Positions 1 through 50,585 of a stretch of 50,585 bases of DNA are shown here, one piece after another (position 1 is the first letter of the stretch; every line of letters begins with the position of its first letter). Under the pieces are notes generated by a model, which searched no databases, had not been told where the DNA came from, and saw nothing but the letters and a program-made list of their open reading frames with translations. Source of the DNA: an uncultured Clostridia bacterium (GTDB lineage Bacteria > Bacillota > Clostridia > Oscillospirales > QAMX01). The stretch is taken from assembly GCA_944376195.1 (NCBI GenBank), contig CALWBW010000013.1, positions 1-50,585 of the forward strand, given 5' to 3'. A program made the position numbers and the translations under genes.

Positions 1-68
1 TTAAGAAATTGTCAAGAAATAAAAATATTCTCTTTTTGCAAATACCAAAATTTGAGATATCTACTTTC

Positions 69-100
69 GTATGAAAGGTAGTCCCTTCGGTAATAATGAT
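69..100 (+). promoter_or_regulatory. Forespore sigma (SigF/SigG-type) promoter of sigG
   Basis: GTATG at 69-73 and GGTAATAATGAT at 89-100 are separated by 15 bp. This fits the SigF pattern (GYATA, 15 bp, GGNNANAAT). sigG is transcribed from a forespore promoter in Bacillus, so the site fits its gene. Assignment to SigF rather than SigG is inference. Confidence 0.6.
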
Positions 101-127
101 AGCAGATGAAAACGGAGGGACATGGAT

Positions 128-898
128 GTGCTCAATAAGGTAGAGATTTGCGGCGTAAATACGTCGCGTCTTCAGGTGTTGACCAACGAGGAAACCAACT
201 ATCTGCTGAAAGCCTGTCAGGAGGGAGACCGGGAAGCACGGGAGAAATTGGTCCAGGGAAATCTTCGTCTGGTGCTCAGCGTCATCCAGCGATTTACCAA
301 TCGTGGCGAAATGGTAGACGATCTTTTTCAGGTAGGATGTATCGGCTTAATTAAATCCATTGACAACTTTGATCTCTCACAGAATGTCAGGTTTTCCACC
401 TATGCGGTGCCGATGATTATCGGAGAGCTGCGCCGGTATTTGCGGGATAACAGCGCTATCCGGGTCAGCCGTTCCATGCGGGATACGGCTTATCGTGCCA
501 TGCAGGCGAAAGAACGTTTTATGAATGCCAATCAGCGTGAACCGACGATTGACGAACTTGCCCGGGAAATGGGATTGCCAAGAGAAGAAATCGTATTTGC
601 GCTGGATGCAATTGTTGATCCGGTATCTCTTTATGAACCGCTTTATTCTGATTCAGGCGATGCGGTATGTGTCATGGATCAGGTACGGGATACTTCTAAT
701 ACCGATGAAAACTGGTTGGAGAAAATTGCATTACGCGATGCAATGGAGCGGCTTTCCGAACGGGAAAAGCACATTTTGGCCCTTCGATTCTTCGAGGGAC
801 GCACGCAGACAGAAGTTGCTGCTGAAATTGGAATTTCGCAAGCACAGATCAGCCGTCTTGAAAAAGCGGCGCTGGAGCATATCAAAAAGCAAATTTAA
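128..898 (+). CDS. sigG: RNA polymerase sporulation sigma factor SigG
   Basis: SigG directs late forespore transcription after engulfment. The N-terminal NKVEICGVNTS signature is characteristic of SigG. Region 2 (about residues 40-110) contains DDLFQVGCIGLIKSIDNFD and the core-binding FSTYAVPMIIGE, and region 4 ends in the helix-turn-helix TEVAAEIGISQAQISRLEK. Length (about 256-258 residues) matches the family. ATG at 122 lies only 2 nt from the Shine-Dalgarno GGAGGG (114-119). GTG at 128 has an 8-nt spacing and gives an N-terminus aligned with Bacillus SigG, so I prefer 128. A hairpin follows the gene, so it is monocistronic or shares weak read-through with the small Cys-rich gene. Confidence 0.95.
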   Translation: MLNKVEICGVNTSRLQVLTNEETNYLLKACQEGDREAREKLVQGNLRLVLSVIQRFTNRGEMVDDLFQVGCIGLIKSIDNFDLSQNVRFSTYAVPMIIGELRRYLRDNSAIRVSRSMRDTAYRAMQAKERFMNANQREPTIDELAREMGLPREEIVFALDAIVDPVSLYEPLYSDSGDAVCVMDQVRDTSNTDENWLEKIALRDAMERLSEREKHILALRFFEGRTQTEVAAEIGISQAQISRLEKAALEHIKKQI

Positions 899-917
899 GT
901 GATCGCAAACCCTTTTT

Positions 918-975
918 CCGGCGCAATTGCCGTCTTGTTCTTCCGGAACTGTCATTGCGCCGGCCTAGTTGTTTT
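918..975 (+). terminator. Probable sigG terminator
   Basis: CCGGCGCAAT (918-927) pairs perfectly with ATTGCGCCGG (954-963) across a 26-nt loop, followed by the T-rich CCTAGTTGTTTTT. The large loop makes it less canonical than the other terminators here. Confidence 0.6.
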
Positions 976-1069
976 TAGCACGTGTTTTGTACGTTTGCAA
1001 CGAAGTAAAAATCACGAGAGAAAAGAGTAACCGTTTGGGGTCTCCTGTAATATTATGATCATGTAATCC

Positions 1070-1097
1070 ACCGACAACAACAAATTCCAATGTCGGT
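1070..1097 (+). promoter_or_regulatory. Leader hairpin before the Cys-rich gene
   Basis: ACCGACA (1070-1076) pairs with TGTCGGT (1091-1097), ending 5 nt before the ribosome-binding site. It could affect stability or translation of the small mRNA. No other support. Confidence 0.35.
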
Positions 1098-1114
1098 AAG
1101 ATGGAGGTAACCAA

Positions 1115-1276
1115 ATGTCTTGTAACGGATACTCTTTTTGTGGCAACGGCAATAATTCCTGCATGTGGACGCTCATCATCATTGCAGTCGTGTTTGTTTG
1201 GCTGAACTGCTTTGGCGGCTGCGGCCTGTGCTGCGGCAGCAACAACAATTGCTGCAACAATTGCTGCGATTGCTAA
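1115..1276 (+). CDS. Small cysteine-rich single-pass membrane peptide, 53 aa
   Basis: This short frame starts at ATG 1115, 6 nt after the Shine-Dalgarno GGAGGT (1103-1108), and ends at TAA 1276. The product has 12 cysteines in 53 residues: three before a hydrophobic stretch (about residues 18-30, TLIIIAVVFVWL) and nine after it, in CxxxCxxCC and repeated CC pairs alternating with Asn. It sits between the sigG terminator and a strong GC-rich terminator, so it is an independent unit. The layout (short Gly/Asn/Cys head, one membrane helix) recalls small sporulation peptides of the YjcZ type and cysteine-rich peptides named HCB protein 13 in Clostridia. Function is unknown, and a spore or metal-binding role is inference. 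Confidence 0.75.
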   Translation: MSCNGYSFCGNGNNSCMWTLIIIAVVFVWLNCFGGCGLCCGSNNNCCNNCCDC

Positions 1277-1306
1277 ACATGTTGTCTTATACCAAGGAAA
1301 ACATAA

Positions 1307-1340
1307 ATCCCCGCGCCAAACGGCGCGGGGATTACTTTTT
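1307..1340. terminator. Bidirectional terminator between the Cys-rich gene and the SLH gene
   Basis: ATCCCCGCGCC (1307-1317) pairs with GGCGCGGGGAT (1322-1332) over a 4-nt loop. A T-rich run follows on the + strand (TACTTTTTT), and A-rich sequence before the stem supplies T residues on the - strand. Confidence 0.9.
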
Positions 1341-1346
1341 TCAAGC

Positions 1347-2825
1347 TTATGTTGGGAAGGCGTTGTCATATCGCTGAAAAATTGCAGCCAACTCACAGCG
1401 TAATACAGCCCCTTGAGGATCTAAAATTTTTTCGCTTTTTCCAACGAAAATCCCGGTTATAAAGCACCAGCATACAGGCTGATAAGCCCACTCCGAAAGC
1501 GCGGAACGATCCTGAAAAGAAATCTGATACGTGGGAGCATCCCATAGGGAATCTGTTTGTTTTTGTGCATATCGATAGAGGAGAACCGCCAGCTGCTCGC
1601 GAGTGATGGGATCTTCCGGCCCAAATATCGTGTCCTCATATCCGGTCATGAATTTTTCCGACGCGGCCCAACGAACCGCCTCCGTGTACCATTCGCCTGG
1701 CGGAACGTCCTGGTAACGCAAGGCATAGTTGACTACCGGCTTTCCGGCATAGAGCCAGAGTGTTGTGACCGCTTCGGCACGGGTAACAGTTGCAGCCGGT
1801 TGAAAAGACTGATTGTCGGACAGCTTCATCAAATTGCGCGTCACGGCGTACAGGGCAGCGTCATAAAACCAATCGGTTTCCAAAATATCGGAAAATGACG
1901 GCAGAGTGGTTTTTAAAAAGGCAAGATCTGTGTCATAATAGATCGTCAGCGCCTCTTGAAGCGCATCGTCGGACTGTTCCAAACAGGCGCCGTAAAAATA
2001 ACGGTCGAGGTATTGAAAATCTTTGATCGTAATGCTTTTTTCTGCTAGGAACGCCTGTTCTGCGTCCGTAAGGCCGGCCTGATATTGCTCCAGATCATAC
2101 TGCGCTTGCCATGCGCGAAATGCGGCTACGGTCATTTTGTCTGGATCGGCATTTTGAAGTTCCGGATAAGAGTTCAAAGTAGATGCAAGACCTGCATCTG
2201 ACAAGGTTTGCATTCCGCTGAGAATTTCATATTCGCTGTACGTAAAGGTTTCTGCGTCTGCATACCCCAGGTTCTTGAGTGTTTCGGTCAGTTCGGAGGG
2301 AAACGCGGAAAGAGGGGTTTCCGAAAAGACACGCGCCATATCAAAATGCGGCACATGGAGTCCCATGGAAGTGGGCAATGAAATCGCAGACAGCAACTTT
2401 TGATGGAAGGGCGTTTCCGGCTGCGCAAGGGCTTCCAGGATTTCGTAGCCATAGAACAAAGCTCCATGGAATAGAGAAGGTTTATCACCTTGACAAAGGA
2501 ACTCTTCATAAAAATCAGCAGGAGCGTACCAGACGCCGTTTTCCAGGATTACGGGAGCCGACATGGCAGCAAGAATGACATCGCCGCGGAAAATCAGCGG
2601 AGAGTCCGCAGAGAGGTTAATCTGCAAACCGTCTTCGCTGAGCCGTACACCCTGCGCAAACGCTTCTACCTGTATATCAGAAGTTTCCGCAAGAATGGAA
2701 AGATTGACATAGCGTTTCCCCTGAATTTCCTCGAAAAGGGGGGAAGAGGACTCTTCCGCCGATACGGAGATTTGCATCGACAGAAGCGCAAAGATCAGAA
2801 ACAATGCCAAAAACCGCTGTCTCAT
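1347..2825 (-). CDS. Secreted protein with three C-terminal SLH domains
   Basis: A cleavable signal peptide (residues 1-23, RQRFLALFLIFALLSMQISV) marks export. The C-terminal third holds three S-layer homology repeats, near residues 315-365, 372-430 and 438-492. Visible SLH features are DVPPGEWYTEAVRWA, ITREQLAVLLYRY and TVTRAEAVTTLWLY. SLH repeats bind secondary cell-wall polymers, so the protein is probably wall-anchored. The N-terminal half resembles the copper-amine-oxidase-N-type fold often found in clostridial exported proteins, but I cannot assign a function. Start ATG 2825 has AAAGGGGTG upstream. It is the last gene of the leftward rpsO-pnp block and meets the bidirectional terminator. 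Confidence 0.85.
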   Translation of the reverse strand: MRQRFLALFLIFALLSMQISVSAEESSSPLFEEIQGKRYVNLSILAETSDIQVEAFAQGVRLSEDGLQINLSADSPLIFRGDVILAAMSAPVILENGVWYAPADFYEEFLCQGDKPSLFHGALFYGYEILEALAQPETPFHQKLLSAISLPTSMGLHVPHFDMARVFSETPLSAFPSELTETLKNLGYADAETFTYSEYEILSGMQTLSDAGLASTLNSYPELQNADPDKMTVAAFRAWQAQYDLEQYQAGLTDAEQAFLAEKSITIKDFQYLDRYFYGACLEQSDDALQEALTIYYDTDLAFLKTTLPSFSDILETDWFYDAALYAVTRNLMKLSDNQSFQPAATVTRAEAVTTLWLYAGKPVVNYALRYQDVPPGEWYTEAVRWAASEKFMTGYEDTIFGPEDPITREQLAVLLYRYAQKQTDSLWDAPTYQISFQDRSALSEWAYQPVCWCFITGIFVGKSEKILDPQGAVLRCELAAIFQRYDNAFPT

Positions 2826-2911
2826 GAAAAAACACCCCTTTCGTCTAAAGACGGTTTTTCCGCTTGTGCACTTCTCAAATGACTAGATGAAAATATGTTA
2901 CGGTATGCAGC

Positions 2912-4129
2912 TTAGGAAAGATTGCCGACGATGGAAGTGGAGAGCGTCTGGTAGTCAAAAAGTTTTTGTCCGGCTCTGCGGCAGGCTTCCATATCCACTG
3001 CGTCATATGCGGCGACGATTTCCTCCGCGGTGGGAACCCGGCCAAGCAGCAGTTCTGAGCGGGCCATATGATTCATACGGGCGACTGTGCTCTCAAGCCC
3101 CATCAGGACGTTGGCTTTCGTCTGACCGCGCGTGCGATCAAGTTCCTCTTCGCTGGGGCCTTTTATAAGCAGGCGTTCTACCTCGCCGCGTATCATTTCA
3201 ATGGCAGCTGTCTGAGAAGTCGGATTGGTGGCAACATAGACGCCGGAGACGCCGGTGTCGGCATGAGAGGACTGAAACGTGTAAATGGAATAGCAGAGGC
3301 CGTTTTCTTCTCGTATTTTTTGAAAGAGACGTGAGCTCATTCCACCGCCTAAAATACTTGAAAAAATTTGTGCGGCATAGCGATCCGGATCACCAAGCGG
3401 GATTCCCTGAAATCCCAGGCAGATATGACTCTGCTCAATGGCTTTTTTCCGCGTAATGGCGGCCGGTACATATTGGGCTGTTTGAAATTTCGGAGCCGGA
3501 ACGCGGCGGATTTTGGAAAAAGTTTCGCAGAGCAGGTCCTCTACTCGGTCGTCGAAACTACCGGAAATTCCAACGACCATGTTTTCCGCCGTATAATGTT
3601 CCTGCATATAGGCACGCAGAATCTCTCCGTTCATGGCAGCCAGGTTTTCCCGGGTACCAATGATCGGGAACCCAAGCGGAGATTTCTGATAAACTGCACT
3701 GAAGAGGTTTTCCATGACGAGTTCATCCGGGGTGTCTTCATACATATCAATTTCTTCCCCGATGACACCTCGTTCCAACGCCAATTCATTTTCCGGAAAG
3801 AGCGGAATGGTCAGCATATCCCCCAAAATCCGGATTCCATCCAGAAGGTCAGAATCAAGCGCACGAAAATAAAAGCTTGTGCACTCCTTGGTTGTGAAGG
3901 CGTTAAACTGGCCGCCGAGCGCATCCATCTGGCGCGCAAGTTCCGCGGACGATGCGTTCTCCGTCCCTTTGAAGAGCATATGCTCGATAAAATGCGAAAT
4001 GCCGTTTTCGGCTGCCGTTTCATAGCGGCTCCCATTCCCAATCCACACGCCGACGCTTGCGCTGCGTACATAGGGAATACGTTCCAATAGAATGCGGAGA
4101 CCGTTTTCCAAAGTTTTTTTAACAATCAT
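2912..4129 (-). CDS. M16 family zinc peptidase (YmxG/MlpA-like)
   Basis: This is an insulinase/processing-peptidase-family metalloprotease. The inverted zinc motif HxxEH is seen as HFIEH near residues 46-50. The N-terminus (IVKKTLENGLRILLE, then VGVWIGNGSR) aligns with Bacillus YmxG. Length of about 405 residues matches single-unit bacterial members. An upstream in-frame ATG at 4138 and a longer frame to 4183 exist, but ATG 4129 has AGGA at a suitable distance and fits the family start. The gene lies downstream of pnp with only a Nudix gene between, matching the conserved Firmicutes rpsO-pnp-ylxY-ymxG order. Its natural substrate is unknown. Confidence 0.9.
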   Translation of the reverse strand: MIVKKTLENGLRILLERIPYVRSASVGVWIGNGSRYETAAENGISHFIEHMLFKGTENASSAELARQMDALGGQFNAFTTKECTSFYFRALDSDLLDGIRILGDMLTIPLFPENELALERGVIGEEIDMYEDTPDELVMENLFSAVYQKSPLGFPIIGTRENLAAMNGEILRAYMQEHYTAENMVVGISGSFDDRVEDLLCETFSKIRRVPAPKFQTAQYVPAAITRKKAIEQSHICLGFQGIPLGDPDRYAAQIFSSILGGGMSSRLFQKIREENGLCYSIYTFQSSHADTGVSGVYVATNPTSQTAAIEMIRGEVERLLIKGPSEEELDRTRGQTKANVLMGLESTVARMNHMARSELLLGRVPTAEEIVAAYDAVDMEACRRAGQKLFDYQTLSTSIVGNLS

Positions 4130-4243
4130 AGAATCCATTCCTATAATTTTCGATTTTTTACTGGTGGTGCGTAGGAACTGCAATCAGACAATATAGCATA
4201 GTGTTTACCGGTATGCGAGAAATTAAACGGGCAGACGGGCTCG

Positions 4244-4741
4244 CTATGACAGTGCGCCGATACGGCGTGCTACATCAGCCAAAACACCGTTATACCAGCT
4301 GTCTTTGTTTAGCCGGGCAACTGTTTCCGGATAGGAAAGCAGATCAAGTCGCTCGACTTCCTCTTTTTGCGGCGTGCAATCTGATAAGGTAAACGATGCC
4401 TGTACAAAATAAATGTCAAATAAGCTGTTCCATTGGGTGACGGTGTGCGCGATATGGATCAGCTGCGTTTCTTCAAAGTGCAGGCCGACTTCTTCCACCG
4501 CTTCCCGTACGGCGCCCTGACGGCTCGTCTCGCCGGCCTGTACCCTGCCGCCGGTAATATCCCAGATGCCGGGGAAGTGCTCCTTTCGAAAAGAGCGCTG
4601 CTGCACAAGAAATTTGTTTTCATGGTTACAGATGATAATATGTACGAGAAGGTTATACATGCCGGGCGGAAAGTCTTTGCCCTTTTGTACGGTCATTCCG
4701 GTAGGCGTACCGTCGAGACGGTATAAATCCCAGAGTTCCAT
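4244..4741 (-). CDS. Nudix hydrolase (isopentenyl-diphosphate isomerase/YfcD-like)
   Basis: The Nudix box GGRVQAGETSRQGAVREAVEEVG (about residues 63-85, shown with its GX5EX7REXXEE spacing) is complete, so divalent-metal pyrophosphatase activity is expected. The opening ELWDLYRLDGTPTG and the central SFRKEHFPGIWDIT are typical of the YfcD/IPP-isomerase-like subgroup, whose substrates are not firmly known. AAGGAG lies 6 nt before ATG 4741. The gene is separated from pnp by a terminator and may rely on partial read-through. It replaces the ylxY polysaccharide deacetylase usually found here in Bacillus. Confidence 0.9.
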   Translation of the reverse strand: MELWDLYRLDGTPTGMTVQKGKDFPPGMYNLLVHIIICNHENKFLVQQRSFRKEHFPGIWDITGGRVQAGETSRQGAVREAVEEVGLHFEETQLIHIAHTVTQWNSLFDIYFVQASFTLSDCTPQKEEVERLDLLSYPETVARLNKDSWYNGVLADVARRIGALS

Positions 4742-4765
4742 GTGTGATCTCCTTGTATGGAAAGA

Positions 4766-4792
4766 AAAGAGGCGGTCAATAGCCGCCTCTTT
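4766..4792 (-). terminator. pnp terminator
   Basis: AAAGAGGCGG (4766-4775) pairs with CCGCCTCTTT (4783-4792) over a 7-nt loop. On the - strand the stem is followed by TTTTCTTT, directly after the pnp stop codon. Confidence 0.85.
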
Positions 4793-4801
4793 AGTAAATA
4801 C

Positions 4802-6907
4802 TTATTTCTTTTCTTCTTCCGTAACGTCCTTACGGGAGAGGTTGATACGGCCTTTTTCATCGATCTCAATGACTTTGACCCAGGTCTCGTCGCCGATATT
4901 GAGGACATCCTCCACTTTCCCGACGCGGTGGTTTTCAAGCTTTGAGATGTGGATCATACCTTCCTTACCGGGAGCAAACTCGACAAACGCGCCAAAGGTC
5001 ATGATGCGGGTAACCTTACCGTAGAACACATCGCCGACCTGCGGATCTTTCACAATGCTGTTGATGATTTTGAGCGCACGGCGGCACGCCTCGATATCTG
5101 TGGAGGAAATGAAAATGCTGCCGTCTTCCTCAATGTCGATCTTTGTACCGGTGTCGGCAGTAATCTTTTGAATTACGCTGCCGCCCTTACCAATGACCTC
5201 GCGGATTTTATCTGTATCAATGGTGGTACGGATCATCTTGGGCGCGTACCTGGAGAGTTCCTTACGCGGCTCGGGAATTGCCTTTAACATGATTTCATCC
5301 AGAATCGCGAAACGCGCGATGCGGGTACGCTCGAACGCGGATGCAATAATCTCACGTGTCAGACCATCGATCTTGAGGTCCATCTGGATGGCGGTGATGC
5401 CCTTCTTTGTGCCGGCAACTTTGAAGTCCATATCGCCGAAGAAGTCCTCAACTCCCTGGATATCGGTAAAGGTCAGCCAGCGGTCGCCCTCGGTGATCAA
5501 TCCGCAGGAGATACCGGCAACAGGCGCCTTGATCGGTACGCCGGCATCCATCAACGCGAGTGTGGAGCCACAGACGGACCCTTGAGAAGTAGAGCCGTTA
5601 GAGCTCAGGACTTCGCTGACCAGACGGATGCAGTACGGAAACTCCGCTTCAGACGGAATAACGGGCTCAAGCGCACGCTCTGCAAGCGCACCGTGGCCGA
5701 TTTCGCGGCGGCCGGGACTGCGAATGCCGCGCGCCTCGCCGACGGAATACGGCGGGAAATTATAATGATGAATATAGCGTTTGGAATCTTCATCGTAAAT
5801 GGTATCAAGCATTTGGAAATCGCCCACAGTGCCAAGCGTGACGGTGGTGAGCACCTGCGTCTGGCCGCGGGTAAAGAGTCCCGAACCGTGGGTGCGCGGC
5901 AGAATGCCGACTTCGGCGGCCAGCGGACGTACTTCGTCAAGCGCGCGTCCATCCACACGTTTCCCTTCCAGCAGCCAGCGACGGACAACCTGCTTCTCAA
6001 GTTTATAGAGGCAGTCATCAATGAGGGCGTCGCTGTCCGGATACTCCTCGGCAAAGTGCGCCTTGACATCCTCAGTCAGTTCAGCCAGCCGCGGATCACG
6101 CACGGTCTTGTCATCTGTATCCATGCAGTACTGCATTTTTTCGGTGGCATACGCCGCAATCTTTTCAAAAAGCACGTCGTCATGCGGTTTCTGTGCATAT
6201 TCGAATTTTGGTTTGCCGATTTCGGCGACAATCTTTTCAATGAACGCGATCGTCTTCTTGTTTTCCTCGTGGGCAAACATGATGCCTTCCAGCATGATGT
6301 CGTCCGGCACTTCTTTGGCACCGGCTTCAATCATAGCCACCTTGTCTCCGACAGAGGCTACAGTTACATACATCTGGCTGCGCTCCGTTTGCTCGGCTGT
6401 GGGGTTAATCACATAGTTTCCGTCTACATATCCGACAACACAACCGGCAATCGGACCGCCCCACGGAATATCGGAAATGGCAATGGCTACGGATGCGCCG
6501 ATCATGCCGGCAATTTCGGGAGAATTGTCATGCTCTACCGACATGACCGTACAGACAAGCGCGACATCGTTGCGCATGTCCTTCGGGAAAAGCGGACGAA
6601 TCGGACGGTCAATCAGGCGGCCTGCCAAAATGGCTTTTTCAGAAGGACGGCCTTCACGGCGCTGGAAACTGCCGGGCACACGGCCGACCGCATAAAGCCG
6701 CTCTTCAAAGTCAACGGACATCGGGAAAAAGTCTACGCCTTCACGAGGCTTCGGGGAAGCGGTGACGTTGACCAGCACAGCGGTATCGCCGTAACGAACC
6801 ATGCAGGATCCGTTTGAAAGTTGGGCAAGCTTTCCGGTTTCAATTACGAGCTTGCGCCCACCGAGCGTCGTCTCATAGGCGTGCTCATGAAATTCCATTT
6901 TTTTCAT
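4802..6907 (-). CDS. pnp: Polynucleotide phosphorylase (PNPase)
   Basis: PNPase is a 3'-5' exoribonuclease using inorganic phosphate, working as a trimer in mRNA decay. The 701-residue length is normal. Two RNase PH domains (about 1-220 and 310-540) flank an all-helical linker. The KH domain near 555-615 carries the GxxG loop (IREVIGKGGSVIQKIT), and a C-terminal S1 domain runs about 622-692 (VGDVFYGKVTRIMTFGAFVEF). FTRGQTQVLTTVTLG and the core RSPGRREIGHGALAERA are typical. ATG 6907 has AAAGGAGC 8 nt upstream. A long stem-loop lies in the leader (6941-7014). Confidence 0.98.
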   Translation of the reverse strand: MKKMEFHEHAYETTLGGRKLVIETGKLAQLSNGSCMVRYGDTAVLVNVTASPKPREGVDFFPMSVDFEERLYAVGRVPGSFQRREGRPSEKAILAGRLIDRPIRPLFPKDMRNDVALVCTVMSVEHDNSPEIAGMIGASVAIAISDIPWGGPIAGCVVGYVDGNYVINPTAEQTERSQMYVTVASVGDKVAMIEAGAKEVPDDIMLEGIMFAHEENKKTIAFIEKIVAEIGKPKFEYAQKPHDDVLFEKIAAYATEKMQYCMDTDDKTVRDPRLAELTEDVKAHFAEEYPDSDALIDDCLYKLEKQVVRRWLLEGKRVDGRALDEVRPLAAEVGILPRTHGSGLFTRGQTQVLTTVTLGTVGDFQMLDTIYDEDSKRYIHHYNFPPYSVGEARGIRSPGRREIGHGALAERALEPVIPSEAEFPYCIRLVSEVLSSNGSTSQGSVCGSTLALMDAGVPIKAPVAGISCGLITEGDRWLTFTDIQGVEDFFGDMDFKVAGTKKGITAIQMDLKIDGLTREIIASAFERTRIARFAILDEIMLKAIPEPRKELSRYAPKMIRTTIDTDKIREVIGKGGSVIQKITADTGTKIDIEEDGSIFISSTDIEACRRALKIINSIVKDPQVGDVFYGKVTRIMTFGAFVEFAPGKEGMIHISKLENHRVGKVEDVLNIGDETWVKVIEIDEKGRINLSRKDVTEEEKK

Positions 6908-6940
6908 TTTTGTGCTCCTTTTGCAAGTTTTTTTCGGAGC

Positions 6941-7014
6941 CCATAGCGTTTAGCACTTGAAAACACCGTCAAAGTAGTTTGGCGGCAGGTTCAACTGCTA
7001 AACGACGACTATGG
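6941..7014 (-). promoter_or_regulatory. Long stem-loop in the pnp 5' leader
   Basis: On the - strand, CCATAG-(TCGT)-CGTTTAGCA pairs with TGCTAAACG-CTATGG: + strand arms 6941-6955 and 6996-7014. This gives 9 plus 6 perfect base pairs interrupted only by a 4-nt one-sided bulge, enclosing about 40 nt. The structure ends some 20 nt before the pnp ribosome-binding site. In E. coli the pnp leader folds into a duplex cut by RNase III for autoregulation; the same role here is inference. Confidence 0.65.
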
Positions 7015-7048
7015 TCTCCTTTTTACGTTGTAGCAGAAAATACAACGA

Positions 7049-7073
7049 GCGGGGGCGCGGTCGGCGCCCCCGC
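7049..7073 (-). terminator. Strong hairpin between rpsO and pnp (attenuator/processing site)
   Basis: GCGGGGGCGC (7049-7058) pairs with GCGCCCCCGC (7064-7073) over 5 nt, starting 13 nt after the rpsO stop. The - strand downstream sequence GTTGTATTTTCT is only moderately T-rich, so it may be a partial terminator that lowers pnp expression relative to rpsO. Confidence 0.7.
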
Positions 7074-7086
7074 AGCTTGTCGTGTA

Positions 7087-7353
7087 CTATCTGCGCAGGT
7101 TGAGGTCGGCAATAATTTTACGGTAACGCTCGATGTCGTTCTTCTGGAGATAGTCCAAAAGTCTGCGGCGGCGACCGACCATTTTGAGAAGACCACGGCG
7201 GGAATGATTATCCTTGTGGTGTACCTTTAAATGCTCGGTGAGGTAGGCGATACGTTCCGTAAGAATTGCAATCTGCACCTCGGGAGAACCGGTATCGGTT
7301 TCATGCAGACGATTCTTCTCAATGACTGCGGTTTTTTGTTCTTTCTGCAACAT
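7087..7353 (-). CDS. rpsO: 30S ribosomal protein S15
   Basis: S15 is a primary 16S rRNA-binding protein of the small subunit. All 88 residues match the family: [19 protein letters not shown], then [22 protein letters not shown] and the C-terminal [12 protein letters not shown]. The start has AAAAGGAG upstream. It precedes pnp, the usual arrangement in bacteria, and is driven by the near-consensus promoter at 7480-7508. Confidence 0.98.
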
Positions 7354-7475
7354 GTTGTCTTCTACTCCTTTTACAAAATGCCGGAAGCACGGAAAGGGGC
7401 GGTGTAGAATCCCGTTCTGACGGGCATAAAACCCCCAATCTGAGCCTCGGTTCAGGCAGCTTCATAACTGCGCGA
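7354..7475 (-). promoter_or_regulatory. Structured rpsO leader (candidate S15 autoregulatory RNA)
   Basis: The leader between the promoter and rpsO is about 120 nt and can form GCAG/CTGC, GCCT/AGGC and CCCGT/ACGGG hairpins. Longer alternative pairings are AUGCC with GGCAU and GGGG with CCCC. S15 represses its own mRNA in several phyla through unrelated leader folds. Assigning this one is inference. Confidence 0.4.
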
Positions 7476-7479
7476 ATCT

Positions 7480-7508
7480 ACTATACCATATTGCAGGAAG
7501 TTTGTAAA
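7480..7508 (-). promoter_or_regulatory. SigA promoter of rpsO-pnp
   Basis: Reading the - strand, TTTACA (7503-7508) and TATAGT (7480-7485) are separated by exactly 17 bp. Confidence 0.8.
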
Positions 7509-7619
7509 GCATGTTTTTCCTATTTCGTCGTAAAAAACGTTGCGAAACCTAGTATACCCGAATGATACCTGGTTCAATCAAAGAAACGTGGCTCATCGGG
7601 ATTTTTCTGTAATATCCTG

Positions 7620-7649
7620 TTGAAAAAAGGAGCCTTCCTATGGTATAAT
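7620..7649 (+). promoter_or_regulatory. SigA promoter of the SH3/NlpC-like lipoprotein
   Basis: TTGAAA (7620-7625) and TATAAT (7644-7649) are 18 bp apart, leaving a leader of about 110 nt before the gene at 7769. Confidence 0.7.
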
Positions 7650-7768
7650 ACAAACCGTGATATGTAAACCGGCAGTTTTGTAAACTGTTTTTTTTAAAGC
7701 GTTTAAACGGTGCTTTGACAATTGGATGATTTGAGATAATAAGGAATTTTTGGAGGCGGAGGTTTGGT

Positions 7769-9202
7769 ATGTTTCGGAATAAGAAACGTGGGATTGCGCT
7801 GATTTTGGCATCTATGTTGATTTGTACTGCTTTATCCGGCTGTGCCGAACAGGGCACGGGAAATGAACAGACGGAAAGTGTTTTGCAGATTACGCCCGAA
7901 CAGTATGACGCGTCGTATTGGGCGTCACTGTCAAAGAATAGCGGCAATGTCTTGCTCTCTGCCACAGAAATTGCACAGTTGAATACGCAGACTGCGACCA
8001 GTGTGGAGAGTGTCGTTGATTTGGTCACCTATCCTTCTGAATTGAGTTCCGCGGTACTGAATTCGTATTTGTCGACATATGAGCTGCCGGAAGGGAACCT
8101 CTACGGTGCGGATGGAAGTATAATTTATGAGGCACCCGTGGTCACCTATGATGAGGAGGGCAATGAAATCCCGCCGGAGGAGACCAGCTCTTATTTGGAA
8201 GATATTCGTACCAATATGAATTTGAGCACGATTGCCGCGACAAACCGGGTGAGTTATGCATTGACGCTTCAGAATACGTCGCTTCGTCGTTTCCCATCTT
8301 CTGACCGCGTGTTTGCCTCTGCGGAAAATCAGAATGAGGATTTGTTTTTGGAATCTCCGCTGGTAATTGGAGAACCGGTGGTTGTGCTGCATACCAGTGC
8401 GGACCAAACGTGGTATTATGTCCAATTGCGCAATTGCCGCGGTTGGGTGTACTGGTCCGATCTGGTGTTTTTAGAGAAAAGCGCTTGGGTGTCCTACATT
8501 GAGAGTACGGAATTCGTGGTCGTGACAGATCCTACGATTACTCTCACACCTTCCACGCCGTCGGATTCTCGTCTGACATTATATATAGGAACGGTGCTGC
8601 CGATTTATACGGATGCTCCTGAGGAAATCAATGGACAGAGTACCGAAGGGTGTTATGTAGTTCGTGTACCGGCCAAAGACCGCTTTGGAAATTTGGAGTA
8701 TAGTCCGCTTTTGATTCCGATGGGCAGCGGCGTATCCTATGGATTCTTGCCGTACACCTATGAAAATGTGTTGGAAGAAGCTTTCAAGTTGGCGGGAGAA
8801 AAGTTGCGGACACGTGGGCTTTCCTATGGCTGGGATGCCGATCGTTTCTTTGCAACGCTTTATAAGTTATTTGGAATTTACCTGCCGTCCACGATCGAGG
8901 AGCAGAAGACGATGGTTTGCGTGGATACCAATCTGCAGGAAATGTCTGCAAAGGAGAGAAATAGTTATTTTTCAAAACTTTCTCCGGGGACGCAATTATA
9001 TTCTGATTCTTCTGCTTTCCTTTATTTGGGGTCTGTGGATGGCGTGCATTATATCTTACATCCGGCAACCAGCTTTTTTGTGGGAGAGACCCGATATACG
9101 GCAAACAGTATTTTAATCACGCGGATGGACATCATTCAGGAAAGTGGCCTGTCCTATTATGATGCCGTAACCATGGGACGTGTTTTTGGAGTTTCAAAAT
9201 AA
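7769..9202 (+). CDS. Lipoprotein with SH3 domains and a degenerate NlpC/P60 domain
   Basis: The signal peptide ends in the lipobox LSGC (Cys about residue 25), so it is anchored to the outer face of the membrane. The middle has bacterial SH3-type segments (RRFPSSDRVFA, WYYVQLRNCRGWVYWSDL). The C-terminal 150 residues follow the NlpC/P60 pattern seen in SH3-containing clostridial peptidases (RGLSYGWDADRFFATLYKLFGIYLPS). The position where the catalytic Cys of DCSSF is expected reads DADRF, while the later His region GVHYILHP is kept. It is therefore probably a binding protein or inactive relative rather than a peptidoglycan peptidase. GGAGG lies upstream of ATG 7769. It is monocistronic with its own promoter and terminator. 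Confidence 0.8.
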   Translation: MFRNKKRGIALILASMLICTALSGCAEQGTGNEQTESVLQITPEQYDASYWASLSKNSGNVLLSATEIAQLNTQTATSVESVVDLVTYPSELSSAVLNSYLSTYELPEGNLYGADGSIIYEAPVVTYDEEGNEIPPEETSSYLEDIRTNMNLSTIAATNRVSYALTLQNTSLRRFPSSDRVFASAENQNEDLFLESPLVIGEPVVVLHTSADQTWYYVQLRNCRGWVYWSDLVFLEKSAWVSYIESTEFVVVTDPTITLTPSTPSDSRLTLYIGTVLPIYTDAPEEINGQSTEGCYVVRVPAKDRFGNLEYSPLLIPMGSGVSYGFLPYTYENVLEEAFKLAGEKLRTRGLSYGWDADRFFATLYKLFGIYLPSTIEEQKTMVCVDTNLQEMSAKERNSYFSKLSPGTQLYSDSSAFLYLGSVDGVHYILHPATSFFVGETRYTANSILITRMDIIQESGLSYYDAVTMGRVFGVSK

Positions 9203-9231
9203 CAAAAGATTTTTTATAGAAACGGTATTTG

Positions 9232-9260
9232 ACCGCCGCGAATTTCGCGGCGGTTTTTTT
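9232..9260 (+). terminator. Lipoprotein gene terminator
   Basis: CCGCCGCGAA (9233-9242) pairs with TTCGCGGCGG (9244-9253), followed by seven T residues (9254-9260). Confidence 0.92.
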
Positions 9261-9285
9261 ATCGCTCAGAGTTAAAAAACGAGGA

Positions 9286-9314
9286 TTGACATTTGCGAAA
9301 CTTAATGGTATCCT
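9286..9314 (+). promoter_or_regulatory. SigA promoter of the marR-ABC operon
   Basis: TTGACA (9286-9291) and TATCCT (9309-9314) are 17 bp apart, with a perfect -35 box. Confidence 0.8.
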
Positions 9315-9320
9315 GATACC
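9307..9320. promoter_or_regulatory. Palindromic operator over the marR -10 box
   Basis: GGTATC-CT-GATACC is a perfect 6-2-6 inverted repeat covering the -10 box. Autorepression by the adjacent MarR protein is typical of the family, so this is the likely operator. Confidence 0.6.
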
Positions 9321-9446
9321 GAAATTGGAAAGCGTCTAATATTAAATCGATTATTTATTTGACGTTAATTTATGAGGTGTGAGATTTTGAATAAGGCACT
9401 TGCTTTTTCGGCATTGCACTCCTCAGTAAAAAAAGGAGGGTTGACG

Positions 9447-9929
9447 TTGGAGTATCGGGAATTGATGCGCCGGTTACTTTATATTGCCAAGCTGCATCGT
9501 GTTCTTTCTGGGAAAAGCCTTGCCAAAATGAGTCCATATGCCGGGCAATGGATGCCGACGATTTGGTACGTGATTGATCATGATGGCTGTACGCAGACGG
9601 AACTTGCCGCTTTTCTTCGTGTGACGCCTGCCTCAGTCGCGTTATCCACAAAACGGATGCAAAAAGCCGGATATTTGGAAAAAGAAGTGGATGAATATAA
9701 TCTTCGCCGGAATAAATTGCATGTTACGCCATTGGGGAAAAAACTCGCGGCAGACTGCAAGGGCGCTTTTGATGCACAAGACCGGGAGACATTTAAAGGT
9801 TTCACCGAAGAAGAACTGGAAACGCTTAATAGTTATCTTGATCGAATTGCCATGAATATGAGTGGCGGCAGACGCCTGAGTTTTGGCGATTTGCTGGACA
9901 TGCAAAAACAAAAAGACGAAGAGCAATGA
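9447..9929 (+). CDS. MarR family transcriptional regulator
   Basis: The winged helix-turn-helix is seen as TQTELAAFLRVTPASVALSTKRMQKAGYL, followed by the wing residues DEYNLRRNKLHVTPLGK, a classic MarR core. Such dimeric repressors usually release DNA on binding small ligands. TTG 9447 sits 6 nt after a very strong AAAGGAGGG and yields about 160 residues, typical of the family. The longer frame from ATG 9372 has no ribosome-binding site and adds 25 unrelated-looking residues. It precedes two half-transporter genes and very likely controls them. Confidence 0.85.
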   Translation: MEYRELMRRLLYIAKLHRVLSGKSLAKMSPYAGQWMPTIWYVIDHDGCTQTELAAFLRVTPASVALSTKRMQKAGYLEKEVDEYNLRRNKLHVTPLGKKLAADCKGAFDAQDRETFKGFTEEELETLNSYLDRIAMNMSGGRRLSFGDLLDMQKQKDEEQ

Positions 9930-9943
9930 GGTGATGTGGGCAT

Positions 9944-11677
9944 ATGGTGATCAGAAAACTTCTTTCCTGTGTGGGAAAGTATAAGGCAGCGGCGATTCTG
10001 GCGCCGATTACGATTATCCTTGAGGTTATTCTTGAAACGCAGATTCCGCTGTATATTTCCGATATTGTCGATACCGGCATCAACGGAGGGGCAGGTATTG
10101 CCTATGTTTTAGAAGTCGGCGGCAAGATGATTCTGATGGCGGTTTTATCCATGACCTGCGGAATTTTGTCGGCCAAGTTTGCAGCGGTTGCCGGCACGGG
10201 TTTTGCTTATAATGTACGAAATGAAATTTTTAATAAAATCCAGGATTTTTCTTTTGCCAATATCGATCACTTTTCGACGCCGTCACTGATTACCCGTCTG
10301 ACGACGGATGTAAACATGGTGCAGATGGCGTTTACTTCCTGCATTCGCATGTTGGTTCGCGCGCCTGTCATGCTGGTTATGGCGACTTGGATGGCGGTAC
10401 GGATTAATGCACAGCTTTCGCTGGTTTTCCTGGTGGCAATTCCTCTTCTGGGCGTCAGTCTGGCGCTGATCTCGAAAAATGCCATGCCGCGCTTTTCGGC
10501 AATGTTTAAGAAGTACGATGCGCTCAATGCGTCGATACAGGAGACATTAATTGCAATCCGGGTAGTGAAGGCCTTTGTGCGTGGGGAGCATGAAATTGAA
10601 AAATTTGAGGTTAGTGCAACGGATGTGCAGAATGCGCAAAAACGTGCGGAAAAACTGATTATTTTAAACGGTCCCATCATGCAGTTTGCCATGTATGGCT
10701 GTATGATTGCCGTGTCTTGGTTTGGTGGCATACATATCCTGGAAGGAACGATGACGACAGGCCTTTTAATGAGCTTTATCAGCTATATTACGCAAATTCT
10801 TTCGTCTCTTATGATGGTATCCTTCATGTTTGTCATGATTGTCATGGCACGTACTTCGATTCAGCGTATTGGTGAGGTGCTTTATGAAGTGCCGGATATT
10901 AACGACGATCACGCAAGCGCCGCACTGCAGGTGGAAGATGGTTCAATTGAATTCGACCATGTCAATTTCAGTTATGCAAAGAAGGAAGATAATCTGACCT
11001 TGGAGAATATCAGCTTCCGGATTAATCCCGGTGAAACAATCGGGATAATCGGTGGAACCGGTTCTGCAAAGTCTACGCTAGTGCAGTTGATTCCACGGCT
11101 TTACGACGTATATGCCGGAGCCGTTAAGGTCGGAGGGCATGATGTAAGGGAATATAAGATTGAAAATTTGCGTGAGGCTGTGGCAATGGTGCTGCAAGTC
11201 AACAATCTTTTTGCCGGGACAATCCGTGAAAATATCTGTTGGGGGAAAGCGGACGCAACGGATGAGGAAGTGGAAGCTGCATGCCGCGCTGCGCAGGCCC
11301 ATGATTTCATTATGAGCTTCCCGGACGGATACGAAACGGAACTGGAACAAGGCGGCGTTAACGTATCCGGCGGACAGAAGCAACGGCTCTGTATCGCCCG
11401 TGCGCTGATAAAAAAGCCGAAAATCATCATTTTGGATGACTCGACAAGCGCCGTCGATGTGGCAACGGATGCAAAAATCCGGCAGCAGTTGCGCCAAAAT
11501 TTAAAAGACACCACTACAATTATTATTGCACAGCGCGTTACGTCCATTGCGGATGCGGATAAAATTATTGTGATGAACGATGGCCGGATTGACGCCATTG
11601 GGACACACGAGGAATTGATGAAAACCAACCGGATTTACCGCGAAGTGTACGAATCACAGCAGAAGGGAGTGGCGTGA
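9944..11677 (+). CDS. ABC exporter half-transporter, degenerate ATP site (BmrC/TM287-like)
   Basis: This is a fused membrane-domain/ATPase subunit of a type IV ABC exporter (MDR/LmrA family), with six membrane helices in the first 300 residues. The ATPase has Walker A GGTGSAKST, signature VSGGQKQR and Walker B IIILDDSTSAVD. The residue after Walker B is Asp instead of the catalytic Glu, and Walker A carries Ala before the Lys. These substitutions mark the non-hydrolysing partner of a heterodimer. The next gene, whose start almost touches this stop, has a canonical site. The likely role is multidrug or amphipathic-compound efflux under MarR control; the substrate is unknown. Confidence 0.93.
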   Translation: MVIRKLLSCVGKYKAAAILAPITIILEVILETQIPLYISDIVDTGINGGAGIAYVLEVGGKMILMAVLSMTCGILSAKFAAVAGTGFAYNVRNEIFNKIQDFSFANIDHFSTPSLITRLTTDVNMVQMAFTSCIRMLVRAPVMLVMATWMAVRINAQLSLVFLVAIPLLGVSLALISKNAMPRFSAMFKKYDALNASIQETLIAIRVVKAFVRGEHEIEKFEVSATDVQNAQKRAEKLIILNGPIMQFAMYGCMIAVSWFGGIHILEGTMTTGLLMSFISYITQILSSLMMVSFMFVMIVMARTSIQRIGEVLYEVPDINDDHASAALQVEDGSIEFDHVNFSYAKKEDNLTLENISFRINPGETIGIIGGTGSAKSTLVQLIPRLYDVYAGAVKVGGHDVREYKIENLREAVAMVLQVNNLFAGTIRENICWGKADATDEEVEAACRAAQAHDFIMSFPDGYETELEQGGVNVSGGQKQRLCIARALIKKPKIIILDDSTSAVDVATDAKIRQQLRQNLKDTTTIIIAQRVTSIADADKIIVMNDGRIDAIGTHEELMKTNRIYREVYESQQKGVA

Positions 11678-11678
11678 C

Positions 11679-13664
11679 GTGGAAAAAACGCGTAATAATG
11701 TGCCGGACGAGGCAGCGCCGCGCCTGGATGGAGCGCCGAAAAGCGCGCCAAAAGAGAAGTATCAGATGAAACCCGGGGGCCGGGGGCCGGGTGGACGAGG
11801 CCGCGCCTTGGAAAAGCCGAAAAATGCTATTGGTACAACCAAGCGGCTGCTGGCCTATTTGAAAGAGTTCCGGCTGCAGCTTGTGATTGTAGCGATTACG
11901 TTGATTGTCACGGCGGTCACCAATGTTGTTGCAACGTATTTTTTAAAACCGATTTTTAATGATCTGGCGGAGATGTCGGGACAGAGTAACCCGGACCTTT
12001 CGCATTTTATTGAGACTTTATTGCTGCTCGGTACGATTTATCTTGTGAGTATCGCAAGCTCATACCTGTACTCGAGGCTGATGCTAAATATTTCTACCGG
12101 CGTGCTGAGGCGTGTGAGAATTGATCTGTTTTGCCATATGCAGTCCCTTGAAATGCGGTTTTACGATTCCCATACGCACGGTGAATTGATGAGTCATTTT
12201 ACCAATGATACCGATACGCTGCGTGAAATGATTTCAAACAGTCTGCCGCAGGGAATCCAGTCGTTGATCACCATTGTGGGCGTATTCGGCATGATGCTTT
12301 ATTTAAGCTGGCAGCTTACAATTCTGGTGCTTGTCATGCTGGCTGTAATCTTTTTCATTATCAAAAAAATCGGTGGGAGAAGTGCAAATTATTTTATTAA
12401 GCAGCAGCGCGCGTTGAGCCAGGTAAACGGATTCATCGAAGAGCATATTGAGGGACAGCGCGTAATTAAAGTTTTCTGTCATGAGCCGCAAACCAAGCAG
12501 GAGTTTGCTGAATTGAACGAGCAATGGCGCGACGCCGCCGCAAACGCGCAGACTTTCGGCGGCGTGATGGGACCGATTATGGGAAATTTGTCCCATGTCC
12601 ATTATGCTGCAACGGCAGCTTTGGGAGCAGCTCTCGCCATTTCCGGGATTCTTGATATCGGAACGATTGCGTCGTTTTTGCAGTATACCAGAAATTTTTC
12701 AAACCCTGTAACGCAGATATCCCAACAGTTCAATAACATTCTTTCAGCGCTGGCCGGCGCAGAGCGAATTTTTGGATTGATTGACGTGCCTTCAGAGTCG
12801 GATACCGGAGATGTCGTTTTGGTCAATACGGAAACTGCGCAGGATGGAACGCTGCGGGAGAGCGTGAAACATACGGGGCATTGGGCCTGGAAAGTGCCGC
12901 ATGAGGATGGGGGCTACGAGTATGTGGAAGTGCGTGGTGACGTGCGGTTCCACAATGTGGTTTTCGGATATGATCCGGAAAAAATTGTTTTGCACAATGT
13001 CAGCCTCTACGCCAAACCGGGACAAAAAATTGCGTTTGTCGGTTCAACCGGCGCCGGTAAGACGACGATTACCAACCTGTTAAACCGATTTTATGAGATT
13101 AACGAGGGGACCATTACCTATGATGGGCTCGACATCCGCCGAATTCGCAAGGAGGATTTGCGGCGCTCCATGTCCATGGTCTTGCAGGATACCCACCTCT
13201 TTACCGGTACGGTACGGGAGAATATTCGCTATGGGCGTTTGGACGCGACCGATGAGGAAATTGTGGAGGCTGCAAAGCTGGCCAATGCCGATTTCTTTAT
13301 CTCTCATTTGCCACGTGGTTATGATACGGTCTTAACAGGGGATGGGTCCAATTTATCCCAGGGACAGCGGCAGTTGATTGCAATCGCACGTGCAGCTGTG
13401 GCAAACCCACCCGTCCTGATTCTGGATGAAGCGACGTCTTCCATCGATACCCGTACGGAAAAACTGATTGAACAGGGAATGGATACCCTGATGGAAGGAC
13501 GTACGGTGTTTGTTATTGCACACAGACTTTCGACAGTTCGCAATTCTTCTGCTATCATGGTGCTTGAACATGGGGAAATCATTGAGCGAGGCGACCATGA
13601 TGATCTGCTTGCACAGCATGGGCGGTATTATGCTTTGTATACCGGAATGTTTGAACTGGATTAA
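11679..13664 (+). CDS. ABC exporter half-transporter, catalytic partner (BmrD/TM288-like)
   Basis: This is the second subunit of the exporter. About 60 N-terminal residues are Lys/Pro/Gly/Arg-rich and probably cytoplasmic, followed by six membrane helices and an ATPase with canonical motifs: GSTGAGKTT, signature LSQGQRQL, and Walker B VLILDEATSSID with catalytic Glu. An insert before the ATPase (ETAQDGTLRESVKHTGHWAWKV region) lengthens the protein to 661 residues. The start is GTG 11679, one base after the previous stop and 10 nt after AAGGGAG, indicating tight coupling and a heterodimer. Confidence 0.93.
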   Translation: MEKTRNNVPDEAAPRLDGAPKSAPKEKYQMKPGGRGPGGRGRALEKPKNAIGTTKRLLAYLKEFRLQLVIVAITLIVTAVTNVVATYFLKPIFNDLAEMSGQSNPDLSHFIETLLLLGTIYLVSIASSYLYSRLMLNISTGVLRRVRIDLFCHMQSLEMRFYDSHTHGELMSHFTNDTDTLREMISNSLPQGIQSLITIVGVFGMMLYLSWQLTILVLVMLAVIFFIIKKIGGRSANYFIKQQRALSQVNGFIEEHIEGQRVIKVFCHEPQTKQEFAELNEQWRDAAANAQTFGGVMGPIMGNLSHVHYAATAALGAALAISGILDIGTIASFLQYTRNFSNPVTQISQQFNNILSALAGAERIFGLIDVPSESDTGDVVLVNTETAQDGTLRESVKHTGHWAWKVPHEDGGYEYVEVRGDVRFHNVVFGYDPEKIVLHNVSLYAKPGQKIAFVGSTGAGKTTITNLLNRFYEINEGTITYDGLDIRRIRKEDLRRSMSMVLQDTHLFTGTVRENIRYGRLDATDEEIVEAAKLANADFFISHLPRGYDTVLTGDGSNLSQGQRQLIAIARAAVANPPVLILDEATSSIDTRTEKLIEQGMDTLMEGRTVFVIAHRLSTVRNSSAIMVLEHGEIIERGDHDDLLAQHGRYYALYTGMFELD

Positions 13665-13710
13665 ACGTTGAAATTCTGGAAGTTCAGAGAGCAAACGGAT
13701 GGCAAGGTGA

Positions 13711-13742
13711 TTCACAGGCGGGAACGGCATCCCGCCTGTGAA
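13711..13742. repeat. Perfect 13-bp inverted repeat after the ABC operon
   Basis: TTCACAGGCGGGA (13711-13723) pairs with TCCCGCCTGTGAA (13730-13742) over 6 nt. No T-run follows, so it may stabilise the mRNA 3' end or act as a weak terminator just before the tRNA promoter. Confidence 0.6.
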
Positions 13743-13770
13743 TAAAATCCTGGGCAGATGAAAAAAAGAC

Positions 13771-13799
13771 TTGACAAGCTTCGTCTGATTCGTTATAAT
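13771..13799 (+). promoter_or_regulatory. Promoter of the tRNA-Asp/tRNA-Thr pair
   Basis: A perfect TTGACA (13771-13776), 17-bp spacer and perfect TATAAT (13794-13799) end 19 bp before tRNA-Asp. Confidence 0.93.
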
Positions 13800-13818
13800 A
13801 GCATTCGTTAATTGCTGT

Positions 13819-13895
13819 GGCCGAGTAGTTCAGTTGGTTAGAACGCTAGCCTGTCACGCTAGAGGTCGAGGGTTCGAGCCCCTTCTCGGTCGCCA
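13819..13895 (+). tRNA. tRNA-Asp (anticodon GTC)
   Basis: This is a 77-nt cloverleaf with encoded CCA. Acceptor GGCCGAG pairs with CTCGGTC. The anticodon arm GCTAG-CCTGTCA-CGCTAG carries GTC, and the T arm contains GGTTCGAGCC. It is the first gene after the strong promoter. Confidence 0.96.
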
Positions 13896-13903
13896 AGTTT
13901 TTT

Positions 13904-13979
13904 GCTGTTGTAGCTCAGTAGGCAGAGCACATCCTTGGTAAGGATGAGGTCACCGGTTCGAATCCGGTCAACAGCTCCA
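13904..13979 (+). tRNA. tRNA-Thr (anticodon GGT), integration target
   Basis: This is a 76-nt cloverleaf with encoded CCA. Acceptor GCTGTTG pairs with CAACAGC. Anticodon stem CATCC/GGATG encloses TTGGTAA, giving GGT. Bases from 13935 on belong to the 46-bp attL repeat, so the element supplies or restores the 3' half and the gene stays intact. Confidence 0.96.
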
Positions 13980-13980
13980 T
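13935..13980 (+). repeat. attL: left 46-bp repeat, inside tRNA-Thr
   Basis: It runs from the anticodon loop (TTGGTAAGG) through the T arm, the acceptor strand and CCA plus one T. It is identical to 27829-27874, and the flanks diverge immediately on both sides. Confidence 0.95.
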
Positions 13981-13983
13981 TTT

Positions 13984-14018
13984 AAGCACTCAAACTTGAG
14001 GGTTTGAGTGCTTTTTCT
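13984..14018 (+). terminator. Element-supplied terminator for tRNA-Thr
   Basis: AAGCACTCAAAC (13984-13995) pairs with GTTTGAGTGCTT (14002-14013) over 6 nt, followed by a T-run. It lies just inside attL, so it came with the element and replaces the original terminator found beyond attR. Confidence 0.88.
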
Positions 14019-14160
14019 TGCTTTTTCTGAACTTTTTAAGGCAATTTGTATTTGGACCCATGACCTCCTACTCAATTTTCGGGGTGTTTTGCAAATGGAT
14101 TTGCAAATTTTCCGCGCTTCTATGTGCCTGAGACCATTGTGCCGCAACGGTTTGCGAGTT

Positions 14161-15216
14161 TTAGGCTGTGCAAATGCTTTGCAAATCGGAGGTGGTTTTG
14201 CCGCCATAGACACGATCAATAGCGGCTGTTGCGGTTGAGGTGTTGCCTCGGCCTTTGACATAGTGCTTCAAGGTCATCGCTGACGTGGTATGCCCTGCCG
14301 CATACTGCGCCAACTTAATATCATGGCTCTGATCGTAGAGGTCGGTTAAGACAGTTGTGCGGAAGCGTATGGGAGTAATCTTTTCAGTAAAGCCCGTGTC
14401 GGCTTGAATCCTCCAACACATACGCTTAACTTGCTGATACGATAAAGGCTTCTCACCGCCGAAAACAAACTCGCCTGATGCACCACGGACAAGGTAATCA
14501 ACAGCTATGTGTGACAACCCTATGTCCCTCTCGCTGGCCTCGGTTTTCGGCTTTTTGATCTCTGGCTGATTGCGGTTAGGATGGGTTACTGCCCTGCGGA
14601 TATGTAGCACCATGTTATCGGTGTCTATATCCTCCCATTTCAGTCCAAGCACTTCTTCCAGTCGTAGCGGGTGCAGGGCTTGTAAGGCCAGATAAGCCCG
14701 ATCTACGGGATTTTTAATATCACCGATATGCTGGATCAGATAACGCATTTGCTCCACGCTGTAAGTGTCAGTATACTTGCTTGCTGCCCCCGTGATCTTC
14801 AGCCGCTTTGACTTGAGCGGGTTCTTATCAATCAAGCCCTCTTCCAGTGCTGTATCAAGTATCATGTTCAATACTTGCTTTGCCTTCTGTTTAGTAGCTT
14901 TGGCTCCACTCATGCTATTAAAAAACCGTTGCACGTCATCCGTCTTAATATCCTCTACGGTAAACCCGTCAAAGAAGGGGAGCAAATGAAGTGTGAGCTG
15001 CCGCTTGTAGGTGGTAGCTGTGGCGGTCTCCACATTTGGAGCGGAGTAAGTGTTGTACCAATTCCAGGCGTATTCTGCGAAGTTGTGTTTCGGCTTGTTT
15101 TGCGAATCTCCACTAAGTAGCCTTGCCAGCTTGTCAGCGTATTCCTGCTCGGTGTTTGCGTGAATCCAACGCCGAGCACCGTTAATTATAATCGTGCGGT
15201 TGATTTTTGTTGCCAT
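14161..15216 (-). CDS. int: Tyrosine recombinase/integrase of the element
   Basis: This is a site-specific recombinase that inserts and excises the element. An N-terminal SAM-like core-binding domain (about residues 60-150 of the 351-residue form) is followed by the catalytic domain. Visible catalytic residues are Arg in LHPLRLEEVLGL, Lys in the beta-hairpin KKPKTEASERD, His in YAAGHTT and the nucleophile Tyr in LKHYVKG. The HxxR box reads IRFR, with Ile in place of His. ATG 15216 (ATKINRTIIINGARRW) has AGGAGG 11 nt upstream and fits related integrases. A longer form from TTG 15390, also preceded by AAGGAGG, is possible. It lies 180 bp from attL. Confidence 0.93.
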   Translation of the reverse strand: MATKINRTIIINGARRWIHANTEQEYADKLARLLSGDSQNKPKHNFAEYAWNWYNTYSAPNVETATATTYKRQLTLHLLPFFDGFTVEDIKTDDVQRFFNSMSGAKATKQKAKQVLNMILDTALEEGLIDKNPLKSKRLKITGAASKYTDTYSVEQMRYLIQHIGDIKNPVDRAYLALQALHPLRLEEVLGLKWEDIDTDNMVLHIRRAVTHPNRNQPEIKKPKTEASERDIGLSHIAVDYLVRGASGEFVFGGEKPLSYQQVKRMCWRIQADTGFTEKITPIRFRTTVLTDLYDQSHDIKLAQYAAGHTTSAMTLKHYVKGRGNTSTATAAIDRVYGGKTTSDLQSICTA

Positions 15217-15673
15217 TTCCGAAAAATCCTCCTGAAATGGCACACAACCAGATTGATTTATGTAATTCTCAAGGTGCTGCGATTCCAATTTTAGCATAGA
15301 ATCGAAATCGTAGCAACCTCTGGATGTATCATGGAAAAGCCCTGTGCGGTCATAGTAGCCGACAATGGCTCCGTTAAATAATCTCTGCAATAGGTAAAAT
15401 TTCCTCCTTCAGTTCATAAGTTTTCCACCTTTCTTGATCTTGTTAGCGTCTATAAATCTTGTTTACTTGGTGGTTACTTTTTATAGTAAGCCCGGCAAAT
15501 GCCCAGGCGAATAATCTTGTTCGGCGTGTTGTCTTGTTCTGTTTCCTTGATCTTTTAACTGTTCTACTCGAAATATCATCGGAATTTTTCTCGATCCGAT
15601 GACATAAAATAGGGGGATTTTATGCCATCAAATCACCGCAAAACGCCATGCTAATGTGCATTTTCCGATGAAC
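15217..15673. other. Region upstream of int, no confident gene
   Basis: This 457-bp stretch may include a 5' extension of int (to 15390). It holds four direct repeats of RTCTTGTT (15437, 15456, 15514, 15531) and an inverted repeat CATAAAAT/ATTTTATG (15603-15610 and 15617-15624). No excisionase gene was found. These may be regulatory or recombinase arm sites. Confidence 0.5.
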
Positions 15674-16156
15674 TTACGATGAATACTTTTTTCTCTTTTT
15701 ATTGTATTGACTGAATCTCTCAAATCCGGGTAAACTTGCACACATATTGTCAGAAGGTATCATAATAAAATATCTGAATCGGGGTGACATTCCTTCAACA
15801 TAGCTTTCAAGGCACTTAACCTTGACGAATATTTTTTCGCACATTTTGGCGTGCTGCTTGTTAAGGTCTTTTACAACACATCCTATATCTCGCTGACTAA
15901 TAAGCCACCGAGAATCATGAATGACTTCTGGCACAAAGAAAACATAGTTTTTCAGGTCAATTGCTTGAAGATGCTGCCTTAGATGTACCATAGCTATATA
16001 CTTGTTTTTCTTTTTGCTAAATGCCATAACAGCGTCAGTAGGACTGTCTGATAGTTTATATTCATCAATCCAACTGTGCGTAATCTTTCTGCCTTCCAGA
16101 TGACTTGTGATAATGTCGCAACTTGCCCGGAGCTGCATAGTGCTGTTTGATTGCAT
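15674..16156 (-). CDS. Hypothetical protein, 160 aa
   Basis: I do not recognise this family. It is basic and soluble, with no signal or membrane helix, and has a Lys-rich C-terminus (YNKKRKKYSS) and several cysteines (RASCD, IGCVV, AKMCEK, VKCLES). It starts at ATG 16156 after AAGGAGG at a good spacing, so it is translated. It follows the helicase gene on the same strand, separated by 180 bp of stem-loops, and could assist it or be independent. Confidence 0.6.
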   Translation of the reverse strand: MQSNSTMQLRASCDIITSHLEGRKITHSWIDEYKLSDSPTDAVMAFSKKKNKYIAMVHLRQHLQAIDLKNYVFFVPEVIHDSRWLISQRDIGCVVKDLNKQHAKMCEKIFVKVKCLESYVEGMSPRFRYFIMIPSDNMCASLPGFERFSQYNKKRKKYSS

Positions 16157-16191
16157 AGATCAACCTCCTTATTAATTGTTGTTATATTTGA

Positions 16192-16245
16192 GCATTGCGG
16201 ATGCAATGCGAAACTGCGAAGGCAATTCGCTGTAAAGCGATTGCC
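16192..16245 (-). repeat. Tandem stem-loops upstream of the 160-aa gene
   Basis: GCATTGC (16192-16198) pairs with GCAATGC (16203-16209). GGCAATTCGC (16221-16230) pairs with GCGATTGCC (16237-16245) with one bulged base. They lie in the leader of the 160-aa gene. Confidence 0.5.
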
Positions 16246-16291
16246 AAGCAGATTCATGCAGAGTTACACTGATAAGAATGTGGGGATTTTG

Positions 16292-16320
16292 GGGGGTGTC
16301 TTATAATAGAGGACACCCCC
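16292..16320 (-). terminator. Hairpin after the helicase gene
   Basis: GGGGGTGTC (16292-16300) pairs with GACACCCCC (16312-16320). The - strand lacks a clear T-run after the stem, so termination is likely only partial. Confidence 0.5.
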
Positions 16321-16336
16321 TATTTTCTCCACACTA

Positions 16337-17842
16337 TTACGCCTTTAGAATCGTCCAAACTGAACTATAATCTTTCCTGATACCATCTATCACTTTGGTT
16401 TTGCGGCGGGAAATAATTATGTACGGTAAATTCTCAGATGCAAGGTAATCATTTAGGGAAACAAGGCTGTGTTGTAGCTTCCCTTTGTAATCCTTTAATC
16501 CGATCTTCTCTATTACAGGCTTACGATCCTTGGCATTGAGCATATCTACTCCCACCATAGAATCTAAATAATCAATCAGAGATTCTTTCTTTGTTGAAGT
16601 GGTCTGGTATAAGTATATCCCTGTATTTTCATTATAGAAACCAAACCATCGAGCAAGATATTTATCATATCCGAATGGTTCCTTCAACATCTCAGGGAAC
16701 AGGTCAAGGGCATAGTATTCCAGTCGAGTAACCTTGGCTTCGTTTCTCTGCTTGATATAGAGCAGATTTCCAACGGAGTCACATCCAACAGGAACATTTA
16801 TAATTGCGCCATTGATGTTATTTTGCCGCTCATTTTCAATATGGTATTCCAATTCATCAGTGTCCTTCTGGATAATAGTTTTGATCATACCATTCATTTG
16901 ATGAATAATCCTATTAATGTCAGAATTGCTGCGTCCACGAATAAAAAGGTCAATATGATCTTCCGAATTTACAGGCCGTTTGCGTCCCACACATTGAATT
17001 ACGGATTCAGGCTCTACAACATCAACCACAATGGTATCCAGCAAATTATCTTTTAAAGTAAAACCACTGTCCAATGCTGTTGTTGTTATCAAGATATTCG
17101 CATCGAACTTTTCATCTTCAATAATTGCATTAATAAGGTTTTCGTCCATCAAGTGTTTATGTTCTTTGTTATATCTGGAACATGAGAAAACCATATTGTT
17201 TTTGAATTTCTTATATAATTCTGCTGCCGTTTTTCCGCTTTGAATGAAAAAGACTGCCTTTTTCCCTTTGCTGATCACATCAGCCGCCAAAGTTTCTAAC
17301 TGCTCCGTGTCATAGAAAAAAGTCAAATGATCTATATAGCCATAGTCATAGGGAGTTGTAATTGGAGCATGGGCAATAAGAACTTTTTTGAACAAATAGT
17401 TATAGAACGCTCCTACTGTTGCAGACATAAAAATTTTAACTGCATGATCTTGTCCGAGAATCCAATCAAAACTAATGTCCGTATTGTTATTAAAACCTCC
17501 ATCGGAAATGAAATAATGGCATTCATCAGCCACAATGTAATCATAGCTGCCCACTGCTTGCCCGTGCTGAACTGAACTTTCTAATGCCTGATATGTCATC
17601 AGGCGAAGTGTACTCTCTTTACCGCTAAACTCCCTCAGTAGTTGCTCCTTTGTTCGTGTACGCTGGATCAAATATAGGCAAGTTGCGCCATTCTTCTTGA
17701 GATAGTCATATAGATTGTGTGTAACCCAATATGTTTTCCCTTGCCCTGTTTGCGCCTTAATTACTACGGGCTTTTGCGGAAGCCATTCTGCAATTCTTTC
17801 TTCTGTAATGACATTATTGATTTTTTCCTGTATAATTACCAC
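16337..17842 (-). CDS. DEAD/DEAH-box (DECH) superfamily 2 helicase
   Basis: This is an ATP-dependent nucleic-acid helicase or translocase. Motif I is AQTGQGKT, motif II is DECH, and motif III is MSAT. Motif VI-like QCVGRKRP contains an Arg arginine-finger candidate. The C-terminal 200 residues match nothing I recognise. At 501 residues it resembles helicases of clostridial phage-like elements rather than a RecG/RecQ-type enzyme, and no nuclease motif is seen. The start is GTG 17842 with a purine-rich AAAGAAG directly upstream, a weak site. It follows the XRE gene with a 20-nt gap, so both are probably made from the XRE-controlled promoter at 18511-18539. Confidence 0.8.
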   Translation of the reverse strand: MVIIQEKINNVITEERIAEWLPQKPVVIKAQTGQGKTYWVTHNLYDYLKKNGATCLYLIQRTRTKEQLLREFSGKESTLRLMTYQALESSVQHGQAVGSYDYIVADECHYFISDGGFNNNTDISFDWILGQDHAVKIFMSATVGAFYNYLFKKVLIAHAPITTPYDYGYIDHLTFFYDTEQLETLAADVISKGKKAVFFIQSGKTAAELYKKFKNNMVFSCSRYNKEHKHLMDENLINAIIEDEKFDANILITTTALDSGFTLKDNLLDTIVVDVVEPESVIQCVGRKRPVNSEDHIDLFIRGRSNSDINRIIHQMNGMIKTIIQKDTDELEYHIENERQNNINGAIINVPVGCDSVGNLLYIKQRNEAKVTRLEYYALDLFPEMLKEPFGYDKYLARWFGFYNENTGIYLYQTTSTKKESLIDYLDSMVGVDMLNAKDRKPVIEKIGLKDYKGKLQHSLVSLNDYLASENLPYIIISRRKTKVIDGIRKDYSSVWTILKA

Positions 17843-17862
17843 CTTCTTTTTTGTTGTGTCCT

Positions 17863-18465
17863 TTAATATAAATCCCCATCATGCACCGCTTTGAAATATT
17901 CACATTCCTGAGCGTTCTCTATGGCGTTATCCAGCAATTCGTTAACATTCTTTTTCAGCGAAACCAAAAGGTTAGTCCGACTATGTTCTGAAGCTGCAAT
18001 ATCGAAGGAACGAACCATTGCATATAAAACAGGCCGCAGGGCATCACATGACACAATATCCATAATTTTGTTGAACACTGCCGTTTCTCCATCAATAAAG
18101 GCTATCAGATCTTCAAACTCAATAAACTCTCTGCCTTTTCCTTTGAGATAGTAATCAATTCTGCTAATTGTGTTTCTCTCATTTTTAAGAGCTGCTTCGT
18201 GTTGGGAAAACAAAAATACTTCTTTAGACTCTTGTTTTTCCGATTGTAGTAGAGCATCAATTTCCTGTTTATTTTCGTCTGTAATCTCCCCTAAAAGACG
18301 CTCTGGAACACCAAAAATCTGCGACATTTCTGCTAATCTACTTCCGGGAATTGCACAAGTACCATGTTCCCATTGTGAAATTGTTTGCCTTGTAATTCCC
18401 ATTCGTTTACCCAGCGTATCCAAACTCATACCGTGGGCTTTGCGAATATATTGCAATCCGTTCAT
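17863..18465 (-). CDS. XRE-family transcriptional regulator (200 aa)
   Basis: An N-terminal lambda-repressor-type helix-turn-helix (LDTLGKRMGITRQTISQWEHG, residues about 12-32) is followed by a longer C-terminal region of unknown fold. ATG 18465 has AAAGGGG 8 nt upstream and begins NGLQYIRKAHGMS as such proteins do. Two TGACA-N7-TGTCA operators straddle its own promoter, implying autoregulation. It heads the leftward helicase transcript and is a good candidate for the element's lysogeny-style switch. No peptidase motif for self-cleavage was noticed. Confidence 0.85.
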   Translation of the reverse strand: MNGLQYIRKAHGMSLDTLGKRMGITRQTISQWEHGTCAIPGSRLAEMSQIFGVPERLLGEITDENKQEIDALLQSEKQESKEVFLFSQHEAALKNERNTISRIDYYLKGKGREFIEFEDLIAFIDGETAVFNKIMDIVSCDALRPVLYAMVRSFDIAASEHSRTNLLVSLKKNVNELLDNAIENAQECEYFKAVHDGDLY

Positions 18466-18483
18466 GACTAAAACCCCTTTACC

Positions 18484-18500
18484 TGACATTTGATTTGTAA
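18484..18500. promoter_or_regulatory. XRE operator O1
   Basis: TGACA-N7-TGTAA is one mismatch from a perfect inverted repeat. It lies just downstream of the transcription start of the XRE promoter. Confidence 0.6.
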
Positions 18501-18510
18501 GGTTGATTAC

Positions 18511-18539
18511 ATCATAGCACCTGACATTTTGTTTGTCAA
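18511..18539 (-). promoter_or_regulatory. Consensus promoter of the XRE-helicase unit
   Basis: On the - strand, TTGACA (18534-18539), 17 bp, then TATGAT (18511-18516). Confidence 0.85.
18522..18538. promoter_or_regulatory. XRE operator O2
   Basis: A perfect TGACA-N7-TGTCA overlaps the -35 box of the XRE promoter. The start lies 38 bp from O1. Confidence 0.65.
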
Positions 18540-18583
18540 GTAGATTGCGTAATTTTTTCTCTTATTGTTTTTCCAACATTGAA

Positions 18584-18620
18584 CGAAAAAACGCCCTGCT
18601 CTGTATGGAGCAAGGCGGCT
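18584..18620 (-). terminator. Terminator of the leftward J-domain/unknown block
   Basis: CGCC-TGCTC pairs with GAGCA-GGCG (about 18592-18616) with one mismatch. The - strand continues into TTTTTT. It separates this block from the XRE promoter. Confidence 0.8.
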
Positions 18621-18638
18621 TCATTGCGTTTTAGATTC

Positions 18639-18815
18639 TCACACTTCAACAATTGCGCCGATCAGAGTTGCAATGAGCACGACCCCACCAAACGCCATAA
18701 TTACATATTCAATCCAATGCGGTTTTCCAATGTATCTTTTCTTGCTCTTATAGCCAGAACGCTTTTCATCGGCGCACTCTTTAAATAAGGCAAGCGCAGT
18801 AACAATAGACCACAT
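18639..18815 (-). CDS. Small membrane protein, 58 aa
   Basis: The C-terminal half is one membrane helix (about residues 37-56, EYVIMAFGGVVLIATLIGAI), preceded by a basic stretch (KSKKRYIGKPH). ATG 18815 lies 2 nt after the stop of the upstream gene and 9 nt after GAGGGG, so translation is coupled. A longer frame from TTG 18842 overlaps the upstream gene and is less likely. Function is unknown. Confidence 0.6.
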   Translation of the reverse strand: MWSIVTALALFKECADEKRSGYKSKKRYIGKPHWIEYVIMAFGGVVLIATLIGAIVEV

Positions 18816-18817
18816 AC

Positions 18818-19441
18818 CTACCATCCCCTCATCGTTTTCCAATAGTCCTCAAACCGATTTTCCATCTTGTTATTCATAAACTCTCTTGCCTCTGGAATGG
18901 TCATCACTTGAGAAGGTACATAGCCATCCTGCCCGAAGGGAATACCAATGGTCACTTTTCCAGCGTAGAACAGGTTTCTAATTTCCTGCGGCATTTGCTC
19001 ATACATGGAAGGTCTGTAATAATTTCCGCTGCTGTTACGATGGACAATGTATTTTTCCACATCAGCAAGTTTCAAATAAAGGTCTGCATACTTGCCGCTT
19101 GCAGTAGGAACAATCTTATAATCAAAGCCGTCCAGCTTGCTTTTCTGCAATGCCTGATCCGTAATGGGCAGTTCAAAGGTCAGCGCATAGGGGAAGTATC
19201 CTTCTTCCAGTAAAGTCAGCTTTTCCAGTGCCTCCCGCCACTGGTGATCCTTACCGCTGGTAGTTCCAACTGCACCGAACAGCGTAAACTTATCCTGCTG
19301 GAATCTGCGCTGGTCATGGAAGAAATTCTTCCGCATGGTTTCTTTATCGTTCATCATACGGCTTGCCTCCGCTATTGCGGCTTGATGATTAATCTTCTCG
19401 CCGCCGATAGTCAACAGGAGATAGATGGACTCACACAACAT
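18818..19441 (-). CDS. Hypothetical protein, 207 aa
   Basis: I do not recognise this protein. It is soluble, begins LCESIYLLLTIGGEKINHQ and contains charged helical segments (QRRFQQDKFTLFGAVG) and an aromatic C-terminus (ENRFEDYWKTMRGW). ATG 19441 has AGGTGG 8 nt upstream; an upstream in-frame ATG at 19489 lacks a site. It sits in the same leftward unit as the 235-aa and J-domain proteins. Confidence 0.65.
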   Translation of the reverse strand: MLCESIYLLLTIGGEKINHQAAIAEASRMMNDKETMRKNFFHDQRRFQQDKFTLFGAVGTTSGKDHQWREALEKLTLLEEGYFPYALTFELPITDQALQKSKLDGFDYKIVPTASGKYADLYLKLADVEKYIVHRNSSGNYYRPSMYEQMPQEIRNLFYAGKVTIGIPFGQDGYVPSQVMTIPEAREFMNNKMENRFEDYWKTMRGW

Positions 19442-19500
19442 CTTTCTACCACCTATTATCTCATATCCTGTGATATAGTCAATTTGCACCTTCAGCCGCC

Positions 19501-20208
19501 TTAAACCGCCGCTGTGACCATCTGCGCCAACCTATACAGGGCTTCGGCTTGCCTGTTTTCATTCTCTGCTCCATCCAGCGCAGTAAACCAACCTTCATAA
19601 AATCTTTTCTCTGCTATGGGCTGTTCGGTTGCGTAGTCCCATACTCCCGCATAGATGGTGTTATCCGCAAAGCGGAAATAAACCGTTCTCGGAGTCTGGC
19701 ATTTTGTGCCAAGCCTACCACAATAGACATTAATAAACTTCTTAATTTTCTGCTCTTGAATGCCTGTTAGCCGTCCCAGCTTCCGAAGGTCAAGCACCAC
19801 AAGCGGGTTTCCGCTCTCATCAATGTGGCTGCGCTCGTAGTCAATCAGGCTTTCCAGCGTGTCAGGATCGGCAAGCAGATTCTCCATGTTGCTAAAATGT
19901 GCGTTGTAGTTGTCAGGATTGGCAAGGTCTTTTTCCAGTCCTTCTACTGTATAGCTGCCGCCGTTAGGTAGATGGAACACAATACAGTTGTCTGCGGTTG
20001 CGGTCACTCTATCATATCCAGCCGCATAAATAGGCGTTGCGAACTGCCGTTCAACCTTGACAATTTCGCCTTCAAACTGCGGTTCAAGCCCTGTTGCAAA
20101 GAATACTTTTCTTCCGTCCTCTGTGTTCTCTGTGCTGATTTTGTACCAATTATAACCAGACAGAAGAGCGCAAGCCTTCAAAACGTCCATATTTACAGTA
20201 TTTTTCAT
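19501..20208 (-). CDS. Hypothetical protein, 235 aa
   Basis: I do not recognise this protein. It has no membrane segment. Features include FRFADNTIYAGVWDYATEQP and a C-terminal helix (ENENRQAEALYRLAQMV). AAAGGAG precedes ATG 20208 by 9 nt. It is 60 bp from the neighbouring genes on each side in the leftward unit, suggesting a common transcript and perhaps a complex with the J-domain protein. Confidence 0.65.
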   Translation of the reverse strand: MKNTVNMDVLKACALLSGYNWYKISTENTEDGRKVFFATGLEPQFEGEIVKVERQFATPIYAAGYDRVTATADNCIVFHLPNGGSYTVEGLEKDLANPDNYNAHFSNMENLLADPDTLESLIDYERSHIDESGNPLVVLDLRKLGRLTGIQEQKIKKFINVYCGRLGTKCQTPRTVYFRFADNTIYAGVWDYATEQPIAEKRFYEGWFTALDGAENENRQAEALYRLAQMVTAAV

Positions 20209-20258
20209 TTCCGTAATCTCCTTTTGTTGTGGGAGGGGTTGCCCCCTCCCGTATTGCC

Positions 20259-20750
20259 TTAAACTATCCGTACTGCAAGCGGCGATCCGCTTCTAACCGT
20301 TTCGCTACCGTATAGTTCACGGATTTCATCAAGGCTATAATTTCGGCTGTTCCGCTTACGGTATGGGGTTGAATGATAATACCATGCGGATTTGCTTTGA
20401 CTCCAACGGAAGGATAGATGCTTCAAAACATCTTTGTGCTTTTTAGTTTCACCGCTTACCCATATCCAAGACCCGCAAATTTCAATGTGAAGGCCAGCAA
20501 GGTTTATCAGGCGATTAATAATTTCACGAAAATCTTCAGCCTGTTCACCGGTTTCCTCTTTTGCCGTGTATGTTGCACCGCTGGCGGCTCTATGCCTGTT
20601 TTTTAACTGTTGGAATAGATTATCATACTCGCTGTTGATCTCCTGCATATCGGCTTTGCTGCCGCCTCTGTCGGGGTGGTGATCCATTGCAAGGCGTTTA
20701 TATTGTGCCTTCAGATCTTCAATGCACTGCGGATTGTTAAACCATTTCAT
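20259..20750 (-). CDS. J-domain protein (DnaJ-like), 163 aa
   Basis: The N-terminal 60 residues form a J domain with the diagnostic HPD loop (YKRLAMDHHPDRGGSKADMQEI), which stimulates the ATPase of Hsp70 (DnaK). There is no Gly/Phe region or zinc finger, so it is not DnaJ itself. The C-terminal 100 residues (GLHIEICGSWIWVSGETKKHKD, then FRWSQSKSAWYYH) are a separate domain that I recall from plasmid and integrative-element proteins. Mobile elements use such J proteins to recruit DnaK for remodelling complexes. AAGGAG is well placed before ATG 20750. Confidence 0.85.
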   Translation of the reverse strand: MKWFNNPQCIEDLKAQYKRLAMDHHPDRGGSKADMQEINSEYDNLFQQLKNRHRAASGATYTAKEETGEQAEDFREIINRLINLAGLHIEICGSWIWVSGETKKHKDVLKHLSFRWSQSKSAWYYHSTPYRKRNSRNYSLDEIRELYGSETVRSGSPLAVRIV

Positions 20751-20776
20751 TTTGTAGACGCTCCTTCTTGAAATAT

Positions 20777-20814
20777 GGAGCGGTCAGGGATATAATAAAA
20801 TATGTAACCGCTCC
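20777..20814 (-). repeat. Inverted repeat and duplicated ribosome-binding block before the J-domain gene
   Basis: GGAGCGGT (20777-20784) pairs with ACCGCTCC (20807-20814) over a 22-nt loop. The 13-bp CGCTCCTTCTTGA occurs at 20759-20771 and 20809-20821. The first copy contains the J-gene Shine-Dalgarno, so a site duplicate is sequestered in the hairpin. Confidence 0.45.
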
Positions 20815-20881
20815 TTCTTGATCGTTGGTTGCTGGTTGCGCCTTGCCTTCTCCGAAGCTGCAACTTTGGAGGGGGCATTTT

Positions 20882-21157
20882 TTAAGCAAGGGTAAAACGG
20901 CGGCTTGTGCTTGCTTTTGTAAATGCGGCTGCAATATCGGGCATTGCCTTTTTGAGTGCCGCCGTGTCAAGTCGATTTGTAGTAACTGTTTTCCATGTCA
21001 CTTTCCAGTCTGCGCCTGTCAGCATGTCAACCTGTCTTGTGGTCATCTCCGCTTTGATGGAGTCCTGCAAGGTTTCGATCTCTGCGGCGATTTCGTCAGC
21101 CATGCGGCGAAGCTCCCGCAGATCATTAATTTTACTGTCCATCTCGTTAATGCTCAT
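20882..21157 (-). CDS. Coiled-coil phage/ICE-type protein, 91 aa
   Basis: The N-terminal half is a heptad-rich helix (MDSKINDLRELRRMADEIAA, continuing through EIETLQDSIKAEMT). The C-terminus has a TWKTVTTNRLDTAALKKA pattern ending in a basic TSRRFTLA. This layout recurs in clostridial phage and integrative-element proteins near recombination genes, but its role is not established. AAAGGAGG lies 8 nt before ATG 21157. It is the second gene after the operator-controlled divergent promoter. Confidence 0.75.
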   Translation of the reverse strand: MSINEMDSKINDLRELRRMADEIAAEIETLQDSIKAEMTTRQVDMLTGADWKVTWKTVTTNRLDTAALKKAMPDIAAAFTKASTSRRFTLA

Positions 21158-21192
21158 TGTGTTAGCCTCCTTTAAATCTTGTGTGGATTGTG

Positions 21193-21303
21193 TTAATAAT
21201 CGAAGGTAAAGTGAATACCAGTTGCCAACGAAAGAACCATCAGGAACGGCGCAAGAGCGAGTTTTGCGATGGTGTAAGCTGCCTTTTTCATAGTGTTTTT
21301 CAT
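21193..21303 (-). CDS. Small hydrophobic peptide, 36 aa
   Basis: ATG 21303, preceded by GGAAAGGAAG at good spacing, to TAA 21193. The basic start (KNTMKKAAYTIAK) followed by LALAPFLMVLSLATGI looks like a single membrane helix. It is the first gene of the leftward unit, 45 bp downstream of the TATAAT box. The size makes the call tentative. Confidence 0.5.
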   Translation of the reverse strand: MKNTMKKAAYTIAKLALAPFLMVLSLATGIHFTFDY

Positions 21304-21352
21304 GTTTGACTTCCTTTCCTTTTTGGTTAGGTGTTTCCTTTAGCTTGATTAC

Positions 21353-21381
21353 ATTATAACAGTTATGTACATAACATGCAA
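21353..21381 (-). promoter_or_regulatory. Leftward promoter of the J-domain unit
   Basis: On the - strand, TTGCAT (21376-21381), 17 bp, then TATAAT (21353-21358). The first TTATGTACATAA operator fills the spacer. Confidence 0.8.
21362..21375. promoter_or_regulatory. Palindromic operator 1 (TTATGTACATAA)
   Basis: GTTATGTACATAAC is a perfect 14-bp palindrome lying between the -35 and -10 of the leftward promoter. Confidence 0.75.
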
Positions 21382-21400
21382 GTGGTAGAATAGACAAAAG

Positions 21401-21412
21401 TTATGTACATAA
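21401..21412. promoter_or_regulatory. Palindromic operator 2 (TTATGTACATAA)
   Basis: A perfect 12-bp copy, centred 38 bp from operator 1, midway between the divergent promoters. Confidence 0.75.
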
Positions 21413-21426
21413 TTTGTGCAAATTTG

Positions 21427-21438
21427 TTATGTACATAT
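21427..21438. promoter_or_regulatory. Palindromic operator 3
   Basis: TTATGTACATAT differs from the others by one base, is centred 26 bp from operator 2, and overlaps the -35 region of the rightward promoter. Confidence 0.7.
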
Positions 21439-21458
21439 CTTTTCGGGTGTGTTATAAT
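21430..21458 (+). promoter_or_regulatory. Rightward promoter of the ribbon-helix-helix gene
   Basis: A perfect TATAAT (21453-21458) with a weak TGTACA at the -35 position 17 bp upstream, inside operator 3. Confidence 0.6.
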
Positions 21459-21485
21459 TCGATTGCGTAAATGGGAGGTGGTACA

Positions 21486-21680
21486 ATGCCGATGACTGAC
21501 GAGCGCAAGCAATATTTATATGACTACCAAAAGAAGAAACTAAAGCGGATACCGCTGGATGTTCCGATAGAGGTTTATGAGAAGATAAGGCAACACGCAG
21601 AAGAAAAGAGCGAGAGCGTAAGCGGATTTATAAAACGGGCAATCGCCGAAACAATGGAGAGAGAGCAGACCCGCAAATAA
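21486..21680 (+). CDS. Ribbon-helix-helix (CopG/Arc-like) DNA-binding protein, 64 aa
   Basis: A basic beta-strand-like segment (KRIPLDVPIEVYEKIRQHAEE) followed by SVSGFIKRAIAETMERE gives the strand-helix-helix layout of CopG/Arc repressors. ATG 21486 follows GGGAGGTGG. Three near-identical palindromes lie directly upstream over both divergent promoters, so it is the obvious candidate to bind them and repress both units. No toxin gene is adjacent, so an antitoxin role is not supported. Confidence 0.75.
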   Translation: MPMTDERKQYLYDYQKKKLKRIPLDVPIEVYEKIRQHAEEKSESVSGFIKRAIAETMEREQTRK

Positions 21681-21697
21681 CAAGAAATACAAGAATA

Positions 21698-21738
21698 AAA
21701 ATTACAGGGTAGTTCCCGCTGCCCTGCAATTTTAAAAA
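21698..21738 (+). terminator. Probable terminator of the ribbon-helix-helix gene
   Basis: AAATT-CAGGG pairs with CCCTG-AATTT around a TAGTTCCCGCTG centre, ending in a short T-run. Confidence 0.5.
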
Positions 21739-21745
21739 CATATAG

Positions 21746-21851
21746 TTCGTATTATGTAGATAATACGAATAGTAAAACCCTGTATTTACTGGACTTTTCG
21801 TGTTTGCTTGGATTTATACGAACTTTTGACCTTGAAAATACGAACTTTTGA
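21746..21851. repeat. Cluster of TTCGTAT/ATACGAA sites before the short recombinase
   Basis: TTCGTATTAT-GTAG-ATAATACGAA is a perfect 10-4-10 inverted repeat (21746-21769). Two direct copies of ATACGAACTTTTGA follow at 21816-21829 and 21838-21851, and another TTCGT lies at 21798. The inverted core plus direct arm-like repeats resemble a tyrosine-recombinase crossover site with accessory sites. Operator function is the alternative. Confidence 0.6.
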
Positions 21852-21865
21852 TGATGGAGGACGGC

Positions 21866-22429
21866 ATGAACAAGAAAACACTTGCCTTGACCGCAGAGCA
21901 GTATGAAGAGATAATAAAGACGATGAAAAGCGGCTTTAGTGGTTGCCGACCAAATGAGCGTATTGCAACTGCGCTTGTGCTGGAAGCTAACTTAGGCTTG
22001 CGGATCAGCGATATAATTAAGTTGCGGTTGTGTGATATTGTGCGGGATGGTGACAGATACCGCCTTGAAATTACGGAACGAAAAACAGGCAAAAGCAGAG
22101 TGTTTACAGTTCCGCTTGTAATCCAGCAATACATAGAGAATTATTGCTTGCGTAATGGCATAGGAAAGAAAGAAGTTATATTCCCCATTACGGATAGACA
22201 GGTGCAAAAACAGCTTGCTATTGTTTGTGATTACTTAGGATATGACGGGATCGGGACACATAGCTTCAGAAAGTACTACGCAACAGAGATTTATAAAAAT
22301 AACAATTACGACATAACGTTGGTGCAAAGACTTTTACAGCATAGTTCTGCTGCTATTACGCAAAGATATATCGGCATAGAGGATCGGCGCATTGAGGAAG
22401 CTATAACTAACCATGTTTGTTTAATTTAG
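21866..22429 (+). CDS. Short tyrosine recombinase (catalytic domain only)
   Basis: All signature residues are present: Arg in LGLRISDIIKLR, Lys in TERKTGKSR, HxxR in THSFRKYYAT, and His/Tyr in LLQHSSAAITQRYIG. At 187 residues it lacks the usual N-terminal core-binding domain, resembling the short recombinases of the TnpA/Fim or resolvase-like group. ATG 21866 follows GGAGG. It lies directly after the TTCGTAT/ATACGAA cluster. Possible jobs are dimer resolution of the excised circle, inversion or secondary integration. It is not obviously redundant with int, which differs in size and motif. Confidence 0.88.
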   Translation: MNKKTLALTAEQYEEIIKTMKSGFSGCRPNERIATALVLEANLGLRISDIIKLRLCDIVRDGDRYRLEITERKTGKSRVFTVPLVIQQYIENYCLRNGIGKKEVIFPITDRQVQKQLAIVCDYLGYDGIGTHSFRKYYATEIYKNNNYDITLVQRLLQHSSAAITQRYIGIEDRRIEEAITNHVCLI

Positions 22430-22436
22430 ATTATTG

Positions 22437-22471
22437 CCCCTGCAACTTGTGTGTTGCAGGGGTGTTTTCTT
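22437..22471 (+). terminator. Terminator of the short recombinase gene
   Basis: CCCCTGCAAC (22437-22446) pairs with GTTGCAGGGG (22453-22462), followed by TGTTTTCTTT. Confidence 0.88.
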
Positions 22472-22629
22472 TCCCCGGAGGGCGGGGGGATGGGAATAAA
22501 GGGGGGTACTTTCCACTTTTTTGTGGTTTTTGTTTTTGTCCAGCGGCTAAAGTACATCCGCTCAACATACGGAGGGATTTTTTACACCGATAGAAAAATC
22601 GGATACAGCGTACAACCGCCATACCCGAT

Positions 22630-22989
22630 TTAATCTTCAGACAACCTATTAATATGGTTGAGGATCAGCAACTTATCGCTGTCCTTCAACTTGCGTAATC
22701 CTCTGACTGCTTCGCTAATCAATGCGGGGTCAGCAATACCATCGTCAAAAAACTGCGCCGGGGTGATCTCAAAATAGTCACAAATCTCAAATAGCCCTTC
22801 AACTGAAGGAAGGCTCTTTCCGCTGGAAATATTTTGGATATAACCACGACTATGCCCTAAATCAAGTGACATTTGGTATTCCGAGACACCTTTTTGTATC
22901 CTGAGCTGCGTAATGCGGTCACGCAAAAACTGCTTATATATTGCTCTCACCACCCTTGCGACTATTCTATTACATTTTTCCGTTGTCAT
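22630..22989 (-). CDS. XRE-family regulator, 119 aa
   Basis: The helix-turn-helix region is ITQLRIQKGVSEYQMSLDLG, then HSRGYIQNISSGKSLPS, followed by FEICDYFEITPAQFFDDG, which is typical of XRE proteins. The C-terminal helix (ISEAVRGLRKLKDSDKLLIL) is likely for dimerisation. The ATG at 22989 has no clear ribosome-binding site; GTG or TTG codons 13-24 residues in may be the true start. It is transcribed away from the zinc-ribbon operon and may regulate it. Confidence 0.8.
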   Translation of the reverse strand: MTTEKCNRIVARVVRAIYKQFLRDRITQLRIQKGVSEYQMSLDLGHSRGYIQNISSGKSLPSVEGLFEICDYFEITPAQFFDDGIADPALISEAVRGLRKLKDSDKLLILNHINRLSED

Positions 22990-23015
22990 ACACGGCGGTT
23001 AAATGCTACTTCTAA

Positions 23016-23044
23016 TTGAAATGCACACGGAAAAATGCTATAAT
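23016..23044 (+). promoter_or_regulatory. Promoter of the zinc-ribbon/lipoprotein unit
   Basis: TTGAAA (23016-23021), 17 bp, and a perfect TATAAT (23039-23044). Confidence 0.8.
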
Positions 23045-23109
23045 TATATTTGGGTGTTAAGTAGTGGGGATGCATTCACGCCCAAATATGATATAGAAGA
23101 GGGATAGTT

Positions 23110-23808
23110 ATGAGTCTAATAAGTTGTCCTGAATGTGGACAAGAAATTTCTGACAAGGCAAAAAAATGCATTCACTGTGGGAAAATTCTAATAGAAGAAG
23201 AACTTCCGAAGAAATTTTGCGCTGAATGCGGGAAAGAAATACCTGCGGACTCAAAAGAATGTATGTTCTGCGGTTACCCAGTGGAGCAAGAAAAACCCGA
23301 GAATCCTGCTGTTGCACAAATCACAGAAAAGGTTAGGAAGAATAAAAAGCCGATAGTTATTGTTGCGGCTATTGCTGTAGTAGCTGTTATTATCGGATTG
23401 ATTGCGAACTTTGCGGGATCAGCTCTTAATGAGGATGAACAGCTTGCTTATCAAAATGCTGTTCAAATGCAACGTATGATGCGAGACCCAGATTCTTTTA
23501 GACTGTATGATGAAATGTTTCTGCTTAGGTACATTAACGATGACGGGGAGAATGAATATACTTATACTATTTTTAAATACGGCGGTGCAAACGGTTACGG
23601 TGCTATTACTACCGATGAAGCAATTTTCAAAGACGGGGAATATATCATGGACTATGCCGATGAACCAGACGAAGATGATCCAGATTATTTAGAGCAACTT
23701 GGCGCAAAAATGGATATATTATTGTGGCAACTTTCAGGAGATAGTGAGACTTGGCAAATGGTTGAAATTGACATTGATAAAATAAAGGATAAAATGGGGT
23801 TAGAATAA
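23110..23808 (+). CDS. Double zinc-ribbon single-pass membrane protein, 232 aa
   Basis: Two N-terminal zinc ribbons show CxxC pairs: CPECGQEIS with CIHCGK, and CAECGKEIP with CMFCGY (residues 6-56). One membrane helix follows (about 78-100, PIVIVAAIAVVAVIIGLIAN), then a C-terminal domain with an acidic patch (DEPDEDDPDYLEQLG). By topology the ribbons are cytoplasmic and the rest external. It starts the four-gene cargo unit and its stop overlaps the next start (TAATG). Function is unknown; such proteins often sense or assemble at the membrane. Confidence 0.8.
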   Translation: MSLISCPECGQEISDKAKKCIHCGKILIEEELPKKFCAECGKEIPADSKECMFCGYPVEQEKPENPAVAQITEKVRKNKKPIVIVAAIAVVAVIIGLIANFAGSALNEDEQLAYQNAVQMQRMMRDPDSFRLYDEMFLLRYINDDGENEYTYTIFKYGGANGYGAITTDEAIFKDGEYIMDYADEPDEDDPDYLEQLGAKMDILLWQLSGDSETWQMVEIDIDKIKDKMGLE

Positions 23809-24461
23809 TGCGTTGTGGTAACTGTGGCCACAGAGTAACGCCAGACGCTACATTTTGTACTCACTGTGGAAGTAAATTGGACACGAACAATCAGAATGAG
23901 GGAAATGCTGGAATATCCCCCAAAATAACATCTATATTTTCGTTACATAAGAAGTGCATAATCATTGGACTGATAGTGGTTTGCTTTATCGGATATTTCT
24001 TTACCATTAAATGTAGGGCAGGGTTTTGTCTGTTGCCGAGTTGCTTTGAGGGAGATTATTGTGTTCTGCACACTTGCCAAAGAGACAGTTGCTTGAATAA
24101 AAAAGCAACGAATAGCAACTATTGTTATACCCATTCTCCTACTACTTCTCATGGCTACACTTACACACCAGAATCAGCAGAGGATGTTCTTGAATTTTCC
24201 GACTTTGAAATAACACATAACAGTTCGTATACGATCTGTACAGGGACTATCACGAATACCGGGCGCAAAACTTACACGTTTGTTGAGGTCAAAGGAAAAT
24301 TCCAAGATTCGGCAGGTATCGTTGTAGATACGGATTGGACATATGCTGTTGGTTCGGAAGGATTAGCACCGGGCGAATCGACAACATTCAGGCTATCGGT
24401 TGAGAAAGATAGGAGTATTACGAAATGCACTATGGAGATTTTAGATTACGAAAAAGAGTAG
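23808..24461 (+). CDS. Zinc-ribbon membrane protein with Cys-rich segment and FxLYD domain, 217 aa
   Basis: The N-terminus is one zinc ribbon (CGNCGHRVT with CTHCGSK). A membrane helix follows (about 46-65, KCIIIGLIVVCFIGYFF), then a Cys-rich segment with eight cysteines (CLLPSC, YCVLHTCQRDSC, YCYTH), which would lie outside the membrane. The C-terminal 85 residues match FxLYD-type beta domains (FSDFEITHNSSYTICTGTI, VEVKGKFQDSAGIVVDTDW). The start codon overlaps the previous stop, so the two are made together. Confidence 0.8.
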   Translation: MRCGNCGHRVTPDATFCTHCGSKLDTNNQNEGNAGISPKITSIFSLHKKCIIIGLIVVCFIGYFFTIKCRAGFCLLPSCFEGDYCVLHTCQRDSCLNKKATNSNYCYTHSPTTSHGYTYTPESAEDVLEFSDFEITHNSSYTICTGTITNTGRKTYTFVEVKGKFQDSAGIVVDTDWTYAVGSEGLAPGESTTFRLSVEKDRSITKCTMEILDYEKE

Positions 24462-24488
24462 GAGTTATCTGTAAATGAGGGACTATTC

Positions 24489-25100
24489 ATGAAAAAAATA
24501 AAAGTATCACTGTTGCTATTGTTATGTATTCTCGTTCTTGTTTCATGTAGGGACTCTGGCAGTACAAATGAATCAGTATATGCCGATTATCAATTTCAGG
24601 CTACGATGGACGATAATGATGAGATTCTGATTTTGGCTAAATCGGAAAGTGCATTAAATGAATTTATTCAGGAAATTGTTTCAAATGAAATGAATTCAGA
24701 TTTTTCAGATTTAGATCAAGTTTATATTCATGAATCCAGTGATGCATTGGCTGTTGAGAGTGCAGAATTCCAAAACTGTGACCCAAGTGACCCATATGAT
24801 GTATACTCCTTCGTATATATCAAAGTCCGCAACAATTCTGGTCAATCAGGTACACTTCTGAACCTAAATGTGGATTTTATTGATGAAAATGGCGATATTA
24901 TATACTCGTCCTATCCGCAATATGGTAGCATTGTCGAAGATGGACAGGCTTGTACTATGGACGTGATATTTGAAGGAATTCCATACGGCATCCGTGTCGC
25001 AAGTGCTGATATTACGCCTATGTCCAACGGATATACATCTGATGAGCGCATTGAAGTATTTTTTGAAACTCCATTTATCGCCATTAATCCAGGTCACTGA
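24489..25100 (+). CDS. Lipoprotein with FxLYD-like domain, 203 aa
   Basis: The signal peptide ends in a lipobox (LVSC, about residue 20). The C-terminal 100 residues (VYSFVYIKVRNNSGQSGTLL, then VDFIDENGDIIYSSYPQYGS) have the FxLYD-like pattern also present in the preceding gene. GAGGGAC precedes ATG 24489. It is third in the unit. Confidence 0.78.
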   Translation: MKKIKVSLLLLLCILVLVSCRDSGSTNESVYADYQFQATMDDNDEILILAKSESALNEFIQEIVSNEMNSDFSDLDQVYIHESSDALAVESAEFQNCDPSDPYDVYSFVYIKVRNNSGQSGTLLNLNVDFIDENGDIIYSSYPQYGSIVEDGQACTMDVIFEGIPYGIRVASADITPMSNGYTSDERIEVFFETPFIAINPGH

Positions 25101-25138
25101 TTCCTTAGCTGAACAATCTCCAAGAGAGGATGTAAAAA

Positions 25139-25549
25139 TTGAAGCCTAATAAAGTACTGCTGCTATCAACAATGCTGCTCCTGAGCATTGTTCTTTCTGC
25201 TTGTGGTTCTGGTTCTGGTAACGACATAGTAGGCACATGGACAATAACTGAATATGATAACGGAGAAGAAATTTTTCCTGCCGATGAAATTGCAACTTTA
25301 TATGGCGAAACAGCGGGAGAGTTTAACAAATTATCTATGATTTTTACCAGTTCTGGCAATGTCACACTTACAAGACCTGATATGCAAGGCGGTACTTCTG
25401 ATCTCAAACTTGCGTACAGCGTTCAGGACGGATATGTGGAGGTCTATGATCCTGATAATACAAGCAACTTTGAGTTGTATGAATATCAGGATAATGAGAT
25501 ACGCATAGAGGTTAGCAGTGGCTTGACAGCTATATTTGAAAAGCAATAG
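25139..25549 (+). CDS. Small lipoprotein with lipocalin-like domain, 136 aa
   Basis: The lipobox LSAC lies near residue 22 after a strong hydrophobic signal. The mature part (VGTWTITEYDNGEEIFPA, ending EIRIEVSSGLTAIFEK) has the repeated beta pattern of lipocalin-like lipoprotein domains. The start is TTG 25139, 9 nt after GAGAGG. It is last in the unit and ends at a terminator. Confidence 0.75.
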   Translation: MKPNKVLLLSTMLLLSIVLSACGSGSGNDIVGTWTITEYDNGEEIFPADEIATLYGETAGEFNKLSMIFTSSGNVTLTRPDMQGGTSDLKLAYSVQDGYVEVYDPDNTSNFELYEYQDNEIRIEVSSGLTAIFEKQ

Positions 25550-25556
25550 GGACTAA

Positions 25557-25595
25557 GGGCAACCGCCGATCAACGGCGGCTGTCCTTTCCTTTTC
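25557..25595. terminator. Terminator between convergent cargo genes
   Basis: CCGCCG-ATCAA-CGGCGG (25563-25579), extended by GGGCA/TGTCC and followed by TTTCCTTTTC on the + strand. Confidence 0.75.
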
Positions 25596-25598
25596 GTC

Positions 25599-27251
25599 TT
25601 ATCGGTACTGTTCGAGCACTCCATTTACAAACTCTACCAACTGCCCACGGGTTATCAGGGAATCGGGGTCAAACTCTGCACTGTCCGCAATCCAGCCCAG
25701 CGCAACGGCGGTTGCTACGGCATCCTGCGCCCAACCGCTATACTGGATATGCTGTAACTCGCAATCCTGCGCTGCCACAAAACGGCTCATGACGGTTATA
25801 ATATGCCCCCATGTCAACGGCGCATCAGGATCGTAGCTGTCATTACCCACGCCGCACACAATCCCAGCATTGGCAATCGTAGTGATATAACGGCAATGCC
25901 ACGCATCAGGCGCAACGTCCACAAACACGGTATCTGCGCTATCATATCGGGCAATGGAGTCCGCATCCAGCAACCGATATATGATGGTTGCCATCTGCGC
26001 CCGTGTTAGATTGTCATCCAAATGTAACTGCCCATCGCCGTAGCCCAAAAGAACAACCGAGCGGGAGGCATCAATTACGGCATCGCCGCAGACAAGAGCG
26101 GGAGTGGGTTCTTCTTCGGGGTCGGGTGCGGGAGTAGGCAATACTGGCCTTGTGGGACGTGTAGGACGGTTGACAACAGGCGGGGTATAGTCATCCTCGC
26201 CGTCATTGTCAGGCTCGTCCTGCGGCGGTGCAGGTGTTGTAGGCGGGTTTTCATTGTCGGCGGGAGTATCTTCCCCTTCGCCATCTTCAGGCTGCTGTGG
26301 TGGCTCCGTAGGTGTTTCGGCGGGGGTGTCTGCTTCCTGTTCTTCGTCATCGGGAGAGGAAGAGGGTGCAAAGTATTCCGCTGACTGTTCCGTAGTCAAC
26401 CAAATCAGCCTTGCAGTGTCGGTATAATCGGCAAGTGGCAATGCAATCTTATCACCTGTGGACTCTTCGTAGTATCCTGCATCGTCTTGTGTTTCATCGA
26501 TAATGCTGAGTGTACCTTCTGAAACAATATCTTGTCCAATAGTGTCGGTGCTTTTATTTCCAGAATAAGCACATCCACTAATTCCCATTGTACCGCTATT
26601 GTATATGCCGCCACCCACGCCAGCGGTATTGTTGGTAAAAGTTGAATCAATCACATAACACTCGCCGCTGTTATGTATCCCAGCACCTTGCATGATGGTG
26701 GTATTTCCCATGAAAGAGCATCTTTCAACAGTAACTACGGAAGAAGCAGAAATCATCAATGCAACATCTTTTCCGTACTGAAAACTACAATCGCTAATCT
26801 GAGCAGTACCGCTTGTAATGTTTACCAGATTGTAATAATAATTTTCGCTGCCAACAAAATTACAGTCAGCAATGGTTATCTCTCCACCTTCATAATTGCT
26901 GATTAGCACTGCAACAGCATTTGTAAAGAGGTTAAACCCGGACAATTGACTTCCTTTATTCATTTCGATTAATACTCCAACAGAATTGTCAATAGGTATT
27001 AAAGTAATATATTTATCTGTAATAAGGGATACATTTTTCAGTTCGATACATTTGGATATAGCAATAGTATCTCCACTCTCTGCGGCGGCAACGGCGGCTT
27101 GTAGTTCTTCCAGCGTTCCAACCGTGACAGTTGATTGCTGTTCATGCGCTTGCTGCTGTCCGCTATCATCTATACTGTCTGCCGCTATTGCGCTTGTTCC
27201 ACCAGAGAACAAAAGGGCGCAAACAAGCAAAACACAAAATATCCGCTTCAT
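25599..27251 (-). CDS. Secreted SLH protein with beta-helix and Pro-rich stalk, 550 aa
   Basis: A signal peptide (residues 1-25) precedes a region with right-handed beta-helix repeats (about 60-280; ISDCSFQYGKDVALMIS, SGTMGISGCAYSGNKS). A long Pro/Glu/Asp/Thr-rich stalk follows (about 300-385), then two to three SLH domains (NLTRAQMATIIYRLL, APDAWHCRYITTIANAG, SLITRGQLVEFVNGVL). It is thus an extracellular wall-anchored protein with a protruding stalk and possible carbohydrate- or surface-binding head. Its ATG overlaps the stop of the XRE gene at 27248-27250 (ATGA), so both are co-translated. Close neighbours are four membrane or lipoprotein genes facing it. Confidence 0.88.
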   Translation of the reverse strand: MKRIFCVLLVCALLFSGGTSAIAADSIDDSGQQQAHEQQSTVTVGTLEELQAAVAAAESGDTIAISKCIELKNVSLITDKYITLIPIDNSVGVLIEMNKGSQLSGFNLFTNAVAVLISNYEGGEITIADCNFVGSENYYYNLVNITSGTAQISDCSFQYGKDVALMISASSVVTVERCSFMGNTTIMQGAGIHNSGECYVIDSTFTNNTAGVGGGIYNSGTMGISGCAYSGNKSTDTIGQDIVSEGTLSIIDETQDDAGYYEESTGDKIALPLADYTDTARLIWLTTEQSAEYFAPSSSPDDEEQEADTPAETPTEPPQQPEDGEGEDTPADNENPPTTPAPPQDEPDNDGEDDYTPPVVNRPTRPTRPVLPTPAPDPEEEPTPALVCGDAVIDASRSVVLLGYGDGQLHLDDNLTRAQMATIIYRLLDADSIARYDSADTVFVDVAPDAWHCRYITTIANAGIVCGVGNDSYDPDAPLTWGHIITVMSRFVAAQDCELQHIQYSGWAQDAVATAVALGWIADSAEFDPDSLITRGQLVEFVNGVLEQYR

Positions 27252-27562
27252 CTTCCTGTTTCCTCCAATTTCCTATTCTTCTCTCGCATACTGTCCACCA
27301 ACTCACACACCAGCTTTATTTCTGCCGCTGTGAGTCCTGATAAATCCAGTGACCGATTATTGGAGCGGCCTAACAGGTAATCGGTGCTGACGTTGAACAC
27401 TTCCGCATACCTGATAAGCACATCAAACGATGGTTGTCGTACATCGTTCTCATACATACTGATACTGGATTTTTCAACATGGACAAGTTTGGCAAGCTGG
27501 TCTTGTCGTAGGTCTTTTTCAAGCCGCAACTGCCGTAGCCGCTGTGACAAAGCTACTATCAT
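27248..27562 (-). CDS. XRE-family regulator coupled to the SLH protein
   Basis: The helix-turn-helix (QRLRQLRLEKDLRQDQLAKL, then EKSSISMYENDVRQPSFDVL) is followed by FNVSTDYLLGRSNNRSLDLS, typical of compact XRE proteins. ATG 27562 follows GGAGGTG by 8 nt; an upstream ATG at 27583 is less well placed. It is first in the transcript and overlaps the SLH gene by 4 nt, so it probably controls surface-protein production. Confidence 0.83.
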   Translation of the reverse strand: MIVALSQRLRQLRLEKDLRQDQLAKLVHVEKSSISMYENDVRQPSFDVLIRYAEVFNVSTDYLLGRSNNRSLDLSGLTAAEIKLVCELVDSMREKNRKLEETGR

Positions 27563-27828
27563 GTGCATCACCTCCGTATGCACAATGATAATTGTAGCAG
27601 TATTCCGTTGACAGGTGGTGACTTGCTCTTGCTAAAGAGTGAACGGGAATCCGTAAAAAAACCGCATGACCTTACAAAAAGGTCATACGGCGGCTATAAT
27701 GCAATGATTTCAATGCACGAAATTCATGCACTCAAATCACAGCAAATAGATATAAATGGCACCAGAAAACTACATAAATAATCTGATTGTGTGCCGAAAT
27801 GTTTGGCTTAATTTGATTTCCTTCGCCT

Positions 27829-27874
27829 TTGGTAAGGATGAGGTCACCGGTTCGAATCCGGTCAACAGCTCCAT
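27829..27874 (+). repeat. attR: right 46-bp repeat
   Basis: A perfect copy of 13935-13980, covering the tRNA-Thr 3' half. It is not preceded by a tRNA 5' half, so it is a remnant. Confidence 0.95.
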
Positions 27875-27911
27875 ATCGGAGCAGGCGTTAATCGCATGCT
27901 CCGATTTTTTT
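27875..27911 (+). terminator. Original tRNA-Thr terminator, displaced
   Basis: ATCGGAGCA (27875-27883) pairs with TGCTCCGAT (27897-27905), followed by seven T residues, directly against attR. It would have ended the tRNA transcript before insertion. Confidence 0.85.
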
Positions 27912-28075
27912 GTTAAAGACGGAAGCTTGAGCGCTTGTATTGAAGAAGTTTCCATATCGACGAATTTTAGTTCTGACAGGTAAAATATTTGACATTTCTT
28001 ACGTAGGAATAATTTCAAAAAAGTAAGGTTAATATGCTGGAAACAGGATATTACACGCAAATACACGAAAAAGAC

Positions 28076-28104
28076 TTGTTTTCGATTTCAAATACGGGTA
28101 TGAT
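28076..28104 (+). promoter_or_regulatory. Promoter of the aldo/keto reductase
   Basis: TTGTTT (28076-28081), 17 bp, TATGAT (28099-28104). Confidence 0.6.
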
Positions 28105-28143
28105 ATACTCATTTATTATCTGATTGAATAAGGAGTTGAAGTT

Positions 28144-29130
28144 ATGCGTTACAAGCACTTTAGAAATGCGAACGTGGACGTTTCCGCACTTGCAGTCGGT
28201 ACTTGGGCAATAGGCGGCAGCGGTTATGGCGAAGTCAATGAAAAAGATTCCATTGCGGCAATTCAAGCTATGTTTGATGGAGGCGTGAATCTCGTGGATA
28301 CGGCGCCTGACTATGGTGTCGGTTATTCTGAGACGGTGGTTGGTAAGGCTTTGAAGGGATATGACCGGTCCAAAATTCTGGTTTCGACCAAGTGCGGCGC
28401 CTCTGCCTTGACACTTAAGTCCGCAAGAACGGAGAGAGGTTATAGCCGTGATGGCCGTTATGAGAATATTCTTTATGAATGTGAGCAATCTTTAAGACGG
28501 CTGGATACGGATTATATTGATTTTTATTTTGTACACTGGCCGGATCTCGATACGCCGTTTTCCGAGACCATGGACGCGATGAATACTTTGAAAAGACAGG
28601 GAAAAATCCGTTTTGTGGGCCTTTCTAATTTTAACAGAGAGCAGATCCTTACCTGTGAAAAAGTTTGCAAGATTGACGCGATTCAGCCGCCCTATTCCAT
28701 GGTGGTTCGCCGCGACGAAGATTTAATGAAGTGGTGCGTACAGCACGGCATTAATACGTTTACGTATGGTTCCTTGGGCGCTGGCATCCTTACCGGTGCG
28801 TTTAGAGAGCCTCCGGTATTTGGCCCCAAGGATCCCCGTAATTTCTTTTATCCCTTCTTTAAGGAGCCGCGTTTCAGCAAGGTCATGAAGGTGCTCGATG
28901 TGATGGACAAAATTGCCGCTGATACGGGCAAGACACTTCCGCAAATCGCGATCAACTGGTCTACACAGAAAGATTACGTTTCAACGGCGCTCTGTGGCGT
29001 GAGAAATCCTGAGGAGGCTGCGGAAAACTGCTCGACCTTTGACTGGTCCCTTTCCGATGAGCAGATTAAAGCGCTTGATGATGCAATCGAGAAATACCTC
29101 GACTTTGACGGAACGGATCGCAATATATAA
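28144..29130 (+). CDS. Aldo/keto reductase
   Basis: An NADPH-dependent oxidoreductase with a TIM-barrel fold. The catalytic tetrad is seen as Asp and Tyr in DTAPDYGVGYSE, Lys in STKCG, and His in FYFVHWPD. The start at ATG 28144 has AAGGAG at 28129-28136. The 328-residue length is normal. It lies alone between the element and a terminator. Substrate unknown. Confidence 0.95.
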   Translation: MRYKHFRNANVDVSALAVGTWAIGGSGYGEVNEKDSIAAIQAMFDGGVNLVDTAPDYGVGYSETVVGKALKGYDRSKILVSTKCGASALTLKSARTERGYSRDGRYENILYECEQSLRRLDTDYIDFYFVHWPDLDTPFSETMDAMNTLKRQGKIRFVGLSNFNREQILTCEKVCKIDAIQPPYSMVVRRDEDLMKWCVQHGINTFTYGSLGAGILTGAFREPPVFGPKDPRNFFYPFFKEPRFSKVMKVLDVMDKIAADTGKTLPQIAINWSTQKDYVSTALCGVRNPEEAAENCSTFDWSLSDEQIKALDDAIEKYLDFDGTDRNI

Positions 29131-29143
29131 GTTTTTTCAAGGA

Positions 29144-29178
29144 AAAGACCTGTCCGGTTACGAACAGGTCTTTTTATT
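29144..29178 (+). terminator. Aldo/keto reductase terminator
   Basis: AAAGACCTGT (29144-29153) pairs with ACAGGTCTTT (29164-29173), followed by T-rich sequence. Confidence 0.9.
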
Positions 29179-29371
29179 TTCGCCATTTGGATTGCCACCG
29201 CATAAAAAAACGGTCGATTTTTCTTATAAGATATGCTATACTAAAAAACGTTGGCGCTGTAAAACTGCCGGATCTGCCAGATGCCGTATTTTACGAATGA
29301 CTGAAAATCTTGATTGGTTGTTTCAGTTGAAATTACGCATTGCGCAAAAAAATATGGGAGAAACAGGATAT

Positions 29372-29815
29372 ATGCTTGACCTTTTTCATAATAAAATCCT
29401 TATTTGTTCGTTAGTTGCCTGGCTGGTGGCACAGGTATTAAAGGCAGCTATCTATGCGGTTATTAACCGGGGAATCGACTGGAAACGGTTTATTGGCGAC
29501 GGTGGTATGCCAAGCGGACATTCTGCGACAGTCAGTGCTCTGGCGGTTTCTGCGGGTTTTTCTTGTGGTTGGGCATCGTTTGAGTTTGCCATAGCGGTGA
29601 TTGTGGCGATTATTGTAATGCACGATGCCATGGGAGTCCGGCATGAAACGGGAAAACAGGCGCAGCTTCTGACAGAAATTTCTAATATTTTGGAAAACCT
29701 GACGAACCGTGAGTTGGCAGAGGAAAATTTAAAACTATTTGTCGGACATACGCCGTTTCAGGTGATGATCGGAAGCAGCCTTGGCATAATTGTGGCGTTG
29801 CTTTTTTTCGCTTGA
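29372..29815 (+). CDS. Divergent PAP2 family membrane protein (YuiD-like)
   Basis: A membrane phosphatase-like protein of the divergent PAP2 group. GDGGMPSGHSATVSAL and MHDAMGVRHETGKQA carry the SGH and RxxxxxQ features, and three or more membrane helices flank them. The true substrate is unknown. ATG 29372 gives 147 residues, the normal length; the frame extends upstream to 29039 only over unrelated DNA. A TATACT box at 29237-29242 offers a possible promoter. Confidence 0.9.
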   Translation: MLDLFHNKILICSLVAWLVAQVLKAAIYAVINRGIDWKRFIGDGGMPSGHSATVSALAVSAGFSCGWASFEFAIAVIVAIIVMHDAMGVRHETGKQAQLLTEISNILENLTNRELAEENLKLFVGHTPFQVMIGSSLGIIVALLFFA

Positions 29816-29869
29816 GGAGAGAAACGGTCAGCATATTATTTGATTTTGCACCGGCAACTTAAAAAAGTT

Positions 29870-29896
29870 GAGCCCGGAGAATGCTTCTCCGGGCTC
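29870..29896 (-). terminator. Nitroreductase terminator
   Basis: GAGCCCGGAGAA (29870-29881) pairs with TTCTCCGGGCTC (29885-29896). The - strand continues AACTTTTTT. Confidence 0.92.
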
Positions 29897-29913
29897 GGCT
29901 TGAGAAACTGTGA

Positions 29914-30444
29914 TCAAACGAATCGGACGAGTTCGTCCAGCGGTTTACGGGATTTGGCGCGCGGCGCAGAGTCGGCGGAGTAGCCGACGGAGATTATGAG
30001 GCGGACGCGCTTTTCAGAGGGAATGGAGAAGTAAGCTTTCGCCTTTTCTTCAGAAAAAAGCCCCATAATGCAGGTTCCAAGCCCCTCTTCCGCAGCGGCA
30101 AGACAAAGGTGCGCGGTGGCAAGTCCAAGATCAATTTGCGCAAAATGCTGGCTGTCCAACCGGTCCGCAATGCGGGGCGAGAGCTGGGCGTGTTCCTCAA
30201 CGATCAGAATAAAAGCCGGGGCTTTGTCGGTAAATTTGTTGGCGCCGCCATCCTGGACACATTCCACAGCATGACGTACAGCGTCGGGCGTGTCTGCAAC
30301 AACAAAACTCCACGGCTGGCTGTTGCAGGCAGATGGCGCAAGCCGCGCTGCATTGAGAATTTTTTTGAGTGTTTCGCGAGGGACCGGCTCACCTGTATAA
30401 TTCCGGCAACTTTCACGAACCGTAATCAGCTTGAAAAAATCCAT
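29914..30444 (-). CDS. Nitroreductase family protein (FMN-dependent)
   Basis: The N-terminal TVRESCRNYTGEPVPRETLK and APSACNSQPWSFVV are the FMN-binding signatures, and EEGLGTCIMG is also typical. About 176 residues. AAAGGAGG lies before ATG 30444; the frame to 30468 is only an extension. Divergent from the RluA-type gene. Confidence 0.93.
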   Translation of the reverse strand: MDFFKLITVRESCRNYTGEPVPRETLKKILNAARLAPSACNSQPWSFVVADTPDAVRHAVECVQDGGANKFTDKAPAFILIVEEHAQLSPRIADRLDSQHFAQIDLGLATAHLCLAAAEEGLGTCIMGLFSEEKAKAYFSIPSEKRVRLIISVGYSADSAPRAKSRKPLDELVRFV

Positions 30445-30617
30445 GGAAAAACCTCCTTTAGTTGACACCGTTCACACGAAGCAGCCGGATATTCCTGTAT
30501 TCCGGACATGCTCCGGTACTGAACAAAGAATTATTCAGTTTTATTATACATGGTCGGAACATCCGGGTCAACGATGTGGAAACAGCCGAGATTTTGGAAG
30601 AAAGCGGGGAAGCGGAT

Positions 30618-31589
30618 ATGCGAGAAATCAGGATCGGGAAAAATGACGCCGGACAAAGAGTGGATCATTTCCTCATGAAGGCGTTGCCTGCGTTGCCGCC
30701 CTCTCTGCGGCAAAAGTATCTGCGCCTGAAACGAATTAAGCGAAACGGCGGACGCTGCCATCCGGAAGACCGTCTTTTAGAAGGGGATGTGCTCGCTCTT
30801 TATATCGGAGACGAGTTCTTTGAACGACCAACGGCGGAGGAGGCGTGGCGGACGATTACGCCCCGTCTGACGGTTGCCTATGAGGACGAAAATATCCTGA
30901 TTGCTGATAAACGTGCCGGAATGCTGGTACATTCCGACGATTCGGGGGACGAAAATACATTAATTAACCATATTAAAGCGTACTTGTATGAAAAAGGAGA
31001 GTGGGACCCCTCCTGCGAGCAGTCATTTGTGCCGGCCTTGGCCAATCGGATAGACCGCAATACCTGCGGACTGGTCCTTGCGGCGAAAAATGCGGAGGCG
31101 CTGCGGATATTAAATGAGAAGATTCGAAACCGGGAAATTCGAAAATATTATTACTGCCTGATTCATGGGACAATGTCGCCGGCAAACGGTCGCTTAGATG
31201 CCTATTTGGAACGGGATTTTGCGAAGAAAACCGTACGAATCCGGCAGGAAAAAAACGCGGAAACCAGAAGTGCCGCAACGGTGTACCGGACGCTTGCAGT
31301 CAAAGACGGCCTGTCGCTTTTGGAATGTGAGTTGTTGACGGGACGTACGCATCAGATCCGTGCACAGTTTGCGGCGGCGGGACATCCGCTGCTCGGCGAT
31401 GGAAAATATGGGACGAACGAGCAAAACCGTGGTTGGCGCCAGCGCTTTCAGGCGCTGCAGTCACACCGGATTGTATTTGATTTTAAAACGGATGCGGGAA
31501 TCTTGGCCTATTTGCAAGGCGCTTGTATTGAGGCGGGTGACGCAGACTTCCTGCGGGCTTTTCAAGAGGGTACGCTCCGCCGCCGGTAA
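30618..31589 (+). CDS. RluA-family rRNA pseudouridine synthase
   Basis: Converts uridine to pseudouridine in structured RNA, probably 23S rRNA. An S4-like N-terminal domain (NDAGQRVDHFLMKALP) is followed by the catalytic domain with RIDRNTCGLVLAAK (catalytic Asp near residue 145) and GRTHQIRAQFAAAGHPLLGD. ATG 30618 gives 323 residues, fitting the family. The frame extends to 30462 over the divergent intergenic region. RluC versus RluD specificity cannot be told. Confidence 0.92.
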   Translation: MREIRIGKNDAGQRVDHFLMKALPALPPSLRQKYLRLKRIKRNGGRCHPEDRLLEGDVLALYIGDEFFERPTAEEAWRTITPRLTVAYEDENILIADKRAGMLVHSDDSGDENTLINHIKAYLYEKGEWDPSCEQSFVPALANRIDRNTCGLVLAAKNAEALRILNEKIRNREIRKYYYCLIHGTMSPANGRLDAYLERDFAKKTVRIRQEKNAETRSAATVYRTLAVKDGLSLLECELLTGRTHQIRAQFAAAGHPLLGDGKYGTNEQNRGWRQRFQALQSHRIVFDFKTDAGILAYLQGACIEAGDADFLRAFQEGTLRRR

Positions 31590-31660
31590 GCCCCGGATTT
31601 TTGATTTCTTTTTTGTCTTTGCAAAGGGTTGGGGAAATTGTAGAATTTTATGAATGATTA

Positions 31661-31689
31661 TTGACAATTCATAGATTTTATACTATATT
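31661..31689 (+). promoter_or_regulatory. potABCD promoter with flanking inverted repeat
   Basis: TTGACA (31661-31666), 17 bp, TATATT (31684-31689). TATGAAT (31649-31655) and ATTCATA (31667-31673) form an inverted repeat around the -35 box, a possible operator. Confidence 0.7.
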
Positions 31690-31738
31690 TGAAATTATTA
31701 TGGGGAGTCATGCTACTCTTTGTCAGGAGGCGTGATAC

Positions 31739-32785
31739 ATGCAGAAAGAGCTCATAAGGCTCGAAAATGTCGTTAAAAATTTTGGGAGTACGGAAATCCT
31801 GAAAGGGATTAATTTATACATCAATGACAGCGAATTTTTAACGATTTTGGGGCCGAGCGGATGTGGTAAAACCACGACACTCAGAATTATCGGAGGGTTT
31901 GAAACGCCAACAAGCGGACGCGTGTGGTTTGACGGGCGCAATATTACGCAGGTGCCTCCGCATAAGCGTCAGGTGAATACGGTTTTTCAAAAGTATGCCC
32001 TTTTTATGCATATGAATGTGTATGAAAACGTTGCATTCGGATTGAAACTCAAAAAAACGCCGCGGGAAGAAGTGGATCGCAGAGTTCATGCGATGCTGGA
32101 TCTTGTGAATTTGAATGGGTATGGGTCCCGTGATGCCGCGAGCCTTTCCGGAGGGGAACAGCAGCGGGTTGCGATTGCCCGTGCGCTGATTAATCGTCCG
32201 AAAGTGCTTCTGCTGGATGAGCCGCTGGGAGCGCTGGATTTGAAATTGCGCAAGGAAATGCAGCTGGAATTGAAAAACATGCAGAAGCAATTGGGCATTA
32301 CGTTTATATATGTCACACACGACCAGGAAGAGGCGCTTACCATGAGCGACACGGTTGTGGTGATGAATCATGGCGTAATTCAGCAAATTGGGACGCCGAT
32401 TGATATTTATAACGAACCAAAAAATGCATTTGTGGCGGACTTTATTGGTCAAAGTAATATTATAAGCGGAACCATGCTGCGCGACCTCGAGGTGGAATTC
32501 GAGGACCGGCAGTTCCCGTGTGTGGACAGCGGGTTTGGGGAACGGACGCCGGTGGATGTTGTGGTGCGTCCGGAGGATGTGCAGCTTGTAGAGCCGGCGC
32601 GCGGGCAGCTCACCGGTGTAGTGGAGTCGGTGCTGTTCAAAGGCGTCCATTATGAAATGGTGGTAGATACTGGCTCGTTTAAATGGCTCGTCCAGTCGAC
32701 TGTGGCGGCGCCTGCCGGCAGTGAGACAGGGCTTTTCATTGCGCCTGATGCAATCCATATTATGAAAAAAGGCGGTGTGGTATGA
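31739..32785 (+). CDS. potA: Spermidine/putrescine ABC transporter ATPase PotA
   Basis: Powers import of polyamines. Walker [10 protein letters not shown], signature LSGGEQQR, Walker [12 protein letters not shown], and a C-terminal regulatory TOBE domain ([20 protein letters not shown]). 348 residues. First in potABCD; the stop overlaps potB's start (ATGA). Confidence 0.97.
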
Positions 32786-33690
32786 AAAACCGGATCCGCC
32801 GCGGAAAAACCGGGAAAGAGGAGTATGCTTTGCAGGTTGAGGGAATTGGTTCGCGCCGGTTCGCTCCCATGCTGGCGCTGCCATTCTCCGTGTATATGTT
32901 GATTTTCATTGCAGCGCCGCTTGTTTTAATTGTGCTCTATAGCGTCTGCGTGGATCCGCCCGGGGATATGTCGTTTACGCTTTCTCATTTTAAGCGGTTC
33001 TTTGATTTTGAGAATCCGGTTTATTTGCAGGTGCTTTGGCGCTCTTTTTATATCGCCGTGATCAGTACGGCCATCTGTCTGCTGATTGGGTATCCTATGG
33101 CCTATATTCTCTCGCGTATGAGACCGACGGTCAGAAATATTTTGAGCGTGTTGTTTATCCTGCCGATGTGGATGAATTTTCTTCTGCGTACGTATGCGTG
33201 GATGTCCCTTTTGGAAAACACCGGATTGATCAATACATTTTTAACGGCGATCGGTCTGCCGACTATGAATATCATGTATACACAGTGGGCGGTTGTGCTG
33301 GGAAATGTGTATAACTTTTTGCCTTTTATGATTTTGCCGATTTACAATGTATTGGTGAAAATTGATCCTGCTGTCGTGGAAGCAGCGCAGGACCTGGGGG
33401 CAAACGGCAGGCGGGTTTTTACAAAAATAATTCTCCCGCTCAGCGTACCGGGTGTCATCAGCGGAATCTCTATGACGTTTATGCCTGCCATTACGACATT
33501 TGTCATCTCCAAACTGTTGGGCGGCGGACAGTATACGCTCATTGGAGACTTGATAGAAAAACAGTATAAGGTGACCGGCGACTGGGGCTTTGGCTCCGTG
33601 ATGAGCGTGATTATTATGGTGTTAATCCTGCTCTGCATGAATTTGATGCCGTCCTCTTCCCGGGATCATGCGGGAGGTGGTTTGCTTTGA
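32782..33690 (+). CDS. potB: Spermidine/putrescine permease PotB
   Basis: About six membrane helices; the ABC-importer EAA loop is [17 protein letters not shown]. An N-terminal extension of 25 residues is basic. It pairs with PotC to form the membrane channel. The start overlaps potA; the stop overlaps the potC start. Confidence 0.95.
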
Positions 33691-34514
33691 GAAAACATCC
33701 CCTTCTTCGTGGCTTATCCTGTTTTTACAGTGTGATTATCTTTGCTTTCCTATATGCGCCGATTGTAGTGTTGATTGTGTTTTCTTTTAATACACTGAAG
33801 TCGCGTGGAAAATGGGGCGGGTTTACGTTGGATTGGTACCGCTCCCTGTTTGAGAATGATACCATTATGAGCGCGCTTTCCAATACCCTGACGATTGCAC
33901 TGCTTTCTTCAACAATTGCCATACTGGTGGGAACGCTTGCGGCAATTGGTATTTTCTTTATGGGAAAGCGCTTGCGCCGCCTGCATATGAATATTGCGTA
34001 TCTGCCGGTATTAAATGCGGATATTGTGACCGGAATTTCGCTTTTGCTTGCATTTTCCGTACTTGGTATTCGGTTGGGGTACGTGTCTCTGCTTTTGGCG
34101 CATATTACTTTTAATATTCCCTATGTCATTCTTTCCGTTATGCCGAAATTGCAGCAATTGGAATGGCATACCTATGAGGCGGCGCTGGATCTTGGTGCTC
34201 CGCCTGTCAAGGCGTTTTGCAAAGCGGTGCTGCCGGAAATTATGCCGGGAATTGTTACGGGTTTTCTTTTGGCGTTTACACTTTCCATCGATGACTTTGT
34301 GATTTCCTATTTTACGGCCGGACCGGGTGTGTCCACCCTTTCCGTTACGATATACACAATGGCCAGAAAGGGAATCAAACCGGAGATCAATGCGCTTTCG
34401 GCCATCTTATTTGTGGTTGTGTTGGCGCTTTTGCTGATTATCAATTTCCGCAATAACGCTGCTCAGCAGCGAAAGGAAAATCAGCCGACTTTTCTGAGAA
34501 AAGAGGAAAAATAA
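33687..34514 (+). CDS. potC: Spermidine/putrescine permease PotC
   Basis: The second membrane subunit; EAA loop EAALDLGAPPVKAFCKAV. TTG start at 33687 overlaps the potB stop and follows GGGAGGTGG. 275 residues with six predicted membrane helices. Confidence 0.95.
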   Translation: MRKHPLLRGLSCFYSVIIFAFLYAPIVVLIVFSFNTLKSRGKWGGFTLDWYRSLFENDTIMSALSNTLTIALLSSTIAILVGTLAAIGIFFMGKRLRRLHMNIAYLPVLNADIVTGISLLLAFSVLGIRLGYVSLLLAHITFNIPYVILSVMPKLQQLEWHTYEAALDLGAPPVKAFCKAVLPEIMPGIVTGFLLAFTLSIDDFVISYFTAGPGVSTLSVTIYTMARKGIKPEINALSAILFVVVLALLLIINFRNNAAQQRKENQPTFLRKEEK

Positions 34515-34515
34515 A

Positions 34516-35571
34516 ATGAAAATGACTAGACGTTTTGTGGCGCTTTTGATGATTGCCGGTACATTTCTGTGCCTTTTCTCCGGATGCGCCGGAGAAGATC
34601 CCGACAAGAGAACGCTGACGGTGTTTAACTGGGGCGATTATATCGATGAGGAAGTGCTCCAAATTTTTGAGGAGGAGACGGGGATCGAGGTCGTTTACAG
34701 TATGTTTGAAACCAACGAGGACCTTTATACCAAAATCACGAGCCCTGGCGGTGACAGTTATGACGTGATTTTCCCATCTGATTATATTATTGAAAAGTTG
34801 ATCAGCGAGGATCTGCTGGCTGAAATCAACTATGAAAACGTACCGAATATTTCCCTGATCGATGAAAAATATCTGGATCTGCCCTTTGACCCGGAAAACC
34901 GTTATTCCGTCCCTTATATGTGGGGAACCGTGGGAATTGTCTATAATAAGTCGCTTGTCACGACAGAAATCGACAGTTGGTATGACTTGTGGGATGAGAC
35001 GTATTCTCGAAATCTTTTCATGATGGATTCCATGCGCGATTCGATCGGTGTTACGCTGAAGATGCTGGGATATTCCATGAATACCCGTGATATGGATGAG
35101 ATCAACGAGGCAATTGAGAAACTGAAAGAGCAAAAGCCACTTGTTTTGGCGTATACGGGCGACGAGGTAAAAGACAAAATGATTGCAGGGGAAGCGGCCC
35201 TTGCCGTACTTTACTCCGGTGATGCGGTAACTGTTATGGATGCAAATGAGGATCTGGCCTATGTTGTACCCAAAGAAGGCTCCAACATTTGGTTTGACAA
35301 TATGTGCATTCTTGCCAGTTCCAAGCACAAGACCGAGGCGGAAGAATTTATTAATTTCATGTGCCGCACGGACATTGCGGAAATGAACCGCGCTTACATC
35401 AACTATTCTTCTCCGCAAAAAGAAGTTTATGAAAATCTGCCGGACGAGATTAAAACCGATCCAGTGCAGTATCCGTCGGATGAAATCTATGAACAGTGCG
35501 AGGTGTATGAGGATCTGGGCGATTATACGCAGATCTATGACCAGCTCTGGACAGAAGTGATTGCCAGTTAA
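34516..35571 (+). CDS. potD: Polyamine-binding lipoprotein PotD
   Basis: Extracellular substrate-binding lipoprotein; lipobox FSGC (about residue 24). VFNWGDYIDEEVLQIFEEET is the classic PotD/PotF opening, with SYDVIFPSDYIIEKL, VPYMWGTVGIVYNKS and WYDLWDE typical later. 351 residues. Last in the operon, followed by a terminator. Confidence 0.96.
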   Translation: MKMTRRFVALLMIAGTFLCLFSGCAGEDPDKRTLTVFNWGDYIDEEVLQIFEEETGIEVVYSMFETNEDLYTKITSPGGDSYDVIFPSDYIIEKLISEDLLAEINYENVPNISLIDEKYLDLPFDPENRYSVPYMWGTVGIVYNKSLVTTEIDSWYDLWDETYSRNLFMMDSMRDSIGVTLKMLGYSMNTRDMDEINEAIEKLKEQKPLVLAYTGDEVKDKMIAGEAALAVLYSGDAVTVMDANEDLAYVVPKEGSNIWFDNMCILASSKHKTEAEEFINFMCRTDIAEMNRAYINYSSPQKEVYENLPDEIKTDPVQYPSDEIYEQCEVYEDLGDYTQIYDQLWTEVIAS

Positions 35572-35585
35572 GGGACCACCGATTG

Positions 35586-35624
35586 CGCGCCGTTACAGAA
35601 TTGTAACGGCGCGTATTTTTTTTG
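35586..35624 (+). terminator. potABCD terminator
   Basis: CGCGCCGTTACA (35586-35597) pairs with TGTAACGGCGCG (35602-35613), then TATTTTTTTT. Confidence 0.95.
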
Positions 35625-35642
35625 GCCTGGCGGGTCATGCTA
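35613..35642 (+). promoter_or_regulatory. Possible SigG promoter of the germination cluster
   Basis: GTATT (35613-35617), 18 bp, CATGCTA (35636-35642) resembles SigG consensus GHATR-18-CATWHTA with one mismatch in each box. It overlaps the potD terminator and leaves a very short leader. Confidence 0.35.
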
Positions 35643-35660
35643 GCCAAAAGAGGTGAGGAC

Positions 35661-37115
35661 ATGACAAACGCTGAAATTCAGAGCATGGCGCGCGGTTCAA
35701 CGCTTTCAGAAAATGAAACGCTTTTAAAGCGGATTTTTGATAAGGACAGCGTATTTAATCTCCGTTATGTGACGTCACGAAACGGAGAAAATCGATATTT
35801 TATCGCATATTTTGACGGGATGGTCAATAATCAAATCGTTGATTTAAATATTTTGCGTCCTCTGACGCTTTGTGAGCGCGACAGTACACCGTCTGATTTG
35901 GCCCAGCGGGTAATTACGACGGATACCTTTCGCATCACGGAGGACCTTGCACAGGCGTGTACCGCGATGATTCAGGGAGATACGCTGATTTTTACCGAGG
36001 GGTATCGGGAAATTGTTGCGGCGTCTTCAAAGGGGTTTCAAACGCGCAGTGTGGATGAGCCGGACTTTGAAAAAAATATTCGCGGACCAAGAGAGGGTTT
36101 TACAGAATCCATCATCACCAATACGGCACTTCTGCGCCGTTGTCTGGTATCTCCGGATTTAAAGCTGGATATGCAAAGTGTGACAACTTTTTCCGATCGA
36201 AAAATTTGTCTGTGTTATTTGGATACTTTAGTAGATCAGGCCGTATTGGAACGCTTACGCAAACGTTTGGCGCGGGTAGAAATGCAAACCATGCTTTCTG
36301 CAAATTATCTGGAAGAACGTATCCGGGATTCCCGTTATTCCCCGTTTAAAACCGTTGGGATGACGGAAAAACCCGATATTGCGGCAGCTAAAATTTTAGA
36401 AGGACGCATTGTGATTATAATTGACGGGACGCCGAGCGTCTTGACGGTGCCGTTCCTTTTTCTGGAATACTTTCAGTCGGGGAATGATTACTACTCCAAC
36501 TTTTGGCTGGGAAGCGCCCAAAGAATTTTGCGGCTTGTCGGTGTTTTTTTATCGGTTAGCGTTCCGGCAATTTATATTGCGCTTGTCTGTTTTCATCAGG
36601 AAATGATTCCGGTGAAATTATTGATGTCCATTGCGTCTTCTCGGGAGGGCGTACCTTTATCCGCAGTTTTGGAACTGTTTGTACTATTAGCGACGTTTGA
36701 ACTTCTGAATGAAGCGGGCGTTATGATGCCGCAGGGAATTGGAAATGCGCTTTCCACGGTGGGCGGTGTGGTAATTGGACAGGCTGCGGTGGATGCCAGG
36801 TTTATTTCCGCGCCCCTTGTGATTGTTGTGGCTTTTACGGGGTTAACGGATCTTTTGGTGCCCAAGATGAAAGAAGTAATGTTACTAATTCGCTTATTCC
36901 TTTTGGCGCTTTCCGCAATGGTAGGTCTTTATGGCTACATTATCGGCGTGTTTTTTGTATTGGCTTATTTGATTTCCATGAAGAGTTTTGGCGTTCCATA
37001 TACGTCCTTCCTGGCAACATGGAAATTACAAGATGTACGGGACACGGTGATTCGCGCGCCGATTTGGTTTTTGCATAAACCGAGCGTCCGGGAACATGAG
37101 GGCGGGAAAAGATGA
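35661..37115 (+). CDS. GerA-family spore germination protein (A subunit)
   Basis: The A component of a nutrient germinant receptor or a SpoVAF-like relative in the spore inner membrane. The soluble N-terminal domain runs to about residue 280; several membrane helices follow (LVGVFLSVSVPAIYIALVCF and others) with SREGVPLSAVLELFVLL and FELLNEAGVMMPQGIGNAL, hallmarks of the family. ATG 35661 has GAGGTGAGG; an upstream in-frame ATG at 35622 is in the terminator. Confidence 0.94.
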   Translation: MTNAEIQSMARGSTLSENETLLKRIFDKDSVFNLRYVTSRNGENRYFIAYFDGMVNNQIVDLNILRPLTLCERDSTPSDLAQRVITTDTFRITEDLAQACTAMIQGDTLIFTEGYREIVAASSKGFQTRSVDEPDFEKNIRGPREGFTESIITNTALLRRCLVSPDLKLDMQSVTTFSDRKICLCYLDTLVDQAVLERLRKRLARVEMQTMLSANYLEERIRDSRYSPFKTVGMTEKPDIAAAKILEGRIVIIIDGTPSVLTVPFLFLEYFQSGNDYYSNFWLGSAQRILRLVGVFLSVSVPAIYIALVCFHQEMIPVKLLMSIASSREGVPLSAVLELFVLLATFELLNEAGVMMPQGIGNALSTVGGVVIGQAAVDARFISAPLVIVVAFTGLTDLLVPKMKEVMLLIRLFLLALSAMVGLYGYIIGVFFVLAYLISMKSFGVPYTSFLATWKLQDVRDTVIRAPIWFLHKPSVREHEGGKR

Positions 37116-38233
37116 AAAAAATAGTGTTTCTTCTGATTACCTTTCTGTTTCTATGTCTTTTGAGTGGTTGTTGGAGCTACAGTGAGTTAAATGAACGGAC
37201 AATTGTGGCAGGCGCCGCAATTGACCGGTTGGAATCCGGAGAAATTTTATTGACGGCGGAGACGATTGACTTTACCGGCGGGGAATCGCCGGGCGCGGAA
37301 AGTGCAATTTTGACCGGAAAAGGTAGAAGTATAGCGGAAGCGGTCTATGATATCACGAACCAGTCCGGAAAGGAACTGTATTGGTATCATGCGACTTTGC
37401 TGATTTTAGACAACAAGTATGCAAAAGAGGGGATTCAGGAACTTTTGGATTTTCTTGTAAATCAATTGGAGATGCGTCTGACTTTGACATTGGCTGTTTC
37501 TCGATTGGAAACGGCGGCGGAAGTATTGCAGTTAGACGCCCATGGTTCCAACATTAAAAGTTTTGCGATTACGTCCATCATTCAGGAACAAAGTCGGTTT
37601 GGAAAAACGGTTCATTCTAATGCCTATCAGGTCATTAACCGGGCTATGGAGCCGGGAGTGGAATTTGCTTTGGCGCAAATTATGAGTGACGTTACAGAGA
37701 AAAACTTGTCCGTGGATGTAGCTGGTTGCGCCTTGTTTCGGGGAGATCGGTTGGTAGGTTGGCTGGACGATAAAGAAACAATCATGATGAAACTGCTTTT
37801 AAACAGCATGGAGGAGACAGAAATTGAATTCCTTGTTGATGAATCTCATATATCAGTTAAAACGGACGCCTGGAAAGTGCAGGTGCACCCGGAAATTGAG
37901 GGGGATGGTGCAACGATGCGGATTGCAGCGGAGGCGATGTATGAGGTGTTAATGCTCGACGGAAATCAAAATATGAATGATCCGGATACGGTTGCGCAGT
38001 TGGATACGGCATTGGGAGCTTATGTGAAGGAATGCGCACTTGATTTGATCAAGCGTTTGCAGGGATTATCCTGTGATGCGTTGGGATGGGGAAATATGAT
38101 TTGGCAAAAAGACCCTGCGGCCTACCGCGAATTTCTATCCTGGACGGACGTCTTTCAAACAATTCCGGTTGAATTGACCGTGACTCTGCAAAACCGGAGC
38201 AGTTCTTCCGGTATGCGGGTATCATTGGGTTAG
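37112..38233 (+). CDS. Ger(x)C family germination lipoprotein
   Basis: The C component of the receptor, a lipoprotein with lipobox LSGC (about residue 20) followed by WSYSELNERTIVAGAAIDR, a GerC hallmark. 373 residues. Overlaps the A gene by 4 bp, so translation is coupled. It binds on the outer face of the spore inner membrane. Confidence 0.92.
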   Translation: MKKIVFLLITFLFLCLLSGCWSYSELNERTIVAGAAIDRLESGEILLTAETIDFTGGESPGAESAILTGKGRSIAEAVYDITNQSGKELYWYHATLLILDNKYAKEGIQELLDFLVNQLEMRLTLTLAVSRLETAAEVLQLDAHGSNIKSFAITSIIQEQSRFGKTVHSNAYQVINRAMEPGVEFALAQIMSDVTEKNLSVDVAGCALFRGDRLVGWLDDKETIMMKLLLNSMEETEIEFLVDESHISVKTDAWKVQVHPEIEGDGATMRIAAEAMYEVLMLDGNQNMNDPDTVAQLDTALGAYVKECALDLIKRLQGLSCDALGWGNMIWQKDPAAYREFLSWTDVFQTIPVELTVTLQNRSSSSGMRVSLG

Positions 38234-38243
38234 TGAGGAAAAA

Positions 38244-39350
38244 ATGTATCGAACTATCAGTCCGAAAATTGCCTGTATTGTAATGGCGCTTTTTTATATG
38301 GCAAATTCCTATATTTTAGGAAATGACCGAATAGCGGAGAGAAATGCCTGGCTCTGTATTCTCTTATCTGCCATAGCATTTCTTCCGGTGTTTTTCTTGT
38401 TTTATCTGCTTATTAAGCGGTTTCCAGGGAAGAATTTATTTGAAATTGTGGAATGCATATTCGGTATCGGCACCCGGAGAGTAGTAGCATGCATCTATGC
38501 TGTGTATGGCGTATTTTTATTAAGCATGTCTTTTAACTGTTTTGCGCGATTTGTCAGCTCAAACGTATTGCCCGACACGCCGAAATATGTTATGGCGATT
38601 GCCATTGCCTTATGCGCTGCCTATCTGGTATATCAGGGCGCGGTTGTCATGGGAAAATGGGGAGCGTTTGTGCTGCCGGTCGTGGCGCTGTTTATCATGG
38701 TGTCACTTATAGGCTCTATCCCGTCTTTACAGATCCGCAATTTGTTTCCTATCGCGGAAGACAGCCGAAAAATTGCGTTTGGAACGTATCGATATCTCTC
38801 CTTTCCTTTTGGAGAGCCGATAATCCTTTTTTCACTTTTACCATGGGTCCGGGGAACAATGAAAATGCGGCATTGGCTGATTCCCTGGTTTGCGGCGGCG
38901 TTGGTACTTTCCATTTCATTTGCGCGGGATACAATGGTTTTGGGGGGCGCTCTTTCCGGAGCCTTGACATTTTCTACAAACTACGCGGACAGTATTACGG
39001 GGTATATCAATTTTGAACAGCGAACCGAGGTGGTGACTTCGCTGATTCCGGCGGCCGCAGGTATTATGGAATCTGCAGTGATTCTTCTTTTTATTTCCCA
39101 AGCATTTGACGCTATTTCCGGGAAACCTTGGATCAAAACAGGTATTTTGGCAGGTGGAGTAGTTGCCCTGGTGCTCTGCTTTACAATTTACGGAACACCG
39201 TCTGCACTGGAAACAAGATACCAGATTTGGCCCCTAATCTCGGTACCTTTGCAAGTTGTAATCCCTTTTGCGTGTCTTTGCGTGGCGTCTGCCAGAAACG
39301 GCCTGCGGCGAAAAATATTGGCGCGTCGCTTGAAAAGGCAGATCATGTAG
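38244..39350 (+). CDS. GerB-family germination permease
   Basis: An APC-superfamily-like membrane protein of about ten helices, 368 residues, opening SPKIACIVMALFYMANSYIL; the B component is thought to bind the germinant. Ribosome-binding site GTGAGGA is before ATG 38244. Order A-C-B is common in Clostridia. Confidence 0.9.
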   Translation: MYRTISPKIACIVMALFYMANSYILGNDRIAERNAWLCILLSAIAFLPVFFLFYLLIKRFPGKNLFEIVECIFGIGTRRVVACIYAVYGVFLLSMSFNCFARFVSSNVLPDTPKYVMAIAIALCAAYLVYQGAVVMGKWGAFVLPVVALFIMVSLIGSIPSLQIRNLFPIAEDSRKIAFGTYRYLSFPFGEPIILFSLLPWVRGTMKMRHWLIPWFAAALVLSISFARDTMVLGGALSGALTFSTNYADSITGYINFEQRTEVVTSLIPAAAGIMESAVILLFISQAFDAISGKPWIKTGILAGGVVALVLCFTIYGTPSALETRYQIWPLISVPLQVVIPFACLCVASARNGLRRKILARRLKRQIM

Positions 39351-39358
39351 TGTATAAT
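39330..39358 (+). promoter_or_regulatory. Promoter of the site-2 protease-scp block
   Basis: TTGAAA (39330-39335), 17 bp, TATAAT (39353-39358), inside the end of the gerB-type gene. This gives the housekeeping block a vegetative start. Confidence 0.8.
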
Positions 39359-39405
39359 ATAACATTATTATGCGCTTTATTTGCGCGTGCATCGGGAGTT
39401 TTATC

Positions 39406-40041
39406 TTGTTGAATACGAATATTTGGGAATTGCTGATTACCATACCGGCAGTTTTGCTTGCGTTGACTTTTCATGAGGCGGCGCATGGATTTGTGGCGTA
39501 CCGGCTGGGCGATACGACTGCTCGGGATTGTGGCCGCCTTACTTTGAACCCTTTCCGGCATCTGGATTTGCTGGGGCTGGTTTGCATGGTGGTTTTGCGT
39601 TTTGGATGGGCAAAACCGGTTCCCGTCGACCCGCGCCGCTTTCGCCACCCGCGGCGCGATATGGCGCTGGTGGCGGCGGCGGGACCTTTGATGAATGTCA
39701 TATTAAGCTTTTTCTGTATTTTGTTTTATTATCTCTTTGCGCTCTATTTTCCAGACTCTGCATTTGCTAATGCAATGGGCGAGTTTTTTGTTGTTTTGGC
39801 AATCCTGAGCGTCGGTTTTGCGGTTTTCAATTTGATTCCGCTGCCTCCGCTTGACGGATCTCGGATTCTCAGTGTGTTTTTACCGCCAAAATGGAACTAT
39901 ATGCTTGTGCGATATGAGCGTTACATCCAGCTTGCACTGATTTTGCTTTTATGGACCGGCGTCTTATCCGCCCCGTTGTCTGTGGCAAGAGGTTATGTAT
40001 TAAACGGGATTGAGGATTTGGTTAGATGGATGGTACTATAA
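39406..40041 (+). CDS. Site-2 protease (M50 family) membrane metalloprotease
   Basis: Zinc motif HEAAH (residues 23-27) in the first helix and the third ligand region PLPPLDGSRIL. Four or more helices, about 212 residues. The protease acts within the membrane. TTG 39406 follows GGGAG by 7 nt; the ATG at 39370 would be 5 nt from the predicted transcript start and has no binding site. It overlaps scpA by 16 nt. Confidence 0.88.
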   Translation: MLNTNIWELLITIPAVLLALTFHEAAHGFVAYRLGDTTARDCGRLTLNPFRHLDLLGLVCMVVLRFGWAKPVPVDPRRFRHPRRDMALVAAAGPLMNVILSFFCILFYYLFALYFPDSAFANAMGEFFVVLAILSVGFAVFNLIPLPPLDGSRILSVFLPPKWNYMLVRYERYIQLALILLLWTGVLSAPLSVARGYVLNGIEDLVRWMVL

Positions 40042-40742
40042 CGTTCAAGTTGGATTCTTTTGAGGGTCCGCTGGATTTGCTATTGCAGCTGGTTTCTGCA
40101 AACCGCGTGGATATTATGGATATTCCGGTCGCGTTAATATTGGAGCAGTATCTTGCGGTGTTGGACCGTATTTTGCAGGAGAACCTGGAAAACGCCTGCG
40201 ATTTTGTCGCGATGGCGGCAAGGCTTGTTTACATAAAAACAAGATTGCTGCTTCCCAAGCCGGAAAAGGAAGAGGAAGATCCGCGCGCTTCTTTGACGCA
40301 GAGTTTGCTCGTCTACAAAAAGGTAAAGGATGCCGCGCCTTTTTTCTCGCAGAAAATCCAAGCCGGCCGAGATTGTTTTACCAAAACGCCTGAACCTCTG
40401 CGCGCTGCCGTGATTCAATATCGTCACAAACCGGACGATCTTTGTCGGGCGGCGAAAAACGTCCTGGAGCGGGCGCGGCGAAAAATGCCGCCGTCTGTCT
40501 CTGCGTTTGATGGAATTGTTGGATTTGAACCGGCGCCTGTAGAAGAAAAGATTGCACGCATTCTGGACATGCTTTCCGTCCAGGGGAGTGTTGCGGCACG
40601 CAGTTTATATCGCCAGGTGCATTCGCGTTCGGAGTTGGTCGCTGTGTTTTTGGCGCTTTTGGAATTGATGGCAAACCATCGTGTGAGTGTGGAAGATACG
40701 CCGGATGGCGTAATGGTATTTGAAGGCGGAGAGGAGCCTTAA
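40026..40742 (+). CDS. scpA: Segregation and condensation protein A
   Basis: The kleisin subunit of SMC-ScpAB condensin. The N-terminus (FKLDSFEGPLDLLLQLV) binds SMC's neck; the C-terminal winged helix (VQGSVAARSLYRQVHSRSEL) binds the SMC head. 238 residues. Overlaps the previous gene and directly precedes scpB. Confidence 0.95.
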   Translation: MDGTITFKLDSFEGPLDLLLQLVSANRVDIMDIPVALILEQYLAVLDRILQENLENACDFVAMAARLVYIKTRLLLPKPEKEEEDPRASLTQSLLVYKKVKDAAPFFSQKIQAGRDCFTKTPEPLRAAVIQYRHKPDDLCRAAKNVLERARRKMPPSVSAFDGIVGFEPAPVEEKIARILDMLSVQGSVAARSLYRQVHSRSELVAVFLALLELMANHRVSVEDTPDGVMVFEGGEEP

Positions 40743-40745
40743 ACC

Positions 40746-41372
40746 GTGTCGGAGCTTTGTAATGTAATCGAGGCCATTCTCTTTGCGGCGGGAGATCCTG
40801 TGCCGCTGACCCGCCTGTGTGAAGGCGCGTCCTGCGGAGAGGAAGAACTGCGCGGCGCGCTTGACGAATTGGAGGGGTACTATCGCTATGAACGCAGAGG
40901 AATTCGATTGGTTCGAGTTCAGGGAACTGCGCAGCTGGTGAGTGCACCCGAGTATGCCGATTCCATTCGAGCGGCTCTTGAAATGCGGCGTACGCCTGCT
41001 TTGTCACAGCCGTCTTTGGAAGTGCTTGCAATCATTGCGGCAAATCAGCCGACGACCCGCACTTATATTGAGCAGGTACGCGGCGTGGACAGCTCCTATA
41101 CTGTCGGTGTTTTAATGGATAAGGGCATTGTAGAGGAAGCCGGAAGACTGGATGTTCCCGGCCGTCCCATGCTTTTACGTACGACGCCGGAATTTTTGCG
41201 TATATTCGGTGTTTCTTCTTATGAAGAACTTGCCAATCTGCCGGAAATTCGTGCTTTAAAAGCAGAAGAGCCGGATCATGGGTCTGCTTCCCCGGAAACG
41301 GAACATACCGGTGAAAAAATGGCTTGTGATCCCGACTCCTCATCGGAAAAAAGCTCCGGAGGTTCTCTGTGA
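40746..41372 (+). CDS. scpB: Segregation and condensation protein B
   Basis: The ScpB dimer binds ScpA. Two winged-helix domains with the opening CNVIEAILFAAGDPVPLTRL and LAIIAANQPTTRTYIEQVRG. GTG start 3 nt after scpA. The C-terminal tail beyond residue 165 is low-complexity, and longer than in many homologues. Confidence 0.94.
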   Translation: MSELCNVIEAILFAAGDPVPLTRLCEGASCGEEELRGALDELEGYYRYERRGIRLVRVQGTAQLVSAPEYADSIRAALEMRRTPALSQPSLEVLAIIAANQPTTRTYIEQVRGVDSSYTVGVLMDKGIVEEAGRLDVPGRPMLLRTTPEFLRIFGVSSYEELANLPEIRALKAEEPDHGSASPETEHTGEKMACDPDSSSEKSSGGSL

Positions 41373-42028
41373 ATGGATGGATTCTGGCTCTGCTGATAAC
41401 GGCGGGTTTATTGGGCATACTATTGTTGCTGCGCCTGGGCCTTCGGGCGGAATATTTTTCCGGAGAGGTACAGGTATGGCTTTGCGTGGAGAGGTTCCGG
41501 TTTTCCCTATATTCGAGCACAGAACGAAAGATAAAGAAAAAAGAAGACCAAAAAAAACCAGGCGCCAAAAAAGCCGTGCAAAAGGAAACGCGGAAATCGA
41601 ACGGCCTGGGGTTTCATGCGCGTGATTTGGCAGGTGCGCTCGGGGAACTCGGCGGAGTCGCTGCCCGTTTGCTGAAACGCGTTCGCGTGGAAGAATTGCG
41701 CGGACAGGTGACGGCTGGCGGTGCGGATGCCGCGGAAGTGGCGATTACCTATGGCCGTCTTTGGGCTGTGGTGGGCGCCGTACATGCCCTGCTTGAGCGG
41801 TTTGTGTTATTGAAATCCTTCGATGTAGACGTTTTGATGGATTTTGAATCTGACAAGACACGCGTGGAAGGCGTAGTGGAAATTGGATTTCGATGCGTAT
41901 ATTTGCTTGCAGCGGCGCTGGGCGTTGGAAAAATCCTTTGGAAGCGCGGCGCGATGCGGCGTGAGAGAGAAAAAACCGCAGCGGAGAATGGCAGCGGGGA
42001 CTCCGGCAAAAAAGTGAGACAGGCATAA
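41369..42028 (+). CDS. DUF2953 protein (YtfI-like)
   Basis: An N-terminal membrane helix (GWILALLITAGLLGILLLL) is followed by a Lys-rich linker and the DUF2953 core (YGRLWAVVGAVHALLERFVL, VDVLMDFESDKTRVEGVVEI). Function unknown; it travels with gerW in sporulators. GTG start overlaps scpB's stop by 4 nt. Confidence 0.88.
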   Translation: MNGWILALLITAGLLGILLLLRLGLRAEYFSGEVQVWLCVERFRFSLYSSTERKIKKKEDQKKPGAKKAVQKETRKSNGLGFHARDLAGALGELGGVAARLLKRVRVEELRGQVTAGGADAAEVAITYGRLWAVVGAVHALLERFVLLKSFDVDVLMDFESDKTRVEGVVEIGFRCVYLLAAALGVGKILWKRGAMRREREKTAAENGSGDSGKKVRQA

Positions 42029-42039
42029 TGGAGGCAGTT

Positions 42040-42453
42040 ATGAGTGAGACAAATAGACATCCCATTGGAGACGTAATGGATCTGACTATGCAGAAGGTCA
42101 GAGAAATGCTGGATGCGAACACAATTGTTGGGGAACCGATCCGCGCAGATGGGGTGACGCTGGTCCCTGTTTCTAAAATCAGCGTTGGGTTTGGTTCCGG
42201 CGGGTCGGACTTTGGAAAAAAGACGGCCGCGGAAGACGGACGCAATTTTGGCGGCGGCGGCGGCGCCGGGATTACCATTACACCGGTGGTGTTTCTGGTG
42301 ATTGCGGATGGAACTGTGCGTGTTTTAAGCGTGGATTCCGCGCCGCAAAATACAGCGGACCGGGTTCTGGAACTGTTGCCCCAGGTGATTGAAAAAGTGG
42401 AGAAATTCCTTGCCGCTCACACAGCGAAAAAAGAAGAGGGAAAGGAAGCGTAA
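42040..42453 (+). CDS. gerW: Spore protein GerW (YtfJ)
   Basis: A small forespore protein needed for normal germination in Bacillus. Motifs are ADGVTLVPVSKISVGFGSGG and GGGGGAGITITPVVFLVI. ATG 42040 follows GGAGG by 5 nt; ATG 42028 overlaps the previous stop. 137 residues. Coupled to DUF2953, the ytfI-ytfJ pairing. Confidence 0.94.
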   Translation: MSETNRHPIGDVMDLTMQKVREMLDANTIVGEPIRADGVTLVPVSKISVGFGSGGSDFGKKTAAEDGRNFGGGGGAGITITPVVFLVIADGTVRVLSVDSAPQNTADRVLELLPQVIEKVEKFLAAHTAKKEEGKEA

Positions 42454-42520
42454 AATGGCTGCCGGTTTGAAACGGCATGGGACTTGACATCTGCGCGGCC
42501 GCTTTGAGGTGAAAACGGCT

Positions 42521-43543
42521 GTGATAAAAAACTGTGTTTGCGTGATGCTTCTGGCATGGGCGCTGACGTGTTTTGCCGGTGCGGGAGACATCAGCGCGGG
42601 AAGCGCAATTTTGATTGACGCTGATTCCGGTGCAGTGCTATATGAAAAAAATCCGGATGAACGGCGTTTGATCGCCAGTACAACGAAAATTATGACAGCA
42701 CTGGTTGTATTGGAAAGCTGCGATTTGGAAGAAACGGTGGAAGTGCCGAAAGATTGTGAGCGAGTCGGCGGTTCTTCTATGTATCTACGTGCCGGAGAAG
42801 AAGTGACGGTGCGAGATCTGCTGTATGGGCTTCTCTTAATGTCGGGCAACGATGCGGGGTTGGCACTGGCAGATCATTGCGGCAATGGTGATGTGGAAAC
42901 ATTCGTAACCCAAATGAATATTAAGGCGCAGAACCTGGGACTTGCGGATACTTCTTTTGAAAACCCGCATGGACTCGATGGAGAGCGAAATTATTCCACA
43001 GCACGCGATATGGCGACGCTTGCAGCGTATGCCATGCAAAATGAAACGTTTTATCAAATTGTCTCGACGCAGGAGGCAATGGTTGCCGGACGCCTGATGC
43101 AGAATCATAACAAACTGCTGAAACGGCTGGATGGCGTATGCGGGGTAAAAACAGGCTTTACCAAGGCGGCGGGGCGCTGTCTGGTAAGCTGTGCGGAGCG
43201 CAACGAACGCCGTTTTATAACGGTGACGCTGTCTGCTCCTGATGATTGGAACGATCACGAAAAGCTCTATCAGGCGGTGTTTGATGCTTTGGAAAACCGG
43301 ACGCTTGCGACGGCCGGTGAATGTGCCGCACAGGTGCCCTGTCTCTCGGGTGACGATCAGGCAGTGGTTTACGGAGAGGATTTTTCCATGTGGTTGACGC
43401 CGTTTGAATATGAAACTTTAGAAGTGCGCCTGCATTTGCCGTCTTTTTTGTATCATGGACGGATGCGGGGCGAAAGTGCGGGATATGCGGAGTTTTATGT
43501 GCGCGGCGTGGAAGCAGGCCGCGTGACATTGTTGTATCAATAG
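42521..43543 (+). CDS. D-alanyl-D-alanine carboxypeptidase (PBP5/DacF-like)
   Basis: A serine enzyme trimming peptidoglycan pentapeptides; catalytic SxxK is STTK, followed by SGN (MSGND) and KTG (GVKTGFT). Signal peptide residues 1-22. GTG 42521 has GAGGTG 9 nt upstream; GTG 42509 overlaps that site. About 340 residues. Location after gerW suggests a spore-cortex role (DacF-like). Confidence 0.92.
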   Translation: MIKNCVCVMLLAWALTCFAGAGDISAGSAILIDADSGAVLYEKNPDERRLIASTTKIMTALVVLESCDLEETVEVPKDCERVGGSSMYLRAGEEVTVRDLLYGLLLMSGNDAGLALADHCGNGDVETFVTQMNIKAQNLGLADTSFENPHGLDGERNYSTARDMATLAAYAMQNETFYQIVSTQEAMVAGRLMQNHNKLLKRLDGVCGVKTGFTKAAGRCLVSCAERNERRFITVTLSAPDDWNDHEKLYQAVFDALENRTLATAGECAAQVPCLSGDDQAVVYGEDFSMWLTPFEYETLEVRLHLPSFLYHGRMRGESAGYAEFYVRGVEAGRVTLLYQ

Positions 43544-43558
43544 ACCGGAGAGAGAATT

Positions 43559-44269
43559 TTGAAGCAGAGATTGCAGAAGATACTGGCCTCGGCGGGGCTT
43601 TGTTCCCGCCGGACGGCCGAAACATACATAGAAGAGGGACGGGTTACGGTGAATGGCGCTGTGGCAAAGCTGGGAGACAGCGCCGATCCTGAGGTGGATC
43701 TGGTGGCATTGGACGGAAAAGCGGTTCTGCCAACGGAGAAACCGTTTTGTTATGTTATGCTCCATAAACCGGTGGGGTATGTCTCTACCATGTCGGACGA
43801 GCGTGGCAGGCGTACGGTTCGGGATTTGACGCTGGATGTGGGAGAACGCATTTATCCGGTGGGACGCCTGGATCTGAATTCTTCCGGCCTGCTTTTAATG
43901 ACAAATGACGGTGCGCTGGCGCACCGGTTGATGCATCCCCGGTATGAAGTGGAAAAAACTTATTTGGTTGGAACGCGGGGAGATGTAGCGGCGGCATTGC
44001 CTGTGCTTCGCGCACCGATGGAATTGGACGGTGTAATGCTGCATCCGGCAAAGGTGGAACTTGTAAAGACAGCGCCGGAAGGCGCAGTATTGCGGTTTGT
44101 GATTCATGAGGGACGAAACCGTCAGGTTCGGCGCATGTGTGAGAAGGCCGGGCTCGATGTTTCCTGGCTGCGGCGTGTTGCGGAGGGAAAACTGACGCTC
44201 GGTGATCTGGAAAAGGGAACATGGCGCTATCTGACGGAAGCCGAGGTGGCGTATTTGAAATCCATTTGA
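43559..44269 (+). CDS. rluB: rRNA pseudouridine synthase RluB-type
   Basis: S4 domain (RLQKILASAGLCSRRTAETY) then catalytic GRLDLNSSGLLLMTNDG, Asp about residue 105, and EGRNRQVRRMCE. 236 residues; TTG start at 43559 after GAGAGA. Likely modifies 23S rRNA. Confidence 0.93.
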   Translation: MKQRLQKILASAGLCSRRTAETYIEEGRVTVNGAVAKLGDSADPEVDLVALDGKAVLPTEKPFCYVMLHKPVGYVSTMSDERGRRTVRDLTLDVGERIYPVGRLDLNSSGLLLMTNDGALAHRLMHPRYEVEKTYLVGTRGDVAAALPVLRAPMELDGVMLHPAKVELVKTAPEGAVLRFVIHEGRNRQVRRMCEKAGLDVSWLRRVAEGKLTLGDLEKGTWRYLTEAEVAYLKSI

Positions 44270-44283
44270 GGGAGATGGAAGGG

Positions 44284-45150
44284 ATGGAAAACGATCTCAA
44301 TGCAAAACTGGCTGCGATGTCGATGCATTTTTCCAAAAGCCAGCGGGCCCTTGCCAGTTACATAGTCGATCACTGTGATAAAGCAGCTTTTTTGACGGCA
44401 AACAAGCTTGGCGAAGCGGTGGGTGTGAGTGAATCTACGGTGGTGCGTTTTGCCGTACGCCTGGGTTATGAGGGATATCCTGAATTGCAGCGTGCTGTGC
44501 AGGAGCTGATTCGAAACCGCCTGACGGCGGTGCAGCGCCTTGACGTTACGGCGTCTTTGCTGGATGAACAGAATGTTTTAAAAAGCGTGATGCGGGAGGA
44601 TATTGACCGAATCAGCGCAACGCTTGCCAGCGTGGACGCGGCTGTCTTTGACGATGCGGTGCGGCGTACCCTGGGAGCTCGAAGAATTTATATCATTGGA
44701 CTGCGTTCTTCTTCCGCTTTGGCCGAATTTTTGTATTTTTATTTCAATCTGATTTTTGAGGACGTAAAGTTACTGACTTCGTCGTCGTCGAGTGTATTGT
44801 CGGAGCAGCTTCTTCGTGCTAAAAAGGGAGATACCATTATTGGAATCAGTTTTCCCCGTTATTCCCGTATGACAGTGGATGCGCTGGAATATGCGCATGG
44901 GAAGGGCGCGGACGTGATTGCCATCACGGATAGCTCGGTTTCTCCCCTGGTACAGCATGCAGACTGTGCGCTTTATGCTGAAAGCGACACGGCGTCTTTT
45001 GTTGATTCTCTGGTTGCCCCCATGAGCTTGATTAACGCCCTGGTGGTGGCGGCGGGAATGCACCGGCGCGAGGCTTTGCGGCGGGTGTTCGGCGACCTTG
45101 AGGGAATTTGGGATAAGTACGAAGTCTATCGAAAGACGGAGTCATTATAA
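44284..45150 (+). CDS. MurR/RpiR family transcriptional regulator
   Basis: An N-terminal RpiR helix-turn-helix (KLGEAVGVSESTVVRFAVRL) and a C-terminal SIS sugar-binding domain (about 125-260, IGISFPRYSRMTVDALEYAH and VIAITDSSVSPL). These normally sense phosphosugars. ATG 44284 has GAGGGAG 9 nt upstream; the frame from 44221 overlaps rluB. 289 residues. Its target is not evident from the neighbours. Confidence 0.92.
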   Translation: MENDLNAKLAAMSMHFSKSQRALASYIVDHCDKAAFLTANKLGEAVGVSESTVVRFAVRLGYEGYPELQRAVQELIRNRLTAVQRLDVTASLLDEQNVLKSVMREDIDRISATLASVDAAVFDDAVRRTLGARRIYIIGLRSSSALAEFLYFYFNLIFEDVKLLTSSSSSVLSEQLLRAKKGDTIIGISFPRYSRMTVDALEYAHGKGADVIAITDSSVSPLVQHADCALYAESDTASFVDSLVAPMSLINALVVAAGMHRREALRRVFGDLEGIWDKYEVYRKTESL

Positions 45151-45154
45151 GGCA

Positions 45155-46363
45155 ATGAAAAAAATCGTGGTTATTGGGGGCGGCGCCGCCGGAATGATGG
45201 CGGCGGGAACTGCCGTACGTGCCGGGCACGCCGTGACGGTGCTGGAACACAGCAGGAAAACCCTTTTGAAATTGGGCATTACGGGTAAGGGCCGTTGTAA
45301 TCTGACAAACGATTGCGATGTGCGCACCTTGGTTGAAAATACGCCGCATGGCGGAAAGTTTTTATACGGCGCTTTTTCCAGAACGACGCCGCAGGATGTG
45401 ATGGATTTGTTTGTCTCGCTCGGCGTCCCCCTTAAAACGGAGCGGGGAGGTCGGGTGTTTCCGGTTTCTGACCGGGCATTTGACATTGTAGATGCACTTC
45501 GGCGGTATGCCGCCGGCGCAAGAATACTATTTGCAAACGCAGAACAGGTGCTGCTTAAGGACGGCGTGGTGTGTGGAGTGGCTGCCTCTGCCGGGCCGGT
45601 ACCAGCGGATCATGTGATTCTGGCAACCGGCGGATGCTCGTATTCTGCAACGGGTTCGGACGGGTCGGGTTTTGCGATGGCCCGCGCGCTTGGGCATACT
45701 GTTATGGAGCCGGAGCCTTCCCTGGTTCCGCTGCGCGCGGCACCGGAAATTTGCGCGCCGTTGGCTGGACTTTCGCTGAAAAATATTGCGCTTTCTCTGA
45801 CTGCCGGGGGGAAACTTTTGTCTCGGGAACAGGGAGAAATGCTTTTTACGCATACTGGAATATCCGGCCCGTTGGTTCTTTCGGCAAGCGTCTTCATGCG
45901 AGGGATTGGAAACCGGTATGAAATTTCTCTCGACCTGAAGCCTGCGCTGGATGATGCGGCGCTGGATGCGCGGCTTTTACGGGAATTCGAGCAGACTCCG
46001 AATATCCAGTTTTCCAACCTGGTGCCCCGGCTTTTACCGAAATCGATGACTCGTGCTGTGTGCGAGCAGAGCGGGATTGCGCCGGGTGTCAAGTTGCATG
46101 ATATGACGCGTATACAGCGTACGGCTCTTGTGCGCACACTGAAGGCGTTTCGTCTGGGCAAGGTCACCAAATGTGGATTTGATGAAGCCGTTGTCACGGC
46201 AGGCGGCGTCGCGACATCGGAAATTGATCCGAAGACCATGCGTTCCAAACTCGTTCCCGGGCTCTCATTTGCGGGGGAGATGATCGACGCGGACGCTTTT
46301 ACCGGAGGGTTTAATCTACAAATTGCCTGGGCTACGGGACGGGCCGCCGGAAATGGAATTTGA
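45155..46363 (+). CDS. HI0933-family flavoprotein (YhiN-like)
   Basis: FAD-binding Rossmann motif VVIGGGAAGMMAAGTAVRAG at the N-terminus, with TGKGRCNLTND and the C-terminal VVTAGGVATSEIDPKTMRS, all hallmarks of the family. Enzyme activity is not well defined. 402 residues from ATG 45155; upstream in-frame ATG is inside the RpiR gene. Confidence 0.92.
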   Translation: MKKIVVIGGGAAGMMAAGTAVRAGHAVTVLEHSRKTLLKLGITGKGRCNLTNDCDVRTLVENTPHGGKFLYGAFSRTTPQDVMDLFVSLGVPLKTERGGRVFPVSDRAFDIVDALRRYAAGARILFANAEQVLLKDGVVCGVAASAGPVPADHVILATGGCSYSATGSDGSGFAMARALGHTVMEPEPSLVPLRAAPEICAPLAGLSLKNIALSLTAGGKLLSREQGEMLFTHTGISGPLVLSASVFMRGIGNRYEISLDLKPALDDAALDARLLREFEQTPNIQFSNLVPRLLPKSMTRAVCEQSGIAPGVKLHDMTRIQRTALVRTLKAFRLGKVTKCGFDEAVVTAGGVATSEIDPKTMRSKLVPGLSFAGEMIDADAFTGGFNLQIAWATGRAAGNGI

Positions 46364-46380
46364 GTGGAGTGAATGAAAAA

Positions 46381-47088
46381 ATGAAACCGGTACAAATTGC
46401 GTTGGACGGACCTTCCGGTTCCGGAAAGTCGACCATGGCCCGTCGTATTTCTCAGGAATTGGGCTTTTATTATATCGATACCGGCGCGCTTTATCGCGCT
46501 GTGGGTCTATTTGTAAAACGCTGTGGCGTGGACCCGTCGGATGAAGCGGCGGTTTCTGCAGCGTTGAGCAACTGCGAGGTGCGTTTTGATTTTCAAAATG
46601 GCGTGCAACGCACCATGTTGAAAGGAGAAGACGTCAGCGGAGAAATCCGGACGCCTGAAGTCTCGCAGTTGGCGTCGCGTGTCAGTGCGTTTTCGGCAGT
46701 GCGTGCGCTGCTTTTGGATACGCAGCGGACATTTGCGGGCGGGAATTCGGTGATTATGGACGGGCGTGACATTGGTACGACGGTTTTGCCGGATGCGGCA
46801 ATTAAAATTTTCCTGACGGCGTCGGCGGAGGATCGCGCTATGCGGCGTTTTCAGGAGCTCGCGGCGCGCGGGGAGAAGACGGATTATGAAACTGTGTTGC
46901 GGGAACAACGGGAACGCGATTCCCGGGATGAAAATCGGGAAATTTCTCCACTGCGACGTGCAGACGATGCAATTTTGGTGGACACGACAGGTCTGAGTTT
47001 GGAAGAAGGATATCAGAAGCTTCGTGGAGTGATTGATTCTTGTTTGGAGGAGTTGGCATGTGGCGAAAACTCATGTTTTATCTCGTAA
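46381..47088 (+). CDS. cmk: Cytidylate kinase
   Basis: Phosphorylates CMP/dCMP. P-loop ALDGPSGSGKST and DTGALYRAVG, with MDGRDIGTTVLPDA and SRDENREISPLRRADDAIL. ATG 46381 follows GGAGTG by 9 nt. 235 residues. Overlaps plsC by 31 nt. Confidence 0.96.
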   Translation: MKPVQIALDGPSGSGKSTMARRISQELGFYYIDTGALYRAVGLFVKRCGVDPSDEAAVSAALSNCEVRFDFQNGVQRTMLKGEDVSGEIRTPEVSQLASRVSAFSAVRALLLDTQRTFAGGNSVIMDGRDIGTTVLPDAAIKIFLTASAEDRAMRRFQELAARGEKTDYETVLREQRERDSRDENREISPLRRADDAILVDTTGLSLEEGYQKLRGVIDSCLEELACGENSCFIS

Positions 47089-47627
47089 AAGGGGCTTTGA
47101 TTTTGAGCCCTGTAAAAACGCATCACCGTGAACGGCTGCCGGAAGGCCCTTGTATTGTTTGTCCGAATCACGCTGCGCTGCGGGATCCTTTTTGTGTTGC
47201 CATGGCGGTTGGCAACCACGAATATTTGCACTATATGACCAAAGCGTCTTATTATGATAAGCCGGTGATTGGCCCCTTTATTCGCTCTATTGGCGCGTTC
47301 CGCGTCGATCCGGAAAAGGGATATCTTTCGGCAATCCGGGAGGCAATGCAGTATTTGAAGGCAGGAGAAAAGGTCTGTATTTTCCCGGAGGGTACGCGGA
47401 ATCGCACCGGGGAGGATCTGGAGGGAAAAGCAGGCGCCGCTATGATTGCGGCGCGTATGCATGTGCCGGTTATCCCAACAAAAATTGAAAACAGCCGGAA
47501 GTTTTTCCGATTTGTGCATGTGACGTTTGGAACACCGATGTACATAGAGGTGGCGCCGCGCGGCGCCGGAAGCGATGCCTATCATGAGGCGGCAAATCGA
47601 ATTATGGAGGCCATTCACAGCCTATGA
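47058..47627 (+). CDS. plsC: 1-acyl-sn-glycerol-3-phosphate acyltransferase PlsC
   Basis: Makes phosphatidic acid at the membrane. The HxxxxD box is NHAALRDP and the glycerol-phosphate site FPEGTRNR. ATG 47058 after GGAGGAG; 189 residues. The stop overlaps ispH's start (ATGA). Confidence 0.95.
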   Translation: MWRKLMFYLVKGALILSPVKTHHRERLPEGPCIVCPNHAALRDPFCVAMAVGNHEYLHYMTKASYYDKPVIGPFIRSIGAFRVDPEKGYLSAIREAMQYLKAGEKVCIFPEGTRNRTGEDLEGKAGAAMIAARMHVPVIPTKIENSRKFFRFVHVTFGTPMYIEVAPRGAGSDAYHEAANRIMEAIHSL

Positions 47628-49633
47628 AATTGACGGTTGCGAAGACAGCCGGTTTTTGCTTTGGCGTAAATCGGGCCGTTGAGATGGCGCTGGAAACAGC
47701 GAAACAATTGGATCAGGTCTATATGCTGGGACAACTGATTCACAATGAAGCGGTGACGAAGAAGCTTCTTTCCCTCGGTGTCCGGTATACGGAAACGTTG
47801 GACGGGTTGCCGGAAGGCGCTTCGGTTATTGTGCGTGCTCACGGCGTACCACGGGCGACTTATGAGGTGATAGCGGAGCGTGGTCTCCGTATGGTGGACG
47901 TGACCTGTCCCTTCGTCCGCAAGATCCACCGAATTGTGGAAGAAGAGTCGCAAAAGGGACGGCTTGTCATGATTATGGGAGATCCCTCTCATCCGGAAGT
48001 GGTGGGAATCAGTGGCTGGTGTCAGAATGCTGTGGTTTTAAAAGACGTTGCAGAACTTAAAAAGTATTTGAACAATGTTTGTGAGGAGAGGTCGGAGCCG
48101 GTCAGCCTTGTGGCACAGACCACGTCAAATCGAACAAAGTGGGAAATTTTCGTAAATACCATAAAAAAAGTGTATACAAATTTAAAAATATTTGATACAA
48201 TATGTAATGCTACCGATGAAAGACAGGCGGAGTGTGCTTCCGTCGCGTCAGGATCGGAGGTCATGCTGGTGATTGGCGACGGCAACAGTTCCAATACACG
48301 GAAGCTTGCAGAGGTTGCAGAAGCCAACTGTTCAAAAGTGTATCGTATCGACGGTGCGCGGGAGCTTGATTGCCGGTGGTTTGCAAACGTGAAAAACGTT
48401 GGGGTTACCGCCGGGGCTTCAACGCCGGCGTGGATAATAAAGGAGGTAGTAAACAAGATGAGTGAGGAAATGAAAAACCAGGTCACGGAAGAGGCTGCAA
48501 ACGAGGCGGAAGAGAATTTTGAGCAAATGCTTGAGGATTCTATCAAAACTTTATATACCGGGGATAAGGTTACGGGTATTGTAACGGCAATTAATTCCAG
48601 CGAGATCAATGTGGATCTCGGCGTGAAGCAGGCTGGTTATATTCCTGTGGCGGAGTTGAGCGACGATCCGAACTATATCGCGGAAGGACATATAAAGGTT
48701 GGCGACGAGATCGAGGCGTTTGTTATGCGTGTCAACGACGTGGAAGGTACTGTGCAGCTTTCCAAGAAACGTCTTGATATGATTAAGGGATGGGATTCCA
48801 TCGAGGACGCCAGAGAAGCCCGTTCCACTGTCGAGGGCACCGTAATTGAAGAAAACAAGGGCGGTGTGGTTGTCAGTGTCAACGGAGTACATGTATTTGT
48901 TCCGGCTTCCCAGACCGGTTTGCCGAAGGATGCGCCGATGACCGGGCTTTTGAAGCAGAAAGTGAAGCTGCGCATTATCGAAGTGAATCGTGCAAGACGC
49001 CGCGTTGTCGGTTCTATCCGTGCGGTCCAGCAGGAAGAGCGTCGCGCAAAAGCAGAGCAGCTGTGGAATGAAATTGAAGAGAACAAGACCTATAAGGGCG
49101 TTGTCAAGAGTTTGACTTCTTATGGTGCTTTTGTGGATATTGGCGGCGTAGATGGGATGATCCATATCAGCGAGCTGAGCTGGAGCCGTGTGCGTCATCC
49201 GTCCGAAGTGGTCAATGTCGGCGACGAGATTGAAGTTTATGTCATCTCGTTTGATCGTGAAAAGAAGAAAATTTCCCTGGGTTACCGGAAGGCAGAGGAC
49301 AATCCGTGGGTGAAGTTTATCTCCCAGTACGGAATTGGCGATGTTGTGCCGGTTAAGGTGCTGAAATTTATGCCGTTTGGCGCCTTTGCTGAGGTAATTC
49401 CCGGTGTGGATGGCCTGATCCATATTTCACAGATTGCAAATCAGCGTATTAACAAGCCGGATGATGTGCTTTCTGAAAATGAGGTTGTAAATGCCAAGAT
49501 TACGGACATTGATACGGAACACCAGAAAATCTCCCTCTCGATTCGTGCCGTAATTGAAGACAACGAGCAGGCTAACCGTGTCATGGCGGACGAACCGCAG
49601 AATGAAACGGTTTATGTCTCCGACGAAGAATAA
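47624..49633 (+). CDS. ispH: IspH-S1 fusion: HMBPP reductase with four S1 domains
   Basis: Residues 1-280 are the [4Fe-4S] enzyme making IPP/DMAPP, the last MEP-pathway step, with cluster Cys12, Cys95 and Cys194, and substrate His40, His73, His123. Residues 312-642 are four S1 RNA-binding domains (312-381, 401-466, 488-553, 572-642), resembling ribosomal protein S1. The acidic linker is at 280-310. Such fusions are common in Clostridia. Inside the gene AAGGAGG (48440-48446) precedes ATG 48458 (Met279), the exact domain border, so a separate S1-only protein is possible. Confidence 0.95.
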   Translation: MKLTVAKTAGFCFGVNRAVEMALETAKQLDQVYMLGQLIHNEAVTKKLLSLGVRYTETLDGLPEGASVIVRAHGVPRATYEVIAERGLRMVDVTCPFVRKIHRIVEEESQKGRLVMIMGDPSHPEVVGISGWCQNAVVLKDVAELKKYLNNVCEERSEPVSLVAQTTSNRTKWEIFVNTIKKVYTNLKIFDTICNATDERQAECASVASGSEVMLVIGDGNSSNTRKLAEVAEANCSKVYRIDGARELDCRWFANVKNVGVTAGASTPAWIIKEVVNKMSEEMKNQVTEEAANEAEENFEQMLEDSIKTLYTGDKVTGIVTAINSSEINVDLGVKQAGYIPVAELSDDPNYIAEGHIKVGDEIEAFVMRVNDVEGTVQLSKKRLDMIKGWDSIEDAREARSTVEGTVIEENKGGVVVSVNGVHVFVPASQTGLPKDAPMTGLLKQKVKLRIIEVNRARRRVVGSIRAVQQEERRAKAEQLWNEIEENKTYKGVVKSLTSYGAFVDIGGVDGMIHISELSWSRVRHPSEVVNVGDEIEVYVISFDREKKKISLGYRKAEDNPWVKFISQYGIGDVVPVKVLKFMPFGAFAEVIPGVDGLIHISQIANQRINKPDDVLSENEVVNAKITDIDTEHQKISLSIRAVIEDNEQANRVMADEPQNETVYVSDEE

Positions 49634-49652
49634 TTTCGACGGTTAAAGCTGT

Positions 49653-49690
49653 AAAAAAGGCTGACAATGAGGAATTGTCGGCCTTTTTTG
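49653..49690 (+). terminator. ispH-S1 terminator
   Basis: GGCTGACAAT (49659-49668) pairs with ATTGTCGGCC (49674-49683, one G-U pair), with T-run 49684-49689. It ends the long housekeeping run. Confidence 0.92.
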
Positions 49691-49755
49691 TCTTTTTTGC
49701 ACAGAAAAGATTCATCTTCTATCGAAAAAGAGCGGCGTAATTCACAAAAACGTCA

Positions 49756-49785
49756 TTGCATTCTAAAAGAATGATGTGGTATAAT
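49756..49785 (+). promoter_or_regulatory. hpf promoter with a central palindrome
   Basis: TTGCAT (49756-49761), 18 bp, TATAAT (49780-49785). CATTCT-AAA-AGAATG (49759-49773) is a perfect palindrome within the promoter. Confidence 0.75.
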
Positions 49786-49832
49786 AAAAACAGAACAGGA
49801 TCGTCTGTTTGAAAAGGAAAGGAGTTGGCATT

Positions 49833-50366
49833 ATGAAGTTTACTTTCAACGGAAGGAAAATGGAGATCAGTGACTCTTTGAAAGCCTATGCTGAGAAGAA
49901 GCTTTCAAAGCTTGACCGTCTTTTTTCCAGTGACGCGGAAGCAACGGTTGTTTGCCGTACTGAGAGAGGCAGGCATACGGCCGAAGTGACGGTCCGGTCT
50001 GCAAACATGCTCTTCCGTGCGCAGAACACAGCCAACGACATGTATGCAGCCATTGATGAAGTGGAAGATATGATTGAGCGGCAGATCCGCAAGAATAAGA
50101 CAAAACTGGAGAAACGGTTGAAGACCGGTGCGTTTGAACGTGAAATTCCAGCAGAATCTGTAAATGCAGCCGAGGCAGAGGAAGACTATGAAGTGGTCAG
50201 AATCAAACGCTTTGCTATTAAGCCAATGGATGTGGAAGAGGCGATTTTGCAGATGAATATGCTGGATCATCAGTTTTATGCCTTCAAAAACGCAAGCGAT
50301 GAAGATCGTTTTTGCGTAGTTTATAAAAGAAATGACGGTGGATTTGGCTTGATTGAAAGCGAATAA
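49833..50366 (+). CDS. hpf: Long-form ribosome hibernation promoting factor
   Basis: The N-terminal beta-alpha fold (MKFTFNGRKMEISDSLKAYA, then KLSKLDRLF) binds the 30S decoding region, and the C-terminal domain (VRIKRFAIKPMDVEEAILQM, then NMLDHQFYAFKNASDEDRFC) dimerises ribosomes into 100S particles. 177 residues, the long type found in Firmicutes. ATG 49833 follows AAAGGAG; TTG 49809 is less likely. Monocistronic. Confidence 0.96.
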   Translation: MKFTFNGRKMEISDSLKAYAEKKLSKLDRLFSSDAEATVVCRTERGRHTAEVTVRSANMLFRAQNTANDMYAAIDEVEDMIERQIRKNKTKLEKRLKTGAFEREIPAESVNAAEAEEDYEVVRIKRFAIKPMDVEEAILQMNMLDHQFYAFKNASDEDRFCVVYKRNDGGFGLIESE

Positions 50367-50381
50367 GTGATTTTCACAAGG

Positions 50382-50408
50382 AAAAGCCGGTATTTTGCCG
50401 GCTTTTTC
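50382..50408 (+). terminator. hpf terminator
   Basis: AAAAGCCGG (50382-50390) pairs with CCGGCTTTT (50398-50406). Confidence 0.92.
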
Positions 50409-50466
50409 TATTAAGAAACTCAAAAAACAAGAAAAGAAGAAAAAAGAAAAAAGTTGAAAAAAACCC

Positions 50467-50495
50467 TTGACAAACAGAAAAAAGAGTAGTATACT
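50467..50495 (+). promoter_or_regulatory. Strong promoter P1 of a downstream stable-RNA operon
   Basis: Perfect TTGACA (50467-50472), 17 bp, TATACT (50490-50495), preceded by a long A-rich tract (50412-50463) like an UP element. No ORF follows in the window, so an rRNA or other stable RNA operon is likely next. Confidence 0.8.
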
Positions 50496-50571
50496 GAGCA
50501 AGCACTCAAGAGAGCGGCGGACAGACGGAAGCGAGTCAAGAAAAAAGTTTTGAAAAAAACGAAAAAAGTAC

Positions 50572-50585
50572 TTGACAAAGCGAGC
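50572..50585 (+). promoter_or_regulatory. Second promoter P2 (-35 box only, cut by window end)
   Basis: Perfect TTGACA (50572-50577) in an A-rich context, 105 bp downstream of the P1 -35 box. The -10 would lie beyond the window. Tandem promoters are typical of rRNA operons. Confidence 0.6.

Follow-up and report, generated by a model that had tools for sequence, protein, structure and literature searches.

A mobile element of 13.9 kb was identified in a tRNA-Thr gene of an uncultured Clostridia bacterium, within the stretch of 50,585 nucleotides analysed here (the window), and sequence comparison places it in a family of elements found in Clostridia. We consider the chances about even that this is an intact integrative element, plasmid-like as a circle, and that it is probably moved as a phage satellite by a helper. 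This is a concrete family that lends itself to testing: its members in gut Clostridia probably depend on helpers, its core is defined, its resolution site is mapped and its predicted repressor-operator switch can be read from the sequence.

Boundaries of the element

The integration site comprises the following features.

13904..13979, strand +: tRNA-Thr(GGT) gene, the integration target, intact (ARAGORN)
13935..13980, strand +: attL, 46-bp direct repeat
27829..27874, strand +: attR, 46-bp direct repeat identical to attL

The two repeats agree at all 46 nt (100% identity), and their spacing of 13,894 bp corresponds to the size of the element (~13.9 kb). attL constitutes the 3' part of the tRNA-Thr gene, which stays whole, and a chance repeat was rejected because an exact match of 46 nt far exceeds chance. 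The preliminary description of a 13.9-kb element in tRNA-Thr between perfect 46-bp repeats, with an integrase at one end, is confirmed; a tyrosine integrase adjoins attL. The GC content over much of the element is ~38–44%, compared with ~48–50% outside. In a genome of the same genus (G001), an ABC transporter gene, tRNA-Asp and tRNA-Thr are in synteny with the window, and a second tRNA-Thr follows where the window has the element. A base-exact empty site was sought in G001 and G002 and was not readable owing to rearrangement of the right flank, the genes of which sit on other contigs in G001.

Gene content, predicted operators and resolution site

The genes of the element outside its regulatory and resolution region are listed below, with labels such as C23 and L058 denoting relatives.

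14161..15216, strand −: tyrosine integrase, 351 aa from ATG (PF00589, 5e-18; phrog_1, 1e-46)
15674..16156, strand −: orf160, no relatives found
16337..17842, strand −: SF2 helicase, 501 aa, likely the replication helicase (PF04851/PF00270)
17863..18489, strand −: XRE-family regulator, 208 aa (PF01381)
18818..19489, strand −: orf223, with relatives in three viral contigs, C23 and L058
19501..20208, strand −: orf235, conserved core protein with no relaxase or terminase fold
20259..20750, strand −: J-domain-like (DnaJ) core protein, 163 aa (phrog_15863, 4e-45)
20882..21157, strand −: orf91, core protein resembling the C-terminal portion of a family of phage exonucleases (phrog_434, 2e-13)
22630..22989, strand −: XRE regulator, 119 aa, with conserved counterparts in L058 and L059 (80%)
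23110–23808 and 23808–24461, strand +: two zinc-ribbon proteins with a predicted membrane segment (PF13240)
24489–25100 and 25139–25549, strand +: two putative lipoproteins (lipobox read from the sequence), the latter lipocalin-like
25599..27251, strand −: S-layer-homology (SLH) surface protein, 550 aa (PF00395, 5e-14)
27248..27583, strand −: XRE regulator accompanying the SLH gene, its position at this end conserved in L058, L059 and G339

The main ORFs of the element are open. The ATG of the integrase is preceded by AGGAGG, and an upstream TTG start would give a protein of 409 aa, the frame being open to 15390. Distant relatives of the helicase occur in phages and small circular plasmids; when it was used as a seed, no match was obtained in viral contigs and no full-length relative in 58 other genomes. 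Among the core proteins, the DnaJ-like protein was found at 23 genome loci, with matches at the J-domain level only across a phylum sample, and orf91 recurs among the relatives. For orf235, Foldseek gave no match below E 0.001 and no relatives were found in phages; the AlphaFold model of orf223 (pLDDT 41) was discarded. The zinc-ribbon proteins with membrane segments also come back in relatives, and homologues of the SLH protein are present in L058 and L059 and partially in G339/L060.

Between orf91 and the 119-aa XRE regulator lie a predicted switch and a resolution module of plasmid type.

21353..21358, strand −: predicted −10 box (TATAAT) of the orf91 operon, assigned from sequence, 3 bp from the first operator
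21362–21375, 21401–21412 and 21427–21438 (span 21362..21438): three TTATGTACATAA-type operators
21486..21680, strand +: ribbon-helix-helix (RHH) repressor, 64 aa (matches to RHH-type proteins are weak)
21746..21769: core recombination site TTCGTATTAT-GTAG-ATAATACGAA (10-4-10)
21816..21851: two accessory direct repeats ATACGAACTTTTGA, 22 bp apart
21866..22429, strand +: small tyrosine recombinase consisting of a catalytic domain alone (187 aa), a putative resolvase of multimers (PF00589, 3e-18)

The operators overlap the predicted orf91 promoter, and matches to TTATGTACATAA were in excess (8 observed vs 0.40 expected). The same layout of −10 box and operator is present in the C23 and G339 elements, to whose repressors the RHH protein is 63–68% identical; across the relatives, the operator type switches together with the type of the adjacent repressor.

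Relatives of the 187-aa recombinase were found on 1699 plasmid records, and the arrangement of a core and two repeats also lies upstream of related recombinases on C. difficile pCd1_2 and Butyrivibrio pCY360; upstream of the three recombinases, this layout arose in 0, 1 and 0 of 2000 shuffles. The module resembles TnpI/irs of Tn4430 and Tn5401, in which the site directly upstream of a tyrosine recombinase likewise combines an inverted-repeat core with a pair of direct repeats, but the recombinase here is only 187 aa, is not accompanied by a transposase, and sits in a tRNA-integrated element and on plasmids. No Tn3-family transposase was detected in profile searches, and the long end repeats are direct, not inverted. 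The 9.5-kb pCd1_2 shares a related recombinase, the same site layout and an adjoining DEAD-type helicase, whereas it is a free circular plasmid in which the helicase is only distantly related and neither an integrase-att arrangement nor an orf91-DnaJ core was seen.

Related elements in Clostridia

The closest relative, L058, is a 14.3-kb sister contig with a gene order matching end to end, a different integrase and a YonV-type helicase; it has no exact terminal repeat that would show a circle. A second element of the family (C23, 9.2 kb) resides in the same gut Clostridia genome. Both C23 (15-bp att repeats) and L073 (23 bp, at tRNA-Ser) have an integrase at one end and no tape-measure gene; for the G339 element, the search for att repeats gave chance-level matches only. 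Related but divergent elements, with integrases and repressors exchanged, were found in many Clostridia genomes; Acutalibacter sp. 1XD8-33 is a cultured bacterium that carries a related element. A gene for a phage tail tape-measure protein is present in at least nine relatives with the core, in which neither terminase nor capsid was seen; the long relatives include two with a YonG-like gene and one with a YonO-like RNA polymerase gene. Profile searches of the sampled relatives detected no relaxase, coupling protein, terminase, portal or capsid. One relative, L066, adjoins genes that, as read from the sequence, resemble a conjugative element.

With a probability well short of even, the window element may be a stripped-down form of a family of Clostridia satellites, in which longer members would supply their own tape-measure protein (in some cases together with YonG-like and YonO-like RNA polymerase proteins) and take all other virion parts from a helper, and in which joint exchange of repressor and operator would create immunity groups. 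If the tape measure of the carriers does take the place of a helper phage's own, virions would be exploited in a new way. We found no description of this family, nor, in a non-exhaustive search of the open literature, of any phage-like element that has a tape-measure gene yet neither capsid nor terminase.

Mode of transfer

Profile searches of the window element detected no relaxase, coupling protein or mating-pair genes, and no terminase, portal, capsid, head, tail or lysis genes. The preliminary description had reported no transfer, replication or structural genes; the statement holds for transfer and structure but is too strong for replication, because a helicase and a plasmid-type resolution module are present. 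No known plasmid Rep was recognised. Neither of the observations that it had named as contrary evidence was made: profile searches of the element returned neither a relaxase nor a terminase, and no relative with identical content lacking the repeat was encountered, the closest differing in its integrase.

We compared the element with known classes. ICEs and IMEs with a relaxase were rejected by the absence of transfer genes, and the head, packaging, tail and lysis genes of a prophage did not appear in profile searches. PICIs and PICMIs, of 7–20 kb, likewise have att sites in direct repeat, a terminal integrase gene and repressor-type control, and lack virion genes; the element differs in its plasmid-type resolvase and site, J-domain-like protein and SLH surface protein, and has no known helper. 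The PICMI model requires a satellite primase (PMC10803314), and no DUF3987/DUF5906-type primase was matched in profile searches; the regulators found are of XRE and RHH type only, with no AlpA type. With no primase, AlpA or TerS detected, assignment to PICI/PICMI was rejected. Capsid-forming PICIs are likewise integrated and satellite-like, and the relatives of the element also encode a few virion proteins, but the pattern is reversed: in the stretches examined, the relatives have a gene for the tail tape measure and none for capsid, portal or terminase; the element has no capsid, portal or terminase of its own, and none is among the families shown for its relatives. SPbeta-like phages share the YonV-type helicase of L058 and the YonG-like, YonO-like and tape-measure genes of the long relatives, whereas the window element has none of these, nor head, portal or terminase genes.

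Because no means of leaving the cell is visible, the element probably hitch-hikes, most likely in virus particles. The earlier suggestion of a satellite mobilised by a helper is retained as the leading reading, and a phage helper is indirectly favoured by the tape-measure genes of relatives without terminase or capsid and by their YonG-like and YonO-like genes; for the short members without a tape-measure gene, the link to phages is by kinship only. On the other hand, no packaging signal, terminase small subunit or matched helper was found. Among the proteins scanned, no terminase small subunit or packaging-hijack gene gave a Pfam or PHROGs match, and uncharacterised proteins could hide one. 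A search for SPbeta-type terminases in six genomes or records, run without a positive control, was empty, and the head genes clustered in this genome seem to be an incomplete set. The other suggestion, an island with a new transfer route, gained no positive evidence.

The element might instead be an integrative mobilisable element without its own relaxase, as in the iOriT class (PMC11389934), an internal oriT being used in trans by a conjugative element in the same cell, which would provide relaxase and channel. An integrase and small size without relaxase or mating genes fit this class, as do the recombinase module, common on plasmids, and the conjugative-looking neighbours of L066; we nevertheless regard it as unlikely, given that no oriT was recognised, no relaxase was found in the element or sampled relatives, and the core genes and the relatives' tape-measure gene point to phages. 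Rather improbable, too, is an integrative plasmid without a dedicated transfer route, which would replicate or be kept in place and spread only by chance transduction or transformation: the resolution site and recombinase are of plasmid type and a helicase adjoins the recombinase on pCd1_2, but no known Rep was recognised, and divergent relatives with exchanged integrases and repressors in many Clostridia genomes suggest efficient spread. A decayed prophage that lost its late genes, consistent with the early-region phage-type genes (phrog_15863, phrog_434) and with the few late genes of longer relatives, is improbable, as identical att repeats, open ORFs, conserved operators and resolution site, and the presence in several genomes of short elements that have att repeats or resemble this one in layout look like selection on the small form.

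For a phage-mobilised satellite, a four-step cycle can be proposed. The first step is strong: the integrase would join a 46-bp attP to the tRNA 3' end, yielding attL, attR and an intact tRNA. By comparison among relatives, the RHH repressor on its TTATGTACATAA operators may then silence the orf91-DnaJ-orf235-orf223 operon. Derepression would lead to excision and to replication of the circle by the SF2 helicase, a role that we assume, with the J-domain protein perhaps recruiting host DnaK and the small tyrosine recombinase presumably resolving multimers at the site of core and two repeats. Exit through the machinery of a helper, most likely a tailed phage, is the weakest step. As conversion cargo, such a satellite would carry the genes for the SLH surface protein, the zinc-ribbon proteins and the lipoproteins. 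Since the window element and C23 share one operator type within one genome, cross-repression between them is directly testable.

Integration site and gene content of the element

The window corresponds to one contig, C13, in a 2.2-Mb genome assembled as 83 contigs. A preliminary description had placed the element at a tRNA-Thr gene between perfect 46-bp repeats, with an integrase at one end; exact repeat copies were indeed found at the following positions, and a tyrosine integrase gene adjoins the left copy.

13904-13979: tRNA-Thr(GGT)
13935-13980: 46-bp exact repeat, left copy (attL)
27829-27874: 46-bp exact repeat, right copy (attR)

GC content is lower within the element. In one same-genus genome, the left flank and tRNA-Thr are present without the element, although the right-flank genes are located elsewhere. 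Integration and the att structure can be read from the sequence itself.

From attL, the minus strand encodes, in order, the tyrosine integrase, orf160, an SF2 helicase, an XRE regulator, orf223, orf235, a J-domain-like protein and orf91, followed on the plus strand by a ribbon-helix-helix (RHH) repressor and a 187-aa tyrosine recombinase. Then come one XRE gene (minus strand), two zinc-ribbon proteins and two putative lipoproteins (plus strand) and, last, an SLH surface protein with its XRE (minus strand). Relaxase, mating, terminase, portal, capsid, AlpA and primase families had no match in the element. This agrees with the preliminary description, which found no transfer or structural genes; its finding of no replication genes is too strong, given the helicase and the plasmid-type resolution module. 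Elsewhere in the window, positions 47624-49633 contain a single 669-aa frame; as read from the sequence, it resembles a fusion of IspH (LytB) with repeats of the ribosomal protein S1 type.

Relatives of the element

The J-domain-like protein was the best handle on the family: one scan of approximately 85,000 genomes, with an alignment of four sequences as the query, recovered 23 loci, nearly all from Clostridia. Acutalibacter sp. 1XD8-33, an order-mate of the window's genome, bears a related element. In a tree of 30 J-domain-like proteins, the 13 rows with orf91 at the same locus (window included) grouped more than under shuffled labels and were separate from loci that have a phage terminase. 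Nearest to the window were the rows of locus L058, then G339/L060 and L059.

L058, a 14,324-bp contig, has the gene order of the window (XRE-SLH, zinc-ribbon proteins, the XRE119 regulator, resolvase, RHH, orf91, DnaJ-like, orf223 relative, XRE, helicase, recombinase), and its DnaJ-like protein is 88% identical to that of the window. However, L058 differs in its helicase, an SPbeta YonV-type enzyme with no sequence relationship to the window helicase, and in its integrase, a large serine recombinase instead of a tyrosine integrase. This contig (JAUMVS010000023.1) is binned to Phoenicibacter congonensis (Actinomycetota), which is probably a binning error and would otherwise indicate cross-phylum transfer.

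The window's genome contains a second element, and a long relative occurs in genome G339:

C23:20929-30139 (L052/L053): second element, 9.2 kb, 15-bp repeats at C23:20929 and 30125
G339:C50, about 56-81 kb (L054/L055): G339 element
L055:2633-5131: YonO-like polymerase of the G339 element, 832 aa, motif GADFDSD, a relative of the two-barrel RNA polymerases of phages (phrog_8308, phrog_4291)

The C23 element, located between groEL and a galE-like gene, has the RHH and operator types of the window, with a Rep-like 302-aa protein replacing the helicase. The smallest gene set seen was that of L073, a 7.4-kb form at a tRNA-Ser gene with 23-bp repeats (resolvase, RHH, orf91, DnaJ-like, helicase, integrase).

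A tail tape-measure gene was found in G339, L059, G173/L020, L062, L063, L065, L066, L067 and L071, all of which share the core. The G339 gene matched PF10145 and phrog_4211, and the others matched with phmmer E-values of 6e-8 or better; several run off the end of the examined stretch, and the complete protein has 2318 aa. In G339, the gene directly precedes the large serine recombinase, after which a chromosomal-looking gene follows. G339 and L059 also encode a YonG-like protein, a phage Sundance relative of which precedes a DNA-packaging gene. When 91 ORFs were scanned at ten loci representing nine elements, no terminase, portal, capsid or relaxase appeared among the families listed (25 of 30 Pfam families and 25 of 60 PHROGs). 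The stretches scanned were approximately 20 kb or less, and truncated loci may have late genes further out.

Predicted operators and resolution site

The window has three copies of TTATGTACATAA in the region from which rhh and orf91 diverge, the first separated from the orf91 -10 box by 3 bp; the 11-mer TTATGTACATA had 8 matches in the window, compared with 0.40 expected (one mismatch allowed). Three exact 10-bp cores are present in the C23 element, and two plus one degenerate copy in G339, and the RHH proteins of both are of the window's type (63-68% identical). Different motifs occupy the same position upstream of the -10 box in L058, L059 and L073, which have other RHH proteins, and likewise in members with an XRE-like protein in the RHH slot. 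Because the motif differs with repressor type, repressor and operators seem to be exchanged as a unit, like the immunity regions of temperate phages. This comparison suggests repression by the RHH protein.

The small recombinase consists of the catalytic domain only. Upstream of its gene are TTCGTATTAT-GTAG-ATAATACGAA and then ATACGAACTTTTGA twice, 22 bp apart. Sites with the same core-plus-two-repeats layout precede short tyrosine recombinases of two unrelated plasmids:

L005 (C. difficile pCd1_2), 3967-4085: TTCGTATTTT-CTAT-AAAACACGAA and AATACGAACTTT/AACACGAACTTT, 22 bp apart; recombinase 40% identical to the window's
L102 (Butyrivibrio pCY360), 1272-1379: TACGTAAAAT-AGAT-ATTTTACGTA and ATACGTA twice, 22 bp apart; recombinase 62% identical

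The pattern occurs once in the whole window and arose in 0, 1 and 0 of 2000 simple base-composition shuffles of these three short AT-rich segments, a test written after the pattern had been noticed in the window and pCd1_2. The same organisation, directly upstream of the recombinase gene, is known from the Tn4430 TnpI site, with its IR1-IR2 core and DR1-DR2 (PMC7157771). Relatives of the recombinase were found on 1699 plasmid records, and the layout may be general for many plasmids with such an enzyme. Several other members of the family have a serine resolvase in the recombinase slot. These comparisons point to multimer resolution by the small recombinase, and such a system makes most sense if the element replicates as a circle.

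Proposed life cycle and classification

Integration is shown by the sequence. Beyond it, we propose from the comparisons that the RHH protein would act as a repressor and that the small recombinase would resolve multimers. The SF2 helicase might replicate the circle and the J-domain protein might recruit DnaK, since DnaJ and DnaK are known to act at plasmid and phage origins. Movement by a helper phage is the weakest step of this proposal. Elsewhere in the window's genome, one cluster shows past phage infection:

G000:C2:21445-30046 (L092/L093), approximately 9 kb: terminase large subunit and portal, with weak head-protein, internal-virion and fibre matches

No further phage genes were seen around this cluster, which looks incomplete; G002, a genome of the same genus, has a terminase ORF of equal length (457-aa frame).

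The element would work like a helper-dependent integrative element. Apart from the integrase and direct-repeat att sites that it shares with PICI/PICMI, the tested defining features of the phage satellites PICI/PICMI and cf-PICI, of ICE, of relaxase-bearing IME and of prophages were absent from it. We file it among the "hitcher" elements, a known kind in the terms of PMC11389934; a non-exhaustive search of the open literature found no description of its family. Plasmid p4 of Sarcina sp. JB2 (L004; 13.7 kb, circular), whose helicase is distantly related to the window helicase, has annotated capsid, portal, head-closure, terminase and protease genes and no tail genes; it appears to be either a capsid-forming satellite or a phage-plasmid.
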